Shown piece by piece: positions 1-64,000 of a stretch of 64,000 nt of DNA. Positions within the stretch are counted from its first letter, which is position 1, and every line of letters begins with the position of its first letter. The DNA is from Runella sp. CRIBMP (lineage in GTDB: Bacteria > Bacteroidota > Bacteroidia > Cytophagales > Spirosomataceae). A program made the position numbers and the translations under genes. The stretch lies in NCBI RefSeq assembly GCF_009905605.1, contig NZ_JAAAKZ010000003.1, positions 310,001 through 374,000 on the forward strand. Reading direction: 5' to 3'. The notes under the pieces are model-generated. The model saw nothing but the letters and a program-made list of their open reading frames with translations, was not told the origin of the DNA and made no database searches.

Positions 1-1523
1 GCATTACGGCTGGGGTACGTTATGGGGTTCGAAACATGGTGAACCAACAAGATTTGGTAACAAGACTATTTACCAATGGGGTGGCGGGGTTGGCCTCAAG
101 CCGCAATGTAGATGCTAAAAACCTGTCAGGAACGATTGATATCAACGTGGATTACCTCCATACTTACAAAAAACCTCAGCAAGAATGGAGCATTTCGACG
201 CTCTACAGCCGCAATGGCTTGACCAATGATTTTGACGCCAATTTATTGAATAGCGAAGGCAGTTTGACAAGCCGGCAACGGAACCTTAACGCTAACGTAA
301 ATCAGGAATTTACGTTGCAAACGGATTATCAAACACCGATAAAGAAAAACCAGTTGCTGGAGTTTGGCGCGAAAGGGATTTTTCGGGAAGTGACCAGCGA
401 TTACCGCTATTTATTGGCGGGCCCAACGGGTGAATTTACCAAAGAAATCAATCAACCCTCTGGCGAGCTGATTTATCACCAAAACATAGCGGCGGGCTAC
501 ACATCTTACACCTACACCACTAAAAAACGCTACACCTTCAAAGGAGGATTGCGCTACGAGCACACATTTATCGACGCCAGCACCCGCGAAGGTGGTCCTA
601 TCGGAATCGGTGATTATGGCGTCTTGGTGCCGAGCGTCAATGCTTCTAAAACCATTAAAGGTACGACCTTAAAATTGGGCTACAACCGACGGATTCAGCG
701 CCCGGGATTGCAGCAGTTGAACCCTAACTTCAACGCCGCCAACCCCCAAAATATCACGATTGGTAACCCAAGTTTGCGGCCTGAATTGACCAATAATTTT
801 GAATTAGGATTGAGCAAAACCATCAAAAAAGTATTTGTAAATGCTACCTTTTTCGGGCGCGTGACCAATAACGCCATTTCGCAGGTACGACGCCCTTCCG
901 ATACCCTTGCAGGTGCGATTGTGACTACGTTTGAAAACATTGGCCGTCAACACGCTTACGGGACCAACATTTTTGCCAACATTGCCGTTACCTCCAAAAT
1001 CAATGTGGGCATTTTCTCCAATGTATTCTACACTACCCTGAGCGGACAAGCAATGGGAGAAAACGGGGTCTCGCAAAATCTAACCAACGATGGTTTTAAC
1101 GTAAGTGGTGGGATGTTTTCGCAGGCGCAATTTAAGAATGGTTGGGGGGCACAGGCATTTGGGTTTTTGCAAGGTTCGCAGGTGCAGTTGCAAGGAATGC
1201 AGGGAGGATTCGGTTTTTATACCGTAGGAATCAAGAAAGAGTTTAAAAACAAAAAAGGTAGCATCGGATTGGCGGGAGAAAACTTCCTGAGCCGTCGTTT
1301 TAACATCCATACCGAGCTCAATTCTGCTCAATTCAATCAGGTAAGTGATGTGTACCTTTACAACCGAGGGGTACGTATGACATTCACCTACAAAATTGGA
1401 AAAATGACCATGGAGGCTCCCAAAAAGAAAGCCCGCTCGGTCAACAATGACGATGTAAAGACGGAAGGAAACGGCCAAGCGGCGCCTGGCTCAGCTCCCG
1501 CAGGCGGTGCCTCAAGACCTTAG
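1..1523 (+). CDS. Outer-membrane beta-barrel protein, 5' truncated
   Basis: The reading frame is open from the first bases of the window (in-frame codons from position 3), so the ATG at 36 is an internal methionine and the gene begins upstream. About 506 residues are visible. Alternating hydrophobic/polar beta-strands separated by polar loops, and the segment with LNPNF followed by GNPSLRPELTNNFELG, are typical of the OMP_b-brl_3 family, the TonB-receptor-like barrels of Bacteroidota. The last strand (VRMTFTYKIGK) is followed by a charged, Gly/Ala/Pro-rich tail of about 45 residues. The plug and carboxypeptidase-like N-terminal domains expected in full-length members would lie outside the window. 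Location: outer membrane. The ligand is unknown. Confidence 0.85.
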   Translation, partial: ITAGVRYGVRNMVNQQDLVTRLFTNGVAGLASSRNVDAKNLSGTIDINVDYLHTYKKPQQEWSISTLYSRNGLTNDFDANLLNSEGSLTSRQRNLNANVNQEFTLQTDYQTPIKKNQLLEFGAKGIFREVTSDYRYLLAGPTGEFTKEINQPSGELIYHQNIAAGYTSYTYTTKKRYTFKGGLRYEHTFIDASTREGGPIGIGDYGVLVPSVNASKTIKGTTLKLGYNRRIQRPGLQQLNPNFNAANPQNITIGNPSLRPELTNNFELGLSKTIKKVFVNATFFGRVTNNAISQVRRPSDTLAGAIVTTFENIGRQHAYGTNIFANIAVTSKINVGIFSNVFYTTLSGQAMGENGVSQNLTNDGFNVSGGMFSQAQFKNGWGAQAFGFLQGSQVQLQGMQGGFGFYTVGIKKEFKNKKGSIGLAGENFLSRRFNIHTELNSAQFNQVSDVYLYNRGVRMTFTYKIGKMTMEAPKKKARSVNNDDVKTEGNGQAAPGSAPAGGASRP

Positions 1524-1580
1524 TGGAGTATCTTTAACCTATTCATAATTAACGCATTATAACTTAAAAATCCTGACAAA

Positions 1581-2294
1581 ATGAAAACTAACAAACTCTT
1601 GGTTGCGACCTTGGCCGCCTTCGTTTCAATCAGTTCGTACGCCCAAACGGTGGATGAAATCGTGGATAAACATATTGCAGCAATGGGCGGCGCAGATAAA
1701 TTAAAAGGGGTAAGTACAATAGTGATTGAGCGCACACTCGCGGTTCAAAACATGGAAATCCCTAACAAAACGACGGTGGTGGTTGGCAAGGCCTTACGTA
1801 CAGAATCGTCGGTAATGGGTAATTCTATGGTGCAGGTGGTAGAGGGTGCTACGGGTTGGATGATACGCCCAGCCATGATGGGTGGAACGGGCGACCCAGA
1901 AGACATGCCTGCTGAAATGGTGAAGCAGCAAGCGGGCCAATTAGACCCATTTGGCGAGTTGTATAATTACAAAGAAAAAGGCAACAAAGTAGAGCTGGTA
2001 GGCAAAGAAAAAGTAGAAAAAGACGATGCTTATCACCTCAAAGTTACGACGAAAGACGGTCAGGTGATGGAGCAATACATTGATGCTAACACCTTTATGT
2101 TGACTAAGCTGAAAACAACGATAAATGGTCAAGATGGCGAAATTATGTTTTCAGATTATAAAGAGGTAGAAGGCATCAAGATGGCCAATACCATGGATAT
2201 GACCAGTCAGATGGGTGCTTTGACTTTTATCACCAACAAAGTGACGGTCAATGCCAAGGTAGACGAAGCTATTTTTAAGAAGCCAACGAAGTAA
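1581..2294 (+). CDS. Secreted LolA-like (outer membrane lipoprotein-sorting-like) protein
   Basis: 237 residues with a clear signal peptide (about residues 1-21, ending SSYAQ). The mature part begins TVDEIVDKHIAAMGGADKLKGV, which resembles Bacteroidota proteins annotated as outer-membrane lipoprotein-sorting proteins. These have a half-barrel LolA/LppX-like fold that cradles lipid or a lipoprotein acyl chain. The repeated beta-strands with hydrophobic faces (for example EQYIDANTFMLTKLKTTING) fit that fold. It lies 57 bp after the barrel gene on the same strand and may be cotranscribed with it. A periplasmic carrier role is family-based inference; no catalytic residues are evident. Confidence 0.7.
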   Translation: MKTNKLLVATLAAFVSISSYAQTVDEIVDKHIAAMGGADKLKGVSTIVIERTLAVQNMEIPNKTTVVVGKALRTESSVMGNSMVQVVEGATGWMIRPAMMGGTGDPEDMPAEMVKQQAGQLDPFGELYNYKEKGNKVELVGKEKVEKDDAYHLKVTTKDGQVMEQYIDANTFMLTKLKTTINGQDGEIMFSDYKEVEGIKMANTMDMTSQMGALTFITNKVTVNAKVDEAIFKKPTK

Positions 2295-2310
2295 GAAGTG
2301 AAGTGTTGAA

Positions 2311-2342
2311 CACAAAGCCGCTCCGAAAGGGGCGGCTTTGTG
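2311..2342 (+). terminator. Hairpin terminator between convergent genes
   Basis: Perfect 11-bp stem CACAAAGCCGC / GCGGCTTTGTG with a 10-nt loop, between the stop of the LolA-like gene and the convergent small periplasmic gene. No long U-tract follows on either strand, so efficiency is uncertain. Confidence 0.6.
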
Positions 2343-2391
2343 CATTTAGGGGTTATTCAACAGGTTATTTTCATGGCTTACTCTCTTATGA

Positions 2392-2778
2392 CTAACCTCT
2401 GCGATAGGGGCGGTCAAATTTTTGATTGTGCTGGTGGGCCGCTAAACGTTGACGCTGTACGGGTGTCAAAACGGACCAAATTTCGCGTTGTTTTTCATTT
2501 TCCAAACGCTGAATATCTCGGCCACTGAGGCGTCTTCCTCTCAGGATGCGGTCATAATGGTTCTCAATTCTTTTTAACTCATTCTCCTGCTTGCGCGTCA
2601 GTTTGACGATGTTATCCAATCGGTTGATTTTTAGTTCTTGGTAGGCATTGTCAATCCGAGGATTGTTGAATTGGGGTGCGTGATTAGGACGTTGGCTTGG
2701 ATATTGGCCGCGTTGGGCATTGACAGTTGCGATGCTCAAAAGAGCCAAAGCGGCGATGGCTAAGATGGTCTTTTTCAT
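2392..2778 (-). CDS. Small periplasmic protein with LTxxQ motifs (Spy/CpxP-like)
   Basis: 128 residues. Signal peptide at about 1-21 (hydrophobic core, then VNAQ). The mature protein is Arg/Gln-rich and mostly helical, with two LTxxQ motifs: LTRKQ at 60-64 and LTPVQ at 104-108. These are the hallmark of the Spy/CpxP periplasmic chaperone and stress-sensor family, and the length fits. Two-motif spacing and high charge suggest a small helical dimer in the periplasm. It stands alone, convergent with the LolA-like gene. The assignment is motif-based; many Bacteroidota proteins of this sort are annotated only as hypothetical. Confidence 0.65.
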   Translation of the reverse strand: MKKTILAIAALALLSIATVNAQRGQYPSQRPNHAPQFNNPRIDNAYQELKINRLDNIVKLTRKQENELKRIENHYDRILRGRRLSGRDIQRLENEKQREIWSVLTPVQRQRLAAHQHNQKFDRPYRRG

Positions 2779-3050
2779 GGTTGCTGTTATTTTAATTGCT
2801 TGTTTTTTGTTGGTTTACGAAGGTTAGAACGAAATGGAAACCCAACGTTTAACGCACTTTTAGTCTAATCTACCAATTAATTGCTCTAGTAGATGGGCTC
2901 AAAAAACACACCGATGAATGGAAATATATTTTTTCTTCAGCCCCAATACTGTATCGCCATTTTGGGGAGAAGAGGCTTTAATGATTCCTTGTTTGATTAG
3001 CAAATTAGCCTCAGAAAACTCATTCCTAACTGGGTCGTACCATTGACTGA

Positions 3051-4202
3051 CTATTTCCAAAAAGTTGGTTTTTTGTTTGTTCCCCCCAGTTCTCGGCAAT
3101 CACTACAGGCCGCACTGCCAGTGGTATACCAAAGTTCTTGAGAACCAGGGACGGGGAATTCTACCAATATCAGATGAGACAACATCTCAAACATCCTTAC
3201 AGCCTCAGATGCGGGCAACGTATCAAGGGGCTCGCAGGATTTGTCCAAAAAAGTAAGTCCGCCCAGATTTTCTGTAATAAACAGCCGCTTTTCTTCTAAT
3301 GAGGAGGCACTAAAAAAACCAAAAACAATTTCATTAGGATCATTGACACAAGAAATATTGCCCGTTACCTGCGATGGCTGAGAATCAAACAGCCCACCCG
3401 TCACTTCGTTGGTTCGAGATAGCGCGTTCCAGTACTCAAATTCCTGCTGCGAAATTCCATACTGTCTTACCAGAATACTGTATTTAATCCGCAACTTGTC
3501 GCCGAGGACAGGGACAAACGTAATCGGCATATCTCGAATAACATCCTCACTGAGTTTAATGGAAGAGGCAACCGTAATCAGCGATGATTTACGATTATCC
3601 CAACACCTATTAACATCTTCTGTTCGCCCCTTAATTTGTTTGCCGATAACTTCATAGCCTGTATACAGCGGCATTTGATACTCCCAAGTTTCTTCAAAAT
3701 TCCACCGGTAGAAGCGCGTCTTATTTAATGGGTCGTGCGTATTAACATTAATTTGTACGCCTGTATTTTCTGGACTTACCTGGTAAGTGACACTATCAAT
3801 GGGAGGAGTTTGCATGGCTGGCACATACTGAGAGATGTATTCTTTGCCATTTTTTGTGCGGATATGAAGTCGGAATTCTTCGTTAGTTACATAAGCAATG
3901 GCCCCCAATGTATAAGTTCCGGGTTGCACTTCTACAAATCTAAAATTGCTGCCTTTGTCACCTTCTACAATGACCGTGGCCTCGCGCTCCACCTTGGGTG
4001 GCTCCTTCTCATTTATATTTTGGGTATGGCTCAGCTTGATTTCGCTATTAGCCAAAGGACCGACATTCAACGAGCCATCCACTACCAGAAAGTTGCCTGC
4101 ATGAGTGATTTCTGGAGGCATATAGGGTTGAACACAACTATACAGTAAATACAGCGCCAACGAGAGAATGGATAGATAAAGTAGCTTAAACTGATTTTTC
4201 AT
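3051..4202 (-). CDS. DUF4249 family lipoprotein
   Basis: 383 residues. The N-terminus is a lipoprotein signal: hydrophobic stretch, then LLYSC with the lipidation cysteine near residue 23. The C-terminus CSDCRELGGTNKKPTFW matches the usual end of DUF4249 proteins (two cysteines, G-G, then a terminal FW), and the early FLVVDGSLNVGP segment is also typical. Members are outer-membrane lipoproteins of unknown function, usually encoded beside a TonB-dependent receptor; no such partner lies next to this gene. Expected length is about 350-400 residues, so it appears intact. Function is not known. Confidence 0.8.
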   Translation of the reverse strand: MKNQFKLLYLSILSLALYLLYSCVQPYMPPEITHAGNFLVVDGSLNVGPLANSEIKLSHTQNINEKEPPKVEREATVIVEGDKGSNFRFVEVQPGTYTLGAIAYVTNEEFRLHIRTKNGKEYISQYVPAMQTPPIDSVTYQVSPENTGVQINVNTHDPLNKTRFYRWNFEETWEYQMPLYTGYEVIGKQIKGRTEDVNRCWDNRKSSLITVASSIKLSEDVIRDMPITFVPVLGDKLRIKYSILVRQYGISQQEFEYWNALSRTNEVTGGLFDSQPSQVTGNISCVNDPNEIVFGFFSASSLEEKRLFITENLGGLTFLDKSCEPLDTLPASEAVRMFEMLSHLILVEFPVPGSQELWYTTGSAACSDCRELGGTNKKPTFWK

Positions 4203-4552
4203 GACTTAGTGGGACTTATTCTATAAAGTTCTGTCTCTCATTAGAATACCTACAACAAATACCTATTTTTTTGGGCTTCATTGGGCTGCTTCAAGCGCTG
4301 CATATCATTTGTTGATTATTAATGGGAGTCGTTTTATGTCCCTATTAGGTCGCTTTAATGACAACTTTTTCCGTTCTATTTCATTCACTATTGGCCACGC
4401 TTAACCCAAGGTCCATCTTTGCACCCATACTTCATGGTACAGTAGTCAAGTATGCCATTGAAAGTTTTTATTATAAACAGTCCTTAACGGTGTATTCCTG
4501 TATAAGATGCATCAATGATAAATTTCAAATAAACAATAAATCTATTACAGCT
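4203..4552. other. Intergenic region between the DUF4249 gene and the cupin gene
   Basis: About 350 bp of AT-rich sequence. The only feature I can support is the Bacteroidota-type promoter at 4391-4421. The rest shows no convincing gene or RNA structure. A reading frame does run through from 4358, but see the cupin entry. Confidence 0.5.
4391..4421 (+). promoter_or_regulatory. Bacteroidota-type promoter for the cupin gene
   Basis: TTGG at 4391-4394, then 19 bp, then CATCTTTG at 4414-4421, one mismatch from the Bacteroidota -7 element TAnnTTTG. The spacing matches the primary sigma factor of this phylum. Transcription would begin near 4427, downstream of the ATG at 4358, which supports translation from 4553. 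Confidence 0.5.
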
Positions 4553-5110
4553 ATGAACTATTTATTGCCACATACCATCGATAATCTCCTTGGTGAAAAG
4601 TTGATTTTCAGGCGTTTATTGCACGAACCAGACGGGGATGTTTTGGTCGCCGAGAATTTTGTGCAGCCTGGCAGCGGCCCACCCATGCATACACATTGGC
4701 TACAAGATGAAGGTTTTACAGTCTTGAAAGGGCGAATTGGGTATCAGGTGGCTGGACAGCCGGAGCAATACGCAAATGCGGGAGAGTCGATTGTGTTCAA
4801 ACGAGGTACCCCGCACCGTTTTTGGAACGCTGGCCCTGATGTGTTGCACTGTGAAGGGTGGTTGAAGCCTGCCAACACCAGTATTTTTTTTCTGAGTAGC
4901 ATTTTTGCTGCTCAGAAAAAATCAGGCAAAGCCCAACCTGAAGTTTTTGATGCGGCTTATCTCATCATCCGTTATGCCAGCGAATATGAGATGAACGAAA
5001 TGCCCGTTTTTGTCAGGAAAGTTATTCTGCCCGTCGTGTATCGAATCGGTAAACTACTTAATAAATACGAGCATTTTAAAGATGCCCCCGAACCAATAAA
5101 ACACCTCTAA
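4553..5110 (+). CDS. Cupin domain protein
   Basis: 185 residues from ATG 4553. The cupin core is clear: motif 1 PPMHTHWLQDEGFTVLKGR (residues about 40-58; metal ligands would be the two His and the Glu) and motif 2 around KRGTPHRFWNAG (His ligand). It is therefore a small beta-barrel protein, probably metal-binding, of unknown substrate. The C-terminal third, about 70 residues, is helical and lies outside the cupin barrel. The frame is open back to 4358, but the extra 65 residues look non-coding in composition and a promoter lies inside them, so the downstream start is preferred. Confidence 0.75.
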   Translation: MNYLLPHTIDNLLGEKLIFRRLLHEPDGDVLVAENFVQPGSGPPMHTHWLQDEGFTVLKGRIGYQVAGQPEQYANAGESIVFKRGTPHRFWNAGPDVLHCEGWLKPANTSIFFLSSIFAAQKKSGKAQPEVFDAAYLIIRYASEYEMNEMPVFVRKVILPVVYRIGKLLNKYEHFKDAPEPIKHL

Positions 5111-5166
5111 AACACCCCCACAACTTGCTCAATACTAAAATCTATTAAGGGGTATGGCATAGAAAA

Positions 5167-6216
5167 TCACACCAGTGGTAGCGTTACGCGAAATTCGCGC
5201 CCGTCATCCTCAATGATGGGCGCGGGTTGTCCTAGCATTCGATACTTGGTTAATATATTACTCAAGCCCACGCCGTTGCTCAACACCCGAGTAGATTTAC
5301 GTTGTATGTTATTGCTGACCACAAGCCAATTTGATTCGTCAAGATACAAATTGATGTTTAGTGGCTGTTCGGGCAATATGATGTTGTGCTTAACGGCGTT
5401 CTCAATCAATAGTTGCAGCGTTAAGGGGGGAAGTTGCCGTTCCTCACCGTTGGGCAAAACATTTGCGCTTAATATAAGTGAATCTCCATGGCGAGTTTTG
5501 AGTAAGTGGTAGTAGGAGTTAAGAAAGTCTAGTTCTGCCGACAGTGGCACCAATGTTGCGTCGTTGCAGCGGAGTAGATATCGATATACCGAACTCAGCT
5601 CCTCACTAAAGGTTTCGGCTTTCTGCGGGTCTTCGCCGATTAGGGCGGTTAACGAATTAAGGCTATTGAACAAAAAGTGTGGATTGACTTGCTGGCGTAG
5701 CGCATCTAACTCGGTTTGCATCTTTGCCTTCTTGAGGGCTTCGGCATCCGTCAGGGCTAATCGGTACAATTTCAGATAGTAAATGACCTCATAGACGCCC
5801 CCCACAATGAAAGCAAACGAAATGGCCATCGCAATATGGGTCAGATACACGCGGGGAGTTGGATCAGCAATTAGACCCGTAGGGTCAATCTGGCTGAGCC
5901 CCCAAGTTTCGAGGGGCTGTATCAAGGAGGTTAATACCGCGTAACCGATAAACGTAAGTAGAACGCGTCGACCAGTATTATCAATTTGGAAATACTTGGC
6001 CCGTGCCTGAAATACCCACCAGCGTAGCAATTCCCAACTTAGGCCTGTTGTTATCAATCCCCAACCAAAGGTCAGCCACACCAATGACCACTCAAAACCA
6101 TATTCTCGTATGTAAAAGAATACAAATGGCAAAACTGACACGGGAACTCCGATGAGTCGAAACCATTTGTCGTTGGGTTTAGCACGTTGAGAATCGTCGG
6201 TAATTATTGTTTGCAC
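5167..6216 (-). CDS. LytS-family sensor histidine kinase (His_kinase/HATPase)
   Basis: 349 residues. The N-terminal half holds about four membrane helices (near 20-36, 43-62, 85-105 and 122-150). It is followed by the LytS-type dimerisation/phosphoacceptor motif NPHFLFNSLNSLTALI, with phosphoacceptor His near residue 180, then the ATP-binding N-box LQLLIENAVKHN (about 267-278) and G-box GVGLSNI. Such kinases normally phosphorylate a LytTR response regulator encoded next to them. The neighbours here are a cupin and a methyltransferase, so the kinase is an orphan in this window. Location: inner membrane. The signal is unknown. Confidence 0.9.
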   Translation of the reverse strand: MQTIITDDSQRAKPNDKWFRLIGVPVSVLPFVFFYIREYGFEWSLVWLTFGWGLITTGLSWELLRWWVFQARAKYFQIDNTGRRVLLTFIGYAVLTSLIQPLETWGLSQIDPTGLIADPTPRVYLTHIAMAISFAFIVGGVYEVIYYLKLYRLALTDAEALKKAKMQTELDALRQQVNPHFLFNSLNSLTALIGEDPQKAETFSEELSSVYRYLLRCNDATLVPLSAELDFLNSYYHLLKTRHGDSLILSANVLPNGEERQLPPLTLQLLIENAVKHNIILPEQPLNINLYLDESNWLVVSNNIQRKSTRVLSNGVGLSNILTKYRMLGQPAPIIEDDGREFRVTLPLV

Positions 6217-6335
6217 ACCGAATCAAAATAGAGAATGTTATGGTAAAAATACAAATTTTGGCATGATTGGCAAAGCGCTAATGACCTAAAAAAACACGAA
6301 ATTATAAAGGGGGGTGAGCCATTAGACAATTTTTG

Positions 6336-6962
6336 TTAAATATACGCCATCTTTTGTGCGAAAAAGAATGTGTGTCCGCTGGTTCCTTCGGGCACAAAGC
6401 AATGTTCAACAATCTTAAATCCACTTTCAATAAACCATGATTGATACGTGGCCGCATCCGCTTGGCTCCAGTACATAAGCGTACCAGATTCAATCCAGTT
6501 TGCTTCTGTACCTGTCCACTCATCAGCCCCCACCACACAGAGAAAATAGCCGTTGGGCTTAAGCCATTGATAGACAGCGTTTATTAGTGTAGGTTGCTCG
6601 GCCAGAGGAACATGAATAAGCGAATACAGTGCAATAATCCCATCAAACGAAGAGGCGGGAAAGTTTAGGATAGACATATCGACGACCTCAAAGTGAGCAT
6701 TAGGAACGTTGTTGCGGGCCAGTTCGATTTGTACAGGAGAAATGTCTATTCCTAAGTACTTGAAACCTGGGCTTAGAAAACGGGCCGTTGGAATCCCATC
6801 GGCACAGCCCAGCTCAAGGAGGTTGGCATTGGATGGCAAAAGTTGAGCTAATTTTGTTAGCCAATCAAGATACCGTTCTGGGTTTGTATTTTCATAGTGT
6901 TCGCGGTAGCGACTGCCTAGGCGGTCATAGCCTTGTTGTACAATGTGTTTAGGGTCTTTCAT
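6336..6962 (-). CDS. Class I SAM-dependent methyltransferase
   Basis: 208 residues. Motif I of Rossmann methyltransferases is clear (LLELGCADG, about 48-56). The acidic motif II residue lies in YLGIDIS, motif post-II is FEVVDMSILNFP, and motif IV is FDGIIALYSLIHVP. This is the Methyltransf_11/25 type of small-molecule methyltransferase. It starts MKDPKHIVQQGYDRLG, a common opening for this group. The substrate cannot be told. It is preceded by 83 bp to the permease gene upstream and probably has its own promoter. Confidence 0.85.
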   Translation of the reverse strand: MKDPKHIVQQGYDRLGSRYREHYENTNPERYLDWLTKLAQLLPSNANLLELGCADGIPTARFLSPGFKYLGIDISPVQIELARNNVPNAHFEVVDMSILNFPASSFDGIIALYSLIHVPLAEQPTLINAVYQWLKPNGYFLCVVGADEWTGTEANWIESGTLMYWSQADAATYQSWFIESGFKIVEHCFVPEGTSGHTFFFAQKMAYI

Positions 6963-7045
6963 GATGTGAAATTCCTTATACCAATTTTATCGGCAAGCTT
7001 CACTTTTTCTATTTTCTCTGGGCTCCGTTTTTCTTTTTTTAAACT

Positions 7046-9664
7046 TTATTCCGTTTTCAAACTCTTCACCGGATTCATCAATGCGGCTTTAATAGCCTGA
7101 AAACTCACCGTTAGCAAGGAAATTCCAATGGCCGAGATACCAGCCACGCCAAAAATCCAACATTCAATACCAATACGATACTCAAAATCGTGTAGCCAGT
7201 GGTTCAGACCGTAGTGGGCCAACGGAAATGCAATGCCGTTGGCAATCAACACCAATTTGATAAAGTCTTTGGATAGTAAACCAGTGATATTTGCAATGGA
7301 GGCTCCCATTACTTTTCGAATACCGATTTCTTTGATGCGTTGCTCGGCGGTGAAAGTGGCCAAACCAAACAAACCCAAGCAGGCAATCAAAATCGTGAGG
7401 AGAGAAAAGCATAAGAGCAGCTGTCCAGTGCGTTGCTCAAGGGCATATTGGCGTTCCAAATCATCATTGACAAACCCGTAACTGAACGGTTGATTTGGCT
7501 CAAATTTTTTATAGATTCGGGCAATGTCGGCCAAGGCTTGTTGGGTATGAGTGGGACGAGTTTTAATTAATAGATTGAAATAGGATTCTTTAGGGCGAAA
7601 GCGGACGATGAATGGTTCGATTTTAACATTCATCGGGCGGAAATGGAAGTCGCGTAATACCCCTACAATTTCTCCGTCTAAGCCCCAAAAATTTACTTTT
7701 TTACCCAATGCTTTTTGTGGTGTCCACCCCATGCGGCGAGCGGCGGTTTCGTTGATGAGATAGGTGCCAAACTTGTTACTTCTGTCGCTTGCTATGGAGG
7801 CAGAGAAGTTGCGCCCCGCGGCCAATGTCATGCCAGTTGTTTTTAGAAAATCAGCGTCCACATTCATTTGGGTGATCAAAAATTCATTTTTGGGCGTCTT
7901 TCCGTCCCATTCGATATACGAAGTGTTTTGCATATTGACCAACGTACTCGTGGTAGCCGAAACCGATGCAATACTGCTCTGTTTTGTCAGTAACTCTTTC
8001 AGTGTGAATGCTTTTTGACGTACATCTCCTTTGAGGCGTACATAGAGTAACTGTTCTTTGTCAAAACCTAATTTTTTGTTTTGCATGAACTGCAATTGCT
8101 GATACAATCCCACCGTGCCAATAATCAACACGATTGACATCACAAATTGGGTCACGACCAATGTTTTCCGAAAGCCGACACCTGATTTTTTATCGAAAAC
8201 GCCTTTCAACACACTGACTGGACGAAAAGAAGAAAGATAAAAAGCGGGATACAGTCCAGTCAAAAAGCTGATAAATAGTAACACGCCCACCATGGAAACC
8301 CAAAACAGCGGTTGTTGGAAAGGTACCGTCATTACCTTACCAGACAACTCGTTGAAAAAAGGCATTAATGAGTGAAGCAGTACCAATCCAATGCCCAACG
8401 CCAATGAGGTCATTAACAAAGACTCGCCCCAAAACTGCGCAATCAGGCTGGAGCGTAACGCGCCCACACTTTTGCGAACTCCTACTTCCCGTGCCCGTTG
8501 CGTGGCCCGTGCGGTAGATAAATTGATGAAATTGAATAGAGCAATGAGCAGTACAATCAACCCCACAATGATGAAGATTCGGACGTAGCGGATGTCACCG
8601 TGCTTGCCCCAATCGGTGCCAAAATCGAAGTCGGAATACAAATGAATGTCGCGCAGGGGTTGCAGCAAAAGCGGTGTTTCGTTGCCTTTATTGTATTTTT
8701 TTAGTTGGCCTACCAGCTTCTGACTGAAAGTAGCGATGTTGGCATCTGGTCTGATTTTGAGGTAGGTATGGTAATTATTGCTGTCCCAATTGTAGCTCCA
8801 TTTATCATTTAATTCAAAATATTTAAAGGGCAACAATACATCAAATTGAAGATGCGAACGCGCAGGAGCGTTTTCAACAATGCCCGACAATCGAAGCGGA
8901 CGTTCTTGATTATAATGGATGGTTTTTCCTAAAACGGATTGAGCTCGCCAGTCTTTGCCAAAAAAACGCTCGGCCACGGCTTCACTGATAACGATTTCGT
9001 CGGGGGAGGTTAACACCGTTTGCGGATTCCCTTTTAAGAGTTTGAACCCAAAAAACGACCAAAAAGAAGGGTCAACCACTCGCATGGCTTCGGGTTCCAC
9101 CGCAGTTTGTTGATATTGAAGCAATCCCGACCACGCTCCGACGCGAACCGTTTCGGTAATTTCGGGAAAATCATTTTTGAGCGCCGGAGCCAGCGGGCCG
9201 GGAGTTACGGCAATGTCATAAAGCCCCGTGGCTTGTTTTTGCTTTTCCGTCACCCGATATGTCTGTTCAAATTGCGGCACGGCGCGGTCGTATTGGTATT
9301 CGTCCCATACGTACAGCCCAATGGCCAAACAACAGACCAGCCCCATGGCCAATCCAGAAATATTGATGATTGAAAACGTACGGTTTTTAAAGAGATTTCG
9401 AACCGCAATTTTGAAATAGTTTTGTAACATATCGGGGCTGTATGAATAGGTTATTGGATATTTTTGAGGGAGCCGCTTGAGGTAGCGCGGCTTCATAAAT
9501 CCCAGCACTTCCCGCCAGTAAAGCCACTGCGCACCTCGTAGGCCGATGCGTTTGACTTGAAAAGCAAACTCTTCGTGGAGGTCGCCTTGAATGTCTTCCA
9601 ACAAATGCGGGGCGCAAAACCATTTGAGTAGTTTATTGGCTAAGATGGGCGGTTGAGTTTTCAT
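7046..9664 (-). CDS. FtsX/MacB-type ABC permease with N-terminal prefix domain (permease 1)
   Basis: 872 residues from ATG 9664; a longer start at 9718 would overlap the PadR gene by 40 bp and adds no conserved sequence. The first 80 or so residues (PILANKLLKWFCAPHLLEDIQGD...) are the 'permease prefix' domain found on Bacteroidota permeases that follow PadR genes. Then come two MacB_PCD-FtsX units, each with one helix, a large periplasmic domain and three helices. Coupling-helix regions are INLSTARATQRAREVGVRK and RIKEIGIRKVMGAS. The C-terminus PVKSLKTE is shared with the other permeases. No ATPase domain is present. It follows the PadR gene by 14 bp, giving operon A. Confidence 0.9.
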   Translation of the reverse strand: MKTQPPILANKLLKWFCAPHLLEDIQGDLHEEFAFQVKRIGLRGAQWLYWREVLGFMKPRYLKRLPQKYPITYSYSPDMLQNYFKIAVRNLFKNRTFSIINISGLAMGLVCCLAIGLYVWDEYQYDRAVPQFEQTYRVTEKQKQATGLYDIAVTPGPLAPALKNDFPEITETVRVGAWSGLLQYQQTAVEPEAMRVVDPSFWSFFGFKLLKGNPQTVLTSPDEIVISEAVAERFFGKDWRAQSVLGKTIHYNQERPLRLSGIVENAPARSHLQFDVLLPFKYFELNDKWSYNWDSNNYHTYLKIRPDANIATFSQKLVGQLKKYNKGNETPLLLQPLRDIHLYSDFDFGTDWGKHGDIRYVRIFIIVGLIVLLIALFNFINLSTARATQRAREVGVRKSVGALRSSLIAQFWGESLLMTSLALGIGLVLLHSLMPFFNELSGKVMTVPFQQPLFWVSMVGVLLFISFLTGLYPAFYLSSFRPVSVLKGVFDKKSGVGFRKTLVVTQFVMSIVLIIGTVGLYQQLQFMQNKKLGFDKEQLLYVRLKGDVRQKAFTLKELLTKQSSIASVSATTSTLVNMQNTSYIEWDGKTPKNEFLITQMNVDADFLKTTGMTLAAGRNFSASIASDRSNKFGTYLINETAARRMGWTPQKALGKKVNFWGLDGEIVGVLRDFHFRPMNVKIEPFIVRFRPKESYFNLLIKTRPTHTQQALADIARIYKKFEPNQPFSYGFVNDDLERQYALEQRTGQLLLCFSLLTILIACLGLFGLATFTAEQRIKEIGIRKVMGASIANITGLLSKDFIKLVLIANGIAFPLAHYGLNHWLHDFEYRIGIECWIFGVAGISAIGISLLTVSFQAIKAALMNPVKSLKTE

Positions 9665-9678
9665 CGGTAAAGGCGGGA

Positions 9679-10011
9679 TTAAACAGATAATTTCAAGGGG
9701 CTCGTTAATCTGCTCCAAAAACTGACCCGCACTTCCTGAATTTCTTGCAAGGTGCGGTGCCCGTAGGCCGTAACTGAAAACAGGCGTTTGCGGCGTCCGC
9801 CGCGCTCGTTGGTAGGTTCGCCCATCTCTGAGCTGACCATCCCTTTTTCTTCCAGACGTTGCAAGGCCGAATGCACCTGATTCAGTCGAACACTCCGGCC
9901 CGTTTGTTCAATGATTTCGTGCATCAGTACTACGCCGTAGGCTTGGCCATCTAGCACGGCAACGGTCAGTAAAACGATTTCTTCAAATTCTCCTAGATAC
10001 GTCCGTTTCAT
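9679..10011 (-). CDS. PadR family transcriptional regulator (PadR-1)
   Basis: 110 residues: a winged-helix domain with the PadR signature (LGEFEEIVLLTVAVLDGQAYGV, then VHSALQRLEEKGMVSSEMG and a basic wing GGRRKRLF). It is shorter than classical PadR because the C-terminal dimerisation region is reduced to one helix. It probably senses a ligand and represses the downstream permease, by family analogy. It is the first gene of operon A and lies just downstream of a sigma-54-like promoter. Its paralogue at 23054-23392 shares most conserved residues, including the TNERGGRRKR wing. Confidence 0.9.
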   Translation of the reverse strand: MKRTYLGEFEEIVLLTVAVLDGQAYGVVLMHEIIEQTGRSVRLNQVHSALQRLEEKGMVSSEMGEPTNERGGRRKRLFSVTAYGHRTLQEIQEVRVSFWSRLTSPLKLSV

Positions 10012-10039
10012 CGGTTTGTATTATTTCTATTTTTGCTGA

Positions 10040-10054
10040 GCAAATAGTTTGCCA
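10040..10054 (-). promoter_or_regulatory. Sigma-54-like promoter of the PadR-1/permease 1 operon
   Basis: Minus strand reads TGGCAAACTATTTGC, which is TGGCA[A]-N5-TTGC with both invariant GG and GC doublets at correct spacing. Predicted start about 10028, some 17 nt before the PadR ATG. Operon C has the same element with a single difference. Confidence 0.7.
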
Positions 10055-10119
10055 TTGAAAAGTTTTGTTGTTAAATAATTGATTGTTAGGGATTTATTGA
10101 AAAGAAGCAATTGTGCTGA

Positions 10120-10157
10120 TTGTCCATAATCGGACAACTTTGTACGCTTTAGGACAA
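10120..10157 (-). promoter_or_regulatory. Paired dyad operator/enhancer, operon A
   Basis: Two six-base dyads with six-base spacers: TTGTCC-N6-GGACAA (10120-10137) and TTGTAC-N6-GGACAA (10140-10157), centres 20 bp apart. The proximal centre is about 75 bp upstream of the sigma-54-like element. The altered half-site (GTAC) is in the distal copy, as in the other loci. Likely binding sites for the NtrC-type regulator at 33522. Confidence 0.65.
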
Positions 10158-10268
10158 AGAGACTTTGTGCTCTTTGTGAATTCTTAGTGTTCTTTGTGGT
10201 TAAAAAAATCGACGTATAGGTAAAGGTAGATAACCAAACACTTTTTAAAAAAACAAATCATTGATTCT

Positions 10269-11117
10269 ATGAAACAAATCACACAATACCTCCTATGCGG
10301 ATTGCTGCTTTCTATGGGGGCTTTATCTGTACAGGCTCAAAAAACTCCCGAAGACAAGGCAGGCTGGAAACTCGGCTCTCAGGCCTACTCGTTTCGGTTG
10401 TTTACGTTTGCCGAAGCCATTCGCAAAATAGACAGCTGCGGTCTCAAATACGTAGAAGCATTCCCAGGGCAAACCATCGGCGGCGGGTTGGAAGGAAAAA
10501 TGGATTTCAGCATGGATGCTGCTACGCGTACGGCGGTGAAGAAACTGGTAAAAGACAAAGGATTGACGATTGTAGCATACGGGGTGGTCAACCCCAAAAC
10601 CGATGCCGAATGGACTACTTTGTTTGAATTTGCCAAAGACATGGGTGTTTTGAACATCAACACCGAGCCTTCGCCCGCCCAAATGCCGTTGGTGCGGAAA
10701 TTGGCTGACCAATACAAGATAAATGTGGCCTTGCACAACCACCCCAAGCCTTCACGTTATTGGCATCCTGATACCGTCTTGGCCGCGATTGGCGGCAGCA
10801 AATATGTAGGCTCCTGTTCCGACATTGGCCACTGGGTACGCTCTGGTCTTGACCCCGTCGAATGTCTTAAGAAACTGAACGGGCATGTATTGGGAATGCA
10901 CTTTAAAGACGTGAAAAAAGACACGCCCGAAGGTCGCTATCACGACGTAGTTTGGGGCACAGGCGACTGTAAAGTAGAAGCGGTGATTGCTGAAATGAAA
11001 CGCCAAAACTTTAAAGGCCCTATTTCGGTTGAATACGAATATCACTGGGAAAACAACGGCCCCGAAATCGCCGAAAGTGTGAAGAATTTCCGGGCAATCT
11101 ATAGCCGAACGAAATAA
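10269..11117 (+). CDS. Secreted sugar phosphate isomerase/epimerase-like protein (AP endonuclease 2 / xylose isomerase-like TIM barrel)
   Basis: 282 residues. Signal peptide at about 1-24 (ending SVQAQ). The rest is a TIM barrel of the AP_endonuc_2 superfamily: it opens KLGSQAYSFRLFTFAEAI, with a conserved E in KYVEAFPG. Candidate metal ligands are E133 (NTEP), H158 (LHNHPKP), D185 (CSDIGHW), H211 (GMHFKD) and an acidic residue in SVEYEYH. Periplasmic members occur widely in Bacteroidota and are thought to act on sugars or inositols; the substrate is not predictable here. It is divergent from operon A, with 257 bp between start codons that contain the operon A control elements. Confidence 0.85.
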   Translation: MKQITQYLLCGLLLSMGALSVQAQKTPEDKAGWKLGSQAYSFRLFTFAEAIRKIDSCGLKYVEAFPGQTIGGGLEGKMDFSMDAATRTAVKKLVKDKGLTIVAYGVVNPKTDAEWTTLFEFAKDMGVLNINTEPSPAQMPLVRKLADQYKINVALHNHPKPSRYWHPDTVLAAIGGSKYVGSCSDIGHWVRSGLDPVECLKKLNGHVLGMHFKDVKKDTPEGRYHDVVWGTGDCKVEAVIAEMKRQNFKGPISVEYEYHWENNGPEIAESVKNFRAIYSRTK

Positions 11118-11125
11118 ACTCCGTA

Positions 11126-11168
11126 GGGCAGGCCTTGCGTCTGCCCCCTGCCTTCGCCTGCCTTTTTT
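11126..11168 (+). terminator. GC-rich hairpin with T-run after the isomerase gene
   Basis: GGGCAG (11126-11131) pairs with CTGCCC (11141-11146). An overlapping option pairs GGCAGG with CCTGCC at 11157-11162, which is followed directly by six T. Several alternative pairings make this look like a REP-like palindrome that serves as a terminator. The remaining 200 bp up to the next gene show nothing I can name. Confidence 0.45.
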
Positions 11169-11371
11169 ATAGTGTAGTGACTTACTTCTTCCGATAGATA
11201 TTTTCAGCCCTTATCATTTATATTTTCGAGTTTTATTGGAGAGGAAAGTGATTTAGGATTCAGATAGTCAGTGCCTTACGGGCTCTGGCGTTGCCGAATA
11301 CTAAGTTTAGGAAGTAGTGTGATTTTTATTGATGGGTTTACACTAAATTTGATAAAAACTCATTTCTCACT

Positions 11372-12775
11372 ATGAAAAAAATCGCAGCTGTGTGGTTGGG
11401 GGTTATGGTATATTCCTCCACTTTTGCTCAGGGTATTTTTCCAGACCGAGTGACGATACCCAAAATGAGCACCGTAACAAAAAATGCTTTGCCCAACAAA
11501 ACGGAAGGCATGATGGTGTATGATTCTGACTTGAAGCAATTCAGCTATTGGACGGGTACGCTTTGGGCTAACTTTGGCAGTACCGCTGCTTCGGGAACGG
11601 GCTGGCAATTGATAGGAAATGATTTGAGTACCACCAACACTGGTAACGTGGGCGTGGGTATTTCAGTACCTACGCGTGGGAAATTTGAGGTGTTTGGTGC
11701 ATTGGGCAACGGCCCTACGTCGGCGGTATTTGGCTCCGACGGGACAGGGCTCTCTTTGCAACGCAATTGGCCTACAATTGGCTTCAATCAATACCGCGAT
11801 GGCAGCAATGTACAACGACGTATTGGAGAAGGCTATGCCGCTACGCAGTTTTTTGACCCCAACACGGGAGCGATGTTTATCAATACATTTAATTATGGTT
11901 CATCCAACTCCACTTCTTCTTTCAGTATTCCTACGGGGGTTTTTACATTACTCAGCAATGGCAATATAGGAGTGAGAAACGGGGGCAGTTCCACTACTGG
12001 TATGTGGATAACACGCGGCGCTACCAACGCAAACGGCTCATTAGTAGTATCTGGGACTACCCACAATTCACATTTTCATTACGATGTAGGAGAGGAGACG
12101 TACATACGGGCGGGTAAAAACAACGGACGGGTCGTGCTGAATGACATCCCCGGGGGCAATGTTGTTATGGGGGCTGGAAACGGAAAATTCGGTATAAATT
12201 CAGGTAACCCCCAATATACGCTAGAAATAAAACAGGCCGCTAATAATACAGGATTGGTGCTTATCAACAATACGAATTTTAACAATTGGGAGCTAAAGTC
12301 AGATGTGTATAGTACAGATAACGGAACTGACTGTCTGATGGCAAAATACAATGGTTCAACTAAAGGATGGATGCGGCCTACTGACGGTGGGTGGTCGGAT
12401 ACAAGCGACCGCAGATTGAAAAAGAATATTCAAAATTTAGAAAGCGTGTTGGGTCAAATAATGCGACTTCGGCCTGCACGGTACCAGATGATAGACAGCA
12501 GCCCAAATGCTACAGAATCCATTGGATTTATTGCCCAAGAACTAAAGGAGGTATTTCCCGAAATGGTAGACATAATGACAGTACCGATAAAAAATGGGGC
12601 TGCGGGTGAAATTGCTGACTTACACGGGGTAGATTATTCTCACTTGTCGGTTGTAGCCATTAAGGCCATTCAAGAGCAACAAGAGCTCATCCAAAAACTC
12701 CAAAAACAAAATGAAGAATTGGTACAATCCTATGCACAATTGATGAAAGATGTGGAGACCTTGAAAAAGAAATGA
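11372..12775 (+). CDS. Secreted protein with C-terminal S74 intramolecular chaperone (tail-fibre-like) domain
   Basis: 467 residues. Signal peptide about 1-19 (STFAQ). The long middle is Gly/Asn/Thr/Ser-rich and beta-rich, as in host surface-fibre proteins. The C-terminal domain starts at SDRRLKKN (S345, K350), the Ser-Lys pair of the Peptidase_S74 chaperone of phage tail fibres, which trimerises the fibre and then cuts itself off. IGFIAQELKEVFPEMV and a terminal coiled coil (last 40 residues) complete that domain. No phage genes are nearby, so this is probably a trimeric secreted or surface fibre of the cell. It converges on permease 2. Confidence 0.8.
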   Translation: MKKIAAVWLGVMVYSSTFAQGIFPDRVTIPKMSTVTKNALPNKTEGMMVYDSDLKQFSYWTGTLWANFGSTAASGTGWQLIGNDLSTTNTGNVGVGISVPTRGKFEVFGALGNGPTSAVFGSDGTGLSLQRNWPTIGFNQYRDGSNVQRRIGEGYAATQFFDPNTGAMFINTFNYGSSNSTSSFSIPTGVFTLLSNGNIGVRNGGSSTTGMWITRGATNANGSLVVSGTTHNSHFHYDVGEETYIRAGKNNGRVVLNDIPGGNVVMGAGNGKFGINSGNPQYTLEIKQAANNTGLVLINNTNFNNWELKSDVYSTDNGTDCLMAKYNGSTKGWMRPTDGGWSDTSDRRLKKNIQNLESVLGQIMRLRPARYQMIDSSPNATESIGFIAQELKEVFPEMVDIMTVPIKNGAAGEIADLHGVDYSHLSVVAIKAIQEQQELIQKLQKQNEELVQSYAQLMKDVETLKKK

Positions 12776-12802
12776 GCCGACAGAAGAGAAAATAATATTG
12801 AA

Positions 12803-12845
12803 AATGGGCGAAAGGAAATAGCTAATTTATCCTTATTTGCCCATT
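12803..12845. terminator. Bidirectional terminator hairpin
   Basis: AATGGGC (12803-12809) pairs with GCCCATT (12839-12845), extended inward by an imperfect AAGGA/TCCTT stem, between the convergent S74-domain gene and permease 2. Confidence 0.55.
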
Positions 12846-12851
12846 ACTTTT

Positions 12852-15251
12852 TTACTTCACCTTCAAACTCTTCACGGGATTCATTAGCGCGGCTTTGATG
12901 CTGTGGAAACTCACCGTTAGGAGGGTGATAAAGATAGATAAGGTGCCTGCTAGCCCAATCATCCACCACTCCATTTGAATATGATACGCAAAATCCTGCA
13001 ACCATTGGTTCATAGCATACCAAGCCAAGGGCGACGCAACTACGATGGCAGCGGCTACCAATTTGAGAAAGTCCTTGGAAAGCAGTGAAATAATACCCGC
13101 CACCGAAGCACCGAGAACTTTACGAATACCTATTTCTTGAGTGCGTTGTGTCATGGTAAACAACACTAATCCGTACAGGCCAAGGCAACTGATCAAAATG
13201 GCGATGCCCGCAAAAACGACGGAAACCCGAAAAATCAACGTTTCGGTTTGGTAGAATTTAGCCAATTGCTCGTCTAAGTATTCGTAGGTAAATACCTCAT
13301 TCGGATAGCGTTTTTGCCACGATTGCTCAATAAACCGCAGTGTTTGTTCGGGATGCTGCCCCACAATCTGAACACCAACTTTTTTGTACCGGGCCGTTTG
13401 AGTGGCAATAAAACAGGGCTGAATTGTTTCGTGGAGCGAGCGCAGGTGAAAATCTTTGACTACGCCAACGATGGGTAAAGCCACTGGCGAGAGATAAGTT
13501 TCGAGTTTGCGTCCCAGAATCTGCTTCGAGTCTTTGATATTCAGCTTTTTGAGTAGTGCTTCATTGACCAAATATTCCCGAATGGTATCGCTCTCGGTGA
13601 TATTTCGACCCGCAGCCAAGTGCAAATCAAAAGTGCTCAGATAGTCAGAATCAGCCAATCGTTCCCGAATTGGGAATGTCTCCCAAGTGCTCTTTCCCCC
13701 AAATTTGAACGAACCGCCGTTCATGACGGCCGCCGCGGGTGGTCGGTAACAGGCGCTTATAGATTGTACATAAGGCGATTGGCGCAGGTCATTTTTGAAT
13801 GCTGACAAGGCTGTTTTGGACGGGTTGGGCAAATTGATAATTACAATATTATTTTTACTAAAACCTAAATCAGAGTCCTGCAAATAACGAACTTGGTGGG
13901 TGACGACGAGGGTTCCCACCAAAAGTGCCTGACAAATTCCGAACTGAAACATAATTAGGAGTTTTCGCAACGATAAATTTTTGCGCGACTTAACCAACGG
14001 GCCTTTTAGCGCTGCCCACGGACTAAAACCCGACAAAACAAAAGCAGGATAGCCGCCCGCCAATACCGTAACAAGCACCACCAGCAACAGCAAAAAACCA
14101 ATGGCTTGGGGAGTAAATTGAAACATCGGGCCATTGGGTAGCCATTGATTGAATATTGGAATACAAATCAAGGCAAAAATGACCGCAAATACAGCCGAGA
14201 TTAGCACAATGAGGGCTGTTTCGAGTAAAAATTGTCCTCTAATCTGACGTTTGGTACTACCCAGCGTTTTACGAATTCCGATTTCTTTGCCACGGCTAAG
14301 CGCTTGAGCCGTGGCCAGATTGATAAAATTGATACAGGCAATCAAAACCAAAAACAAGCCAACAGCGCCCAATGACCAAAGCAAAGAAGGCCTGACGGTT
14401 GGGCTCCCTCCGATGCGTTGTACATCAAAATGAACATCGGCCAATGGTTGTATATGGAATTGAAAAACGGAGGCATTTTCGGCAAAATGTTTTTTGGAAA
14501 GTGCAGGAAGTGCGGCTTCCAGTCTTGCGGCAGAAAGCGGATTTTTGAGGGTAAGATAAACTCGGTCAGTTGAATTCAACGACCACCAATCATTGACGTC
14601 AAAATCGGGAATAAGGCGCGGCAACGTAGCTGCGGAAATAAACAGTTGAATATCGGTGTTGGTTGTTTTGGGAGGGTCAGCCAAAACGCCGGTTATTTTG
14701 GCTTCGGTCAAATTGTCTAAATTGATGGTCCGACCTAGAGGGTCTAAGGTGCCGAAATATTTTTTTGCCAACGATTGCGTAATCACCACCGTGTTGGGTT
14801 TGCGAAGCGCGGTTTTTTGGTTGCCTTTGAGCCATTGATAATCCAAAATATCAAACAATTCGCTTTCAACAAGGGCGGTGGTATTGAGTTCCAAAAAGCG
14901 TTTTGGGGCCGATTGATTGGGGAGTAGTACGCTGACCGTCAGTTCACGGTTCATTTTTAAGTAGGCGGCCTGCTCTATTTGTGGAAAATCAGCCCGAAAG
15001 GCCCTGGCCATAGGCAATGGTGCCTCGGGATAGTATTCTACCGAACCATCTTCCAGATGCAAGTCGGTGACGATTCGATAGATACGGTTAAATTTTTGAT
15101 GGTGTCGGTCGGTACTCAGATGGTGACTTATAAACAAAAAAATAAGTAAACCACTTGCCATACCAACCGACAGACCAAGGATGTTCAGCGTTGTATATAC
15201 CCGCTTGGCGCGGAGATTTCGCAGGGTTGTTTCAAGGTAGTTCTTTAGCAT
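12852..15251 (-). CDS. FtsX/MacB-type ABC permease (permease 2)
   Basis: 799 residues, no prefix domain. First helix about 21-43 (TLNILGLSVGMASGLLIFLFI), first periplasmic domain to about 285, three helices between about 285 and 410, second helix near 435, second periplasmic domain to about 670, last three helices to the C-terminus, which ends PVKSLKVK. It is among the more divergent copies: its first FtsX block reads LSRGKEIGIRKTLGS. It is the third and last gene of operon B, 100 bp after permease 3, with no promoter or dyad visible in that gap. An inner-membrane exporter or substrate-handling subunit that needs a separate ATPase. Confidence 0.9.
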   Translation of the reverse strand: MLKNYLETTLRNLRAKRVYTTLNILGLSVGMASGLLIFLFISHHLSTDRHHQKFNRIYRIVTDLHLEDGSVEYYPEAPLPMARAFRADFPQIEQAAYLKMNRELTVSVLLPNQSAPKRFLELNTTALVESELFDILDYQWLKGNQKTALRKPNTVVITQSLAKKYFGTLDPLGRTINLDNLTEAKITGVLADPPKTTNTDIQLFISAATLPRLIPDFDVNDWWSLNSTDRVYLTLKNPLSAARLEAALPALSKKHFAENASVFQFHIQPLADVHFDVQRIGGSPTVRPSLLWSLGAVGLFLVLIACINFINLATAQALSRGKEIGIRKTLGSTKRQIRGQFLLETALIVLISAVFAVIFALICIPIFNQWLPNGPMFQFTPQAIGFLLLLVVLVTVLAGGYPAFVLSGFSPWAALKGPLVKSRKNLSLRKLLIMFQFGICQALLVGTLVVTHQVRYLQDSDLGFSKNNIVIINLPNPSKTALSAFKNDLRQSPYVQSISACYRPPAAAVMNGGSFKFGGKSTWETFPIRERLADSDYLSTFDLHLAAGRNITESDTIREYLVNEALLKKLNIKDSKQILGRKLETYLSPVALPIVGVVKDFHLRSLHETIQPCFIATQTARYKKVGVQIVGQHPEQTLRFIEQSWQKRYPNEVFTYEYLDEQLAKFYQTETLIFRVSVVFAGIAILISCLGLYGLVLFTMTQRTQEIGIRKVLGASVAGIISLLSKDFLKLVAAAIVVASPLAWYAMNQWLQDFAYHIQMEWWMIGLAGTLSIFITLLTVSFHSIKAALMNPVKSLKVK

Positions 15252-15351
15252 TCCTCTGATTTGTAATGAATTGCGGCTACAAGGTACAGAAGAAAGAAAA
15301 GAATTGACGGTTAAAAAATGTTAAGATTTATTTAGTGGACGACCAGCGAGT

Positions 15352-17721
15352 TTATTCTACTTTCAAACTCTTCACGGGATTCATCAAGGCGGCTTTGATG
15401 CTTTGAAAACTCACCGTCAGGAGGGCAATTAAGATGGCTAAGGCGCCAGAGAGTGCGTAAACCCACCATTCTACCGTGGTTTTATACGCAAAATTTTGCA
15501 GCCACTTATCCATGAGCCATGAAGCCAACGGCGAAGCAATGACGATGGAAATGAGTACTAATTTGAGAAAATCTCTTGACAATAGCGCCGTAACACTCAA
15601 CACCGATGCCCCCAATACTTTACGAACCCCGATTTCTTTGGTGCGTTGTTCGGCCGTAAAGGTAGCGAGGCCAAACAGCCCGAGGCAAGAAATAAAAATG
15701 GCCAAAAAGGCAAAGTAATTTGTCAATGAGCCGATGGTCATTTCGCTGCGGTATAGATTCTGAAACTGCTGATCGGCAAACTGATACGTAAACGGAAATT
15801 TTGGATTCAGTTCACGCCACGTTTTTTCAATGCTTGCCAGCGCTTGTTTGGTCTGGCCTGGCTGAGTTCGGATAATGATATTTTTGTTGGATGCATCACG
15901 GCTGAGTTTCACAATCATTGGTTCGATGGCTACGTGCATTGAATTTTGATGAAAATCTTCCAAGACACCCACGATGATTCCTGGTTTGTTCCACAACGTC
16001 AGTGGCTTCCCGATGGGGTCTTTATAGCCAATCCGGCGGGCAGCAGCCTCGTTAATCAAATAACTCACGGAATCCATACCAAAGTCTTTCCCAAAATCGC
16101 GCCCTTTCAACTTTACATTCAAGGTTTTGGAAAAATCATAATCAACGGTAGAAAACTGAAAACTGACGCTGGAATTGGGGTCTTTGGTGGGCCATTTTAC
16201 ATTACTAGTACTGCCAAAGGTATTAGTAGGGGTACCATCCATGAAGGTAATGCTCTGAATACCTTGGCTTTGTAGGAGTTGCTGTTTAAATGTGTCATAC
16301 TTTTTAGGTAAGTCTCCCTCCGACGATAAATAAATCAAATTCTCCCGGTTGTAGCCTAAATTTTTGGTTTGAATGAAGTCGAGTTGCCGATACACAACAA
16401 TGGTTCCGATGATGAGCAACATTGATAGCACAAACTGAAACACCACCAACCCTTGACGGAATAACCGGGCCCCCGCCCCGAAGGTGACGGAGCCTTTGAG
16501 TACTCGGATGGGATTCAGCGATGATAAAAACAGCGCTGGATAGCTTCCTGCCACGATTCCAGTCAGGAAAATCATGCCCAGCAGTGTTCCCCAAAATGAG
16601 AGTTGGTGAAAAGGCAACTGAATATTTTTTTCGGTCAATGTATTAAAAGTAGGTAATAGGAGGCCCGATAAAGTGACCCCGACAATCAGCGCCATGGCCG
16701 TCAGGAGTAATGCTTCGCCCACAAACTGACCAATCAATATCCCCCGTACGGCTCCCACTACTTTGCGTACGCCTACTTCGCGGGCGCGTTTGAGTGACCG
16801 GGCCGTGGCAAGGTTCATAAAATTGATACAGGCAATCAACAGGATAAAAACGGCCACAATGCCAAACAACCGAACGTACTCAATACGCCCTCCATCCTGA
16901 TATCCATCTTTGAAGTTTGAATAGAGATAGGCGTCTTGGTAAGGCTGAAGAAACAATTGAATATCAACGTTTTGTTTGCCTAAATGGGGGTTGTATTTCT
17001 TCAGAAATGACTTCATTTTGGCCTCTACTACTTCGGCTTTGGCATCGGGGCGTAGCTGGATTCGGGTGGCGGTGGCATTGTTGCCCCAGTCTTTCATCCA
17101 TTCGTTTCGCCTGATAAAATCATCCCATGTGAGCAGGAAATCATATTTTTCGGAGCTATGTTGGGGCAAATCTTCAAATACGGCCGTGACCAAATAATCG
17201 GCTTTGTTATCAATACGAATACTCTTGCCGACGGCTGCTTGCGGGCTTCCGAAATAATTCTGCGCCATTTTTTGCGAAATAGCAATGTTTGCGGGTCCAG
17301 TGAGGGCGGTTTGGACCGAACCTTCAAGCAGTGGTATACTAAACATTTTAAACCAATCTGCCCCTGCAAAACGACCCTTTTCTTTGTTGAGTTTTTCACC
17401 GACCGAAAAAGTATGGATACTTTCCCATGATAAACCCGCTGCATAGACGATTTCGGGAAACTGTTTCTTGAGTTCGTCGGCCAGTAAGGCAGGAGTACTA
17501 GGGGCGGCATCAACTTTGCCGTCGTAGTATTGGCGTTCCATTACGTGGTACAACTGCAGTCCATTGGCATGGAAGGCATCCATTTTCAGTTCGTCCTGCA
17601 CCCAAAGCAGTATGAGTAGACTACAGGCCATCCCAAGCGCAAGACCGAGAATGTTGATGGCCGAAAAAGTGCGGTTGTGGGCGATGTTTCGCCAGGCAAT
17701 TTTAAAATAGTTACGTATCAT
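15352..17721 (-). CDS. FtsX/MacB-type ABC permease (permease 3)
   Basis: 789 residues. Its N-terminus (MACSLLILLWVQDELKMDAFH) and first periplasmic domain are very close to permease 8 (MACSLMIMLWVQDETAMDAFH). The two also share the later stretch YSNFKDGYQDGGRIEYVR / YSNWDSGKQNGGRIDYVR, so they are the closest paralogues in the array. Coupling regions are LATARSLKRAREVGVRK and EQRTKEIGVRKVLGAS. It is the middle gene of operon B, 75 bp after permease 4. Because permease 8 belongs to the operon that carries its own ATPase and adaptor, permease 3 may use the same ATPase. That is inference. Confidence 0.9.
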   Translation of the reverse strand: MIRNYFKIAWRNIAHNRTFSAINILGLALGMACSLLILLWVQDELKMDAFHANGLQLYHVMERQYYDGKVDAAPSTPALLADELKKQFPEIVYAAGLSWESIHTFSVGEKLNKEKGRFAGADWFKMFSIPLLEGSVQTALTGPANIAISQKMAQNYFGSPQAAVGKSIRIDNKADYLVTAVFEDLPQHSSEKYDFLLTWDDFIRRNEWMKDWGNNATATRIQLRPDAKAEVVEAKMKSFLKKYNPHLGKQNVDIQLFLQPYQDAYLYSNFKDGYQDGGRIEYVRLFGIVAVFILLIACINFMNLATARSLKRAREVGVRKVVGAVRGILIGQFVGEALLLTAMALIVGVTLSGLLLPTFNTLTEKNIQLPFHQLSFWGTLLGMIFLTGIVAGSYPALFLSSLNPIRVLKGSVTFGAGARLFRQGLVVFQFVLSMLLIIGTIVVYRQLDFIQTKNLGYNRENLIYLSSEGDLPKKYDTFKQQLLQSQGIQSITFMDGTPTNTFGSTSNVKWPTKDPNSSVSFQFSTVDYDFSKTLNVKLKGRDFGKDFGMDSVSYLINEAAARRIGYKDPIGKPLTLWNKPGIIVGVLEDFHQNSMHVAIEPMIVKLSRDASNKNIIIRTQPGQTKQALASIEKTWRELNPKFPFTYQFADQQFQNLYRSEMTIGSLTNYFAFLAIFISCLGLFGLATFTAEQRTKEIGVRKVLGASVLSVTALLSRDFLKLVLISIVIASPLASWLMDKWLQNFAYKTTVEWWVYALSGALAILIALLTVSFQSIKAALMNPVKSLKVE

Positions 17722-17796
17722 GGCTGTGTGTTTTGTTGAAATACATTATAACTGAAATGGGAAAGAAAAACGTAGCGTACATTTCTTAACTAAATT

Positions 17797-20178
17797 TTAT
17801 TCGGTTTTTAAACTTTCCACAGGATTGTTCAAGGCGGCTTTGATGGCTTGAAAACTGACCGAAAATAGCGCAATCCCCAACGCGACAATGGCCGCCAATG
17901 CCAGATACCACCACTTGATTTCGGTACGATAAGCAAAGGTCTGGAGTAATTTATGTCCTAGCCAGTAGGAAATGGGTAGCCCGATAAGTAGCGCAAGACC
18001 AACGAGTTTTAAGAAATCTCCCGAAAGCATGGTGGCAATGCTACTGATGCTCGCGCCCAGTACTTTCCGGACCCCAATTTCTTTGGTGCGCTGTTTGGCC
18101 ACGAGCGAAATCAACCCAAAAATCCCCGCACACGCAATCAAAATGGCAAGAATCGTTACAAAACTGGTCATGCGCCAGATGTTGTCGATGGCTTGGTAAG
18201 ATTTGGCCACTTCATCGCTGAGGTAAAAATGATTCAATGTTCGTCTGGCTGGAATCTTTTTAAAACGCGCTTCAAGATGGCTTATTAGGTCTTTGCCTTT
18301 GGATTCGTCGGTGAGGCGTACACTTAAAAAGCTACTGAGTTGCTGTTTGCCCGCGTACCAATGTAGGAGCGGCTCAACGTCATCTTTGAGACTTTGGTAA
18401 TGAAAATTTTTGGTCACACCAATCACCGTATAAATTTGGTCGTTGTTGTTTTGACGCAAGCGTTTGCCTACGGCGCTCGTCCAACCGAATGCTTTCATGG
18501 CCGCTTCGTTGATGACAACGGAGTGATTGACGGAGTCGGCCGAATTGTCCAAAAATCCACGACCTTCAATAAACGGAATCTTAAACGTTTCGAAGTAGCC
18601 AGCGGTACCGCTTACGTGACGTAAGATGACCTTTTTTGCCTCGTTGCCTTCGGGGAAATAGTTATTGAAGTTTTGCCAATACTGCACGGGCGTAAGTTCG
18701 GAAGCCGTAAACGACACCACGTGAGGGTTTTGGCGCAGTGCGTCCAATAACGCCCTTCCTTCCGAAAGCGCGGCATTTTCGTTGCGATAGGCCAAATCGG
18801 TGTTAAAAACCAGCACGTTGTTTTTGTCGTAACCAACATCGGCGGTTTTCATGAAATTGATTTGCTGCCGCAGCCCAATGGTTGCCACAATGAGCACGAC
18901 GGCTAGGGCAAATTGCAAGACAATGAGGCTGTTTTGGCGCAGGCGGCCCCGGCGCGGGTCAGCGGAAATTTTTCCTTTTACGGCCTCGGCCGTTTTCAGG
19001 GCCATGAGGTAATAAGCCGGATACGTGCCAGCAATGAAGGCAATCAACATTGAAATGCCGAAAACGGTTAAAATGGTGGGGTAATCATTGCCGAACGAAA
19101 TATCCAATTGCATACGCCCGTCGCGGAGCTGATTGAAAGACGGGATCAGAAAATAAATGGCAAAAAGCATGGCCAAAAACGAGGAAATCAACATCACAAT
19201 GCCCGATTCGGTCCAGAATTGATTGAAAATGATGCGTTTGCTCGCTCCTGCCACCTGCTTTACGGCCACCTCTTTGATACGGGGCAATGCTGATGCCATC
19301 GTGAGGTTGATGAGGTTAATGCTGATGATTAACAACAGAAAAATTGCAATAGCAATGGCTCCATAAATCAGCCCTTTGAACGTAGGGTTTTGATCATGAA
19401 TAAAATTTTTGAACGCGCTTAGTCGTAAGACTTGGTTTCGGGATTCGGGTGCAAAATGGGTTTTTACCAATTGGGGCAACTTAGCCTCTAGCGCGTCTTT
19501 GTTGGCTCCTTTTCTGAGCAGCACAAACACGGGCGCAAAAGTATTGTACCAGTCGGCATTGCTCTTAAATCCGGGGAGAGAAGTAAGCGTGCTTGCGGGC
19601 ATCAATACATCAAACTGCTGCGAAGAATTGGCGGGGAGTTTGGCCAGTACACCCGAAATCTTGAATTGAACGGTATCGTCGAGGGTAACTGTTTTGCCTA
19701 CGGGGTCGCTATCTCCAAATAGATTTTGGGCTATCTTTTCGCTTACTATCAGGGCGTTTGGGTCTTTGAGCGCGGTGGCGGCGTTGCCGTATTTGAGCGG
19801 AAAGCTAAACACCTGAAAGAAAGTCGAGTCTACAAAAACAGTGCTCTCTTGTACATCTTTGGTGCCGTAATGAATCCACGGCCGGTACCACGTCTGAACG
19901 TGCGTGCCTGTTTCGATTTCGGGATAATCCTTCAGCAATTGCTCCAAAATCGGGTAGACGGTTTGCCCGTATTTTTGGCCGTTGGAAGATTCGGTTTGAA
20001 CGTAATAAATACGATCACTTTTTTCGTGAAATGTATCAAACGTGAGGCATTTTTGGGCAAAAAGCACCAAAACCACCACACAAGCCATGCCCACCGACAT
20101 TCCCACGATGTTGATGCCCGTAAAGAGGAGATTTTTCCAAAGCGTGCGTAGCGCGATTTTTAGGTAATTACGTAGCAT
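17797..20178 (-). CDS. FtsX/MacB-type ABC permease (permease 4)
   Basis: 793 residues, first gene of operon B. It is the most divergent copy: the first helix has GMACVVVLVLFAQKCLTFDTFH, and the first coupling region is ASALPRIKEVAVKQVAGAS instead of the common TARxxxRAxEVGVRK. The second FtsX block (KQRTKEIGVRKVLGAS) and the ending NPVESLKTE are conventional. The altered first coupling helix could change which ATPase it contacts. Transcription would begin at the sigma-54-like element near 20214-20228, 36 bp upstream of the start codon. Confidence 0.9.
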   Translation of the reverse strand: MLRNYLKIALRTLWKNLLFTGINIVGMSVGMACVVVLVLFAQKCLTFDTFHEKSDRIYYVQTESSNGQKYGQTVYPILEQLLKDYPEIETGTHVQTWYRPWIHYGTKDVQESTVFVDSTFFQVFSFPLKYGNAATALKDPNALIVSEKIAQNLFGDSDPVGKTVTLDDTVQFKISGVLAKLPANSSQQFDVLMPASTLTSLPGFKSNADWYNTFAPVFVLLRKGANKDALEAKLPQLVKTHFAPESRNQVLRLSAFKNFIHDQNPTFKGLIYGAIAIAIFLLLIISINLINLTMASALPRIKEVAVKQVAGASKRIIFNQFWTESGIVMLISSFLAMLFAIYFLIPSFNQLRDGRMQLDISFGNDYPTILTVFGISMLIAFIAGTYPAYYLMALKTAEAVKGKISADPRRGRLRQNSLIVLQFALAVVLIVATIGLRQQINFMKTADVGYDKNNVLVFNTDLAYRNENAALSEGRALLDALRQNPHVVSFTASELTPVQYWQNFNNYFPEGNEAKKVILRHVSGTAGYFETFKIPFIEGRGFLDNSADSVNHSVVINEAAMKAFGWTSAVGKRLRQNNNDQIYTVIGVTKNFHYQSLKDDVEPLLHWYAGKQQLSSFLSVRLTDESKGKDLISHLEARFKKIPARRTLNHFYLSDEVAKSYQAIDNIWRMTSFVTILAILIACAGIFGLISLVAKQRTKEIGVRKVLGASISSIATMLSGDFLKLVGLALLIGLPISYWLGHKLLQTFAYRTEIKWWYLALAAIVALGIALFSVSFQAIKAALNNPVESLKTE

Positions 20179-20213
20179 AAATCGAAAGGTTGATAATACG
20201 TACTTTCTTTACC

Positions 20214-20228
20214 TCACACTTCATGCCA
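20214..20228 (-). promoter_or_regulatory. Weak sigma-54-like promoter of operon B
   Basis: Minus strand TGGCAT-N5-GTGA. The -24 box is good but the -12 box lacks the usual GC. It is supported mainly by position: 60 bp downstream of a strong dyad and about 24 nt from predicted start to ATG, like the other operons. Confidence 0.4.
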
Positions 20229-20275
20229 CGCAAAAATAGGCTTGATTTTGAGTGGATTACGGTTTTTTTGAGGGA

Positions 20276-20318
20276 GTCAATGTCCATTTTCGGACATTGA
20301 CTGTTCGGAGATGAACAC
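20276..20318 (-). promoter_or_regulatory. Paired dyad operator/enhancer, operon B
   Basis: The proximal dyad is a perfect inverted repeat with 10-bp arms (GTCAATGTCC / GGACATTGAC, 20276-20301) around a 6-bp centre, containing TGTCC-N6-GGACA. Exactly 21 bp further, a degenerate copy CTGTTC-N6-GAACAC lies at 20301-20318. Same architecture as at the other loci. Confidence 0.65.
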
Positions 20319-20353
20319 TTCTAAAAGCTACCTTACCCATTCCCGATAAATGA

Positions 20354-20389
20354 AAAAGGAGAAAGAAATCCGTATTCCATTCTCCTTTT
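20354..20389 (-). terminator. Terminator after permease 5
   Basis: AAAAGGAGA / TCTCCTTTT, 9-bp perfect stem with an 18-nt loop, just downstream of permease 5 on the minus strand and upstream of the operon B dyads. It should separate operons C and B. Confidence 0.55.
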
Positions 20390-20405
20390 ACCCCTTTCTC
20401 TAATT

Positions 20406-23057
20406 TTACTCCGTCTTCAACGATTTCACCGGATTACCCAATGCGGCTCTAATGGATTGAAAACTAACGGTGAAAAAAGCAATCAGAATGGATAAGGCGG
20501 CAGCTATCGCAAACGTCCACGCGCTGATGTCAATGCGGTAAGGATAATTTTGCAACCATTCTTTGATGGCATAATAAGCCGCAGGAAAAGCGAAAATAAA
20601 GGAGAAACTAACGAGTTTCAGAAAGTCGGCCGAAAGCAATGTTGTGATGCTCGCCACCGAAGCGCCCAGTACTTTACGAATTCCGATTTCTTTGGTGCGC
20701 CGCTCGGCCGAAAGCGTAGCCAGTCCAAACAGACCGATGCAGGAAATAAAAATGGTCAGAATCGCCCCGAAAAGCATGATTTGCTTCCATTTGGCTTCCG
20801 CTTCGTACCGTTTGATGTTTTCTTCATCCATGAATTTATATTCATAAGGGTTGATGGGGAACAGCTTTTTATAGGTTTTTTCTACGTGTCCCAAACTGGC
20901 GGTCTCGGTACCAGGTTTAATCTTGATGAATACCTTGCCATATAGATTGCCGGGTTTCATAGTAAACAATTGCGGTTTGATTTCATAGTTCAATGGTTCA
21001 AAATGATGGTCTTTTACGACCCCGATAACGGTATATTTTTCGTCATCGTTGTACCAAAAATTGACAACTTGTCCCAACGGATTTTTCCAACCGACTTTTT
21101 TGGCAAACGTTTCATTAATCAAAATGGATTGGGTAGAGTCTGAAGGAAAATTAGCCGAGAAATTGCGCCCTTTGATGATGGGAATTTGTAACAGTGGAAA
21201 ATAGGTAGCATCGACAGTTTCATAGGCAAAACTCTGCTGAGTTTCTCCGTTTACTTTTGCCACGGTTCCCCAACTACCGCCGTTTTTTGGCGCTACATCC
21301 ACAATATGCGGGCTTTTTAATAATTCTTCTTTTAATAGTTTTGCCTCGTTGCGGCTCATTTGGGATTTCTCAATGGTGATTACGTTTTTGTCGTTATAGC
21401 CCAAGTCTTTGTTGGTCAGATAGTTAAATTGGGAATAAATCGTCAAAGTGGCAATAATCAGAAACGAAGCCAGTGAAAATTGCAAAACGACCAACCCCTT
21501 TTGAAGGTAGTTTTTGCCTGAAAGATTAAAGCGGCTGTAGAGGGTTTGCACGGGACTATAATTGGATAAAACCAACGCGGGATAAAAACCAGCCAATAAA
21601 CCCGTGGCGATAAATAGGCCGATATAACCCAATACCAATTCGAAATCAAACAGATACGAAAACGAAAGTGCTTTGTTGGAAAGCTCGTTGAAGATTGGTA
21701 GTACCAGTTGCAGCAAGGCCAGGGCAAAGGCAAAAGCGGCAAAACACAGAATGAACGACTCACCTAAAAATTGCATAATCAACTGCCCTCGGCCGCCGCC
21801 CACTACTTTACGGACGCCAATTTCTTTGGCACGTTTCAGCGAACGTGCCACGGTCAAATTCACGAAATTAATGCAGGCAATCAATAAAATGAAAAGCGCA
21901 ATGCCGCTCAGGATGTACGAAAACATGGGATTGCTGCTGTCTTGCAAACCGTTTTGAGCTGGTAAGTCTTTGCTCAAGTGCATATCTGTAAAAGGCTGAA
22001 GGGCATAAACAACTTTGTTTTTATCCCCGTACTTCTCGGCAATCATCTTAATGGCTTCCTTGGCGTCGGCCTGATAAATCCGGTTCATGGTTGCTTCAAC
22101 CTTTTTTAGGTCGGCATTGGGTTGAAGCACAACAAAGGTGTTCTGGAAAATATTGAACCAGTTTTCGTTACTCTCTATTTCTTCCTTACTCACCACGTTA
22201 GGGAAAAGCATATCAAACTTGATAGAAGAGTTTTGGGGGCAATTTTTAGAAACACCGGTCACGGTATAAGGTATAAATTCACTTCCGTCGCCATAAGAAT
22301 TCTTTACGAGGAGGGTTTTTCCTAAAGCATCCGTTGTTCCGAAATGTTGTTCGGCCATTTTTTCCGAAATCACCACTGATTTAGGCGCTTTGAGTGCTGT
22401 GGTGGGATTGCCACTTAGCAGAGGGAACGAGAAAATGGAGAAGAAACTGCTGTCAGCCACAAAAGATTCATAGCTTTTGATTTCCGTTCCTTTCTTAATA
22501 TCGCTGCGTTCGCCTTTATAACGTACAAAAGCGCGTATTTCGGGAACACCAGCGCCGAACTTAGGGCCTTGAAAGTGCCCAGTATTTCCAGTAAGACTTT
22601 CTACGCCCTCGGGCGTAATGGATTTGCTCGTTACCCGATAAATGTGAGGGTTATTGGCGTGAAATTGGTCAAAACTGACCTCATCTTTGGTGTATAGCAT
22701 GATCAGCATGGCGGCGGCCAAGCCTATACTCAAACCAATAACATTGATGGCTGAATACACCTTGTTGTGGGCCAAGGTGCGCAGGGTGATGGTTAGATAA
22801 TTACGAAACATAGAGGGCTGAATTAGGGATGGCTGATGGTATTCATTTTTGGGTTGACGTTGTTTTACAAAAGGGGGAAGCACCGAGACGACATTGAGCA
22901 CATAGCGCCAAGTTGCCTGTCGTTTTCCTGCTCGCCGATACCAATAGGCGTATAGTTCATCCAAATCACCTTCGACTTCTTCGAGGGTTTCGGCGGGATG
23001 AAACCACCGCAAAACGCGTCGGGGCCACTGTGGAGGATGGAGTTTATTTGCTTTCAT
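20406..23057 (-). CDS. FtsX/MacB-type ABC permease with N-terminal prefix domain (permease 5)
   Basis: 883 residues. Residues 1-85 are the prefix domain (PPQWPRRVLRWFHPAETLEEVEGDLDELYAYW...), sharing the pattern R/KxLxWFxxPxxLEEVxGDLxE with permease 1. After it the usual two PCD-FtsX units follow, starting at MFRNYLTITLRTLAHNKVYSAIN. Coupling regions are LTVARSLKRAKEIGVRK and ERRTKEIGIRKVLGAS; end NPVKSLKTE. The start codon overlaps the PadR-2 stop codon by four bases (ATGA), indicating translational coupling. A regulator-permease pair is thus strictly linked twice in this window. Confidence 0.9.
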   Translation of the reverse strand: MKANKLHPPQWPRRVLRWFHPAETLEEVEGDLDELYAYWYRRAGKRQATWRYVLNVVSVLPPFVKQRQPKNEYHQPSLIQPSMFRNYLTITLRTLAHNKVYSAINVIGLSIGLAAAMLIMLYTKDEVSFDQFHANNPHIYRVTSKSITPEGVESLTGNTGHFQGPKFGAGVPEIRAFVRYKGERSDIKKGTEIKSYESFVADSSFFSIFSFPLLSGNPTTALKAPKSVVISEKMAEQHFGTTDALGKTLLVKNSYGDGSEFIPYTVTGVSKNCPQNSSIKFDMLFPNVVSKEEIESNENWFNIFQNTFVVLQPNADLKKVEATMNRIYQADAKEAIKMIAEKYGDKNKVVYALQPFTDMHLSKDLPAQNGLQDSSNPMFSYILSGIALFILLIACINFVNLTVARSLKRAKEIGVRKVVGGGRGQLIMQFLGESFILCFAAFAFALALLQLVLPIFNELSNKALSFSYLFDFELVLGYIGLFIATGLLAGFYPALVLSNYSPVQTLYSRFNLSGKNYLQKGLVVLQFSLASFLIIATLTIYSQFNYLTNKDLGYNDKNVITIEKSQMSRNEAKLLKEELLKSPHIVDVAPKNGGSWGTVAKVNGETQQSFAYETVDATYFPLLQIPIIKGRNFSANFPSDSTQSILINETFAKKVGWKNPLGQVVNFWYNDDEKYTVIGVVKDHHFEPLNYEIKPQLFTMKPGNLYGKVFIKIKPGTETASLGHVEKTYKKLFPINPYEYKFMDEENIKRYEAEAKWKQIMLFGAILTIFISCIGLFGLATLSAERRTKEIGIRKVLGASVASITTLLSADFLKLVSFSFIFAFPAAYYAIKEWLQNYPYRIDISAWTFAIAAALSILIAFFTVSFQSIRAALGNPVKSLKTE

Positions 23058-23392
23058 ATTCCAGTAAGCCTAAGTTTGGTGGGAGGCATCATTTGCCAGA
23101 GTTCGTGGCGGAGTTGTTGAATTTCTTGCAAAGCACGATTTCCTAAAGCGGTTGCCTGGAATATACGTTTGCGCCTTCCGCCGCGCTCGTTGGTGGCCCC
23201 GCCGAGTTGAGAACTCACAAACCCTTTTTCTTCCAGTCGAATAAGCGTATTGTGTACCGTGCCAAAAGTTACAACCCGACCTGTATGCTCCTCCAACGCC
23301 TGACTGACCGTAACGCCGTAGGCTTCGCCGTCAAGGATGGCTACCATGAGCAAAACCACTTCTTCAAATTCACCTAAATAAGTGCGGCGCAT
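23054..23392 (-). CDS. PadR family transcriptional regulator (PadR-2)
   Basis: 112 residues, winged-helix PadR domain: LGEFEEVVLLMVAILDGEAYGVTVSQ, recognition region VHNTLIRLEEKGFVSSQLG, wing TNERGGRRKRIFQ. It is about as long as PadR-1 and clearly paralogous. As first gene of operon C it lies 31 bp from a sigma-54-like element. It is likely a local repressor or ligand sensor for its coupled permease, on top of the sigma-54 activation; that dual control is inference. Confidence 0.9.
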   Translation of the reverse strand: MRRTYLGEFEEVVLLMVAILDGEAYGVTVSQALEEHTGRVVTFGTVHNTLIRLEEKGFVSSQLGGATNERGGRRKRIFQATALGNRALQEIQQLRHELWQMMPPTKLRLTGI

Positions 23393-23422
23393 ACCTACAA
23401 TGATTAGTTTCTATTTTATCGT

Positions 23423-23437
23423 ACAAATAGTTTGCCA
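23423..23437 (-). promoter_or_regulatory. Sigma-54-like promoter of operon C
   Basis: Minus strand TGGCAAACTATTTGT: 14 of 15 bases identical to the operon A element. The final base is T in place of C, so the -12 GC doublet is GT. Predicted start about 23411, 19 nt before the PadR-2 ATG. Confidence 0.65.
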
Positions 23438-23443
23438 AGACAT

Positions 23444-23479
23444 AAAAAACGCCTTCAATCGGTTCTGAAGGCGTTTTTT
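23444..23479 (-). terminator. Strong hairpin terminator between enhancer and promoter of operon C
   Basis: Perfect 14-bp stem (AAAAAACGCCTTCA / TGAAGGCGTTTTTT) with an 8-nt loop and a T-run on either strand. It ends operon D transcription. It lies inside the operon C control region, between its dyads and its -24 box. Confidence 0.8.
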
Positions 23480-23500
23480 GTAAATTTTATCAAGTCTAAT

Positions 23501-23539
23501 CTGTCCGTTTACGGACAAACATTGTCCCGCAGTGGACAA
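23501..23539 (-). promoter_or_regulatory. Paired dyad operator/enhancer, operon C
   Basis: CTGTCC-N6-GGACAA (23501-23518) and TTGTCC-N6-GGACAA (23522-23539), centres 21 bp apart. Both copies are near-perfect, the best pair in the window. The proximal centre is about 72 bp upstream of the -24 box. Confidence 0.7.
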
Positions 23540-23601
23540 AGAGCAAAAGGTCTGACGATAGATAGTCAGACCCCGTCTAACTATCTCCTCTACACTCTTT
23601 T

Positions 23602-25983
23602 TTACTCCGTTTTTAAACTCTTTACTGGATTCATCAACGCCGCCTTAATGGCTTGAAAACTGACGGTTAGGAGTGTAATGACTAACGCCCCAAAACCTGC
23701 CACTGCAAAAATCCATCCTGAAATCTCAGTGCGATAGGTGTATTTTTGTAACCATTCTTGTAAAAAATAATAGGCAATGGGTGCGGAAATAACGCAAGAA
23801 ATGATGACCAAAATGACAAAATCTTTGGAGAGCATTTGCCACAGATTGGTCACCGATGCACCCAATACTTTGCGAATGCCGATTTCTTTGGTACGTTGTT
23901 CGGCGATAAACGAGGCCAGTCCAAAGATTCCCAAGCAACTGATAAAAATGGCAAGAATGGCAAAAAAAGTGACTAATTGGCCAATACGTTCTTCATTGTC
24001 GAATTTTTTGGCATATTCTTCATCCACAAACTGATATTCAAAAGGTTGGGAAGGATTAAACTTTTTGAAAACCGTTTCTACCTCGCTCAAGGCTTTGCCA
24101 GCATTTGTCAAAGGGTTGATTTTGGCAATCATAACCCCGCCAGGCTCCGTGGTCAAATGATAAATTGAGGGTTTTACTTGTTGAAAAGGAGATTGTACAA
24201 TCATGTCTTTCACCACGCCGATTACTTTGTTGGGAGTTCCGTACCACTTAATGGTCTCGCCTACTGGATTCTTCAAACCCATAAATTTTACGGCCGCTTC
24301 GTTCAAAATCAACCCCGAGGAGTCGGTAGAAAATTCTTTGGAGAAATCACGCCCTTCTTTAAACGACCAGCCGATGGTTTTGCCATAGTCAAACGAAATG
24401 GCTATTGTCTGAAAATCAACAGATAGATTCGGGTCTTTGTCTTTCCATTCAATCGTACTGGTGCTTGAATAATTCTCCGTGGGGGGGCTTCCCGCTTCGG
24501 CCATGTCGATAATTGCCCCTGATTTTGTCAATTCTTTTTTTACGGCGTCAAAATGGGTATGAATTTCGGAAGTGTACATGGGCAAAGTCACTAAACCATT
24601 GCTGTTATAACCCATCGGACGATTTTGGGCAAATTTTACCTGACGAAAAACAATGATGGTACCGATAATCAACGTCACCGAAACCGTAAATTGTATCGTT
24701 ACTAGCACCTGACGTGGTAAAGCTGCCCAACGGCCTGCGCGGAAGGTACCCTTTAAGATTTTTAGGGGCTGAAACGAAGACAGATAAAAAGCGGGATAGC
24801 TACCCGACACCAGTCCGCAGAGCAAACTGAAACCTAAGCCTACCATCCAGAATGACAGATTATTCCATGGGAGCGCCATGGTTTTGTCGGCCACATTGTT
24901 GAAAAAAGGTAGCATGAGCTGCGCGAAAAGCAAGGCAAACCCAAAGGAAAAGAACACCATTAAGAGGGATTCAAAAAAGAACTGGTAGACAATTTGGGCA
25001 CGAACCGAGCCTACTGCTTTTCGAATGCCTACTTCTTTGGCTCGTTTTTCGGAGCGTGCCGTACTCAAATTCATGAAGTTGATGCAGGCTAACAACAGCA
25101 CGAATAGCCCACTGATGCCAAACAACCACACATATTGGATTTTCCCGCCAACATTTATGCCATTCTTAAAGTCAGAATACAAATGCCATTTGCTCATGGG
25201 ATGCAGAAAAACCTCTGGTTTCTTCTTGGCCAATTCTTTGCTGACTTTGTTGAGTTTGGCGTCTTTAATTTTGTGAGAAACGGTGGTTATATCTGCGTTT
25301 GGAATGAGTTGAGCATAAATATGAAACGCATTGGGCCGCCATGGGTCGGCCATTGTTCTAACCCACTCATTGTTGTTATAATATAATTGCCACGGAGCTA
25401 TAAATGTTATGTCATGAAATTCAGAATTATGAGGCAAATCTTCATAAACACCCGTTACTTTCACATCCGTTTGGTTATCCATTTTCATGATTTTATCCAA
25501 AGGGTCGGCTTCCCCAAAAAATGCCTTGGCTACAGATTCAGACAGTAGAATAGCGTTGGGGTTTTTGAGGCCGTTTCTCGTCCCTTTCAGCATTTTCAAC
25601 GTTAACATTTCGGTAACTTGAGGTTCGAAATAAGCACCTTTCTTACTGAATTTTTTCTCGCCGTAAGACAAAATACTGTATGCATCTTTCGCCACGGTCA
25701 CGTGCTTAAAATCGCTCCCGTAACTTTTACGGAGTTCTTCGGCCAAAGGAAGCGGTGTATTAGGCCACGTTTGCACTTCACCGTTGTTGGTCACGTGTTG
25801 CATGACCCGCACAATTTTTTCGTAGTTTTGGTGATATTTGTTGTACGATAATTCATCCCACATCCAAAGCCCGATAAGTATTGCCACGGCCATCCCAGCC
25901 GATAATCCCACAATGTTGATGAAAGAATACACCTTGTTTTTGACAAGATTTCGGATAGCGATTTTTAGGTAGTTACGTAACAT
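23602..25983 (-). CDS. FtsX/MacB-type ABC permease (permease 6)
   Basis: 793 residues. First helix AGMAVAILIGLWMWDELSYNKYH, first periplasmic domain, FtsX block with LSTARSEKRAKEVGIRKAVGS, second unit with EQRTKEIGIRKVLGASVTNLWQMLSKDF, end NPVKSLKTE. It is the second gene of operon D, 80 bp after permease 7, followed by the 23444-23479 terminator. Its periplasmic domains carry the LKNPNAILLSESVAKAFFG and NPVGETIKWYG motifs seen in slightly different form in every copy. Substrate unknown. Confidence 0.9.
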   Translation of the reverse strand: MLRNYLKIAIRNLVKNKVYSFINIVGLSAGMAVAILIGLWMWDELSYNKYHQNYEKIVRVMQHVTNNGEVQTWPNTPLPLAEELRKSYGSDFKHVTVAKDAYSILSYGEKKFSKKGAYFEPQVTEMLTLKMLKGTRNGLKNPNAILLSESVAKAFFGEADPLDKIMKMDNQTDVKVTGVYEDLPHNSEFHDITFIAPWQLYYNNNEWVRTMADPWRPNAFHIYAQLIPNADITTVSHKIKDAKLNKVSKELAKKKPEVFLHPMSKWHLYSDFKNGINVGGKIQYVWLFGISGLFVLLLACINFMNLSTARSEKRAKEVGIRKAVGSVRAQIVYQFFFESLLMVFFSFGFALLFAQLMLPFFNNVADKTMALPWNNLSFWMVGLGFSLLCGLVSGSYPAFYLSSFQPLKILKGTFRAGRWAALPRQVLVTIQFTVSVTLIIGTIIVFRQVKFAQNRPMGYNSNGLVTLPMYTSEIHTHFDAVKKELTKSGAIIDMAEAGSPPTENYSSTSTIEWKDKDPNLSVDFQTIAISFDYGKTIGWSFKEGRDFSKEFSTDSSGLILNEAAVKFMGLKNPVGETIKWYGTPNKVIGVVKDMIVQSPFQQVKPSIYHLTTEPGGVMIAKINPLTNAGKALSEVETVFKKFNPSQPFEYQFVDEEYAKKFDNEERIGQLVTFFAILAIFISCLGIFGLASFIAEQRTKEIGIRKVLGASVTNLWQMLSKDFVILVIISCVISAPIAYYFLQEWLQKYTYRTEISGWIFAVAGFGALVITLLTVSFQAIKAALMNPVKSLKTE

Positions 25984-26063
25984 AGCTTTTTCATAATTTT
26001 AAGGTTTTAGGAATTGGGCTATTCTTGTTTTTTTTCTAAAGCCTAACCCCTAAATCCTTGAAT

Positions 26064-28487
26064 TTACTCCGTTTTCAAACTCTTTACTGGATTCATTAAT
26101 GCTGTTTTTATGGATTGATAACTCACTGTTAGTAAGGTTATTGCCAAGGCGGAAGTGCCTGATCCGATAAAAACCCACAACGGAATATCGGTTCTAAATG
26201 CAAAGTTTTTCAGCCACGTACTCATGGCATAGTACGCCAAGGGCGAAGCTATCACAAAGGCTAGGCAAACCAATTTTAGAAAGTCTTTTGAAAGCAACTG
26301 AACAATGCTCCAAATACTTGCCCCAAGCACTTTTCTCACGCCAATTTCTTTGGTACGTTGCTCGGCTGTGAAAGTGGCTAAACCAAATAAGCCCAAACAA
26401 GCTATAAGAATCGCTAAAACTGCAAAACTGATAAAGACTTTTCCAATGCGTTGTTCGGTACGATACATATTGTCGAATGCTTCGTCTAAGAATTGATAAT
26501 TGAGGGGAGTTCCGCCCGCTCTTGCCTTCCATTTTTCTTCGATTTGGGCGATGCTCTGCTTAAAATCATCGGATTGCACCCGCACCGAAATCATTCCATA
26601 AGGTTTTTTAGCAAGGCACATTGAGAGGCTTGCTACATTTTCTCGTAGAGATGCGTAATTGAAGTTTTTGACCACTCCGATAATCGTATAAGGAATCAAA
26701 TCTTTTAAATTGCCGCCATAAGCGTATAATTTCTGTCCGATTGGATTTTTATAGCCTGTTTGTTTCGCCGTGGTTTCGTTGATGATGATAGCCAACGAAT
26801 CTGTTGACATTGTTTTATCAAAGTCACGCCCAGCAACAAATTGCATTTTGAGTGTTTCGGTGTAGTCATAGCCTACTTCCCAGAATTGCATCGTAATACC
26901 ATTATCGGCACTGAGCTGGCCTTCTGTCCAAAAAACAGTATTATTTCGGTAAGAAGGTGTCGGTAAAAAAGCACTTATGGTAGCCGATTTTATGCCTGAA
27001 ATTTGTAACAATTCGTTTTTAAACGATTCTAAGCCTTTTTCTAATAGATTTGTATCGTTGATAACGATGACTTGTTCACGATTGAAGCCAATGTTTTGTT
27101 TCTGAATAAAATCTAACTGACAATAAATAACTATGGTAGAAATGATAAGAAATATTGAGGCAAAAAACTGAAAAACAACCAAGCTACTTCGGAAATAACC
27201 ACCTTTGGTAGTGGCACTTAGTTTGCCTTTTAGTATGCTAATTGGTTTGAATGAAGACAAAAATAGAGCGGGATAAATACCAGCTAACAAGCCTACAAAA
27301 ACAGCAAAACTAAACAATATGGATAGTAAAAGTGGTTTTTTGACGAATGATAGGTTTAGATTTTTGGCTGATATATCATTGAAAAATGGTAAAACCAAAG
27401 TAGCAATTCCAAGCGCCAATATGAATGCTATTAAGCTCATCAGGATGGATTCTGACAAAAACTGATTCATGAGCATCGTACGTACCGACCCCATGACTTT
27501 ACGTACACCCACCTCTTTTGCCCGATTGACCGAACGGGCCGTGCTGAGATTCATAAAATTGACACACGCTATCAACAAAATAAAAAGAGCAATCGCCGAA
27601 AAAATGTAAACATACTGAATACTACTATTAGGCGAAAGTTCATAGAATTTGTTAGAATGGAGATGAATATCTGTCAATGACGTCAATCCCAAAGCTACGC
27701 GATTGCCCGCTTTTTCTAATTCTTCTATGCTCTTGATACCCATTACACTCTTGAATTGGGGCATCATGTATTTGTGGATGACCTTATCGAACTGCGATTT
27801 TAACTGCTCAGGTTTTGTACCTTCTTTGAATACTAAATAGGTAAAAAAATTATTGTTCAACCAGTTATTTGCCCTGCTATCTGCCGAGCTTGCCATCGAA
27901 AGAAACATATTTCTGCCCCTGAAATGCGAGTTTTCGGGGATTTTTTTCATTACACCAGTTACTTTGTAGGCTTTTTCATCAATGGTCATTGTAATGCCCA
28001 AAACCTGTGTTTTTCCAAAATATTTTTGAGCAGTCTGTTCATCCAAAACTATCGTAAATGGTTCTTGCAACGCCGTTTTGGCGTCACCTTCAATCAATGG
28101 AATATCAAAAACTTCAAAAACTGAATTGTCAACAAACATAGACATAGACTCACGGATACTCTGATTCCCTTTTTTGACTAAAATATCAATGGGCCTGAAT
28201 CGGGTAAAGGTTTCGATGAAGGGATAGTCGTTTTTTAAAGCATCCCCCATTCCATCCGAAACAGTGGCAAATTCCCTATCTTGCCCACCAAACTTGACAT
28301 CAAAATCAATCCGATAAATTCTGTCGGCTTTTTGATGATAGCGGTCGTAGCTGATTTCGTCTAAGACATAAAGCGTAATCAACAAACAAGTAGCCATACC
28401 AATAGCGAGTCCACCGATGTTGATGGCCGAATAAATCTTATTTCGTTGTAGATTTCTGAAAGCGATTTTTAGATAATTGCGTATCAT
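26064..28487 (-). CDS. FtsX/MacB-type ABC permease (permease 7)
   Basis: 807 residues, first gene of operon D. The first helix lies near 20-42 (GLAIGMATCLLITLYVLDEISYDRYH). Coupling regions are LSTARSVNRAKEVGVRKVMGS and EQRTKEIGVRKVLGASIWSIV; end NPVKSLKTE. Its base composition is visibly more AT-rich than that of its neighbours over roughly 26.6-28.4 kb, which may reflect a separate origin or looser selection. A sigma-54-like element lies 48 bp upstream of the start codon. Confidence 0.9.
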   Translation of the reverse strand: MIRNYLKIAFRNLQRNKIYSAINIGGLAIGMATCLLITLYVLDEISYDRYHQKADRIYRIDFDVKFGGQDREFATVSDGMGDALKNDYPFIETFTRFRPIDILVKKGNQSIRESMSMFVDNSVFEVFDIPLIEGDAKTALQEPFTIVLDEQTAQKYFGKTQVLGITMTIDEKAYKVTGVMKKIPENSHFRGRNMFLSMASSADSRANNWLNNNFFTYLVFKEGTKPEQLKSQFDKVIHKYMMPQFKSVMGIKSIEELEKAGNRVALGLTSLTDIHLHSNKFYELSPNSSIQYVYIFSAIALFILLIACVNFMNLSTARSVNRAKEVGVRKVMGSVRTMLMNQFLSESILMSLIAFILALGIATLVLPFFNDISAKNLNLSFVKKPLLLSILFSFAVFVGLLAGIYPALFLSSFKPISILKGKLSATTKGGYFRSSLVVFQFFASIFLIISTIVIYCQLDFIQKQNIGFNREQVIVINDTNLLEKGLESFKNELLQISGIKSATISAFLPTPSYRNNTVFWTEGQLSADNGITMQFWEVGYDYTETLKMQFVAGRDFDKTMSTDSLAIIINETTAKQTGYKNPIGQKLYAYGGNLKDLIPYTIIGVVKNFNYASLRENVASLSMCLAKKPYGMISVRVQSDDFKQSIAQIEEKWKARAGGTPLNYQFLDEAFDNMYRTEQRIGKVFISFAVLAILIACLGLFGLATFTAEQRTKEIGVRKVLGASIWSIVQLLSKDFLKLVCLAFVIASPLAYYAMSTWLKNFAFRTDIPLWVFIGSGTSALAITLLTVSYQSIKTALMNPVKSLKTE

Positions 28488-28534
28488 AATCGGGCTGTAT
28501 TGGGGGTTGCAAAGGCGTATTAAGCTTTAGTTCG

Positions 28535-28549
28535 ACAAATTGTTCGCCA
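28535..28549 (-). promoter_or_regulatory. Sigma-54-like promoter of operon D
   Basis: Minus strand TGGCGA-N5-TTGT: good -24 box, and -12 box with T replacing the last C. Predicted start about 28524, 37 nt before the permease 7 ATG. Confidence 0.5.
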
Positions 28550-28589
28550 GTTCCAATAAAGTTCAAAAAGCTGTTTTCTGTAAGTTGGT

Positions 28590-28628
28590 CTGTCCGAAAT
28601 CGTACGCCTATTTTACGGAACTGAACAG
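28590..28628 (-). promoter_or_regulatory. Degenerate paired dyad, operon D
   Basis: CTGTCC-N6-GTACGC (28590-28607) and TTTTAC-N6-GAACAG (28611-28628), centres 21 bp apart. Only the first half-site is perfect. It is accepted because spacing, orientation and distance to the -24 box (about 50 bp) match the other loci. Confidence 0.45.
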
Positions 28629-28641
28629 TTGATTGTAGTTT

Positions 28642-30999
28642 TTATTCCGTTTTTAGCGATTTTACGGGGTTCATCAATGACGCCCGGATGGCTTGGTAAC
28701 TGACGGTCAGCAGGGCAATCGCTATTGCCGAAAGCGCCGCAATGGCAAAATACCACCATTCTATGTCGATACGATAAGCGTATTTTTCGAGCCAATTTTT
28801 GAGGAAATACCACGCCACTGGAAACGCGATGAGCGTAGCAAGCAGCACCAATTTGATAAAATCCTGCGACAACATTCCTACCAGATTGGATACACTTGCG
28901 CCCAGCACTTTACGCACGCCTATTTCTTTGGTGCGTTGCTCCGCCGTAAACGACGCCAGTCCAAATAGCCCAAGACACGAAATAAAAATGGCCAAAAACG
29001 CAAAGTAATTGGATAGCTTATTGACCACATTTTCACTTTTGTACTGATTGGCGTATTCTTGGTCGGCAAAAAAGTATTTGAATGGAAAATTAGGGTTAAA
29101 TTTCTTGAACACTTTTTCGGTATTGGCAATGGCATCAGGGGTTTTGCCGCCTTCGGCGCGGATGATGACGACCCCCCAATTCTCGGTTTTGGGCTGTAAG
29201 CGCAAAATCAACGGCTCGATGGCTGAGTGAAGCGTGTTGTAATGAAAATCTTTCATCAGTCCGACAATGGTTCCCTTACGGTCCCACATGGTCATTTCTT
29301 TGCCGACGGGGTCTTTGTAGCCCATTTTTTTGGCGCTGGCTTCGTTGATGATGTAGTTGGTGGTGTCGGTTCCGTATTGGTCGCTGAAATCCCGCCCGCC
29401 AATCAGTTGAATACCCATCGTTTTGATGTAGTCGTACGAGATGGCGTTGTTGGCAAAAAGCAATAACTGGGTTGTGTCTTTTCCGGGCCATTTTACGCCT
29501 TGTGTCGATGAGCCTACTTCCAGCGGGTCTGATTGGGAGCAGGTGACTGATTTGATGCCAGGCTGATGTTGAAGTTCTTGTTTGAACGAGGCGAAGTTTT
29601 TCTGCAAATTTCCTTCCAATGGCATATAAAGAAGGTTTTCGCGGTCATAACCAGCGTTTTTGGTTCGTAAATAATTAATTTGTTCGTGAACGATAATCAT
29701 GCCCAAAATGAGCGTAATCGACAAGGCAAACTGAAAAACCACCAGTCCTTTTCGAAAATAAGTGGCGCTCGGCTTAAATTTCAGGGAGCCTTTCAACACC
29801 ACAACGGGATTGAGCGATGACATAAACAACGCAGGGTAGCTGCCCGCCACTAAGCCCGTTATCAACGTTAGACTCACCAAAACCACTAGAAAACTTGGGT
29901 CGGTAAAGTTGAGCGACAGCTCTTTTTCGGTCAGAAGGTTAAAAGTGGGCAGGAGCAAAAAAACCAACAAAATAGAAAAGAGTAGCGCACAAAATGCAAT
30001 CAGTATGGCTTCGCCCATAAATTGCCCAATCAGAATGCCCTTGACCGCGCCAATCACCTTGCGAACGCCCACTTCTTTGGCGCGTTTGACGGAGCGAGCC
30101 GTGGCCAAATTCATGAAATTGATGCACGCAATCAATAAAATTACGATGGCAACGATGGAAAAAATACGCACATAATCAATCCGTCCGCCGTTTTGTTTGC
30201 CCGAATCCCAGTTGGAATAAAGGTACGATTCCTGATACGATTGCAAGAATATTTCGACGTTGCTGTCTTTGTTTTTGGTCTTGATGTAGCCCTTGATTTT
30301 GGCATTTACTTTGTCTAATGATGCGTTTTTGGCCAACATCACGTAACAGCGCGGCCCGTTATTGCCCCATTCTTTGGCCCATGGATTGTTTTTGAGCCAG
30401 CGGTCGAAGCTCATCAAAAAGTCAAATTTCAGCGATGAGTTTTTAGGGATATCTTTCAAAATCCCCGTAACCATCACGTCTTCTTTACCGTCAATACGGA
30501 TAGATTTGCCCAGAGGGTTTTGATTAGGAAAATACTTTTGGGCGAGTTTTTTGGATATAACTACTCCATCGGGGCGTTTTAGGGCGGTTCGGGCATCGCC
30601 TTGCTCCAGTTTGAAACTGAACATCGTCAGAAAATCCCCTTGTACATAGCGGCCCTTTTCTTTGTCGAAAGTAGTGCCTACGGTAAAAAGCGGCTGCTCT
30701 TCCCACAGCATTTGGCTGGCCTTTTCGATTTCGGGAATGTCTTTTACAATGTTTTCGGCCAGAAGCCCTGGCGTTGAAGGGTAGGTCTCGATTTTGCCCG
30801 AATAATACTGGTTTTCCATTACCCGATAAAGACGCGTGCCGTTTTCATGAAAGGCGTCCATAGCCGTTTCGTCTTGTACCCACAACATAATCATCAGACT
30901 GCAGGCCATGCCTAGCGCTAGCCCCATAATGTTGATAAAACTGTAAACTTTGTTTTTCCACAAATTGCGGAAGGCGATGGTGAGGTAATTGCTTAACAT
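28642..30999 (-). CDS. FtsX/MacB-type ABC permease (permease 8)
   Basis: 785 residues from ATG 30999; the frame is open to 31041, but the shorter start restores the MLxNYLxIAxRNL opening shared by the paralogues. Coupling regions are LATARSVKRAKEVGVRK and EQRTKEIGVRKVLGAS; end NPVKSLKTE. It is the last gene of the adaptor-ATPase-permease operon E, 85 bp after the ATPase, so it is the best candidate for that ATPase's cognate permease. Closest relative in the array: permease 3. Confidence 0.9.
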   Translation of the reverse strand: MLSNYLTIAFRNLWKNKVYSFINIMGLALGMACSLMIMLWVQDETAMDAFHENGTRLYRVMENQYYSGKIETYPSTPGLLAENIVKDIPEIEKASQMLWEEQPLFTVGTTFDKEKGRYVQGDFLTMFSFKLEQGDARTALKRPDGVVISKKLAQKYFPNQNPLGKSIRIDGKEDVMVTGILKDIPKNSSLKFDFLMSFDRWLKNNPWAKEWGNNGPRCYVMLAKNASLDKVNAKIKGYIKTKNKDSNVEIFLQSYQESYLYSNWDSGKQNGGRIDYVRIFSIVAIVILLIACINFMNLATARSVKRAKEVGVRKVIGAVKGILIGQFMGEAILIAFCALLFSILLVFLLLPTFNLLTEKELSLNFTDPSFLVVLVSLTLITGLVAGSYPALFMSSLNPVVVLKGSLKFKPSATYFRKGLVVFQFALSITLILGMIIVHEQINYLRTKNAGYDRENLLYMPLEGNLQKNFASFKQELQHQPGIKSVTCSQSDPLEVGSSTQGVKWPGKDTTQLLLFANNAISYDYIKTMGIQLIGGRDFSDQYGTDTTNYIINEASAKKMGYKDPVGKEMTMWDRKGTIVGLMKDFHYNTLHSAIEPLILRLQPKTENWGVVIIRAEGGKTPDAIANTEKVFKKFNPNFPFKYFFADQEYANQYKSENVVNKLSNYFAFLAIFISCLGLFGLASFTAEQRTKEIGVRKVLGASVSNLVGMLSQDFIKLVLLATLIAFPVAWYFLKNWLEKYAYRIDIEWWYFAIAALSAIAIALLTVSYQAIRASLMNPVKSLKTE

Positions 31000-31084
31000 G
31001 GCTGTATGGGTTTGGGCATAGCGGAAAAGGCAGAGGACCATTGCCCAATGCCTTCACGCACTACTTATATGGGTGAATATGTGT

Positions 31085-31762
31085 TTATACGCGCATTTTC
31101 TCAGTTACCACTTTGCCGTCAAAAAGATTGACGATTCGGTGGGCAAAACCTGCGTCATACGGCGAGTGAGTTACCATGATGATACTCGTGCCTTCGTCGT
31201 TGAGTTGGGAGAGCAGCTTCATTACTTCTTCGCCGTTGGCGGAGTCTAAGTTTCCCGTGGGCTCATCCGCAAGGATTAATTTGGGCTTGGCTACCACCGC
31301 GCGGGCAATGGCGGTACGTTGTTGCTGTCCCCCCGATAGTTGTTGCGGAAAGTGATTGCGGCGGTGCATGATGTTCATGCGGGTCAATACCGTTTCAACC
31401 ATTTCTTTGCGTTGGTCGGCGGGTACTTTGAGGTAAAGCAGCGGAAGCTCCACGTTTTCATACACGGTCAGCTCGTCGATGAGGTTAAAGCTCTGGAACA
31501 CAAACCCGATGTTTCCTTTACGCAATTGTGCCCGTTGACGTTCCGACAGTTTTGCCACCTCGGTCCCGTGGAAGTCATAGCTGCCTTCGCTGGGGTTGTC
31601 TAAGAGGCCCAGGATGTTGAGCAACGTAGATTTGCCGCAACCAGATGGACCCATGATGGCGACAAATTCGCCGTCTTTTACTTCCAAATCAATTCCGTTC
31701 AAGGCTGTTGTTTCCACTTCTTCGGTGGTGAAGATTTTCTGGAGGTTAGCTGTTTTTATCAT
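31085..31762 (-). CDS. ABC transporter ATP-binding protein (LolD/MacB type), ATPase 1
   Basis: 225 residues, a complete nucleotide-binding domain: Walker [10 protein letters not shown] (about 39-47), Q-loop in [14 protein letters not shown], signature LSGGQQQR, Walker [14 protein letters not shown], and switch His in [10 protein letters not shown]. The LNxLGLLDxPSEGxY and [16 protein letters not shown] patterns place it with the LolD/MacB/FtsE-like group that powers FtsX-type permeases. It lies between the adaptor gene (92 bp) and permease 8 (85 bp). With only two ATPases for eight permeases in the window, it may serve several of them. Confidence 0.93.
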
Positions 31763-31854
31763 TGTTAAGTCAAAATTATGGATTCTGGAGTGTATGCTGT
31801 ATGATTCAATTTCTCAACGTTTTTGCGTTCTCAGCGTGAATTTTTAATATTCTG

Positions 31855-33156
31855 TTATTTCAATTCAAGCACTTCTTTGTCGCCAAAGTTTGCGTAGCTG
31901 CTGGTGATTACTTTTTCACCCGTTTGTAGCCCTTCTAGTACTTCATAATATTCAGGGTTTTTGCGTCCCAGCGTGATGTTGCGCTTGATGGCGCGTTTGC
32001 CGCTGTTGTCTAGCACATACACCCAGTTGCCGCCCGTATCGGAGAAAAACCCGCCTACTGGCAAGAGTACCGCTTTTTCGGCCTTGCCTAATTCTAGGCG
32101 AATCGGTGTGGATTGTCCGCGTTTGATGCCTTCGGGTGTACCTTTCGGAAAACTCATATCTACTTCAAAACGTCCGTTTTTTACTTCAGGATAAATGCGC
32201 GTAATGGTCAGCGGGTTTTCTTTTCCATTAAATTCAAAACTTCCGCCCAATCCGACAAAAATCCGCGATACATAGTGTTCATCAATTGCAACGCGCATTT
32301 TGAAACCGTTGAGGTCGTCAATCTGCCCGATGTTTTGGCCTTGACTGATGTTTGAACCTACTTCTACGTCTATTGAAGAAAGCAAACCACCAACGGGCGC
32401 TTTCACCACGAGGTTATCGAGGGTTTGGCGCCACAGGTCTACGTTGCGTTGGGTCCGCAAAAGCGTTCCTTCCAATTGGCCAATCTGCATTTTGGCGTTT
32501 TCTTCCTGATAGATTTGTGATTCAGTTTCGATTTCTTTTTGTTTTACCAACAGTTCGTAATCACGTTTTGAACGCAGAAAATCAGATTCAGGAATCACTT
32601 TGTCTTTGAATAATTTCTGATTACGTTCGTAAATATCTTTGGCTTGGTCAATTTTAAATTCCAGTTCGTTTAACGTCCGACGGATATTAAAACGCGCTAC
32701 TTTCAATTGTTGACGGGTATTTTGGAGGTCATTCACCAATCGGCTGGCCTCGGTTTCTGATTGTAGGAAGTTGAGTTTGAGGTTTTGGTTTTCTAGTTTC
32801 AATAGCACTTGGCCTTGGGTCACCATGCTGCCGCCTTCCACGATTTTTTCACGAACATACCCGCCCACGATGGCGTCCAAACGAATGATTTTGAGGGGTT
32901 GCACTACGCCAGTCACTACAATAAACTCATCAAAAGAGCCCGTCGAAACACTGGATACGGTGAGTTTTTCAGCTTCTACATTGAGTTTGGAGCGTTTATC
33001 GGAGAAAAATAATTGATACACAATAAAGGCAATCAAAGCACTGCTCCCTGCAAAAATGGCAATGCGCTGGGTATTCCAAAATTTCTTTTTACGTACGCGG
33101 TCCATGGTGCCCTGAGGGTTGTTGTTTTGGCCGATGATCGGATTCTTAACTTCCAT
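31855..33156 (-). CDS. MacA/HlyD-type periplasmic adaptor (membrane fusion protein)
   Basis: 433 residues. Short cytoplasmic N-terminus (a start at the internal Met of TMDRVRKK is possible), one membrane helix about 31-50, then half-motif GGYVREKIVEGGSMVTQGQVLLKLEN of the barrel-sandwich domain. A long alpha-hairpin follows (about 125-235, coiled-coil-like, Gln/Glu/Arg-rich), then the second half-motif VVKAPVGGLLSSIDVEVGS, a beta-barrel and a membrane-proximal domain. Such adaptors join a MacB-like inner-membrane complex to a TolC channel. First gene of operon E, divergent from the response regulator. Confidence 0.92.
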   Translation of the reverse strand: MEVKNPIIGQNNNPQGTMDRVRKKKFWNTQRIAIFAGSSALIAFIVYQLFFSDKRSKLNVEAEKLTVSSVSTGSFDEFIVVTGVVQPLKIIRLDAIVGGYVREKIVEGGSMVTQGQVLLKLENQNLKLNFLQSETEASRLVNDLQNTRQQLKVARFNIRRTLNELEFKIDQAKDIYERNQKLFKDKVIPESDFLRSKRDYELLVKQKEIETESQIYQEENAKMQIGQLEGTLLRTQRNVDLWRQTLDNLVVKAPVGGLLSSIDVEVGSNISQGQNIGQIDDLNGFKMRVAIDEHYVSRIFVGLGGSFEFNGKENPLTITRIYPEVKNGRFEVDMSFPKGTPEGIKRGQSTPIRLELGKAEKAVLLPVGGFFSDTGGNWVYVLDNSGKRAIKRNITLGRKNPEYYEVLEGLQTGEKVITSSYANFGDKEVLELK

Positions 33157-33273
33157 TGTTACTATGCTGATTGATGAATGAGTACTTTCTTAAAATGCAG
33201 CAAGGAGTTGATTGCTTTTCGACTCCTTACTGCTTCATATTTTAATGGCTGTATGTGTCTGTTTAGTATTCTG

Positions 33274-33288
33274 CCAATACCCGTGCCG
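33274..33288 (-). promoter_or_regulatory. Sigma-54-like promoter of the adaptor operon E
   Basis: Minus strand CGGCACGGGTATTGG: -24 box CGGCACG is nearly consensus, -12 box is TTGG instead of TTGC. It lies about 62 bp from the shared dyad pair and leaves a leader of about 105 nt. Confidence 0.5.
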
Positions 33289-33341
33289 GAAACATAAGTT
33301 ATTGGTTATGAATGAATTGGTATTGCCTGCGAATTTTAAAA

Positions 33342-33380
33342 TTGTCCGAAAACGGACATGGGTTGTACGCCATTGGACAA
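33342..33380. promoter_or_regulatory. Shared paired dyad between divergent operons E and F
   Basis: TTGTCC-N6-GGACAT (33342-33359) and TTGTAC-N6-GGACAA (33363-33380), centres 21 bp apart. The pair is almost centred between the operon E -24 box (33288) and the response-regulator -24 box (33433), at about 62 bp from each. The GTAC half-site orientation matches the minus-strand operon. Confidence 0.7.
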
Positions 33381-33432
33381 GAATAAAAAGTGTACTTTAT
33401 CTTAATGGTTGATAATGAGGTATTTTGTATTT

Positions 33433-33447
33433 TGGCACTCTTATTGG
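33433..33447 (+). promoter_or_regulatory. Sigma-54-like promoter of the response regulator/kinase operon F
   Basis: TGGCAC-N5-TTGG: perfect -24 box, -12 box TTGG in place of TTGC (the same variant as the divergent promoter). Predicted start about 33459, 62 nt before the ATG. Suggests autoregulation. Confidence 0.6.
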
Positions 33448-33521
33448 GTAAATTTATACATACCGTCAAAAGAGTTGTATTTTACCAAAATTACTAATTA
33501 GCTCATTTACAAATATTTCAA

Positions 33522-34892
33522 ATGCTCACCGCCAAAGTATTAATTGTTGACGATGATGTCGACGTTTTGAGTGCTGCTAAATTGCTCCTCAAACGGCATT
33601 TCAGTCAAGTGGATATTGAAAAAAATCCCCAACGTATTCCCTTCTTAGTCACCAACGGCAATTACGACGCTATTTTGTTGGATATGAACTTCACCCGTGA
33701 CGTCATCAGCGGCAAAGAAGGTTTTGATTGGTTGGACCGTATTTTAGACATTGACCCTTTGGCGGTTGTGGTCCTATTTACTGCGTTTGGTGATGTAGAA
33801 ATGGCCGTTCGGGCCATGAAAGCGGGAGCCATGGACTTTGTACTGAAACCCTGGGAAAACGATAAGCTGCTGGCTACTATGCAGGCGGCCGTGTACAAAA
33901 GGGAGGAAAATAAAGCAAAAGTGGGTGGTAGCTCAGTGGCGTTGGCCAATAAACCAACGCCTGGAAAGCCGTTGTCCCAACCAAATTTTGTGGCTTCCAG
34001 CGCGGTTATGCAGCAGCTGTACGCCACCGCCGAGCGCGTCGCGGTGACGGACGCGACGGTACTGGTGTTGGGAGAAAACGGAACTGGAAAAAGCGACTTG
34101 GCCCAACTTATCCACCAAAAATCCAATCGCGCCGATAAACCTTTCGTTATCGTAGATTTAGGGGCAATTCCTGAAAGTTTGTTTGAAAGCGAGCTATTTG
34201 GTCACGTCAAAGGGGCTTTTACCGATGCCAAAGAAGACCGCGCAGGGCGGTTTGAAGAGGCCCACGGAGGAACGCTGTTCTTAGATGAAATCGGCAATTT
34301 ATCCTTGCCCATGCAGGCCAAGCTCCTGACCGTGCTGCAAAACCGAACGGTGACGAGGGTGGGTTCTAACAAAACCAAACAAATAGACGTCCGGATCATT
34401 TGCGCTACCAATCAACCCATCGGCCAAATGGTGGCTGAGCGGACCTTCCGTCAGGATTTGCTTTACCGAATCAATACCATTGAGTTGCGTATTCCGCCCT
34501 TGCGGGAGCGTCCTGAAGACATTGTGCCGCTGACGGAGCTTTTCCTGAAACAGTACCGTCATCAATACAAACGCGTGGTGACAGCCCTGAGTGCGGCTCT
34601 GATCAAGCAATTGCAACGTTATCATTGGCCTGGCAACGTGCGCGAACTCCGCAGTGCGGTGGAGCGAGCCGTTATTTTGACCCAACAAAACACATTGCAA
34701 CCCGAAGATTTTTTCCAGAATGCGTTTACCGAAACCTCACAGTTTACCGAAACCTACCAGCTGGAAGAAATGGAAAAACAGTTGATTGTAAAAGCAATGA
34801 AAAAATACAACGGCAACATCACCGAAGTGGCCAAGGAGTTGGGTCTTTCGCGGCAGGCATTGTACCGTAGAATGGAAAAATACGGGCTATGA
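33522..34892 (+). CDS. Sigma-54-dependent NtrC-type response regulator
   Basis: 456 residues. Receiver domain 1-125 with acid pocket D10-D12, phosphoacceptor D54 (ILLDMNF) and K109. AAA+ domain about 155-385: Walker A GENGTGKS (184-191), sigma-54 contact loop GAFTDA (231-236), Walker B TLFLDE (251-256), arginine-finger region FRQDLLYRIN. Fis-type helix-turn-helix 432-453 (ITEVAKELGLSRQALYRR). The normally invariant GAFTGA reads GAFTDA. The stop codon overlaps the kinase start (ATGA). It probably binds the TTGTCC-N6-GGACAA dyads and activates the sigma-54-like promoters of the export genes, including its own. Confidence 0.95.
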   Translation: MLTAKVLIVDDDVDVLSAAKLLLKRHFSQVDIEKNPQRIPFLVTNGNYDAILLDMNFTRDVISGKEGFDWLDRILDIDPLAVVVLFTAFGDVEMAVRAMKAGAMDFVLKPWENDKLLATMQAAVYKREENKAKVGGSSVALANKPTPGKPLSQPNFVASSAVMQQLYATAERVAVTDATVLVLGENGTGKSDLAQLIHQKSNRADKPFVIVDLGAIPESLFESELFGHVKGAFTDAKEDRAGRFEEAHGGTLFLDEIGNLSLPMQAKLLTVLQNRTVTRVGSNKTKQIDVRIICATNQPIGQMVAERTFRQDLLYRINTIELRIPPLRERPEDIVPLTELFLKQYRHQYKRVVTALSAALIKQLQRYHWPGNVRELRSAVERAVILTQQNTLQPEDFFQNAFTETSQFTETYQLEEMEKQLIVKAMKKYNGNITEVAKELGLSRQALYRRMEKYGL

Positions 34893-36217
34893 AACACTTC
34901 TCAATCGGCATTTTGTGGCGGGTGTTTTGGCTGACGCTTAGTTTGGGAGGGTTGTTTTACTTTGTTCCTGATGAGCAGTGGATATTGTCGGCATTGATGG
35001 CGTTTATGAGTGCCATTGCGGTATTTCAGTTGTATTATTATGCCACAAGTACAAACCGAAAACTGGCGCGTTTTTTTGAGTCCGTTCGCTATTCAGATTT
35101 TGCCGTAAAGTTTCGCTCAGATGATAAAATGGGTGAAAGTTTTCGAGAAATCAATCAGCAGTTCAATGAAGTTTTGGAGGCATTTCGTGTGGCCCGGGCC
35201 GAAAAAGAAGCCAATCTTCAGTATCTGAATACCATCGTTCAGCATATCAGTACGGGCCTGATTAGCTTTGGCAGCGATGGGCGCGTAGAGCTGGTCAACA
35301 GCGCCGCACTCAAGATGTTGGGAATTTATCGGCTGCGTCAGTTGGAAGATTTACAGGAGCCCCACCCGCAGCTTTTTACGTTGATAGCCACGCTTCGTAC
35401 GGGTGTACGCCAACTTTATCAGACCTCCGACGATGAGTCGTTGTCGGTGCAGGCTACGCAGATTCAGCTGAGAGGTAAGGTATTACGGATTTTGGTTTTG
35501 CAAAATATTCAGTCAGAATTGCAACAGAAGGAGATTGAAGCTTGGCAAAATCTGACACGGGTGTTGCGTCACGAAATCATGAATTCGCTCACTCCCATAT
35601 TGTCGTTGGTAGGAACAATGAAGGAAATTGTGCAACTCGACATCGCGCCCGTTGCGCCCGACAATGAAGGGGTGCAGGACTTGACGGAGGCGCTGCAAAC
35701 GCTGGAAAAACGCAGCGCGGGAATCATCCAGTTTGTGAATGCCTACCGTGATTTTACTACCTTACCAAAACCTACCTTTGTGGAAATCCCCGCCCGCGAG
35801 CTACTCAGCGGGGTGCTGCAATTGTTTCAAAAAAGTTTGCAGGAAGCATTTATCAAAACGACCTTAACGATTGTGCCTGAGAGCCTTGTCATCACGGCCG
35901 ACGCGGACCAAATCGAACAGGTGTTGATTAATCTCATCAAAAACGCCATCGAAGCTTTGCAGGGACATGCCAATGCGTTGTTGACGATACGTGCCTATTC
36001 CGACATGAATCAGCGCGTATACATTGAGGTGGCCGACAACGGCCTTGGCATTGAGCCAGAAGCTTTGGAGCGGATTTTTATTCCTTTTTATACCACCAAA
36101 AAAACAGGTTCGGGCATAGGACTGAGTCTTTCGCGCCAAATTATGCAACAGCACGGTGGTCAGCTCAGTGTGACCTCGGAAGTAGGCAGAGGTACCACAT
36201 TTGTGATTATTTTGTAG
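34889..36217 (+). CDS. NtrB-like sensor histidine kinase with intramembrane-type sensor
   Basis: 442 residues. Two membrane helices (about 8-26 and 31-51) are separated by only about four residues (PDEQ), so there is almost no periplasmic domain. A linker and a PAS-like region follow (about 110-215: NTIVQHISTGLISFGSDGRVELVNSAA). H-box RHEIMNSLTPI has phosphoacceptor H228, N-box INLIKNAIEAL is about 347-357, G1 is DNGLG 383-387, F-box is FIPF and G2 is GSGIGLS 407-413. It is coupled by a 4-bp overlap to the response regulator. The layout resembles BceS-type intramembrane kinases, which read the state of an FtsX-type transporter; that link is inference here. Confidence 0.92.
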   Translation: MKHFSIGILWRVFWLTLSLGGLFYFVPDEQWILSALMAFMSAIAVFQLYYYATSTNRKLARFFESVRYSDFAVKFRSDDKMGESFREINQQFNEVLEAFRVARAEKEANLQYLNTIVQHISTGLISFGSDGRVELVNSAALKMLGIYRLRQLEDLQEPHPQLFTLIATLRTGVRQLYQTSDDESLSVQATQIQLRGKVLRILVLQNIQSELQQKEIEAWQNLTRVLRHEIMNSLTPILSLVGTMKEIVQLDIAPVAPDNEGVQDLTEALQTLEKRSAGIIQFVNAYRDFTTLPKPTFVEIPARELLSGVLQLFQKSLQEAFIKTTLTIVPESLVITADADQIEQVLINLIKNAIEALQGHANALLTIRAYSDMNQRVYIEVADNGLGIEPEALERIFIPFYTTKKTGSGIGLSLSRQIMQQHGGQLSVTSEVGRGTTFVIIL

Positions 36218-36244
36218 AGACACAAACACCGCGTCTCTACAAAA
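36210..36244. terminator. Palindromic hairpin between convergent kinase and DUF952 genes
   Basis: Perfect 12-bp arms TTTTGTAGAGAC / GTCTCTACAAAA around an 11-nt loop. It overlaps both stop codons and has T-runs on both strands. The GTAGAGAC core resembles dispersed REP-like palindromes. Confidence 0.7.
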
Positions 36245-36551
36245 TATTTCCGTCTTTTTTGAGCCAACCTATTTCTACAATGGCCTCAGAATTAATGGGG
36301 CCATACACGTGCGGAAAGAGTTCGGTGCCGTTGGGCGCGGGTTCGTACAACAGCGGAGAAGTAAGCTTGGTCTCGTCGATGTGCATCAAAAATAGGTTGT
36401 CTACTCCGCTGTAATATCTTTCCAAAACACCCGCTATTTGAGTTTGCGTGCTGCAATGAATGAATGTTTCGGCATCCAGCGTCTCGCTTTTGTAGGCGGG
36501 GGCATACTCAAATTGTGCCCAATATTCTGGCGTAACAATGTGATAAATCAT
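36237..36551 (-). CDS. DUF952 family protein
   Basis: 104 residues, matching DUF952: opening MIYHIVTPEYWAQ, central DAETFIHCSTQTQIAGVLERYY, and the closing FPHVYGPINSEAIVEI pattern. The family is small, cytosolic and of unknown biochemical function, with a fold related to mono-ADP-ribosyltransferase-like or cyclase-like proteins in some annotations. Its start codon shares one base with the stop codon of the TerC gene (TGATG), so the two are translationally coupled. Confidence 0.85.
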   Translation of the reverse strand: MIYHIVTPEYWAQFEYAPAYKSETLDAETFIHCSTQTQIAGVLERYYSGVDNLFLMHIDETKLTSPLLYEPAPNGTELFPHVYGPINSEAIVEIGWLKKDGNIL

Positions 36552-37624
36552 CAGCTTGGAGAAGTAACAGGTTCTTCTTTTTTGGGGAATAACAGGGAAG
36601 CGATAACGGCAACGGCCAAAATCCCCACAATGATATAAAGCGAATAAACGGTCTTAAAGCCCCATTCTTCCAGTTGATGATGTCCCAACATTTTGAGTCC
36701 AATGAAAGAAAGCAAAATTCCCAAACCGGGTTTGAGGTAATGGAATTTGTCCATGATGCTCGATAAAAAGAAGAACATCGAACGTAACCCCATGATAGCA
36801 AACACATTGGAGAAAAAGACAATGTAAGGGTCTTTGGTGATGGAGAAAATGGCGGGGATGGAATCAACCGCAAAAATCAAATCCGTAAAAGCAATCACAA
36901 TAACGACCACAAAGATGGGTGTGATGTACCATTTATTGTAACGTCGGTGGAAGATGAAAAAATGGTCAACAACGTTGCGATTATAGACGTTGAAATACTT
37001 AGAGGCAAATTTTACGGCGATGTGCTCACTCGGATTGATTTCTTCGTCTTCTTCCTTCTGAAAGAGGATTTTAGCACCAGTATAGACCAAAAATGCCCCA
37101 AAAATATAGATAATCCATTCAAACTTTTGCAACAACGCCGCGCCGACAAATATAAATACGAAGCGAAGCACTACCGCCCCCGAAATTCCCCAAATCAATA
37201 CCTTTTTGTAAAACTTTTCGTGAACACCGAAAGAACTGAAAATCAAGATAAATACAAAAATATTGTCGGCAGAAAGGGAGTATTCAACCAAATAACCCGT
37301 GATGTACTCAAGGGCCATGTTGTTCTGAAAAATCTGTAAACTGGCCTCAAAATTGCCTGGAACAAGTACTAGATGGTTGGCATACTTGCTTACAATCTCC
37401 TGTAAATGAGTCATATCGGAGACATCGTGAATAAGGTAGCCGAAGTTTTTGATGAAGAAATAAAATCCAACGGACAGTACCACCCAAACGGCACTCCAGA
37501 TACCCGCTTCTTTAAAACTGACAATGTGGCTTTTTTGCTTAGTAAATACACCGAGGTCGATGAGCATGACGAAAATGACAAATACCGTAAATGCTCCAAA
37601 AAATAGAAGTTCGTTAGAAATCAT
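36551..37624 (-). CDS. TerC family integral membrane protein
   Basis: 357 residues with about nine membrane helices. TerC/Alx motifs are present: an acidic residue in the early helix VIFVMLIDLGVF, EYSLSADNIFVFILIFSSF, and FTDLIFAVDSIPAIFSITKDPYIVFFSNVFAIMGLR, with membrane-embedded aspartates thought to bind metal. Alx/TerC proteins export manganese or support metal loading of secreted enzymes and tellurite resistance. The length is usual. I see no riboswitch-like structure in the 97 bp upstream. Followed by the overlapping DUF952 gene. Confidence 0.93.
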   Translation of the reverse strand: MISNELLFFGAFTVFVIFVMLIDLGVFTKQKSHIVSFKEAGIWSAVWVVLSVGFYFFIKNFGYLIHDVSDMTHLQEIVSKYANHLVLVPGNFEASLQIFQNNMALEYITGYLVEYSLSADNIFVFILIFSSFGVHEKFYKKVLIWGISGAVVLRFVFIFVGAALLQKFEWIIYIFGAFLVYTGAKILFQKEEDEEINPSEHIAVKFASKYFNVYNRNVVDHFFIFHRRYNKWYITPIFVVVIVIAFTDLIFAVDSIPAIFSITKDPYIVFFSNVFAIMGLRSMFFFLSSIMDKFHYLKPGLGILLSFIGLKMLGHHQLEEWGFKTVYSLYIIVGILAVAVIASLLFPKKEEPVTSPS

Positions 37625-37721
37625 CGCTTACGCGTGGGTTAATTAGTGAAATCGTTCTTGGCTAATAAGCCTCAAACAGCTATCAAAGTTCCGCAGATTC
37701 TTTCACATTGACAAACGGTTT

Positions 37722-38249
37722 CTATCGGGCCCAAGCGGGCGTAGGCGTGGTTTCGTCAAACAGCTCATCAATATAGTATTGCCGCCGGGCGCGTTTGTCG
37801 CAGTCGTTGCCGTTGTCGATTGGGTACAAACAGATAGAATAAACTTCGGTATTGTCAGGGTTCATCAGGCTAGCATAGGTGCCGTCGGCGAATGCTTTGG
37901 AGGTATGCAGGCGCGCCAAATAGCAGTGAGCGAGTTCATGAAAAACCAACCCTTCGCGGGTTTGGGTAGTGGCTTCTTTCCAGCAAAACTCCTGAATACC
38001 AAGAATAATGTGCTTTTGATGGGCTTGCACACCTTTACACATTCCGCAGATATAGTTGGCGTCGGGTTGGGCAAATTCAACGATAAGGTTATCTATTTTC
38101 AACTCCAATCCGCGTAGTTTAGCTTCTTTGACAAACGCTTGCACGTAAGGTTCAACTTCGGGTGGGACACGGTATTCGGGGTCGGCTTCTTTTTTACAAC
38201 TTCCGAAACAAATCGTCAGAAACAAAAACAAAAGGGTGTGCTTTGCCAT
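37722..38249 (-). CDS. Putative zinc-metallopeptidase-like lipoprotein
   Basis: About 175 residues from the internal ATG at about 38249, chosen because it gives a lipoprotein signal (MAKHTLLFLFLTICFGSC, lipidation Cys at 18). The frame extends upstream only through a non-ATG start. A zinc-binding HELAH motif is followed by H seven residues later (HELAHCYLARLH) and by SLMNP, which resembles the Met-turn of metzincins, but the spacing is one residue longer than the canonical HExxHxxGxxH. There are also four further cysteines (CGMC, C, C). Function is inferred from the motif alone; it could be an inactive relative. Confidence 0.6.
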   Translation of the reverse strand: MAKHTLLFLFLTICFGSCKKEADPEYRVPPEVEPYVQAFVKEAKLRGLELKIDNLIVEFAQPDANYICGMCKGVQAHQKHIILGIQEFCWKEATTQTREGLVFHELAHCYLARLHTSKAFADGTYASLMNPDNTEVYSICLYPIDNGNDCDKRARRQYYIDELFDETTPTPAWAR

Positions 38250-38338
38250 CGTTTTATTTATTAAAGCAGGAATCAACTTTGATTTTACTTTATCCTAAAA
38301 GCAGATGGGGTGCTGATTATAAGTATTTTACCTTAAAA

Positions 38339-38394
38339 CATCAGCGTCATCTATGCGCAGTTGGTCGTAATTTAAAAGGCAGACGACGCTGATG
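38339..38394 (-). terminator. Possible terminator after the hydrolase gene
   Basis: Arms CATCAGCGTC / GACGCTGATG (10 bp, perfect) with a 36-nt loop, followed on the minus strand by TTTTAAGG. The long loop makes the terminator role uncertain. Confidence 0.4.
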
Positions 38395-38405
38395 CTGGCT
38401 TATTT

Positions 38406-39122
38406 CTAAAGTGTTTCCATAAACTCCCTGATGGCTTCTGCCGAAGCTTTTGGGTCTTCGACCATTCCCATGTGGCCTGCTTCTTTGAGGACCAAAGTGT
38501 GGGTGTTGGGAGAAAGTTTAGACAACTCAATGTTCTTTTCAAACGAAATGAGCTTATCTTCTTCCCCAAAAACAAACAAAACTGGAAGGTTGGAATTCCG
38601 AAGTATCGACGTACGGTCGGTGCGAGTCATGATGGCCTTAAATCCCGCAATAACGGCTTCTGTTGGCAATTGAGCGTATTTTCCTACGTGATTTTTGATC
38701 ACTTCGGGATGGGTTTTAGCATACGTCTCGGCGTACATGTTGGGCCCCGACTGACGAATAAAAGCGGCCGCTCCGTGGGTTTCCATAAACGTCAATGTTT
38801 TTTTTCGCTGTTCGGTTTTGGCTTCATCGTCGGCATAGGAGGTGGAATGAAACAAGCCAAATCCCTGAAGAAGCTGTGGGTATTTTTCGGCAAATGCCAA
38901 AGTGAGGTAGCCGCCCATTGAGTGCCCAATAAGAACACATTTTTTTATGCCTATTTCTTCCAACCAAGCGTGCAGCCCGTCGGCATATTCTTCAATACTT
39001 TTAAATTTGGTCTCGGTCGAGAAATCAGGAGTCAGTACTTGATATTCCTGAAGCAGTGGCTTTATGTCTTCCCAAATGGAGGCGTCAACGCCGTGGCCGT
39101 GAATCAAAACGAGTGTTTTCAT
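38406..39122 (-). CDS. Alpha/beta hydrolase
   Basis: 238 residues from ATG 39122, which places the first strand (MKTLVLIHGHGVDASIWE) at the N-terminus as usual. An upstream extension to 39191 is not family-like. The oxyanion-hole HGHG, nucleophile elbow GHSMG (Ser in IGHSMGGYL), acid in FGEEDKL and His in KEAGHMGMVE form a complete catalytic set. It is the single-domain esterase/lipase or BioH/menaquinone-type group; the substrate is not predictable. It sits alone between the metallopeptidase-like gene and clpX. Confidence 0.88.
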   Translation of the reverse strand: MKTLVLIHGHGVDASIWEDIKPLLQEYQVLTPDFSTETKFKSIEEYADGLHAWLEEIGIKKCVLIGHSMGGYLTLAFAEKYPQLLQGFGLFHSTSYADDEAKTEQRKKTLTFMETHGAAAFIRQSGPNMYAETYAKTHPEVIKNHVGKYAQLPTEAVIAGFKAIMTRTDRTSILRNSNLPVLFVFGEEDKLISFEKNIELSKLSPNTHTLVLKEAGHMGMVEDPKASAEAIREFMETL

Positions 39123-39210
39123 GCTGTGTTGGAGTGGTTTTGTAACGATTAAAAAACAATAGCCCAACAGATTTCTGAGGGCTATTGTCAAAGATACTCA
39201 ATAATTAGGT

Positions 39211-40449
39211 TTATGCCACTGATTTCAGGACATATAATGAGGAGCGTTCAAATTTTTCGCGGGCATAATCCAGCGTGAGCGTAAACTCCGTCACGTCTTT
39301 CATGGATGGCAAATCAAACATGGCGTCGGTCATGATGGCTTCGCAAATGGAGCGTAAACCACGCGCGCCTAGTTTGTAAGACAACGCCTGCTCCACGATG
39401 TATTCGAGTACATCATCATCAAAGGTCAATTTAATGCCTTCCATGGTAAACAATTTCTGGTATTGCTTGGCCAGTGCATTTTTAGGCTCGGTCAAGATTT
39501 GGCGCAATGCATCTCCGTCCAGAGGATTGAGGTAAGTCAATGCAGGCAAACGCCCGATGAGCTCAGGAATCAAACCAAATGATTTCAAATCCTGCGCGGC
39601 TACATAGCGCAATAGGTTGCCTTTGTCGAAAATTTCGCCCAAACGACGGTCGTTGGTAAAACCAATCGGACGCGAGTTGATGCGCTTGGCAATGTGTCGG
39701 TCAATGCCGTCAAACGCGCCGCCGCAAATGAAAAGAATGTTTTCGGTATTGATTGGAATGAGTTTTTGGTCGGGGTGCTTACGTCCGCCTTGCGGGGGAA
39801 CGTTTACGACCGAGCCTTCCAAAAGTTTTAGAAGTGCTTGCTGTACCCCTTCGCCGCTCACGTCGCGGGTGATAGAGGGATTATCGCTTTTCCGGGCAAT
39901 TTTATCAATTTCATCAATGAACACGATGCCCCGTTCGGCGGCTTCGGCGTTGTAGTCGGCTGCCTGAAGCAAGCGTGTCAGAATGGTTTCTACGTCTTCT
40001 CCCACGTAGCCAGCTTCGGTCACCACGGTGGCATCGGCAATGCAAAATGGCACTTGCAGCATCTTGGCAATGGTCCGCGCGAGGTAGGTTTTTCCCGTTC
40101 CGGTTTCGCCTACCATGATGATGTTGGTTTTCTCGATATGCACCTCATCGTTCGACTTTGGCTGCATGAGGCGTTTATAGTGGTTGTAAACCGCCACCGA
40201 AAGCGTCTTTTTGGCTTCGTCTTGACCAATGACGTATTGGTCGAGGTAGCGCTTCATTTCGAGCGGTTTGATGAGATTAAACTTGGGGGTGGATGGTTTT
40301 TCCTTTTTCTTTTTAGGATACAATTCTTCCTGAACTACGCCGTAGCCTTGCTCAATGCAAAAATTACAGATGTGGGCATCAATACCCGAGAGCAGTAGCT
40401 GGACCTCATTTTTCCGTCTGCCACAAAAAGAACAATTTATTGCTGCCAT
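39211..40449 (-). CDS. clpX: ATP-dependent Clp protease ATP-binding subunit ClpX
   Basis: 412 residues from ATG 40449. The N-terminal zinc finger has C6, C9, C28 and C31 ([10 protein letters not shown] ... ICNFC). The AAA+ core has Walker A GETGTGKT (about 114-121), Walker [15 protein letters not shown], a GYVGED pore loop, a GGAFDGI stretch with a nearby RKHPDQ loop, and sensor 2 [13 protein letters not shown]. It unfolds tagged substrates and feeds them to ClpP; clpP is not in this window. A Bacteroidota promoter lies just upstream. Gene alone on the minus strand. Confidence 0.97.
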
Positions 40450-40489
40450 GAAAGGAGTCAAAATGACCTAATGTTTAAAATTTACGTTG

Positions 40490-40521
40490 CAAAGTTAAGT
40501 TTTAACAATAACAAACCCCAA
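40490..40521 (-). promoter_or_regulatory. Bacteroidota primary-sigma promoter of clpX
   Basis: On the minus strand: TTGG (40518-40521), 20 bp, then TAACTTTG (40490-40497), a perfect TAnnTTTG -7 element. Predicted start about 40484, 35 nt before the ATG. Confidence 0.65.
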
Positions 40522-40752
40522 TTAGTTTATCTAACGGACTACGCAGGTTGGGCGGAGTTTGTTGCACAGGCGTTTTTCTTCTCTTTTGACAATGAAGGCT
40601 TTCGAAGTGTTATGAGCTTTTTTGTCAGAATAGAATACAATTTACGAAAAATGGGTAAGGCATAAAAAAGAAAAGTTTTACCTTCCCGTCCTTTGTCTGT
40701 TACTTTAAAATCCAATTCCAAAGCGTTGATACAATCCCTGATCTAAACCTCT

Positions 40753-41445
40753 ATGAACAATAACTACCTTTTTATCCTTGCCGTGCTCGCCCTGACCGCC
40801 TGCCAAGGCACTACCGACCAAACAGGTAACGCCCCTGACAGCGCTGCAACGGTCGCAGTTGGTCAGCCAGAAGGCTCTCCCGACAATTTTTACTGTATTC
40901 CTGGGGTTCAGGCGGGCAATGTAAAGGCCAACAGCAGCGAAGCGAGCCTCATGGCGATGCTGGGAGCGGAAAATGTGGTTCGGGATTCGGTCTACATCGG
41001 AGAGGGTTATTACGAAAAAGGAACGACGCTGTTTAAAGGTACGCCCGACGAAGCCCAAATTTTGTGGAAAGATACCGTCAACTACGCCAATCCTAGGAAT
41101 GTGATGATTCGTTCGGCTGAAGGCAAACCCAATCAGTGGTTGGTAGACAGTGGTGTCAAGATGGGAATGCCCCTGAAAGAAGTGGAAAAAATAAACGGTA
41201 AGCCCTTCAAAATTGCGGGCTTTGGGTGGGACTACGGCGGCTTTGTGACCGACTGGCAGCGCGGAAAACTCGCTGGTAAAAATGAAGTGGAGAATCTCGT
41301 GATTCGATTTTACTATAACATCGAAGATGATAAACTCGGCACTATTGCCGAAAAAGTACTGGGCGAAGGGCCGTTTTTATCCTCCCATCCAGCCATGCAG
41401 CAACTGAATCCGAAAGTGGTGGAGATAACGATTGGGTTTGATTGA
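40753..41445 (+). CDS. Lipoprotein of unknown function
   Basis: 230 residues. Lipobox LTAC gives lipidation at Cys17, followed by a Thr/Gln/Asn-rich linker to about residue 40. The mature domain (EGSPDNFYCIPGVQAG to the end) mixes strands and helices, with GMPLKEVEKINGKPFKIAGFGWDYGG as its most distinctive segment, like a small BamE-type repeat; that comparison is tentative. The Asp that follows the lipidated cysteine in inner-membrane-retained lipoproteins is absent, so outer-membrane placement is likely. I do not recognise a named family. The 300 bp before it hold the clpX promoter and nothing else clear. Confidence 0.75.
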   Translation: MNNNYLFILAVLALTACQGTTDQTGNAPDSAATVAVGQPEGSPDNFYCIPGVQAGNVKANSSEASLMAMLGAENVVRDSVYIGEGYYEKGTTLFKGTPDEAQILWKDTVNYANPRNVMIRSAEGKPNQWLVDSGVKMGMPLKEVEKINGKPFKIAGFGWDYGGFVTDWQRGKLAGKNEVENLVIRFYYNIEDDKLGTIAEKVLGEGPFLSSHPAMQQLNPKVVEITIGFD

Positions 41446-41546
41446 AGCGCCTCATTCTGCCCTAATAATGCTATACTTAATTTGAACAAAGGTTCTTCCT
41501 CTTTTATGGCATGGGTTGAGTGGTTAACTAATCCCCCAAAACAAAC

Positions 41547-41574
41547 AACCCGAAAGCCGTTTAGCTTTCGGGTT
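41547..41574. terminator. Bidirectional terminator
   Basis: Perfect 11-bp stem AACCCGAAAGC / GCTTTCGGGTT with a 6-nt loop, between the convergent lipoprotein and superoxide dismutase genes. Confidence 0.7.
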
Positions 41575-41599
41575 AAAAAGAATTGAATTTCCTATTTTT

Positions 41600-42202
41600 T
41601 TAGGCGCCTTTAAAAGTAGCTTCTGCTTTGTTCCAGTCTACGATGTTCCAGAATGCATCCACGTAATCGGGGCGTTTGTTTTGGTACTTAAGATAATAGG
41701 CATGTTCCCATACGTCAAGGCCAATAATTGGCGTACCTTTTACATCGGCAATGTCCATCAATGGATTATCCTGATTGGGAGTGGAAGTGATCGCTACGCC
41801 GTCGTCAGTTTTGATCAACCATGCCCAGCCTGAACCGAAGCGACCCAAGGCTGCCTTTTTGAACTCGTCTTTAAATGCGTCAAATGAGCCAAATTTAGCA
41901 TCGATAGCCGCGGCTAACTCACCGACCGGAGCTCCTCCGCCGTTGGGCGAAAGAATGTTCCACAAAAATGTATGATTCCAGTGACCGCCGCCATTGTTGC
42001 GAACCGCTGGAGAAATGGCACCCGCATTGGCCACCAATTCTTCAATGCTTTTGCCTTCGTTGGGAGTGCCTGCAATGGCGTTGTTGAGGTTGGTCACGTA
42101 GGTATTATGGTGACGACCGTGGTGGATTTCCATGGTAGTTTGGTCAAAATGGGGCTCCAACGCATTTGAGGCGTAGGGCAGAGGGGCTAATGTAAAGGAC
42201 AT
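41600..42202 (-). CDS. Superoxide dismutase (Mn/Fe family, Mn-type features)
   Basis: 200 residues, full length. Metal ligands are H27 (EIHHGRHH), H77 (WNHTFLW), D163 and H167 (LDVWEHAYY). The NQDNPL segment near 143-148 places the active-site Gln in the C-terminal half, as in manganese enzymes; iron enzymes carry it in the N-terminal half. Converts superoxide to oxygen and hydrogen peroxide in the cytosol. No signal peptide. Monocistronic, with terminators on both sides of its region. Confidence 0.95.
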
Positions 42203-42260
42203 GACAGTTATAATTTAAGTTTTAACGTGTTACTCGACTGCAAAACACCGTGCCAGCGTT

Positions 42261-42725
42261 TTATGTTCGCAGCCTGAGAAAAAATTTCTTCAGGAGTTGG
42301 GTAATTTCTTGCTCCAATATGCCCCTTTTAACGGTTGTTTTGGGATGAAGGATGTTTTGGGTTAATAAAGAATAGCCTCGTTTGTCGTCGGAAGCCCCGT
42401 AGACAATGCGCCCAATTTGGGACCAATACAGCGCCCCACCGCACATTACACACGGCTCTAAGGTGACATATAACGTGCAATCTTTGAGGTATTTGCTGCC
42501 CAGATAGTCGGCGGCGGCGGTGATGGCCAAAATTTCGGCGTGGGCCGTGACGTCGGTCAACTGCTCGGTTTGGTTGCGGGTTTTGGCGATGATGCGGTGT
42601 TGACACACAATGACCGCCCCCACGGGAATTTCCCCTGCTTCGGCGGCCGCTTCTGCTTCATAGAGAGCGAGTTGCATATAGTACTCGTCCGAAAAAAGAG
42701 GGTACATATTTCCGACTTTAGACAT
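42261..42725 (-). CDS. tadA: tRNA-specific adenosine deaminase-like nucleoside deaminase
   Basis: 154 residues from ATG 42725 (MSKVGNMYPLFSDEYYMQLAL), chosen because the frame further upstream is hydrophobic and not family-like. Zinc site H62-A-E64 with E64 as proton shuttle, and PCVMC with C92 and C95. TLEPCVMCGGALYWSQIGRIVYG and DDKRGY match TadA, which converts A34 of tRNA-Arg to inosine. A guanine-deaminase-type substrate cannot be excluded. It lies downstream of the acyl carrier protein gene but behind its own terminator. Confidence 0.88.
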   Translation of the reverse strand: MSKVGNMYPLFSDEYYMQLALYEAEAAAEAGEIPVGAVIVCQHRIIAKTRNQTEQLTDVTAHAEILAITAAADYLGSKYLKDCTLYVTLEPCVMCGGALYWSQIGRIVYGASDDKRGYSLLTQNILHPKTTVKRGILEQEITQLLKKFFLRLRT

Positions 42726-42758
42726 CGTCCGTTGAAATAAACCAAGGTATAAAAATAA

Positions 42759-42797
42759 CAAAAGAGGATACAACTGTCGCAGTTATATCCTCTTGTT
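42759..42797 (-). terminator. Terminator between acyl carrier protein and tadA genes
   Basis: AAGAGGATA-C-AACTG pairs with CAGTT-A-TATCCTCTT (one mismatch, 3-nt loop). On the minus strand it is followed by a T-rich run. It lies just upstream of the tadA start. Confidence 0.65.
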
Positions 42798-42817
42798 GGG
42801 TTCTGTGGTGAGTGGCT

Positions 42818-43060
42818 TTAGGCCGCGGCATACATCACGCTCTGCTCTTCTTCGAGATAAACCATCAACTTGTTTAAGGTGGATAATTTGTGATAATCTT
42901 CGTCGGGGATTCGCAGGCCAAATTCCTTTTCAAGTTTCATCATCAAATCTACCGTGTCCAAGCTATCAAAGCCCAAATCTTTTACAAAATGAACATTGTC
43001 GGTGACCGCTCGGCGTTCTACACCAAAGTCTTCTAAAATAGTTAAAATACGTTCTTTCAT
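42818..43060 (-). CDS. Acyl carrier protein
   Basis: 80 residues. The phosphopantetheine site is DSL with S33 (DLGFDSLDTVDLMMKLEKEF), in the standard four-helix frame with the acidic helix II. It is a little unlike the primary fatty-acid ACP: the site is GFDSL, and the C-terminus ends EEEQSVMYAAA. It is not beside fab genes here, so it may be a second, specialised carrier. The neighbours glgB and tadA give no pathway hint. Confidence 0.9.
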   Translation of the reverse strand: MKERILTILEDFGVERRAVTDNVHFVKDLGFDSLDTVDLMMKLEKEFGLRIPDEDYHKLSTLNKLMVYLEEEQSVMYAAA

Positions 43061-43247
43061 GGCATTGTATGTTAATGTTGATGTATTAATCTACATTTAT
43101 CTTAACGCCAAAAAAGAGGCAAAAATTTCACGAAATAAGATGAAACCAATAACTATTTCAGAGGGTTTGTTTCAATGTTCTTTAAATCAATAAGATATAA
43201 AAAAAGATTTTTGTAAAAAAAACAGAACTAAACTGTTGAAATAGCGA

Positions 43248-45281
43248 TTATTTTGCACTTTTCTTCAAAATAATCCCAGCCAATGGCGGCAAAGTCAAGA
43301 CCACTGATTGAGGCTGATTATGCCATTTTTCGGGTTGGGTTTCTATCACTTGAGTATTGCTCACGCCGCTACCGTAAAAAGAAGGAGCATCGCTATTAAA
43401 CACTTCTTCCCATATTCCAACTGACGGAACGCCAATTCTGTAGCCTTGTTGCGGAACGGGGGTCAGGTTGAGAACCACCACAATGGTATCGCTCGGATTA
43501 AGCCCTTTGCGCGAATAAGCCACAATGCAATTGTCACGGTCCTGTGAGTCAATCCACTCAAAGCCTTCGGGCGAAAAGTTATAGTCATGCAAAGCGGGCT
43601 GATTGCGTAGGGCCGAGTTGAGGGCTTTAACGCATTCCTGTACTCCTTTGTGTGGCGCATGGTTGAGCAGATGCCAATCCAACGATTGTTGAAAATTCCA
43701 CTCACGAGCTTGGGCAAACTCCCCACCCATGAAGAGCAGTTTGGTGCCAGGGTGGGTGTACATATAGGTAAACAGCAACCTTAAATTTGCGAAACGTTGC
43801 CATTCGTCGCCTGGCATTTTGCCAATCAGAGAACCTTTTCCATACACCACTTCATCGTGAGAGAGCGGCAACATGAAGTTTTCAGAAAAAGCGTATACCA
43901 AGCTGAACGTAATCTGGTCTTGGTGCCAACGACGGAACATCGGGTCTTTTTCGAAATACTTGAGGGTATCGTTCATCCAGCCCATCATCCATTTCATGCC
44001 GAATCCCAGTCCGCCTAGATAAGTAGGGCGCGACACACCCGGAAAAGCGGTGGATTCTTCCGCAATCGTTTGGGCATCGGGGAAATCTTTGAAAATGGCT
44101 TCGTTCATTTCTTTCATCAACGAAATCGCCTCCAAGTTTTCGCGTCCGCCAAACTCATTGGGAATCCATTCGCCGTGTTTGCGCGAATAGTCCAAATAGA
44201 GCATCGAAGCAACGGCGTCTACGCGCAGACCGTCGGTATGGTAGCGGTCCATCCAGAAAACGGCGTTGGAAATGAGGAATGAACGGACCTCGTTACGGCC
44301 ATAATTAAAAATATAGCTTTTCCAGTCGGGGTGGTAGCCCTTGCGGGGGTCGGCGTGCTCGTATAAATGCGTACCGTCAAAGTTATATAATCCGTGGGCG
44401 TCGCCTGGAAAGTGCGATGGAACCCAGTCCATGTACACGCCGATGTTTTCCAAGTGAAGCCGCTCAATGAGGTACATTAAGTCTTGCGGATTTCCCATCC
44501 GGGAAGCGCACGAGAAATACCCCGTGATTTGATAGCCCCAAGAAGGCGGATAGGGCGCTTCCATGATGGGCATCAACTCTACGTGGGTAAAGCCCATTTC
44601 TTTGACGTAGGGAACCAAACTATCGGCAATTTCGCGGTAATTCAAAAAACGCTCTGGGTTGTCGGGGTCGCGCATCCATGAAGCCAAATGCACTTCATAC
44701 ACTGAGATGGGAGAGGTCAATGAGTTGTGCTTGCGGCGGTTACGCATCCATCCTTCATCCTGCCACTCGTACCATGTGTCCCACACCACCGAGGCGGTTT
44801 GGGGGGCTACTTCGCACCAAAGGGCAAAAGGATCGGATTTTTCTAATTCCAAACCATTATTCATTGATTTGATGAAGTATTTATAGACTTCACCGCGCCC
44901 TATGTTTGGCACAAAGCCTTCCCAAATACCCGAGCCGTCCCAACGAGAGCTGAGTGGATGACTGCCGCGCTCCCAGCCATTAAAATTTCCAATGACCGAA
45001 ACGTAGTGAGCATTGGGTGCCCAAACGGCAAAATAAGTACCGATGACTCCTTTATACTCGGCTACGTGAGAGCCCAACTTTTCGTATAATTTAAAGTGCT
45101 TGCCAGATTTGAACAAATAAATATCAAACTCTGAAAAGCGCGAATAATTTTCAACAGCTTGCAACTGGACAGGGGCTTCGGCGATGGTGAGGTCTTCCAC
45201 CGGTTCGGTTTTTTTACGGGTTTTCTTCGGAACGGGCGTTTCGGCTACAACTTCAGTTTTAGTTTTTGCTGATTTTGCCAT
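43248..45281 (-). CDS. glgB: 1,4-alpha-glucan branching enzyme (GH13)
   Basis: 677 residues. A Lys/Thr/Glu-rich N-terminal tail (about 1-35, with two KK(T)RKK-like clusters) precedes a carbohydrate-binding CBM48 domain (about 70-165, VSVIGNFNGWERGSHPL). The GH13 barrel has MDWVPSHF, DGLRVDAV with nucleophile D355, AEESTAFPGVSRP with acid/base E408, and MLPLSHDEVVYGKGS. The C-terminal beta domain ends PPLAGIILKKS. It makes alpha-1,6 branches in glycogen. Divergent from pnuC-nadR; other glycogen genes are not in the window. Confidence 0.95.
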   Translation of the reverse strand: MAKSAKTKTEVVAETPVPKKTRKKTEPVEDLTIAEAPVQLQAVENYSRFSEFDIYLFKSGKHFKLYEKLGSHVAEYKGVIGTYFAVWAPNAHYVSVIGNFNGWERGSHPLSSRWDGSGIWEGFVPNIGRGEVYKYFIKSMNNGLELEKSDPFALWCEVAPQTASVVWDTWYEWQDEGWMRNRRKHNSLTSPISVYEVHLASWMRDPDNPERFLNYREIADSLVPYVKEMGFTHVELMPIMEAPYPPSWGYQITGYFSCASRMGNPQDLMYLIERLHLENIGVYMDWVPSHFPGDAHGLYNFDGTHLYEHADPRKGYHPDWKSYIFNYGRNEVRSFLISNAVFWMDRYHTDGLRVDAVASMLYLDYSRKHGEWIPNEFGGRENLEAISLMKEMNEAIFKDFPDAQTIAEESTAFPGVSRPTYLGGLGFGMKWMMGWMNDTLKYFEKDPMFRRWHQDQITFSLVYAFSENFMLPLSHDEVVYGKGSLIGKMPGDEWQRFANLRLLFTYMYTHPGTKLLFMGGEFAQAREWNFQQSLDWHLLNHAPHKGVQECVKALNSALRNQPALHDYNFSPEGFEWIDSQDRDNCIVAYSRKGLNPSDTIVVVLNLTPVPQQGYRIGVPSVGIWEEVFNSDAPSFYGSGVSNTQVIETQPEKWHNQPQSVVLTLPPLAGIILKKSAK

Positions 45282-45414
45282 AATATTGAGTTTAGCGATG
45301 GTTCATTATAGGTTGTATGGTGCAAAATAGATTTTTTCGAGCCAAAATTGCACTATAAGTACTAAAAAATCTTTTTCTTTTTCTTTAAGCCTCTTTTCCA
45401 AAACCGAGAACCAC

Positions 45415-46080
45415 TTGAATATGAATTTTTTCGACATCAACTCCGTCCTTTTTGAGGCTTGGGGATACAAAATGAGCCACCTTGAGTTTTGGGCGACCGT
45501 CACGGGTGCAGTGGCCGTTTGGCTATCAGCGCGTGAAAACGTGTGGAGTTGGATTATTGGTTTGTTGAATGTGGTGCTGGCGTTTGCGCTTTTTTACCAA
45601 ATTCAGCTTTACCCCGATATGTTTTTGCAGGTTTTTTTCTTTATCACTAATCTCATCGGCTGGTGGCAATGGAAATACCCCAAAGCCAATGAGGCCAACT
45701 TAAAAAATGAGTTAAAAATCAGTAAGTTAACCTTGCAACAATGGCTGGTGCTGGGCGTAGGTGGGCTGGTGTGTACGTTTGCAATGGGTAGTTTTGCCAA
45801 AAATCTACACGAATTTTTCCCCGTACTGTTTAGTCAACCCAGTGCCTTTCCCTACATGGACTCATTCACGACGGTCATGAGTATTGTGGCTACGTTTATG
45901 TTGATTCGTAAAAAAATCGAGGCGTGGTACGTGTGGTTGGTGATTGATGTCATTGCTACTTACATTTATTACCTCAAAGAAGTGAAGCTGTACGCGCTAC
46001 TGTATTTTCTGTTTTGCTTCATTGCGGCGTTTGGGGCGTATCATTGGACCAAAGAATACCGCAGCTACGATAAACGATGA
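45415..46080 (+). CDS. pnuC: Nicotinamide riboside transporter PnuC
   Basis: 221 residues (ATG 45421, giving MNFFDIN, is an equally plausible start). About seven membrane helices; PnuC hallmarks are WVLSARENVWSW-like VWLSARENVWSWIIGLLNVVLAFALFY and LIGWWQWKYP, both rich in conserved Trp. It imports nicotinamide riboside by facilitated diffusion, trapped by phosphorylation by the next gene product. The last four bases overlap the start of nadR, so the two are translationally coupled. Confidence 0.93.
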   Translation: MNMNFFDINSVLFEAWGYKMSHLEFWATVTGAVAVWLSARENVWSWIIGLLNVVLAFALFYQIQLYPDMFLQVFFFITNLIGWWQWKYPKANEANLKNELKISKLTLQQWLVLGVGGLVCTFAMGSFAKNLHEFFPVLFSQPSAFPYMDSFTTVMSIVATFMLIRKKIEAWYVWLVIDVIATYIYYLKEVKLYALLYFLFCFIAAFGAYHWTKEYRSYDKR

Positions 46081-47048
46081 AAAAAGGGTTGGTTTTTGGG
46101 AAATTCATGCCTTTGCACAAAGGGCATTTGGCATTGATTGAGTTTGCGTTGTCGTACTGTGATAAAGTCATGGTTTCAATGAGTTTTACCCTCGACGACC
46201 CTATTCCTGCCGAAATACGCTTTGGTTGGCTACACCAAATCTTTGACCAAAATCCGCGTATTGAGCTATTTCGAGCACTGGACGATTTTCCCGATGAGGG
46301 GTTGCCTCTCACAGAAGCTACCAAAATGTGGGCGGATTTTATTCACCAAACTTTTCCTGATGTAGAGGGCGTTTTCTGCTCAGAAGCCTACGGAGTTCCT
46401 TTGGCCCGTCATTTGAATTGTCCTGTGGTGTTTTTTGATTTAGACCGCGTTCAAGTTCCTATTTCTGCCACGGTCATTCGCTCCAATCCGTATCAACATT
46501 GGGATTTTATACCGCAGCTGGTAAGGCCGTATTTTACGAAAAAAGTCTGCCTTTATGGCCCCGAAAGCGTTGGAAAAACAACGCTGGCGCAGCAGTTAGC
46601 AGAATGTTTTCAAACAACTTTTGCGCACGAAGTCGCTCGGGAGGTGCTCACCTCCAATGAGTTTGAAATAGAAAAAATCATCGAAATTGGCGAATTACAA
46701 ACTGAGTTGGTCAAACAAAAAATAGGAGAAGCCAATCAAGTGCTTTTCTGTGATACAGACTTGATTACGACGCAAATTTACTGCCAACAGTATTTTGGCT
46801 ACGTGCCCGATGAGTTGAAAAAATGCGAAGCAGAGATTACGTACGACCTGTATTTGCTACTAAACATTGATACGCCTTGGGTACCCGATTCACTGCGCGA
46901 CTTTGGTGATCGGCGGGCAGAAATGTTCAACCTTTTTAAGAATGAATTAGAAAAACGAGAGCTACCGTATGTGTTGATTGAAGGAAATTGGGGGCAACGG
47001 TTTATTGCCGCACGAAAAGAAGTGGAAAGGATGTTGCGGGGCAATTAA
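46077..47048 (+). CDS. nadR: NadR-type bifunctional NMN adenylyltransferase / nicotinamide riboside kinase
   Basis: 323 residues. The N-terminal nucleotidyltransferase has GKFMPLHKGH (HxGH at 14-17) and ISATVIR (129-135). The C-terminal kinase domain has Walker A GPESVGKTT (161-169), then the EVAREVL lid region and CDTDLITT. The N-terminal HTH repressor domain of enteric NadR is absent, as usual outside Enterobacteriaceae. With PnuC it forms a riboside uptake and NAD salvage unit: riboside to NMN to NAD. Confidence 0.93.
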   Translation: MKKGLVFGKFMPLHKGHLALIEFALSYCDKVMVSMSFTLDDPIPAEIRFGWLHQIFDQNPRIELFRALDDFPDEGLPLTEATKMWADFIHQTFPDVEGVFCSEAYGVPLARHLNCPVVFFDLDRVQVPISATVIRSNPYQHWDFIPQLVRPYFTKKVCLYGPESVGKTTLAQQLAECFQTTFAHEVAREVLTSNEFEIEKIIEIGELQTELVKQKIGEANQVLFCDTDLITTQIYCQQYFGYVPDELKKCEAEITYDLYLLLNIDTPWVPDSLRDFGDRRAEMFNLFKNELEKRELPYVLIEGNWGQRFIAARKEVERMLRGN

Positions 47049-47154
47049 CCATTTCGTGGGATTACTTGGGGCTATAAAACTTTCTTTTGCTGACAAGAGC
47101 ACTAAAAGGCATATAATTGGGCGTTAATAAACTATAAACAGTTACAAAAAATCT

Positions 47155-47583
47155 TTGTATATGAAAATTTATAGATGTGTAATGCTATTTTTTATGGTTT
47201 TTATTTTCACAAAAAGCACAAGCCAAAATAAAATAGATACAGTGAATGTTGGGTTGATTATAAAAATGACTCCATTTCAGTCAATTTTTGGAACAGTAGT
47301 TTATGGGAAAATAAGGGTTTCTAGCGATAGCTTATTTTTTAATACAACCCCTTGTAATGAATTGGCAAAGAAACTATCCCCCGTTTTTCCTTGCAATGCT
47401 CATCTCATTAAGCCAATTGGGGTATCATTCAAGGAAATAAAGAAAATGAAGCGAAGGGCTTTCTTATTTTTATTTCCTAATCGGCTGTTCATTCAGACAA
47501 AAAACAATGATACTTATCTTTTCATCACTTACAAAAGGCGATTAATTAAAAGAAAATACCAATCTTATTTGGATAGTGTGTAG
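47155..47583 (+). CDS. Secreted protein of unknown function
   Basis: 142 residues (or 140 from ATG 47161). Signal peptide to about residue 24 (TKSTSQ). The mature part is basic and beta-rich, with a strongly hydrophobic RRAFLFLFPNRLFIQTKNNDTY hairpin followed by a Lys/Arg-rich end. The layout recalls a small PH/GRAM-like lipid-binding fold, but I do not recognise a family. The gene is clearly more AT-rich than its neighbours, which may indicate recent acquisition. Confidence 0.6.
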   Translation: MYMKIYRCVMLFFMVFIFTKSTSQNKIDTVNVGLIIKMTPFQSIFGTVVYGKIRVSSDSLFFNTTPCNELAKKLSPVFPCNAHLIKPIGVSFKEIKKMKRRAFLFLFPNRLFIQTKNNDTYLFITYKRRLIKRKYQSYLDSV

Positions 47584-47593
47584 CTTTTTGGCG

Positions 47594-47622
47594 GCCTCAT
47601 CAATCGTTCAGATTGATGGGGC
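47594..47622. terminator. Bidirectional terminator
   Basis: GCCTCATCAATC / GATTGATGGGGC (12 bp, one G-T pair) with a 5-nt loop. It touches the stop codon of the convergent barrel gene. Confidence 0.65.
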
Positions 47623-48368
47623 TATTTGATGCGCCACTTGGGAGAGATATTGTATCGTATTCCAATACCAGCGGTAAAACCCGCCCCGCGCGTCACAAAT
47701 TCGGCATTTTCAATGGGCTCCTGATTGTTTTTAATCGATACTTTCACGTTGGCAATACTCGTAAGGCCCATGACCTGACGGGCATATACGCTCAAGGTCC
47801 ACCGTCTCGACATGGCCCAGTTGAAACTAGCCGCCAACTCAGCGTTGATGGAGTGTTGTCGAAGTACACCTACCGAGCCTGAATAAACGAGGGAGTCGGT
47901 CCACGTATGCCCACGGGTAGTGATTACGCCGTTGAATGTTTTTTGGCTTATTTCGCCATTGGCCCATACGTATTGCAAGCCGCCGCCCAAATGGGCTTCA
48001 AGTTTGTCATAAAATACCCGGGCGCGCCAATTAGCCCGCACCGGAAACGACATAAATTGCAGGGGATTGGTGCCAATCGCGCGGTTGGTCTGATAGAGAT
48101 AAACGAGGTTGAGCGGCAAAGAATAGATGCCCGTTTCGACCGACATATAAGGGTTAACCACTCGGCCTACTTTCATGCCGTACATGGGCATAATTCCCGA
48201 CCCGCCAGGGTTATATTTGCTGAGCTCTCCCGCAATCATGCGCGTTTGATTACTGAAAATCCCGACGTCTGTTCCGACATACCAATGTCCTCGGAATAGC
48301 TTGCTCTGACCAAATCCCGACAATGCAAACAGACATACCAATCCAACTATCGCGTAGCAGTGTTTCAT
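47622..48368 (-). CDS. Small outer-membrane beta-barrel protein
   Basis: 248 residues. Signal peptide about 1-21 (ALSGFGQ). The mature protein is a series of amphipathic strands about 10 residues long, each ending in aromatic residues (HWYVGTDVGIFSN, MYGMKVGRVVNPYMSVETGIYSLPLNLVYLY, SWRWTLSVYARQVMGL-like RRWTLSVYARQVMGL), about 8 strands. The last strand, FTAGIGIRYNIS, is near the C-terminus. Fits the PorT/OmpA-barrel-like group common in Bacteroidota; no specific family is certain. Confidence 0.65.
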   Translation of the reverse strand: MKHCYAIVGLVCLFALSGFGQSKLFRGHWYVGTDVGIFSNQTRMIAGELSKYNPGGSGIMPMYGMKVGRVVNPYMSVETGIYSLPLNLVYLYQTNRAIGTNPLQFMSFPVRANWRARVFYDKLEAHLGGGLQYVWANGEISQKTFNGVITTRGHTWTDSLVYSGSVGVLRQHSINAELAASFNWAMSRRWTLSVYARQVMGLTSIANVKVSIKNNQEPIENAEFVTRGAGFTAGIGIRYNISPKWRIK

Positions 48369-48473
48369 GGGTAGGCAGGGTTAATGACCTGAATGTGTGG
48401 CTAATATACGAAGTTTTGAAATTCGGGTTGCAAAAAAACACGGTATTATTTAGCAAAAAGCATTAAAAATAAT

Positions 48474-48501
48474 GAAGGGCCGCTTTTCAGCAACCCTTCG
48501 T
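48474..48501 (-). terminator. Terminator after the small membrane protein gene
   Basis: Stem GAAGGG / CCCTTC extended by GC/GC pairs, followed by TTATTTTTAATG on the minus strand. Confidence 0.5.
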
Positions 48502-48513
48502 TGTTTTTAATAT

Positions 48514-48927
48514 TTAAAACCAGCCGCCCCCTAGGTTGCGGAAAGGCCACGGGATAGAGATCAAAATAAGGAGTAATGCCACCAGATAAAAGGTGAAAAC
48601 TTTGCCGTGGTTCAGCTTTTTTGCCTGCGCGTGGCCGATCGTAATCAGCACGATGGCAACCAACATTCCGACGATGTGCTCGACGGTGTAAAAACGATAG
48701 AATTTATCGCTCATCATGTCAAAACGTACTTTTACTCCCCAGTCTAACGCGTAGAGAACCAGCCCGATGAGCAATTGGGTATGCGTGGCAATCATGGCAA
48801 ACAAATATACTTTAGAATAAGGCGCATTGGGTTGGCTGCGTTTGGTAAAAGCGGTGTAAATCGCGGCAATCAGAAGCGCAAGAACTACGTAGCGAAGGCC
48901 CGAATGGGCGCGTACAAGAATTTCCAT
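48514..48927 (-). CDS. Four-helix membrane protein (cytochrome b561-like)
   Basis: 137 residues with four membrane helices (about 11-29, 43-63, 83-103 and 112-130). Helices 2, 3 and 4 begin or end with histidine (ATHTQLLIGLVLY, VEHIVGMLVAIVLITIGHAQ), and the N-terminus starts HSGLRYVVL. Paired membrane His residues are typical of b-type haem proteins, and Bacteroidota homologues of this size are often annotated cytochrome b. Haem binding is not proven from sequence. The 51 bp to the thiL gene suggest a possible operon. Confidence 0.6.
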   Translation of the reverse strand: MEILVRAHSGLRYVVLALLIAAIYTAFTKRSQPNAPYSKVYLFAMIATHTQLLIGLVLYALDWGVKVRFDMMSDKFYRFYTVEHIVGMLVAIVLITIGHAQAKKLNHGKVFTFYLVALLLILISIPWPFRNLGGGWF

Positions 48928-48977
48928 AGTTGGTTGTTTATGTATAAATGAATAAAATGCAGTGTTAAAAAAAAGAT

Positions 48978-50018
48978 TTAGGATTGTTGATTGGTCAGGT
49001 GTTGCCAGCCTTGGGCTTTTATTGGAAAACGACTGCCGCCTTTGGTTACCAGTTCCACATTTTTCGGGTCGTTGGTCATAAATCCCGCAAAGCTGATGTG
49101 CGGTGAATTCTTGATTTTCTCGTAATCTGACTGCTTAATGGTAAACAGCAATTCGTAATCCTCGCCACCGTTTAGGGCAATGGTCAACGGGCTGATTTTA
49201 AACTCATCGGCGGTCAAGAACGTATCGTCGGCAATGGGCACATTTTCTTCAAAAACTTGCGCTCCCGTTCCCGATTGGTTACAGAGGTGCAGAATCTCAG
49301 AAGCCAATCCATCCGAAATGTCAATCATCGACGTAGGCACCACCCCCGCTTCCAAAAGTTCATACACAATGTCCGTCCGCGCTTCGGGCTTGAGTTGACG
49401 ACCTACCAGATACGATTTGTCTTCCAACTGCGGTTGCATTTCAGGGTTTTCCAAAAATTCCCGTTTTTCTCGTTCTAGCAGTTGAAGCCCCATATAGGCC
49501 GCGCCTAAATCACCCGTGATACAAATGATGTCGTTGGGCTGGGCACCGTTTCGGTACGAGATTTTGGTTTTATCGACGACTCCCACGGCCGTCACGGAAA
49601 TCAACAAACCCGAGCGCGAAGACGTAGTGTCGCCGCCAACGAGATCCACTTTGTAGGCTTCACAAGCGGCCTGAATACCCGCGTATAATTCGTCGATGGC
49701 TTCGACAGAAAAGCGATTGCTCAGGCCAATGCTCACCGTCACTTGACGAGGAATGCCGTTCATGGCCGCGATGTCGGAGACGTTGACCGCAATGGCTTTG
49801 TAGCCCAGGTGCTTGAGTGGTACATAACTAAGGTCAAAGTGGACACCCTCTACGAGCATATCGGTCGAGACCAACAAATACTCATCGGTGGCGGTATCAA
49901 TGACAGCGGCGTCGTCGCCGATGCCTTTTATGGTTTGGGGAAGCACAGGCGTAAATTGCTGATTTATACGCTCAATCAGCCCAAATTCACCCAGTGTTGC
50001 AAGTTCAGTTCTAATCAT
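48978..50018 (-). CDS. thiL: Thiamine-phosphate kinase ThiL
   Basis: 346 residues from ATG 50018. The frame is open to 50165, but the extra 49 residues are not family-like. ThiL signatures: FGLIERINQQF, GIGDDAAVID (ATP/Mg loop), VSTDMLVEGVHFDL, VNVSDIAAMNG, VGGDTTSSRSGLLISVTAVG, SMIDISDGLASEILHLC and GGEDYELLFT. It phosphorylates thiamine monophosphate to the active cofactor, thiamine diphosphate. AIR-synthase fold. No thiamine riboswitch is apparent upstream; msrA is divergent. Confidence 0.95.
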   Translation of the reverse strand: MIRTELATLGEFGLIERINQQFTPVLPQTIKGIGDDAAVIDTATDEYLLVSTDMLVEGVHFDLSYVPLKHLGYKAIAVNVSDIAAMNGIPRQVTVSIGLSNRFSVEAIDELYAGIQAACEAYKVDLVGGDTTSSRSGLLISVTAVGVVDKTKISYRNGAQPNDIICITGDLGAAYMGLQLLEREKREFLENPEMQPQLEDKSYLVGRQLKPEARTDIVYELLEAGVVPTSMIDISDGLASEILHLCNQSGTGAQVFEENVPIADDTFLTADEFKISPLTIALNGGEDYELLFTIKQSDYEKIKNSPHISFAGFMTNDPKNVELVTKGGSRFPIKAQGWQHLTNQQS

Positions 50019-50212
50019 TTTGAGGAAGATGTCGGATGCCCGACATTTGGTGTAAAGTAATAAGTGAAAGTTTGCATTACAAAACTTTTCGGTGCAAAGT
50101 TCGTTAAAAGAATGGCTTTTCCCGTATATCCAATGAATTGTTTTTAAACACATTAGCAGCGGCAAAGCTCCGTAATCAGAACTTAATACTTACTTTTTTG
50201 TTAGAAATAAAT

Positions 50213-50866
50213 ATGAAGACAATCATCAAAAAACTCATTTTCGGCACGTTGACGTTGTCATCACTTAGCTCGTGCGGACAGTCAGCCAAAAAGATTGAAC
50301 AAATGGAAGAAAAATCAAAAACCCTCACGGGGCTGGCCACCGCCACGTTTGGTACGGGGTGTTTCTGGTGTACCGAAGCGGTGTATCAGGAAATGGAAGG
50401 CGTTGAATCGGTAGTATCGGGGTATTCGGGTGGATTTGTGGAAAACCCGACCTACGAACAAGTCTGTGGAAAAGCTACGGGCCATGCCGAGTGCGTAGAA
50501 ATCAAATACGACCCCAAAAAAGTGACCTATGCTGAACTGTTGGAGGTGTTTTTCCGGGTGCATGACCCAACCACCAAAGACCGTCAGGGCAACGACGTAG
50601 GGCCGCAGTATCGTTCGGTGATTTTTTACCACGACGCAGATCAAAAAGCCTTGGCCGAAAAAGCCATCAAAGAGCTCAATGCCTCAGGTGCTTTTAGCAA
50701 GCCGATTGTGACGGAAGTATCCAAAGCCGAGAAGTTTTACGTAGCCGAAGCATATCACCAAAATTTTTTTGCCAACAACCCCAACCAAGGCTATTGCGCA
50801 TTTGTGGTAGCGCCCAAAGTGGATAAGTTCAAGAAGGTATTTAAGGAGAAGTTGAAAGCGCATTAA
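50213..50866 (+). CDS. msrA: Peptide-methionine (S)-S-oxide reductase MsrA, lipoprotein
   Basis: 217 residues from ATG 50213. The lipoprotein signal ends LSSC with Cys21. The MsrA core has GTGCFWCTEAVYQEMEGV with catalytic Cys50, SGYSGG, and THAECVEI-like GHAECVEIKYDP, then HDPTTKDRQGNDVGPQYRS and AEAYHQNFF. It repairs oxidised methionine in exported proteins, here anchored in an envelope membrane. An upstream frame to 50138 adds 25 non-family residues and overlaps the thiL leader. Confidence 0.93.
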   Translation: MKTIIKKLIFGTLTLSSLSSCGQSAKKIEQMEEKSKTLTGLATATFGTGCFWCTEAVYQEMEGVESVVSGYSGGFVENPTYEQVCGKATGHAECVEIKYDPKKVTYAELLEVFFRVHDPTTKDRQGNDVGPQYRSVIFYHDADQKALAEKAIKELNASGAFSKPIVTEVSKAEKFYVAEAYHQNFFANNPNQGYCAFVVAPKVDKFKKVFKEKLKAH

Positions 50867-50894
50867 TTAGCCTCTCTTAACGTGATTTCACAAG

Positions 50895-50914
50895 AAGCCC
50901 GATTCGTCGGGCTT
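50895..50914 (+). terminator. Terminator after msrA
   Basis: AAGCCCGA / TCGGGCTT with TTCG loop followed by a T-run. Textbook intrinsic terminator. The 50915-51070 stretch that follows contains nothing I can identify. Confidence 0.8.
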
Positions 50915-51070
50915 TTTTTGTGAAAAATGCGCATTCTCCAACGACACCCCTCCCGCTACCGCCTAAATAATGGCATAGAAGAGCAAAATATCGCAATAGC
51001 TCTCAACCAAAAAAAACCAAAATAAGTAACTTTACGGCTTAAAAAATCGCACAGATGCGGGGTTTTGGCT

Positions 51071-51109
51071 TCGTCCGCAGGCGTACAAATATTGTCCGTT
51101 TTCGGACGA
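51071..51109 (+). promoter_or_regulatory. Paired dyad operator/enhancer, operon G
   Basis: Distal TCGTCC-N6-GTACAA (51071-51088) and proximal TTGTCC-N6-GGACGA (51092-51109), centres 21 bp apart. The GTAC variant is again in the distal copy, so orientation relative to the promoter is kept although the gene is on the other strand. The proximal centre is about 62 bp upstream of the -24 box. Confidence 0.65.
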
Positions 51110-51161
51110 TTTTGTGAAGATAAAATAAATCAATGTGCTGATTTTCAGTAATATGATAAGT

Positions 51162-51176
51162 TGGCACAACTCGTGC
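51162..51176 (+). promoter_or_regulatory. Sigma-54-like promoter of operon G
   Basis: TGGCAC-N5-GTGC, preceded by T: -24 box perfect, -12 box keeps GC (GTGC for TTGC). Predicted start about 51188, 30 nt before the ATPase ATG. The best all-round match in the window with operon A. Confidence 0.7.
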
Positions 51177-51217
51177 AAAATACATTACATTATCCTTAAT
51201 ATTTTACCAACAGGTCC

Positions 51218-51883
51218 ATGATTCAGTTAAAAGGCATTTCAAAGCATTATCCAGCAGGTTTTGGAAAAACGTACGTATTGCGTAATATCAATTTGGGAAT
51301 AAATGAGGGGGAATTTGTCTCCATTATGGGGCCGTCTGGCTCGGGAAAATCCACTTTGCTCCATATTTTAGGGTTGCTGGAAGAGCCTTCGGAAGGAGAA
51401 TATCTGTTTTTGGACGAAAAAGTAGACAAACTCAGCGAAAAGAAGCGCACCGAATTGCATCGCCACCGCATTGGGTTTGTGTTTCAGGCCTACCATTTGA
51501 TTGACGAACTGACGGTGTACGAAAACATCGAAACGCCACTGTTGTACAAAGGAACCTCGTCGTCAGAGCGCAAGAGTCGGGTGGCCGAATTGTTGGATCG
51601 TTTTAACATGGTTGCCAAAAAAGACTTGTTTCCCAGTCAGTTGTCGGGTGGGCAACAGCAATTGGTAGGCATCGCGCGGGCCATTGTGCATGAGCCTAAA
51701 ATCATTTTTGCCGATGAGCCAACGGGGAATCTACACTCCGAGCAAGCCAAAGAAATCATGGAATTGTTTAGAGAACTCAATCAAAAAGATAAAGTTTCCA
51801 TCGTTCAGGTGACGCACTCAGAGGCCAACGCCGAATACGGAAACCGGGTTATTCGCCTCAAAGACGGTTGGGTTTCAGAATAG
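51218..51883 (+). CDS. ABC transporter ATP-binding protein (LolD/MacB type), ATPase 2
   Basis: 221 residues. Walker [11 protein letters not shown]-loop [14 protein letters not shown], signature LSGGQQQL, Walker [14 protein letters not shown], switch His in VQVTHSEAN. It belongs to the same group as ATPase 1 (both have [17 protein letters not shown]), but the arginine after LSGGQQQ is leucine and the D-loop reads NLHSEQAK. There is no permease in this operon; the next gene is a TolC channel. It may drive one or more of the distant permeases, joined to it only by common sigma-54 control. Confidence 0.92.
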
Positions 51884-51912
51884 TCATTTGTTTATTGTTA
51901 AAAGAAAATTTC

Positions 51913-53238
51913 ATGTTACAGGTATCTAAAATACGGTTTGCAGTCATTGGGATGCTGTTTTTTGCCTTGAATGCAAGTGCCCAAAAAACGTTGACCTTGC
52001 GGGAGTGCGTTGAATTATTGACAAAAAACAACCTCACCTACCGTGAAAGCCAGTTGCAGGCGCAGAGTGCAGGGGCTCAATTGCAACAAACGAGGTCGCA
52101 GCAGTTGCCGCAAATTGGATTCAGCGCTGGACAAAACCTAAACTTTGGTCGTAGTATCGACCGTTTTACCAATGCTTACATCGACCAGTTGTACAATACC
52201 AACGGGATTGGTTTAGGCTTTCAGGTTCCGTTGTTTCAGGGATTTCAAATTCAGCATCAAGTACAGCAGGGTATTGCACTGCGCGACGCGGCCCTGAAAA
52301 ATCAAGAGGCCATCCTTAATCAGCAAATCATTCGAGTGCTTCAGGCATACGTACAGGTATTGGCTACCAAGGCTTTATACGATGCCGCGCAGCAGCAGGT
52401 GGCGTCGTCGCAGCAACAGGTAGATCGGGTAGAAAAGCAGGTAGCTGCAGGAACCGTGGGTCAAAATACGTTGTATGAAATAAAAGCGCAGTTGGCCAAT
52501 GATAAATTTGACGAAGTAACTGCGCGCAACAACGAGCAGTTGGCAAAATTGACGTTGTTTCAGTTGATGAACATTCAACCCGAAAAAGACGTAGTGCTCG
52601 AACCCATCGCCGACGCGGCCACCGCCCTGAGTGTGGCTCCAGCCGCCGACGCTATCTATGAGGAGGCGTTGAAGTTGTTTCCAGAAGTGAAAAGCAGTGA
52701 GCTGCGTTTGAGCAGCTTTGCGAGTCAGATTCGAGCGGTGAAAGCAAACAGCCTGCCTTCGTTGAATCTTTCGGGAAATTTTGCCGCTTTTTATGCGTCG
52801 TCCAACTCTGAGCGTAGTTACTTCAAACAATTGGATGCTACCCGCAATGGCTCACTAAGTTTAGGTCTAAATATTCCCATCATGGGGCGTTGGCAGGTTC
52901 GTCCACGCGTGGACGTGGTTAAGGCGCAACAAGAGCTGGCCCGCAATCAGGTAGATGGGGTGAAACAACTTTTGCGTCAGTCTATCGAACTGGCGGTGCA
53001 GCAGCTAGATGCCACCACCGACCGCTACGCCGCCGCGCAGAGTCAGGTGGAATCTTTACAGGCCAACTTTTCGGCGGCCGAAAGCCGCCTGAATGCGGGT
53101 ACCATCAACGTGTTTGAATATACCCTTGCCAAAGCAAATCTGGCACGGGCGCAGGCAAATGCCATTCGCTCACGCTACGAATACGCTCTTCAGCGTCAGA
53201 TAATTGAATTTTATCGGAAAGGTAAATGGGAGTTTTAG
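51913..53238 (+). CDS. TolC family outer-membrane channel (OEP)
   Basis: 441 residues from ATG 51913. Signal peptide about 1-24 (FFALNASAQ). Two OEP repeats, each a long pair of helices flanking beta-strands: repeat 1 starts LTLRECVELLTKNNLTYRE, with helices rich in Gln/Ala up to about 215; repeat 2 starts DAIYEEALKLFPEVKSSEL, with SLNLSGNFAAFY and LGLNIPIMGRW strands. It ends QRQIIEFYRKGKWEF. It forms a trimeric exit duct for a MacAB-type exporter. 29 bp after ATPase 2, same operon. Confidence 0.92.
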   Translation: MLQVSKIRFAVIGMLFFALNASAQKTLTLRECVELLTKNNLTYRESQLQAQSAGAQLQQTRSQQLPQIGFSAGQNLNFGRSIDRFTNAYIDQLYNTNGIGLGFQVPLFQGFQIQHQVQQGIALRDAALKNQEAILNQQIIRVLQAYVQVLATKALYDAAQQQVASSQQQVDRVEKQVAAGTVGQNTLYEIKAQLANDKFDEVTARNNEQLAKLTLFQLMNIQPEKDVVLEPIADAATALSVAPAADAIYEEALKLFPEVKSSELRLSSFASQIRAVKANSLPSLNLSGNFAAFYASSNSERSYFKQLDATRNGSLSLGLNIPIMGRWQVRPRVDVVKAQQELARNQVDGVKQLLRQSIELAVQQLDATTDRYAAAQSQVESLQANFSAAESRLNAGTINVFEYTLAKANLARAQANAIRSRYEYALQRQIIEFYRKGKWEF

Positions 53239-53409
53239 GGATAAACGGTAAATTAGTAAATAGTTAAAAGCTAGCTAATGGTTGATTATCAGTGGTTTGT
53301 AATTAACTTTTAACTTTTCGTTCCTCATAATTATGTACTTCTAATAATCTTTCTTGATTTTTGTGAAGGTTTTAATATCATTGATACCTTCATTCAAAAT
53401 CGGTCACTT

Positions 53410-54273
53410 ATGTTTGGCTATATTATCTGGGATGTAAATCCTGAAATTTTCAGTATCGGCAGTTTTTCCATTCGTTGGTATGGTTTGTTGTTTGCCTCTG
53501 GTTTTTTGGTGGGGCAACGCATCATGACGCATGTTTTCCGTAAAGAAGGAATCAAAGAAACGTTGTTGGATTCGCTTTTGCTCACCATGGTTATTGCCAC
53601 CGTTTTAGGGGCGCGTTTCGGGCATTTTTTGTTTTATGAACCCGAAGTATTACTCAAAAATCCACTGCAAGTCATTACGCCTCCTTTTGCTGGTTTGGCC
53701 AGTCATGGAGCGGCTATCGGTATTTTGTTGGGGTTATTTATTTACGCCCGCAACAAGAAAATGAGTTTTCTGTGGGTGTGTGACCGCATCGTGATTGTGG
53801 TGGCCCTTGCAGGTTGTTTTATTCGCCTCGGCAACCTGATGAATTCGGAGATTGTAGGGAAAGTGACTGACGTTCCTTGGGCGTTTGTGTTTACCCGCAA
53901 CTATGAATTTACCCAGTACCCGCGTCACCCGGCGCAGTTGTATGAGGCCATTGCTTGCTTGGTGCTTTGTTTTATATTATTTCGGTTGTGGAGCCAACGT
54001 AAATCGCAGACGCCGCAGGGAATGTTGGTCGGAATCTTCCTGATTTGGGTGTTTGGGCTGCGTTTCGTGATTGAATTCTTCAAAGAAAATCAAGTGGCTT
54101 TTGAAAACGAACTTGCCTATAACATGGGACAGATTTTGAGTATTCCGGTCGTATTGTTAGGTGTTATATTTTTAATCTATGCGTTGAAAAACAAAGATAA
54201 AAAGCAGGTGACTTTTACCGACAGCGCCGCCGAGGAGGCAAACCGCGCGGAGTCGCAGGTGGCCAAATCATAA
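53410..54273 (+). CDS. lgt: Prolipoprotein diacylglyceryl transferase
   Basis: 287 residues with about seven membrane helices. Lgt features: IRWYGLLFASGFLVGQ, the GARFGHFLFYEPE segment with a conserved His, and the family signature FIRLGNLMNSEIVGKVTDVPWAF. The HPAQLYEA motif is also present, as is the periplasmic-face arginine cluster. It adds diacylglycerol to the lipobox cysteine of the many lipoproteins seen in this window. A charged C-terminal tail of about 25 residues follows the last helix. Ends in a strong terminator. Confidence 0.95.
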   Translation: MFGYIIWDVNPEIFSIGSFSIRWYGLLFASGFLVGQRIMTHVFRKEGIKETLLDSLLLTMVIATVLGARFGHFLFYEPEVLLKNPLQVITPPFAGLASHGAAIGILLGLFIYARNKKMSFLWVCDRIVIVVALAGCFIRLGNLMNSEIVGKVTDVPWAFVFTRNYEFTQYPRHPAQLYEAIACLVLCFILFRLWSQRKSQTPQGMLVGIFLIWVFGLRFVIEFFKENQVAFENELAYNMGQILSIPVVLLGVIFLIYALKNKDKKQVTFTDSAAEEANRAESQVAKS

Positions 54274-54330
54274 CCGCTCAATAAATTTAACCTGTTGGGC
54301 GTAAAGCAGGCGCATAAAAAATGTAATTTC

Positions 54331-54350
54331 GGGGGAACATGTGTTCCCCC
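54331..54350 (+). terminator. Terminator after lgt
   Basis: GGGGGAACA / TGTTCCCCC, near-perfect palindrome followed by seven T. Confidence 0.8.
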
Positions 54351-54382
54351 TTTTTTTATTCATAAACCTAAAATAGTAGCAA

Positions 54383-54991
54383 ATGAAAACGATTAAACTC
54401 CTCGCGATTTTCCTGTCTTTGGCGGTTCTGACTTGGAATTGTGCCAGCAAAGATGCCGAAGAAGAGGCCAAAGAAGAACCTAAAAATGGCCTAGAAGCCC
54501 TACAAAAACTGGGTGAAGAAGCCGAAAGAATGTCGAAAGAAGGCCCCAAAGAGACGGTTGACCCTAAGTTGTTGAAGGAGTTGCTACCTGCAGATGCCGA
54601 TGGCCTGAAACGCAAGGAGGCATCGAGCGAAAAAAGTGCTGCGATGGGTTTTGGGGTTTCGACCGCCAAAGCTTCTTACCGCGATGACAACGGACAGGAT
54701 ATTGACGTAAATATCACCGACGTGGCGGGAATGGGCGTGGCGCTGATGGGCATGGCAGCGTGGTCGATGGCGTCGATTGATAAAGAAACCGAAACGGGCT
54801 ACGAAAAAACCACTGAATACAAAGGCCACAAAGCGTTTGAGAAATACAATACACAATCCAAAAATGGTGAAATATCGGTCATTGTCGCCAATCGATACAT
54901 TGTTCAGGTAGAAGGTCGCGATGTTGACATGGATAAAATCAAGTCTGTTTTGGATGACATTGACTTGGATAAACTGGCGGATATTAAGTAA
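54383..54991 (+). CDS. Lipoprotein of unknown function
   Basis: 202 residues. Lipobox with Cys20 (LTWNCASK). A Glu/Lys-rich helical linker (about 25-60) leads to a globular C-terminal domain (STAKASYRDDNGQDIDVNITDVAGMG... ISVIVANRYIVQVEGRDVDMDKIKSVLDDIDLDKLADIK), which resembles unnamed Bacteroidota lipoproteins. The pattern of small strands then an amphipathic C-terminal helix suggests a compact alpha/beta fold. No catalytic motif is seen. Confidence 0.65.
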   Translation: MKTIKLLAIFLSLAVLTWNCASKDAEEEAKEEPKNGLEALQKLGEEAERMSKEGPKETVDPKLLKELLPADADGLKRKEASSEKSAAMGFGVSTAKASYRDDNGQDIDVNITDVAGMGVALMGMAAWSMASIDKETETGYEKTTEYKGHKAFEKYNTQSKNGEISVIVANRYIVQVEGRDVDMDKIKSVLDDIDLDKLADIK

Positions 54992-55035
54992 GCGCTCAGA
55001 AGTAAGGAGCGAAAATAAATGCACGATCAGAAAAA

Positions 55036-55064
55036 GGCTTTGAAAGGTAAATCCTCTCAAAGCC
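55036..55064 (+). terminator. Terminator after the lipoprotein gene
   Basis: GGCTTTGA / TCAAAGCC plus flanking A-run and T-run, 13-nt loop. A second hairpin follows within ten bases. Confidence 0.7.
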
Positions 55065-55070
55065 TTTTTT

Positions 55071-55107
55071 GTAATTAATGGTCAGAGGTAGTCAGACCAT
55101 TAATTAC
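55071..55107. repeat. Perfect 13-bp inverted repeat before the kynureninase stop
   Basis: GTAATTAATGGTC / GACCATTAATTAC around an 11-nt loop. It has no T-run of its own but abuts the previous terminator, so it could be part of a bidirectional terminator or a protein-binding palindrome. Confidence 0.55.
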
Positions 55108-55120
55108 AAAACTAATTCAA

Positions 55121-56425
55121 TTAAGCCTGAAATTTCCCATAATTTTCCAGTGCTTCACCAACTTTCCACACATCTTCAAAACGATTATATAAAGGAATCG
55201 GGCTAAGACGGATGCAGTTGGGCTCGCGCCAATCACCAATGATTCCCTGCGCGGTTAAGTAATCAAAAACTTTTTTGCCTTCATTGTCAATCAATAACGA
55301 AAGCTGACAGCCGCGTTGGGCAGGATTGGAGGGAGTCATCAGGCGGATTTTTTCCGTTCCTGCATTTTGATTGATGCGTTGAATGATGACTTCTAAAAAG
55401 CCCGTTAGCTCCACACTTTTTGTTCTTAAATTTTCAATACCTGCTTCTTCAAAGAGTGCCAACGATGCCCGATGAACCGCCAACGCCATAATGTTGGGCG
55501 TGCTTAATTGCCAGCCTGCCGCTCCTTGCATGGGCACAAAACCTTTGGTCATTTCAAACCGTCGAGCTTCATTGTAACCCCACCAGCCTGCCAGTCGTAG
55601 CACCGAAGCATCGTGCTGCTTTTCGTGAACAAATACGCCGGATACTCCTCCCGGGCCTGAATTGAGGTATTTGTACGAACACCACACCGCAAAGTCGACT
55701 CCCCAGTCGTGCAATCGGAGCGGGACATTTCCCGCCGCGTGCGCCAAGTCAAAACCCACCATGATGCCGTATTGGTGCGCTAAAGCGGTGATGGCTTCCA
55801 TGTCGTAGACTTGACCCGTATAATAATGCAGGCCACTCATGCAAACCAACGCCAGCTCGTCAGCATTTTGGCGAATAGCGTCCAACAAATCTTCGCTACG
55901 AACGGTGTATTCCCCTTTTCGCGGCGCTACCTCAATCAGGGCGGTGGCGGGGTCATAGCCCCTAAATTTCAGGTGGGTTTCAATGGCATATTGGTCAGAT
56001 GGAAAGTCACCCGCTACCGTCAAAACTTTATGGCGTTGTGCCGTCGGTTGATAAAATGACGCCCACATTAGATGTAAGTTGACCGTCAGGTGGTTCATCG
56101 GACAAACCTCTTCGGGAAGTGCCCCTACTATTTTGGCCAATGATTGTTGACAATAGCGGTGGTAGCTAAGCCACGATTCTTCCCCCTCAAACCATCCCTC
56201 CACGCCGTAGTTTTGCCACGTATTAAGTTCGCGGTCAATGGCTTCCCGGGCAGATTTTGGTTGCAGCCCTAAGGAGTTCCCACATAGATAAACCCCCGTT
56301 TTTCCGTTGTGTTTGGGATGATAAAATCGTTCGCGAAAGCTGCGTAAGGTATCCTGCTGGTCTTTTTCCAACGCCCAATCGTGCAGTTCTTGAGAAGAGA
56401 GCGGAAGTAAATGTTGAAGGTTCAC
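55121..56425 (-). CDS. kynU: Kynureninase
   Basis: 434 residues. PLP fold type I enzyme with family motifs: VYLCGNSLGLQPK near 45-57, GDFPSDQYAIETHLKFRGYDP, D226 and H229 in VGFDLAHAAGN, and PLP lysine K252 in CSYKYLNSGPGG. A GWWGY motif and a QLSTPNI stretch follow, near residues 285-315. Hydrolyses kynurenine to anthranilate and alanine (or 3-hydroxykynurenine), in tryptophan breakdown or in the quinolinate route to NAD. No other kynurenine-pathway genes are in this window. Confidence 0.95.
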   Translation of the reverse strand: MNLQHLLPLSSQELHDWALEKDQQDTLRSFRERFYHPKHNGKTGVYLCGNSLGLQPKSAREAIDRELNTWQNYGVEGWFEGEESWLSYHRYCQQSLAKIVGALPEEVCPMNHLTVNLHLMWASFYQPTAQRHKVLTVAGDFPSDQYAIETHLKFRGYDPATALIEVAPRKGEYTVRSEDLLDAIRQNADELALVCMSGLHYYTGQVYDMEAITALAHQYGIMVGFDLAHAAGNVPLRLHDWGVDFAVWCSYKYLNSGPGGVSGVFVHEKQHDASVLRLAGWWGYNEARRFEMTKGFVPMQGAAGWQLSTPNIMALAVHRASLALFEEAGIENLRTKSVELTGFLEVIIQRINQNAGTEKIRLMTPSNPAQRGCQLSLLIDNEGKKVFDYLTAQGIIGDWREPNCIRLSPIPLYNRFEDVWKVGEALENYGKFQA

Positions 56426-56458
56426 TTGGTTTTTGGTTTACCATTAAACAAAATAAAA

Positions 56459-56482
56459 CCCCTTTGGTTGAGGCCAAAGGGG
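56459..56482 (-). terminator. Terminator after the thioredoxin-like gene
   Basis: CCCCTTTGG / CCAAAGGGG with a 6-nt loop, followed on the minus strand by TTTTATTTTGTTT. Confidence 0.75.
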
Positions 56483-56508
56483 AAGAACGCACAGAATGTT
56501 GCAGGAAA

Positions 56509-56955
56509 TTATTTTTTGCTGGCTACCATTTTGGCAAACTTGATGAGCTCAGGCCCATCCATAGCGCCCAAATGCATGGTAACGACTTTGCCGTTTCCAT
56601 TGATAAAAAACAACGAAGGATAACCTTCAATGGGGTACATCGTGGCCAATCGGGGGCCTTCGCCCTCTTCCATGTCTTTTTTGATATTGATAAAATTAGC
56701 GTTGAAGTATTCGCCTACGTCGCTGCGGGTAAAGACGTTTTTCTGGAGCATTTTACAAGGGCCGCACCAACTGGTATAAGCATCAAAAAAGATTAATTTC
56801 TTCTCTTTTTTGGCTTTTTCAAGTGCTTTTGCCCAAGGTAACTCAACAAACTGAATGCCAGAAGCTGCAGGAGCTTTTGTGACCTTTGGGGTGGTAGCGG
56901 CAATGCCTGACAGCATCAGGAGGGCTATTGCTAAAGCAGAGATGAAGCGTTGCAT
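56509..56955 (-). CDS. Periplasmic thioredoxin-fold protein
   Basis: 148 residues from ATG 56955. Signal peptide about 1-20. The active site WCGPC (C64, C67) follows FFDAYTS, and cis-proline is in YPSLFFING, so this is the thioredoxin_7/DsbD-gamma type seen in secreted Bacteroidota proteins. It is likely a periplasmic reductant or thiol-disulfide oxidoreductase. The same frame is open upstream to 57045, but the added 30 residues are not signal-like. It lies 83 bp after the preceding PA14-like gene. Confidence 0.88.
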   Translation of the reverse strand: MQRFISALAIALLMLSGIAATTPKVTKAPAASGIQFVELPWAKALEKAKKEKKLIFFDAYTSWCGPCKMLQKNVFTRSDVGEYFNANFINIKKDMEEGEGPRLATMYPIEGYPSLFFINGNGKVVTMHLGAMDGPELIKFAKMVASKK

Positions 56956-57038
56956 TGGTATAACTGTTTTTGTTTTAAAGTATGTTTTGAATTTACAACG
57001 CAAATTTCGTGCAAAATGGTTTATTGCGTTGTGAAAAC

Positions 57039-58781
57039 TTACCAAATCAAGGAATAATGCAATGAGCCAGTAAGCGCCAACAGCAGTTCTTGTTGTCCTT
57101 TGACGGTACGAACTACGGGTTTGCTTTTAGGGTCAATGCGCACATAATACCTTTGGCCGTCAATTTCATACAGGCCTTTTTCTAACAATGAAATGCTCTT
57201 GCCCGCTACTAACCGAACGTACGTATTCGGCAAATTGCCAGTGATGGTACGGGTAAGCCCGCCGTTTTCAGGGGCTATTTCGTCGGTAATGTCGCCATTG
57301 CTGGTACGGTAGGTCAGTGTGGGGATTCCTGCGGGGTTGAGGCGATAGCCTTTAAATGATAAATCAACCGACGAATCGGGCCACGCGGCGTTTAGGTCAT
57401 TCAACACGGCAAAGTCGGTTTGACCAGCGGTGAGGATGGCCGAGCCCATCGGATGCAGAATCTGCGGTTCGCCGCGCTCGTACCACATCTCGGTTACGTT
57501 GGCAAATCCACCTTTCCAAAATTGCAGAATAGAACCACGATTGAGGTCTAAGCTGTAATGAATGCCTTCTGGTGTGCCTACCGAAAGGCAATGGGTGCGC
57601 TTGCCTTTTTCTCCTTCGCGTTGAATGAACGAGCGCACCAATTCAGCTTTGCCATTAGCGGTTACTTCAATGGTAGGAATGGGCGTGGGCTCGGGTAAAG
57701 ACGAAGTTACATGTAAAGGATACTGACGTACACCCTGCGTTGCCACAAACATTCCCAACCCAGGCCGACGCCACGTAAACTTATGGTGGTGAAGACGGAA
57801 GGGATGCAAACCTTTTGTTAAATGCACCGTAACGGGTACGTAGTTTTGGAGGAAGTCGTTCCATTGGTACGGCAATACCGTTTTGCCGTCAATCTCAAGG
57901 GCGGCGTTGGACATGTAGGCCAGTTGAAAGGTATAATCAGCTTCCTGCGCCACGTCTAGTTGGCCATCGTAAAGTAAATAATAACTGTTGTTTCCCATCC
58001 CCCATTCGCGGGTCAGAATAGACGTTGTGTCTTTTTTGAGAAGGTTTTCGGCCAGAAGTTCTTTAGGTTTATCATTTCCTGCTTTGTACAACTGGTAAGA
58101 CAGGTTGCGTAACGCTACTGGGCGGGTATCATTGAGCAGCTGATAAAAGACGTTTCGGAAGGCGGCCATGCCCGATACTACCTCCAGCGATAGGGCCGTT
58201 TCGGTCGTTGGTGGAGCGCTAAGAAATGCATTTTCCTGAACGGTTACGCCGTTGAGGACCAGTTTTTCAATTTGGGCGGCGGTGGTTTGACCCGCTCTTT
58301 TAAATTGTACCGTTATGCTTTGCCAAAGGCCCGGGGCTTTGGCGGCATTTTGTAGGGGAGCCAATGTCCCGATACCCGCGCTAACGTTTGCGTCCAATCG
58401 AGGGCTTTTCCAGCTATCATTGAGTCGAATGGCGTAGCCTCCGGGAAGGGTTAAGGCAGCATTGGTGCCCGGTGCTAGCATGAACTCCATCTTGAGCACA
58501 ATATCACCTACCCCAAGGGCAACGGCCGCTTTCGCTCCCGTTTTTCCCAAAATAAGGCTGGTGTTTTTGTCGGTAGAAGGAGTGGTTTTAACAAACGACG
58601 CTTTGTCTGGATGCAAGGTCGCCGACCCCGCCGTTTTCCAGTCGCCCGATAATTGAAAGGGGGCGTTTCCGTCGGTGGCGAGTTGGGTCATGCCTTGGTT
58701 TTGGGCATTGAGCGAAAAAATCAAACCGGCCGCCAAAAGTAGGCAGCCGGTTTGGAAAGCAATACGTATTTTCATATTCAA
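57039..58781 (-). CDS. Secreted protein with LamG/DUF1080-like and PA14-like domains
   Basis: 580 residues. Signal peptide about 1-26 (FSLNAQ). Residues about 40-215 look like a jelly-roll of the 3-keto-disaccharide hydrolase (DUF1080)/laminin-G type (GDIVLKMEFMLAPGTNAAL, PGLWQSITVQFKRAG). Residues about 225-370 resemble a PA14 carbohydrate-binding domain (ADYTFQLAYMSNAALEIDGK, LTKGLHPFRLHHHKF). The C-terminal 200 residues form another beta-rich domain (GSILQFWKGGFANVTEMWYERGEPQ). Such proteins are probably involved in polysaccharide binding or processing at the cell surface. No catalytic residues were recognised. Confidence 0.7.
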   Translation of the reverse strand: MNMKIRIAFQTGCLLLAAGLIFSLNAQNQGMTQLATDGNAPFQLSGDWKTAGSATLHPDKASFVKTTPSTDKNTSLILGKTGAKAAVALGVGDIVLKMEFMLAPGTNAALTLPGGYAIRLNDSWKSPRLDANVSAGIGTLAPLQNAAKAPGLWQSITVQFKRAGQTTAAQIEKLVLNGVTVQENAFLSAPPTTETALSLEVVSGMAAFRNVFYQLLNDTRPVALRNLSYQLYKAGNDKPKELLAENLLKKDTTSILTREWGMGNNSYYLLYDGQLDVAQEADYTFQLAYMSNAALEIDGKTVLPYQWNDFLQNYVPVTVHLTKGLHPFRLHHHKFTWRRPGLGMFVATQGVRQYPLHVTSSLPEPTPIPTIEVTANGKAELVRSFIQREGEKGKRTHCLSVGTPEGIHYSLDLNRGSILQFWKGGFANVTEMWYERGEPQILHPMGSAILTAGQTDFAVLNDLNAAWPDSSVDLSFKGYRLNPAGIPTLTYRTSNGDITDEIAPENGGLTRTITGNLPNTYVRLVAGKSISLLEKGLYEIDGQRYYVRIDPKSKPVVRTVKGQQELLLALTGSLHYSLIW

Positions 58782-58832
58782 GGAATGTCGGCGTTTTGTA
58801 TATTATTAATCAAAAACGTGGACGTGTTATTT

Positions 58833-61800
58833 CTACTGTATTTTTAAGATTTTTCGTCGGGCCATCTGACCATCTCGCTCGGCATTTAGGAAGTACATGC
58901 CGGGGGCTAGGCTGCTGAAATCCAGCTCATCTTTGTTTGACGTGGTTTGTTGACGTAATATAATTCGTCCTAAGCCATCAGTTACGGTCATCGAAACCGT
59001 CTTGCCCGTGGTACCGTCGATTTCGATGGTACAGCGAGCCTGAACTGGAACTGGATACACTTTAATCCACTCACTGCTGAGGGCAGGCTCTACGCCCAAT
59101 ACGGGGTCTACGATGAGCACAAACCGAGAGGTAGCAGGTCCGTTTCCGCAACCATTGCTGATGGATACCACGCTGTAAGTATTGGTTTTGCCGGGTCTGA
59201 CGGTAAATTCATACGGTGTAGCAGATGTTGAGAAAGTAGTGTCTTTTGTTGAAAGACTATCCCGATACGTAATGTTCCAAGGAGTTTCACCTGTGAAGGC
59301 AATGGCCAGTTTAGCACTCTCATTTTCATAGATTCTGGTCGGCCCTGAAATGGTAGCGGTCGGCAATTCCCGTACATTGATTTGAACAGGACTTAGTTTT
59401 CCTTTTATCGTAAAATTATTTCCTGCTACCGAAGCTAGACCCACAATTCTCAAATAGTAAGTGCCGCCTGAAGTAGCATTTGGAATGGTAGCTCTAACGG
59501 GACTATTGTTTCCTTCCGTCGGAATGGTTTGGAAACTAGCATCATCCATGGTTTTGGAAATCTGTACCCTAAATTGGGTACTAGATGGGAAAAAGTCGGA
59601 TGAAAAGTAAGGAATCGTGAATGTTTGGCTAGCGCAAATGGTGGTAGCACTTGGATTCCCAACATCAATGGTGGCAATTTTTACCTGCACAGAAGCACTT
59701 CCTGCGGGGGTTCCTTCCCCACAATTATTGGTAATTTTTGTAACGTTATAAATGGTTGATTCAAGGGGGTAAACTTGAATCGTTACGGGATTCTGGGGGG
59801 TTGTGAATGTTGAGCCGTTGGAAAGCGTATACGTCCAAGGGCCTTGTCCCGTAAAAGCAATGGTTAAATTGCTAGGTTCTCCTTGTGTAATGGAGCCACC
59901 TCCCGTAAGGGTAGCACTAGGAAGCGGTTGAATCACCACGGTAATTTCTGCCCTTGGGCTTTCGCAACCATTTGAACCAGTTTGAGTTACATAAAACTGG
60001 TAGGTGCCGGGCGTTTGAGTGGGAGGGATGTTAGGGGTATCTTGTGGGTTACCGCCTGTTTTGTTGGTATTGTACCATTTTAATCTTTCTCCCGTTGCCT
60101 GAAGTGGCTGAGGCGTAGAATTTTGGCAACTTACTACTGGAATAGTACTCACAGTGGGTAGCGGAGTGGTACGAACGTTGACTTTGATTTCAGTACGTCC
60201 GCCTCGGCAGCCGTCTCGTACTTGCAATACGGCAAACGTTCCAACAAATCCTGCCTCGGTTGTAATCACGGGTGCATTGCCCGTTTCGTTGCTGTTGGGT
60301 AAAATCCACACCAAATTTTGTCCAGTACCTTGCAATTTAGCATCTAACTGAACCGATGGATCAAATTGGCAAAGTATATATTCTTGTTTTGATACATTCG
60401 GAAAAGGAGGCAGTGGTTTTACAGTTACCTTCACTTCTGTTCGAGGACTTTCACAGCCAAACGAATTGGTTTGAGTAACAAAATAACTGGTAAAGGTGGA
60501 GCTATCAGTTGAGTTGTTGGTTGAAGGAGTCGGGGCAAGACCTGAACCTGTTCCCCCTGACAATCGGTCATACCATCTTAGATTGTCACCATTGGCGGAG
60601 AGCTGTTGCGCAATGGCGGTAGCACAGTAAGTAGGAGAGTTCGCACTTGGATTACCTGGTGTTGGAACGACCGAGATCACCAACCGCCCCCGGGGGCTTT
60701 CACAGTTGAAACTATTGGTTTGTGAAACGTAAAAACTCGTTTGACCTGGTGAAGTCGTAGAGGGCGTTGGGGCTGTGGTGGTGGAAGTCCCACCCGATTC
60801 GCTAGTGCCGTACCATTTCAGGGTGTTATTTCCATCTGGAGTAGCGTTTAAAGCAACTGCGGTAGCATTTTGACAGTACTGAACGGAAGTTACGCTGGGC
60901 CGGCTGGGCGTGGGATTGATGGTAACCGTAATTTGCGCGCGCGGGCCTTCACAGTTAAATCCATTGGTTTGACTTACGTAATAATTAATTGCCCCTGCAT
61001 TAGCGGTATTGGGGGTTGGCGCTGTTGTAGTGGCTGTTCCACCCGTGGCAACTGTATACCACTTGAGGCTATTTCCAGTGGCAGTTAGTGGGCTGGCTCC
61101 GTAAGTTTGGCAATAAACTGGGTTAGTGGCGGTAGGAGCCAATGGCAATGGATTGGTAATTACGGCAATTTGCGCACGAGGGCTCTCACACCCTGCAAAA
61201 CCTGAAACAGCATATAGTGTTTGAGAAACGTAAAAATTAGTTGTATTAACAGTGCTAGTTGATGGCGTAGGGGCTGTTCCGCTGGCCGAACCGCCCGATG
61301 CGGCTGTGTACCAGTTTACGGTGGCACCCGAACCCGTATTGGCGGTTAAAGCCACGGCGGGGGCATTTTGACAATAAGAAACTGGAGAACTAACGCCCGG
61401 GGTGGGTGTTACATAAACCGTGGTGGTGATTTGAACTTTGGGACTTTCGCAGTTGGCGGGTGAGCCTGAAATTTGCGAAACATTATAAGTCGTAACCGCA
61501 GTACTTCCTACGTTGGTGGAAGGTGTGGGTGCGGTTGTTCCGATAAAGGTAGCTCCATTGTACCAGCGAAGCGTATTGCCGCTGCTCGCCGTCGCCGCCA
61601 GAGGGGTTGCGGAAGCATCTTTACAGTAAAGTACGGTGTTTGTTGCCACAGATGGTGCTGCGGGGATGGCATTGATAACCACACTAATGGGAGCCCGTGA
61701 GCTTTCACAGGTATTGCTTATTTGACTAACATAATAGGTCGTCGTGCCGACACTTCCAGTTGAGGGTGTTGGGGCGCTCGGGCTTGATGAGCCTCCCGAA

Positions 61801-63272
61801 GCGTTTGTCCCCCACCAGAGCAAGTTGGCCCCGCCAGAAGCAGTAGCAGATAGCGGGCCTGCTCCTGCGTTAAGACATAAATTAACGGGTGAAGTGACCG
61901 ACGGAGCGTTGGGGACAGCGTTTACTTGTACAATAACGCCCGTCCGAGGAATGCTTTCACAACCCGTTGTATTATTCTTTTGAGTAACATAATACGTTGT
62001 CTGGCCTGTTGAGGAAGTACTCGGAACGGTTGCCGTAGTTGAACTGCTTCCTCCCGAAGACAATGTTCCGTACCAAAGTAATGAATTCCCGCCCGAAGCG
62101 TTTACGTAATTGCCCAATGATGTGGCGGTTCTGTTTTGACATTCATTAATCGGTAATCCTACCGAAATAGAAGGAGGAGCGGTGTAATTGACCGTAACCG
62201 TCACTTTGGTACGTGGCACAAACTCGCACCCAAACGAAGTGGCTTGCGTTACATAATATTCCGTAACCGTAGTGCTGTTGACGTTGGTATTGGGAGTGGG
62301 AGCCCCGCCAAGCTGGGTTGAATTGTTGCTTGCGTACCATCTTATGGTATTGCCCGAGGTAGGGGTCGCACTTAATGCAGAACCAGACTGTCCTTGGCAA
62401 TAAACAACGTTTGTGTTGGTGGCAGGGGCGGTTGCAGCCCGTTGATTTATGTTAACAGTGATGGTGGTGCGGTTACTTTCGCAACCATTTACCGTTTGAC
62501 TCACGTAATAAAGTTGCGTTCCTGCTCCACCTGTATTGGGCGTGGGAGCGGTCGTATTTCCCGTACCACCCGACGAAGTGGTGTACCACTTCAAATTACT
62601 ACCGTTTGCCGAAAGTGGCCCTGGCGAATCTCCCTGACAATAGTTGAGAGTACTTTGCGCAACGGTTGGGGGAGCGGTAAAAATGACATTGACGGTAATT
62701 TGGGTGCGGTTGCTTTCACAACCATTGACGGTTTGACTCACGTAATAAAACTGCGTTCCTGCACTACCCGTATTTGGAGTGGGGGCGGTCGTATTTCCTG
62801 TTCCTCCCGAAGCAACGGTGTACCACTTTAGGTTACTGCCAGTAGCGCTTAACTGCGAGGCGGTAGCTCCCACGCAATAATTGACCGTAGTGGAGGGAAC
62901 CGTAGGGTTAGAAGGTGGGTTACCTATCTGCAATGTTTGGGCGCTAGCAGCCGACGTGACCATCCCCGAAATTACCCGAACTTTAAATCCGTTGCCCGTA
63001 ATGTTGGGGAGGGTCGCTGATACAGGACTGCTTGTGCCAGTACCTATGTTTGTTGGAGAAGCAAAACTTCCCGCCGAGTTAGATAGCTGTACCGTAAAGG
63101 TAGTAAGTGCGCTAGTAAACGCTACTCTGATGCTTGCACCGGTACAAAAATCAGACGTTGGTACGCCTGATGTATTATTCACGGTTACGGCCGTAATCTG
63201 CGCTACACCTGTAATTGCTAACCCACAAACCAGTAAAGTTGCGTAGCTAAGAATAAGTAGTTTTTTTAACAT
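58833..63272 (-). CDS. Giant T9SS-secreted protein with about twelve Ig-like repeats
   Basis: 1479 residues. Signal peptide about 1-25 (TGVAQ). After an N-terminal domain there are about 12 tandem Ig-like repeats of 75-95 residues. The shared pattern is YCQ..A..L.A...LKWY..S.GGT..TTAPTPST...GTT.YYVSQT...GCESPR..I.V.V, and the two cysteines of most repeats can form one disulfide each. Two or three more divergent beta-domains follow (GPWTYTLSNGSTFT, GETPWNITYRDSLSTKD). The end KVYPVPVQARCTIEI...DGLGRIIL...SSLAPGMYFLNAERDGQMARRKILKIQ is a type A T9SS C-terminal sorting domain. Likely a secreted or surface adhesin; no enzyme domain was seen. Confidence 0.9.
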   Translation of the reverse strand: MLKKLLILSYATLLVCGLAITGVAQITAVTVNNTSGVPTSDFCTGASIRVAFTSALTTFTVQLSNSAGSFASPTNIGTGTSSPVSATLPNITGNGFKVRVISGMVTSAASAQTLQIGNPPSNPTVPSTTVNYCVGATASQLSATGSNLKWYTVASGGTGNTTAPTPNTGSAGTQFYYVSQTVNGCESNRTQITVNVIFTAPPTVAQSTLNYCQGDSPGPLSANGSNLKWYTTSSGGTGNTTAPTPNTGGAGTQLYYVSQTVNGCESNRTTITVNINQRAATAPATNTNVVYCQGQSGSALSATPTSGNTIRWYASNNSTQLGGAPTPNTNVNSTTVTEYYVTQATSFGCEFVPRTKVTVTVNYTAPPSISVGLPINECQNRTATSLGNYVNASGGNSLLWYGTLSSGGSSSTTATVPSTSSTGQTTYYVTQKNNTTGCESIPRTGVIVQVNAVPNAPSVTSPVNLCLNAGAGPLSATASGGANLLWWGTNASGGSSSPSAPTPSTGSVGTTTYYVSQISNTCESSRAPISVVINAIPAAPSVATNTVLYCKDASATPLAATASSGNTLRWYNGATFIGTTAPTPSTNVGSTAVTTYNVSQISGSPANCESPKVQITTTVYVTPTPGVSSPVSYCQNAPAVALTANTGSGATVNWYTAASGGSASGTAPTPSTSTVNTTNFYVSQTLYAVSGFAGCESPRAQIAVITNPLPLAPTATNPVYCQTYGASPLTATGNSLKWYTVATGGTATTTAPTPNTANAGAINYYVSQTNGFNCEGPRAQITVTINPTPSRPSVTSVQYCQNATAVALNATPDGNNTLKWYGTSESGGTSTTTAPTPSTTSPGQTSFYVSQTNSFNCESPRGRLVISVVPTPGNPSANSPTYCATAIAQQLSANGDNLRWYDRLSGGTGSGLAPTPSTNNSTDSSTFTSYFVTQTNSFGCESPRTEVKVTVKPLPPFPNVSKQEYILCQFDPSVQLDAKLQGTGQNLVWILPNSNETGNAPVITTEAGFVGTFAVLQVRDGCRGGRTEIKVNVRTTPLPTVSTIPVVSCQNSTPQPLQATGERLKWYNTNKTGGNPQDTPNIPPTQTPGTYQFYVTQTGSNGCESPRAEITVVIQPLPSATLTGGGSITQGEPSNLTIAFTGQGPWTYTLSNGSTFTTPQNPVTIQVYPLESTIYNVTKITNNCGEGTPAGSASVQVKIATIDVGNPSATTICASQTFTIPYFSSDFFPSSTQFRVQISKTMDDASFQTIPTEGNNSPVRATIPNATSGGTYYLRIVGLASVAGNNFTIKGKLSPVQINVRELPTATISGPTRIYENESAKLAIAFTGETPWNITYRDSLSTKDTTFSTSATPYEFTVRPGKTNTYSVVSISNGCGNGPATSRFVLIVDPVLGVEPALSSEWIKVYPVPVQARCTIEIDGTTGKTVSMTVTDGLGRIILRQQTTSNKDELDFSSLAPGMYFLNAERDGQMARRKILKIQ

Positions 63273-63359
63273 AACTTAAATTAGAAATAGGTTTTTTTTG
63301 TAAAAAACGCTTAAAATTAGTGCTTTATTGAAAACAGTCCTCTTTTCTGACCACAAGAT

Positions 63360-64000
63360 TTATTTTCCGGTAATATCCATGGACTGATAAACATACTCGT
63401 GAATCCGTCGCCGAATCTTCTGCCGATTGATTTCATTGTTCTCGGCATTGGGGTGAACACGGTTGGAAAGAAACACAAAAACGAGGTCGTATTTAGGGTC
63501 TGCCCACACCATTGTGCCTGTAAAACCCGAATGGCCAAACGAGGTAGCGGAGGCCGAAGGAGCTACATAATTACTTTCTCCTTTGGTAGGAGCTTTGTCC
63601 CAGCCAAGACCCCGGTGGTGCGCCGTATCATACATTTTTGCGAATAATGGAACCGTTGCATCCTGAAAATAACGCCGGTCGCCGTAGAGCCCTTTTTGTA
63701 AATTCATCTGCATCAAAATCGCTAAATCATAGGCAGTGCTAAACAAACCCGCATGACCTGCCACGCCGCCATAGACCGCCGCCATCTGGTCATGTACCGT
63801 ACCGCGCAAGAGCTGGTTGCGGTACGAAAAATCGCTTTCGGTAGGGGCGATTTGCGTTTCTGGAAAGCGTTCTAACGATTTAAAGCCAGTTTGCATCATG
63901 CCAAGAGGTTCGTAAAAATTTTGCTGCAAAAACTCGTCAAGTGGTTGATTGGTGACACGTTCGACGATTTTCTGTAACATTAAAATGCCTAAATCACTGT
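63360..64000 (-). CDS. Beta-lactamase-family serine hydrolase, C-terminal part only
   Basis: At least 213 residues; the frame is open to the window edge, reading ...SDLGILMLQKIVERVTNQPLDEFL, so the N-terminus is missing. YSDLG/SDLG (the YxN-type element) and HSGFTGTMVWADP (KTG-equivalent HSGF) belong to the class C beta-lactamase/PBP4* family. The tail FVFLSNRVHPNAENNEINR is like that of Bacteroidota proteins in which a GH3 beta-N-acetylglucosaminidase is fused to a beta-lactamase domain. Whether this gene is such a fusion cannot be seen. The SxxK nucleophile would also be outside the window. Confidence 0.8.
   Translation of the reverse strand, partial: SDLGILMLQKIVERVTNQPLDEFLQQNFYEPLGMMQTGFKSLERFPETQIAPTESDFSYRNQLLRGTVHDQMAAVYGGVAGHAGLFSTAYDLAILMQMNLQKGLYGDRRYFQDATVPLFAKMYDTAHHRGLGWDKAPTKGESNYVAPSASATSFGHSGFTGTMVWADPKYDLVFVFLSNRVHPNAENNEINRQKIRRRIHEYVYQSMDITGK

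Follow-up and report, generated by a model that had tools for sequence, protein, structure and literature searches.

A predicted sigma-54 regulon, marked by paired dyads, for an array of orphan export permeases in Runella and related bacteria

In Runella sp. CRIBMP, a single two-component activator seems to turn on 21 related export-pump genes along with motor, adaptor, and outer-membrane parts that these may have in common, and related bacteria appear to carry the same switch. The DNA in this report (GCF_009905605.1, contig NZ_JAAAKZ010000003.1, positions 310,001 to 374,000 of the forward strand, 64,000 nt; “the window”) had been given a sequence-only reading, which proposed that paired dyads unite its export genes in a sigma-54 regulon. 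The observation is real, and its extent is larger than noted. On the strength of genome scans, a footprint, promoter elements at fixed distances, and co-occurrence with the regulator, we likewise consider a single sigma-54/enhancer-binding-protein regulon for the orphan-permease export array to be highly probable.

The sites, their polarity, spacing, conservation, gene context, and co-occurrence can be read from the genomes themselves; the steps that would join them are as follows. The sensor kinase (34889) would phosphorylate the NtrC-type response regulator (33522), which would bind paired TGTCC-N6-GGACA dyads, whose centers lie about 85 to 110 bp ahead of the inferred transcription starts, and drive sigma-54 polymerase at -24/-12 promoters. 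Jointly switched on would be 21 ATPase-less permeases with their PadR regulators, together with one adaptor, two stand-alone ATPases, and a TolC channel. The regulator's own operon is among the predicted targets, which would amount to positive autoregulation.

Paired dyads in the Runella cluster

Five exact TGTCC-N6-GGACA cores lie in the window (at 10121, 20281, 23502, 23523, and 33343), the number that the sequence-only reading had set against about 0.06 expected; dinucleotide shuffles gave a mean of 0.05, and none of 100 shuffles reached five. With up to one mismatch there are eight sites, compared to 1.4 expected, and all eight fall inside the intergenic regions named in that reading. The 7.13-Mb genome has 12 exact cores, compared to 4 matches for the reversed pattern, and 9 of the 12 lie within 71 kb (C23:272349-343358), a clustering with a binomial probability of 2e-16. 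Two off-cluster exact cores (C29:4232 and C44:214246) were attributed to chance; their partner-dyad scores at 20 to 22 bp are -21 or lower, and neither gives a profile match up to E 10. In the position-profile scan of the genome that had been suggested as a check, pairs were confined to the cluster, with none outside it below E 0.2.

Ten pairs, each a putative upstream activating sequence (UAS) with dyad centers 20 to 22 bp apart, are spread over 89 kb and extend 38 kb past the window (Table 1). The six two-dyad regions first described are all present, each with the claimed center spacing of 20 to 21 bp, but the full set includes four more pairs upstream of the window, and the start of the second locus, given as 20276, had to be moved to 20280. 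The pair at 28590-28628 is weak (profile scores of 0.2 for the distal dyad and 9.3 for the proximal one); we retained it on account of where it lies, of a profile score of E 1.6e-5 (although it is a training site), and of stronger likely counterparts at loci L078 (17.4 and 12.8) and L077 (15.4). All ten pairs are intergenic, in a setting where intergenic stretches of >90 bp make up 6.5% of 204 kb.

The pairs are also polar, a feature absent from the sequence-only reading: the proximal dyad is near-perfect and the distal one weak, and the proximal dyad scores higher in 10 of 10. Strand-assigned polarity is seen in 50 of 57 sites (47 held-out sites and our own ten), a figure that is partly circular for the held-out sites, since the ten own sites served to train the profile, which also sets the strand itself; gene direction is the independent check.

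Table 1. Features of the export array (window positions, except in the last row)
Feature	Position	Strand	Remarks
Duplicated MacB/FtsX permease	7049-9718	-	890 aa
PadR-family regulator 1	9682-10011	-	Pfam PF03551
-24/-12 element ATGGCAAACTATTTGCT	10039-10055	-	PadR-1/permease; 75 bp from proximal dyad center
UAS pair	10120-10157	-	PadR-1/permease; reads towards minus-strand operon
Three duplicated MacB/FtsX permeases	12855-20178	-	12855-15251, 15355-17721, 17800-20178
-24/-12 element GTGGCATGAAGTGTGAG	20213-20229	-	Three-permease run; 61 bp from proximal dyad center
UAS pair	20280-20318	-	Three-permease run
PadR-family regulator 2 and permease	20409-23392	-	23057-23392 and 20409-23057
-24/-12 element TTGGCAAACTATTTGTA	23422-23438	-	PadR-2/permease; 73 bp from proximal dyad center
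UAS pair	23501-23539	-	PadR-2/permease; both dyads exact
Two permeases	23605-28487	-	23605-25983, 26067-28487
-24/-12 element CTGGCGAACAATTTGTC	28534-28550	-	Two-permease run; 50 bp from proximal dyad center
UAS pair	28590-28628	-	Heads two permeases; weak in this genome
HlyD-type adaptor, ATPase 1, permease	28645-33156	-	31858-33156, 31088-31762, 28645-31041
-24/-12 element CCGGCACGGGTATTGGC	33273-33289	-	Adaptor/ATPase-1/permease operon; in Runella footprint
UAS pair	33342-33380	.	Common to two divergent promoters; polarity towards adaptor operon (-); in Runella footprint
-24/-12 element TTGGCACTCTTATTGGG	33432-33448	+	Regulator/kinase operon; in Runella footprint
NtrC-type response regulator, proposed activator	33522-34892	+	Receiver, AAA+ domain for sigma-54 activation (GAFTDA loop), Fis HTH
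Sensor histidine kinase (PAS/HATPase), proposed partner	34889-36217	+	
UAS pair	51071-51109	+	ATPase-2/TolC
-24/-12 element TTGGCACAACTCGTGCA	51161-51177	+	ATPase-2/TolC; 62 bp from proximal dyad center
ATPase 2 and TolC-type outer-membrane factor	51218-53238	+	51218-51883 and 51868-53238
Extra UAS pairs	C23: 272348, 274900, 290589, 303282		Upstream of window

Gene context and conservation in related genomes

Twenty of the 21 cluster permeases (duplicated MacB/FtsX, “ADOP-like”) sit in runs headed by a UAS pair, and pair-headed runs also hold the adaptor with ATPase 1, ATPase 2 with TolC, and the NtrC-type regulator. All 12 permeases tested against Pfam have two MacB_PCD and two FtsX domains and no ATPase domain.

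The held-out set comprises 68 sites in nine related genomes (47 first, with 21 weaker ones added later). The sites recur ahead of the same gene classes, as the sequence-only reading would predict for related genomes: at 50 of 68 the gene that follows in the predicted sense encodes a permease, a PadR protein, an adaptor, an ATPase, or a regulator, compared to 7 in the opposite direction, and 18 lie at other or no recognized genes. The recognized targets are permease-related. Permeases of the relatives were tallied with profile A2; the context map covering L094, a Bacteroidota MAG, was drawn with an earlier permease HMM, which wrongly took in the outer-membrane protein C23:308956.

PadR proteins bind dyads, and PadR genes stand at the head of two cluster runs and at 15 of the 68 held-out sites, so the dyads could be operators of PadR-family regulators or another repressor instead of NtrC-type enhancers. 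We find this quite improbable, since the other 53 held-out sites have no PadR gene at their head, and in L094 a dyad pair separates a permease from the regulator, with no PadR-like ORF of at least 100 aa within the 14 kb examined. The separation of the dyads from the -24 box, with its helical spacing, also suits an enhancer rather than a repressor that covers the promoter.

Phylogenetic footprinting, another of the suggested checks, bears out the conservation of the half-sites in 11 Runella genomes, this one included. Invariant columns amount to 12 of 16 in each of the two dyads and 14 of 17 in each of the two promoters, compared to 145 of 375 positions overall, and the half-sites are kept while the dyad centers and flanks diverge.

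Units made up of an upstream region, a PadR-like gene, and a permease gene are repeated around the relatives' genomes. Such recurrence is what a copied repeat with no regulatory function would produce, but this reading, or one of chance similarity, is hardly conceivable in view of the retained half-sites, the 50-to-7 bias in gene direction, and the excess of exact cores in the window.

The proposed activator

The protein at 33522 had been presumed to be the activator, a role that is consistent with the way its presence tracks the sites across relatives. Among 194 genomes of the order, a close regulator is found in 53 of the 55 that bear sites, compared to 45 of the 139 others (p 1e-17). Sites, regulator orthologue, and permeases also co-occur in a 39-genome set, with four exceptions. 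G013 has sites and 14 permeases, and its best regulator match (53%) is partial and stop-containing and was therefore left out of the orthologue count; in G019, regulator and sites are present, with no permease at E 1e-80; and G035 has a regulator (49%) and two permeases, with no site at E 0.01. In the fourth, the Runella genome G008, no regulator orthologue and no permease were found, and a single fossil UAS site lies beside lgt. The -24 TGG of its fossil promoter has become TGT, and a 96-bp remnant, 70% identical, derives from TolC and not from ATPase 2. Under stricter filters, by which weak matches are lost, 45 of the 98 regulator-bearing genomes of the order have no site at E 0.01, so regulators at a greater distance probably have few sites or recognize different ones.

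Counting 33522, the genome encodes seven strong sigma-54 activators, and another enhancer-binding protein could act through the sites while 33522 controls something else. A 45% paralogue at C1:483836 has a similar HTH (alike at 57% of 42 positions; HTH extraction yielded nothing for loci L033, L037, L038, and L096), but its class is missing from the site-bearing genomes G007 and G020 and was ruled out as the activator. The comparison covers four of the six others, none of which tracks the sites in relatives; C12:325882 and C4:77571 fell below the search threshold with the query used. In G018, with 16 site matches at E 1, the activators at E 1e-60 number just two, the 33522 orthologue and a 40% protein belonging to the C54:178355 class, and that class also occurs in site-free genomes, e.g., G022, G026, G032, and G037. 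Together with the co-occurrence of sites, regulator, and permeases, these distributions make control by a different activator improbable.

Promoter elements

A sigma-54-type -24/-12 element lies about 62 or about 73 bp from the proximal dyad, two distances that differ by roughly one helical turn. The sequence-only reading had described elements of a TGGCA/TTGC type; sigma-54-type elements are present, but the -12 box has GC in 2 of the window's 7 elements, and otherwise GA, GT, GG, or similar. An element is found at +64 to +86 from the pair center in 8 of our 10 pairs, compared to 1 of 10 in the mirrored window. The corresponding counts are 36 and 4 for the first 47 held-out sites (background, 2 to 7%), or 25 and 2 with a strict form of the element (background, 0.3 to 0.4%), and 12 and 2 for the 21 weaker sites added later, giving 48 and 6 for all 68. 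The 36 held-out elements lie 60 to 64 bp (17 elements), 70 to 76 bp (18 elements), or 57 bp (1 element) from the proximal dyad, 3 having a second match elsewhere. The genome encodes two RpoN proteins, and functional sigma-54 -24/-12 promoters are described for another member of the Bacteroidota, F. psychrophilum, in passages of PMC9723704.

The regulator might nonetheless use its sites to repress, or to activate promoters of the sigma-70 type, with the -24/-12 matches being incidental. The frequent lack of GC in the -12 box would fit this, as would the failure to find a -24/-12-type element in the tested window for 20 of the 68 held-out sites and the sigma-54-contacting loop, which is GAFTDA in the 33522 regulator and G[AS][FY]TDA in 29 of 29 extracted orthologues, not GAFTGA. 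However, the fixed spacing, the enrichment over mirrored windows, the retention of both elements across 11 Runella genomes, the two rpoN genes, and the fossil promoter of G008, which has lost the GG of its -24 box, all argue for sigma-54, and we regard these alternatives as very unlikely.

Comparison with known systems

There are NtrC-family enhancers with two tandem dyads about two helical turns apart, at which the activator is bound upstream of the -24/-12 promoter; the Runella sites differ in their sequence, in their polarity of one strong and one weak dyad, and in how many operons a single array contains. The PrsK/PrsR sigma-54 regulon of PEP-CTERM genes was found by phylogenetic profiling (Haft et al. 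2006, PMC1569441). According to passages of that paper, it too combines a receiver-AAA-Fis response regulator and a kinase with many dispersed paralogous export-linked genes, and its motif is likewise upstream, sometimes repeated, and on average 63 nt before the -24/-12 element. That motif ends in TTTACA, compared to TGTCC-N6-GGACA in Runella, and the targets described there are PEP-CTERM proteins in Proteobacteria rather than ABC permeases in Cytophagales (PMC1569441). The 33522 regulator scores 375.7 with the PrsR model TIGR02915, below the cutoff of 502.6.

The permeases resemble ADOP proteins (TIGR03434) in that each chain carries MacB_PCD and FtsX twice, in their big paralogous arrays, and in having PadR beside the permease. 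TIGR03434 is their full-length best match, yet the scores in four of four tested are 270.8 to 332.7 bits, compared to a cutoff of 622.3; PadR-2 scores 30.9 with the acidobacterial PadR model TIGR03433, below its cutoff of 101.8. We know of no description of sigma-54 control of ADOP permeases. Permeases, adaptor, and ATPases match the DarB, DarC, and DarD profiles of the darobactin exporter DarBCD, all below cutoff, and the permease profile matches the solved MacB of MacA-MacB-TolC. Unlike pumps of these types, the Runella array has its ATPase separate from the permease, with 21 permeases to two ATPases and one adaptor.

Full-text literature searches of open-licence PMC papers returned no description of the regulon. 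Duplicated orphan permeases can number in the tens within one genome and, to our knowledge, have no known partner or condition. In Dyadobacter, two strains carry 28 and 33 duplicated orphan permease copies “of unknown function” in the account given in parts of PMC11573002. A common activator-dependent switch suggests candidate partners for such permeases (the ATPases, adaptor, and channel) and the kinase as a handle on the inducing signal, and it offers a sequence signature by which such regulons may be recognized across an order of bacteria. Rather less firmly than the regulon itself, we infer that the co-regulated ATPases, adaptor, and channel may be a common motor for the permeases; as to the inducing condition, envelope or antimicrobial-peptide stress would be our guess. 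A tentative and rather doubtful extension is a combinatorial exporter, in which orphan permeases plug into the co-regulated ATPase, adaptor, and TolC, the cargo range grows by duplication of UAS-promoter-permease units, and the RNA described below would tune the ratio of adaptor to permease, either as a decoy or as a regulator in trans.

A candidate small RNA

The motif ACAGCC, found in 4 of 11 own transcripts, was rejected as a common leader motif, as it occurs at 3 of 68 held-out sites in the sense direction and 6 of 68 in the antisense direction. A sigma-54-driven RNA of about 100 nt is probably encoded on the minus strand of contig C55, at about 20841-20946. An Rfam identity was rejected, the one match up to E 1 being ncr1015 (E 0.31; 24.5 bits, compared to a cutoff of 60). 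The 5' half of this RNA resembles the adaptor mRNA leader of sister species.

Dyad pairs and promoters in the Runella genome

The window contains five exact TGTCC-N6-GGACA cores, the number given by the sequence-only reading, against 0.05 in shuffled sequence. The 7.13-Mb genome (55 contigs) contains 12, of which 9 lie inside C23:272349-343358 (C23 is the contig of the window); the reversed core pattern, a control, matches four times genome-wide. The table lists the pairs returned by a scan of the window and its surroundings (204 kb). All six regions named in that reading carry two dyads, and four further pairs lie upstream of the window. The observation stands, with only part of it visible in the window. 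The spacing between centres, put earlier at 20-21 bp, is 20-22 bp over all ten pairs.

All ten pairs are intergenic, and in every one the dyad proximal to the promoter outscores the distal dyad when read in gene direction. In most distal dyads the outer half is good (TGTCC or TGTTC) and the inner half altered (GAACA, GTACA, GCACA, and others); the one at 23522 is exact. Seven exact cores spaced 152-154 bp apart in G030, a genome without a close regulator (G030:C16:187122-188055), look like an unrelated tandem repeat array.

Dyad pairs and the candidate small RNA (bare positions are window coordinates)
Feature	Position	Strand	Basis
Dyad pairs outside the window	C23 272348, 274900, 290589, 303282		204-kb scan
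Dyad pairs inside the window	10120, 20280, 23501, 28590, 33342, 51071		204-kb scan
Candidate sigma-54-driven RNA, ~100 nt	C55 about 20841-20946 (L022:7842-7947)	-	dyad, promoter, terminator

The -24 GG lies 50, 60-64, or 70-76 bp from the proximal dyad centre in nine of ten sites; the tenth (290589) carries TTGGTACGGATTTGGAA, which the promoter pattern missed. Downstream, a -24/-12-type element in the correct direction is found at +50..95 in 9/10 sites, compared to 3/10 in mirrored windows on the opposite side, and at +64..86 in 8/10, compared to 1/10. Two RpoN genes are present, one of which directly adjoins another sigma-54 activator (C1:264151 and C1:265246; C19:28048). Sigma-54 promoters have been reported for Flavobacterium psychrophilum (PMC9723704).

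Permeases and other target genes

In all 12 permeases tested against Pfam, the MacB periplasmic-core domain and the FtsX domain each occur twice. A profile built from these permeases finds 21 permeases in the 204 kb, every one in the cluster, and at least 22 genome-wide at E 1e-80 (best 26 of 41 candidates scored). Dyad pairs head the same-strand runs that hold 20 of the 21; the last one, C23:265736, comes after a gap of 448 bp, which exceeds the 420 bp allowed. An HlyD-type adaptor and ATPase 1 are further targets, as are ATPase 2 and TolC, two PadR regulators, and the regulator/kinase pair. The nearest specific NCBIfam families are ADOP, DarB/C/D, acidobacterial PadR, and PrsR, all scoring below cut-off.

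The two PadR-adjoining permeases (20409-23057 and 7049-9718) have an N-terminal extension, the MacB core starting from residue 102 and 116. A scan of 20409-23057 matched "permease prefix domain 2" at 73.4 bits (cut-off 35), a domain that may link permease and PadR.

Conservation of sites in relatives

A profile (R1) built from the ten pairs was run at E 0.1 against nine relatives that we picked, and each of the 68 distinct held-out sites was fetched. Of these, 50/68 head expected gene classes (27 permease, 15 PadR, 4 adaptor, 3 ATPase, 1 regulator), compared to 7/68 in the opposite direction. The other 18 include two with one unrecognised gene ahead of a permease and the apparent fossil of G008, described below. 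At +64..86, the promoter element accompanies 36/47 held-out sites (mirrored, 4/47) and 12/21 weaker ones added later (mirrored, 2/21). Sites are dispersed around the chromosome in G028, G015, and G016. In other Runella, six sites outside the cluster precede the element (in some as a weak match), then a gene that begins, judged by eye, like the window's PadR proteins, and then a long ORF; at one of these sites, in G011, the ORF is among the permease matches listed.

Phylogenetic footprinting covered the adaptor-regulator intergenic region in 11 Runella, including this one. The half-sites of both dyads are kept and both divergent -24/-12 elements mostly so, while the strong dyad has AAAA in some genomes and TTTT in others at its centre and the flanking sequence varies. 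The altered distal half is itself conserved there, TTGTACG being invariant. In a Bacteroidota MAG (L094), whose regulator is 48% identical, two dyads spaced 22 bp apart lie between the permease and regulator genes.

The regulator and its co-occurrence with the sites

The regulator has the receiver aspartate, an AAA+ domain, and a Fis HTH, and is 99% identical to its Runella aurantiaca counterpart. Its loop is GAFTDA, and G[AS][FY]TDA occurs in 29/29 extracted orthologues. Among 39 genomes, this one included, 26 have sites (E 0.01), 25 a regulator orthologue (at least 49% identity), and 25 permeases (E 1e-80, counts saturating at 26, i.e., at least 26 where reached); each pair of features overlaps in 24, the exceptions being G008, G013, G019, and G035. 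In a partly overlapping set of 194 genomes of the order, the regulator (E 1e-125) is found in 53 of 55 site-bearing genomes, and the two site-only genomes are about the chance expectation at E 0.01. At E 1e-180 it is found in 23 genomes, 21 of them with sites.

This genome has six further strong activators, and tracing in relatives covered four of them (all but C12:325882 and C4:77571), with classes assigned by identity and coverage. The C1:483836, C53:50036, and C1:264790 classes have no match at E 1e-60 in site-bearing G018, and the C54:178355 class occurs in genomes without sites.

G008, a Runella with a 4.9-Mb genome (99% complete), has no regulator match above 42% and no permease at E 1e-80 in a genome profile search. 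Its one significant dyad pair sits at the position of the window's ATPase-2/TolC, upstream of lgt. Identity to the window is 82% for lgt and 79% for the next gene, and the alignment over the UAS-promoter region reaches 69%. A 96-bp TolC stretch (70%) is recognisable upstream of lgt, no ATPase 2 remnant was seen at the locus, and the -24 TGG has become TGT. To judge from its sequence, G008 is a natural knock-out with a fossil UAS and a decayed promoter (L241:4040-4640).

Proposed mechanism

Most likely, phosphotransfer from the kinase would activate the regulator, which would bind the strong proximal and weak distal dyads cooperatively; DNA looping would then bring it to the sigma-54 polymerase, and the permeases would be expressed jointly with their common parts. 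The mechanism is of a known kind, with PrsK/PrsR, as presented in PMC1569441, the closest precedent. A full-text search of open-licence papers found no description of the regulon, its site, its polarity, or its link to duplicated orphan permeases.

That the permeases might share a motor is an idea based solely on dosage and co-regulation: here 21 permeases compare to a single adaptor, two ATPases, and a single TolC, and among the held-out sites four genomes have one adaptor site apiece and three have one ATPase 2 site apiece. PA14-OmpA, PQQ/BamB-like beta-propeller, and ankyrin-like proteins (L015:4962-7823) lie at the end of a five-permease run and are possibly envelope partners or passengers.

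A candidate small RNA

The most unexpected point is a candidate small RNA of the regulon. On the - strand, TTGGCACTAAGTTTGAA comes after the off-cluster core at C55:21000, and a strong terminator lies ~65-75 nt further; from the core up to the next gene on that side there is no ORF of at least 80 aa. The distal dyad at this core has the outer half only (score -7.4; profile E 0.2). The unit recurs in G012, G010, G002, and G003 (5/23 genomes including this one) and was not found in G004, G006, G007, or G009. The predicted transcript has a folding z of -4.3, largely owed to the terminator, and no Rfam match at cut-off. Alignment of the RNA 5' half to the adaptor leader, judged against 500 mononucleotide shuffles, is unconvincing in this genome and G003 (19 and 22 shuffles reaching the score) and less clear in G007 (21.0; 2/500). 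The 5' half does align with the leader of R. zeae (26.5), Runella sp. MFBS21 (26.0), and R. limosa (22.0), for which 0/500 shuffles reach the score.
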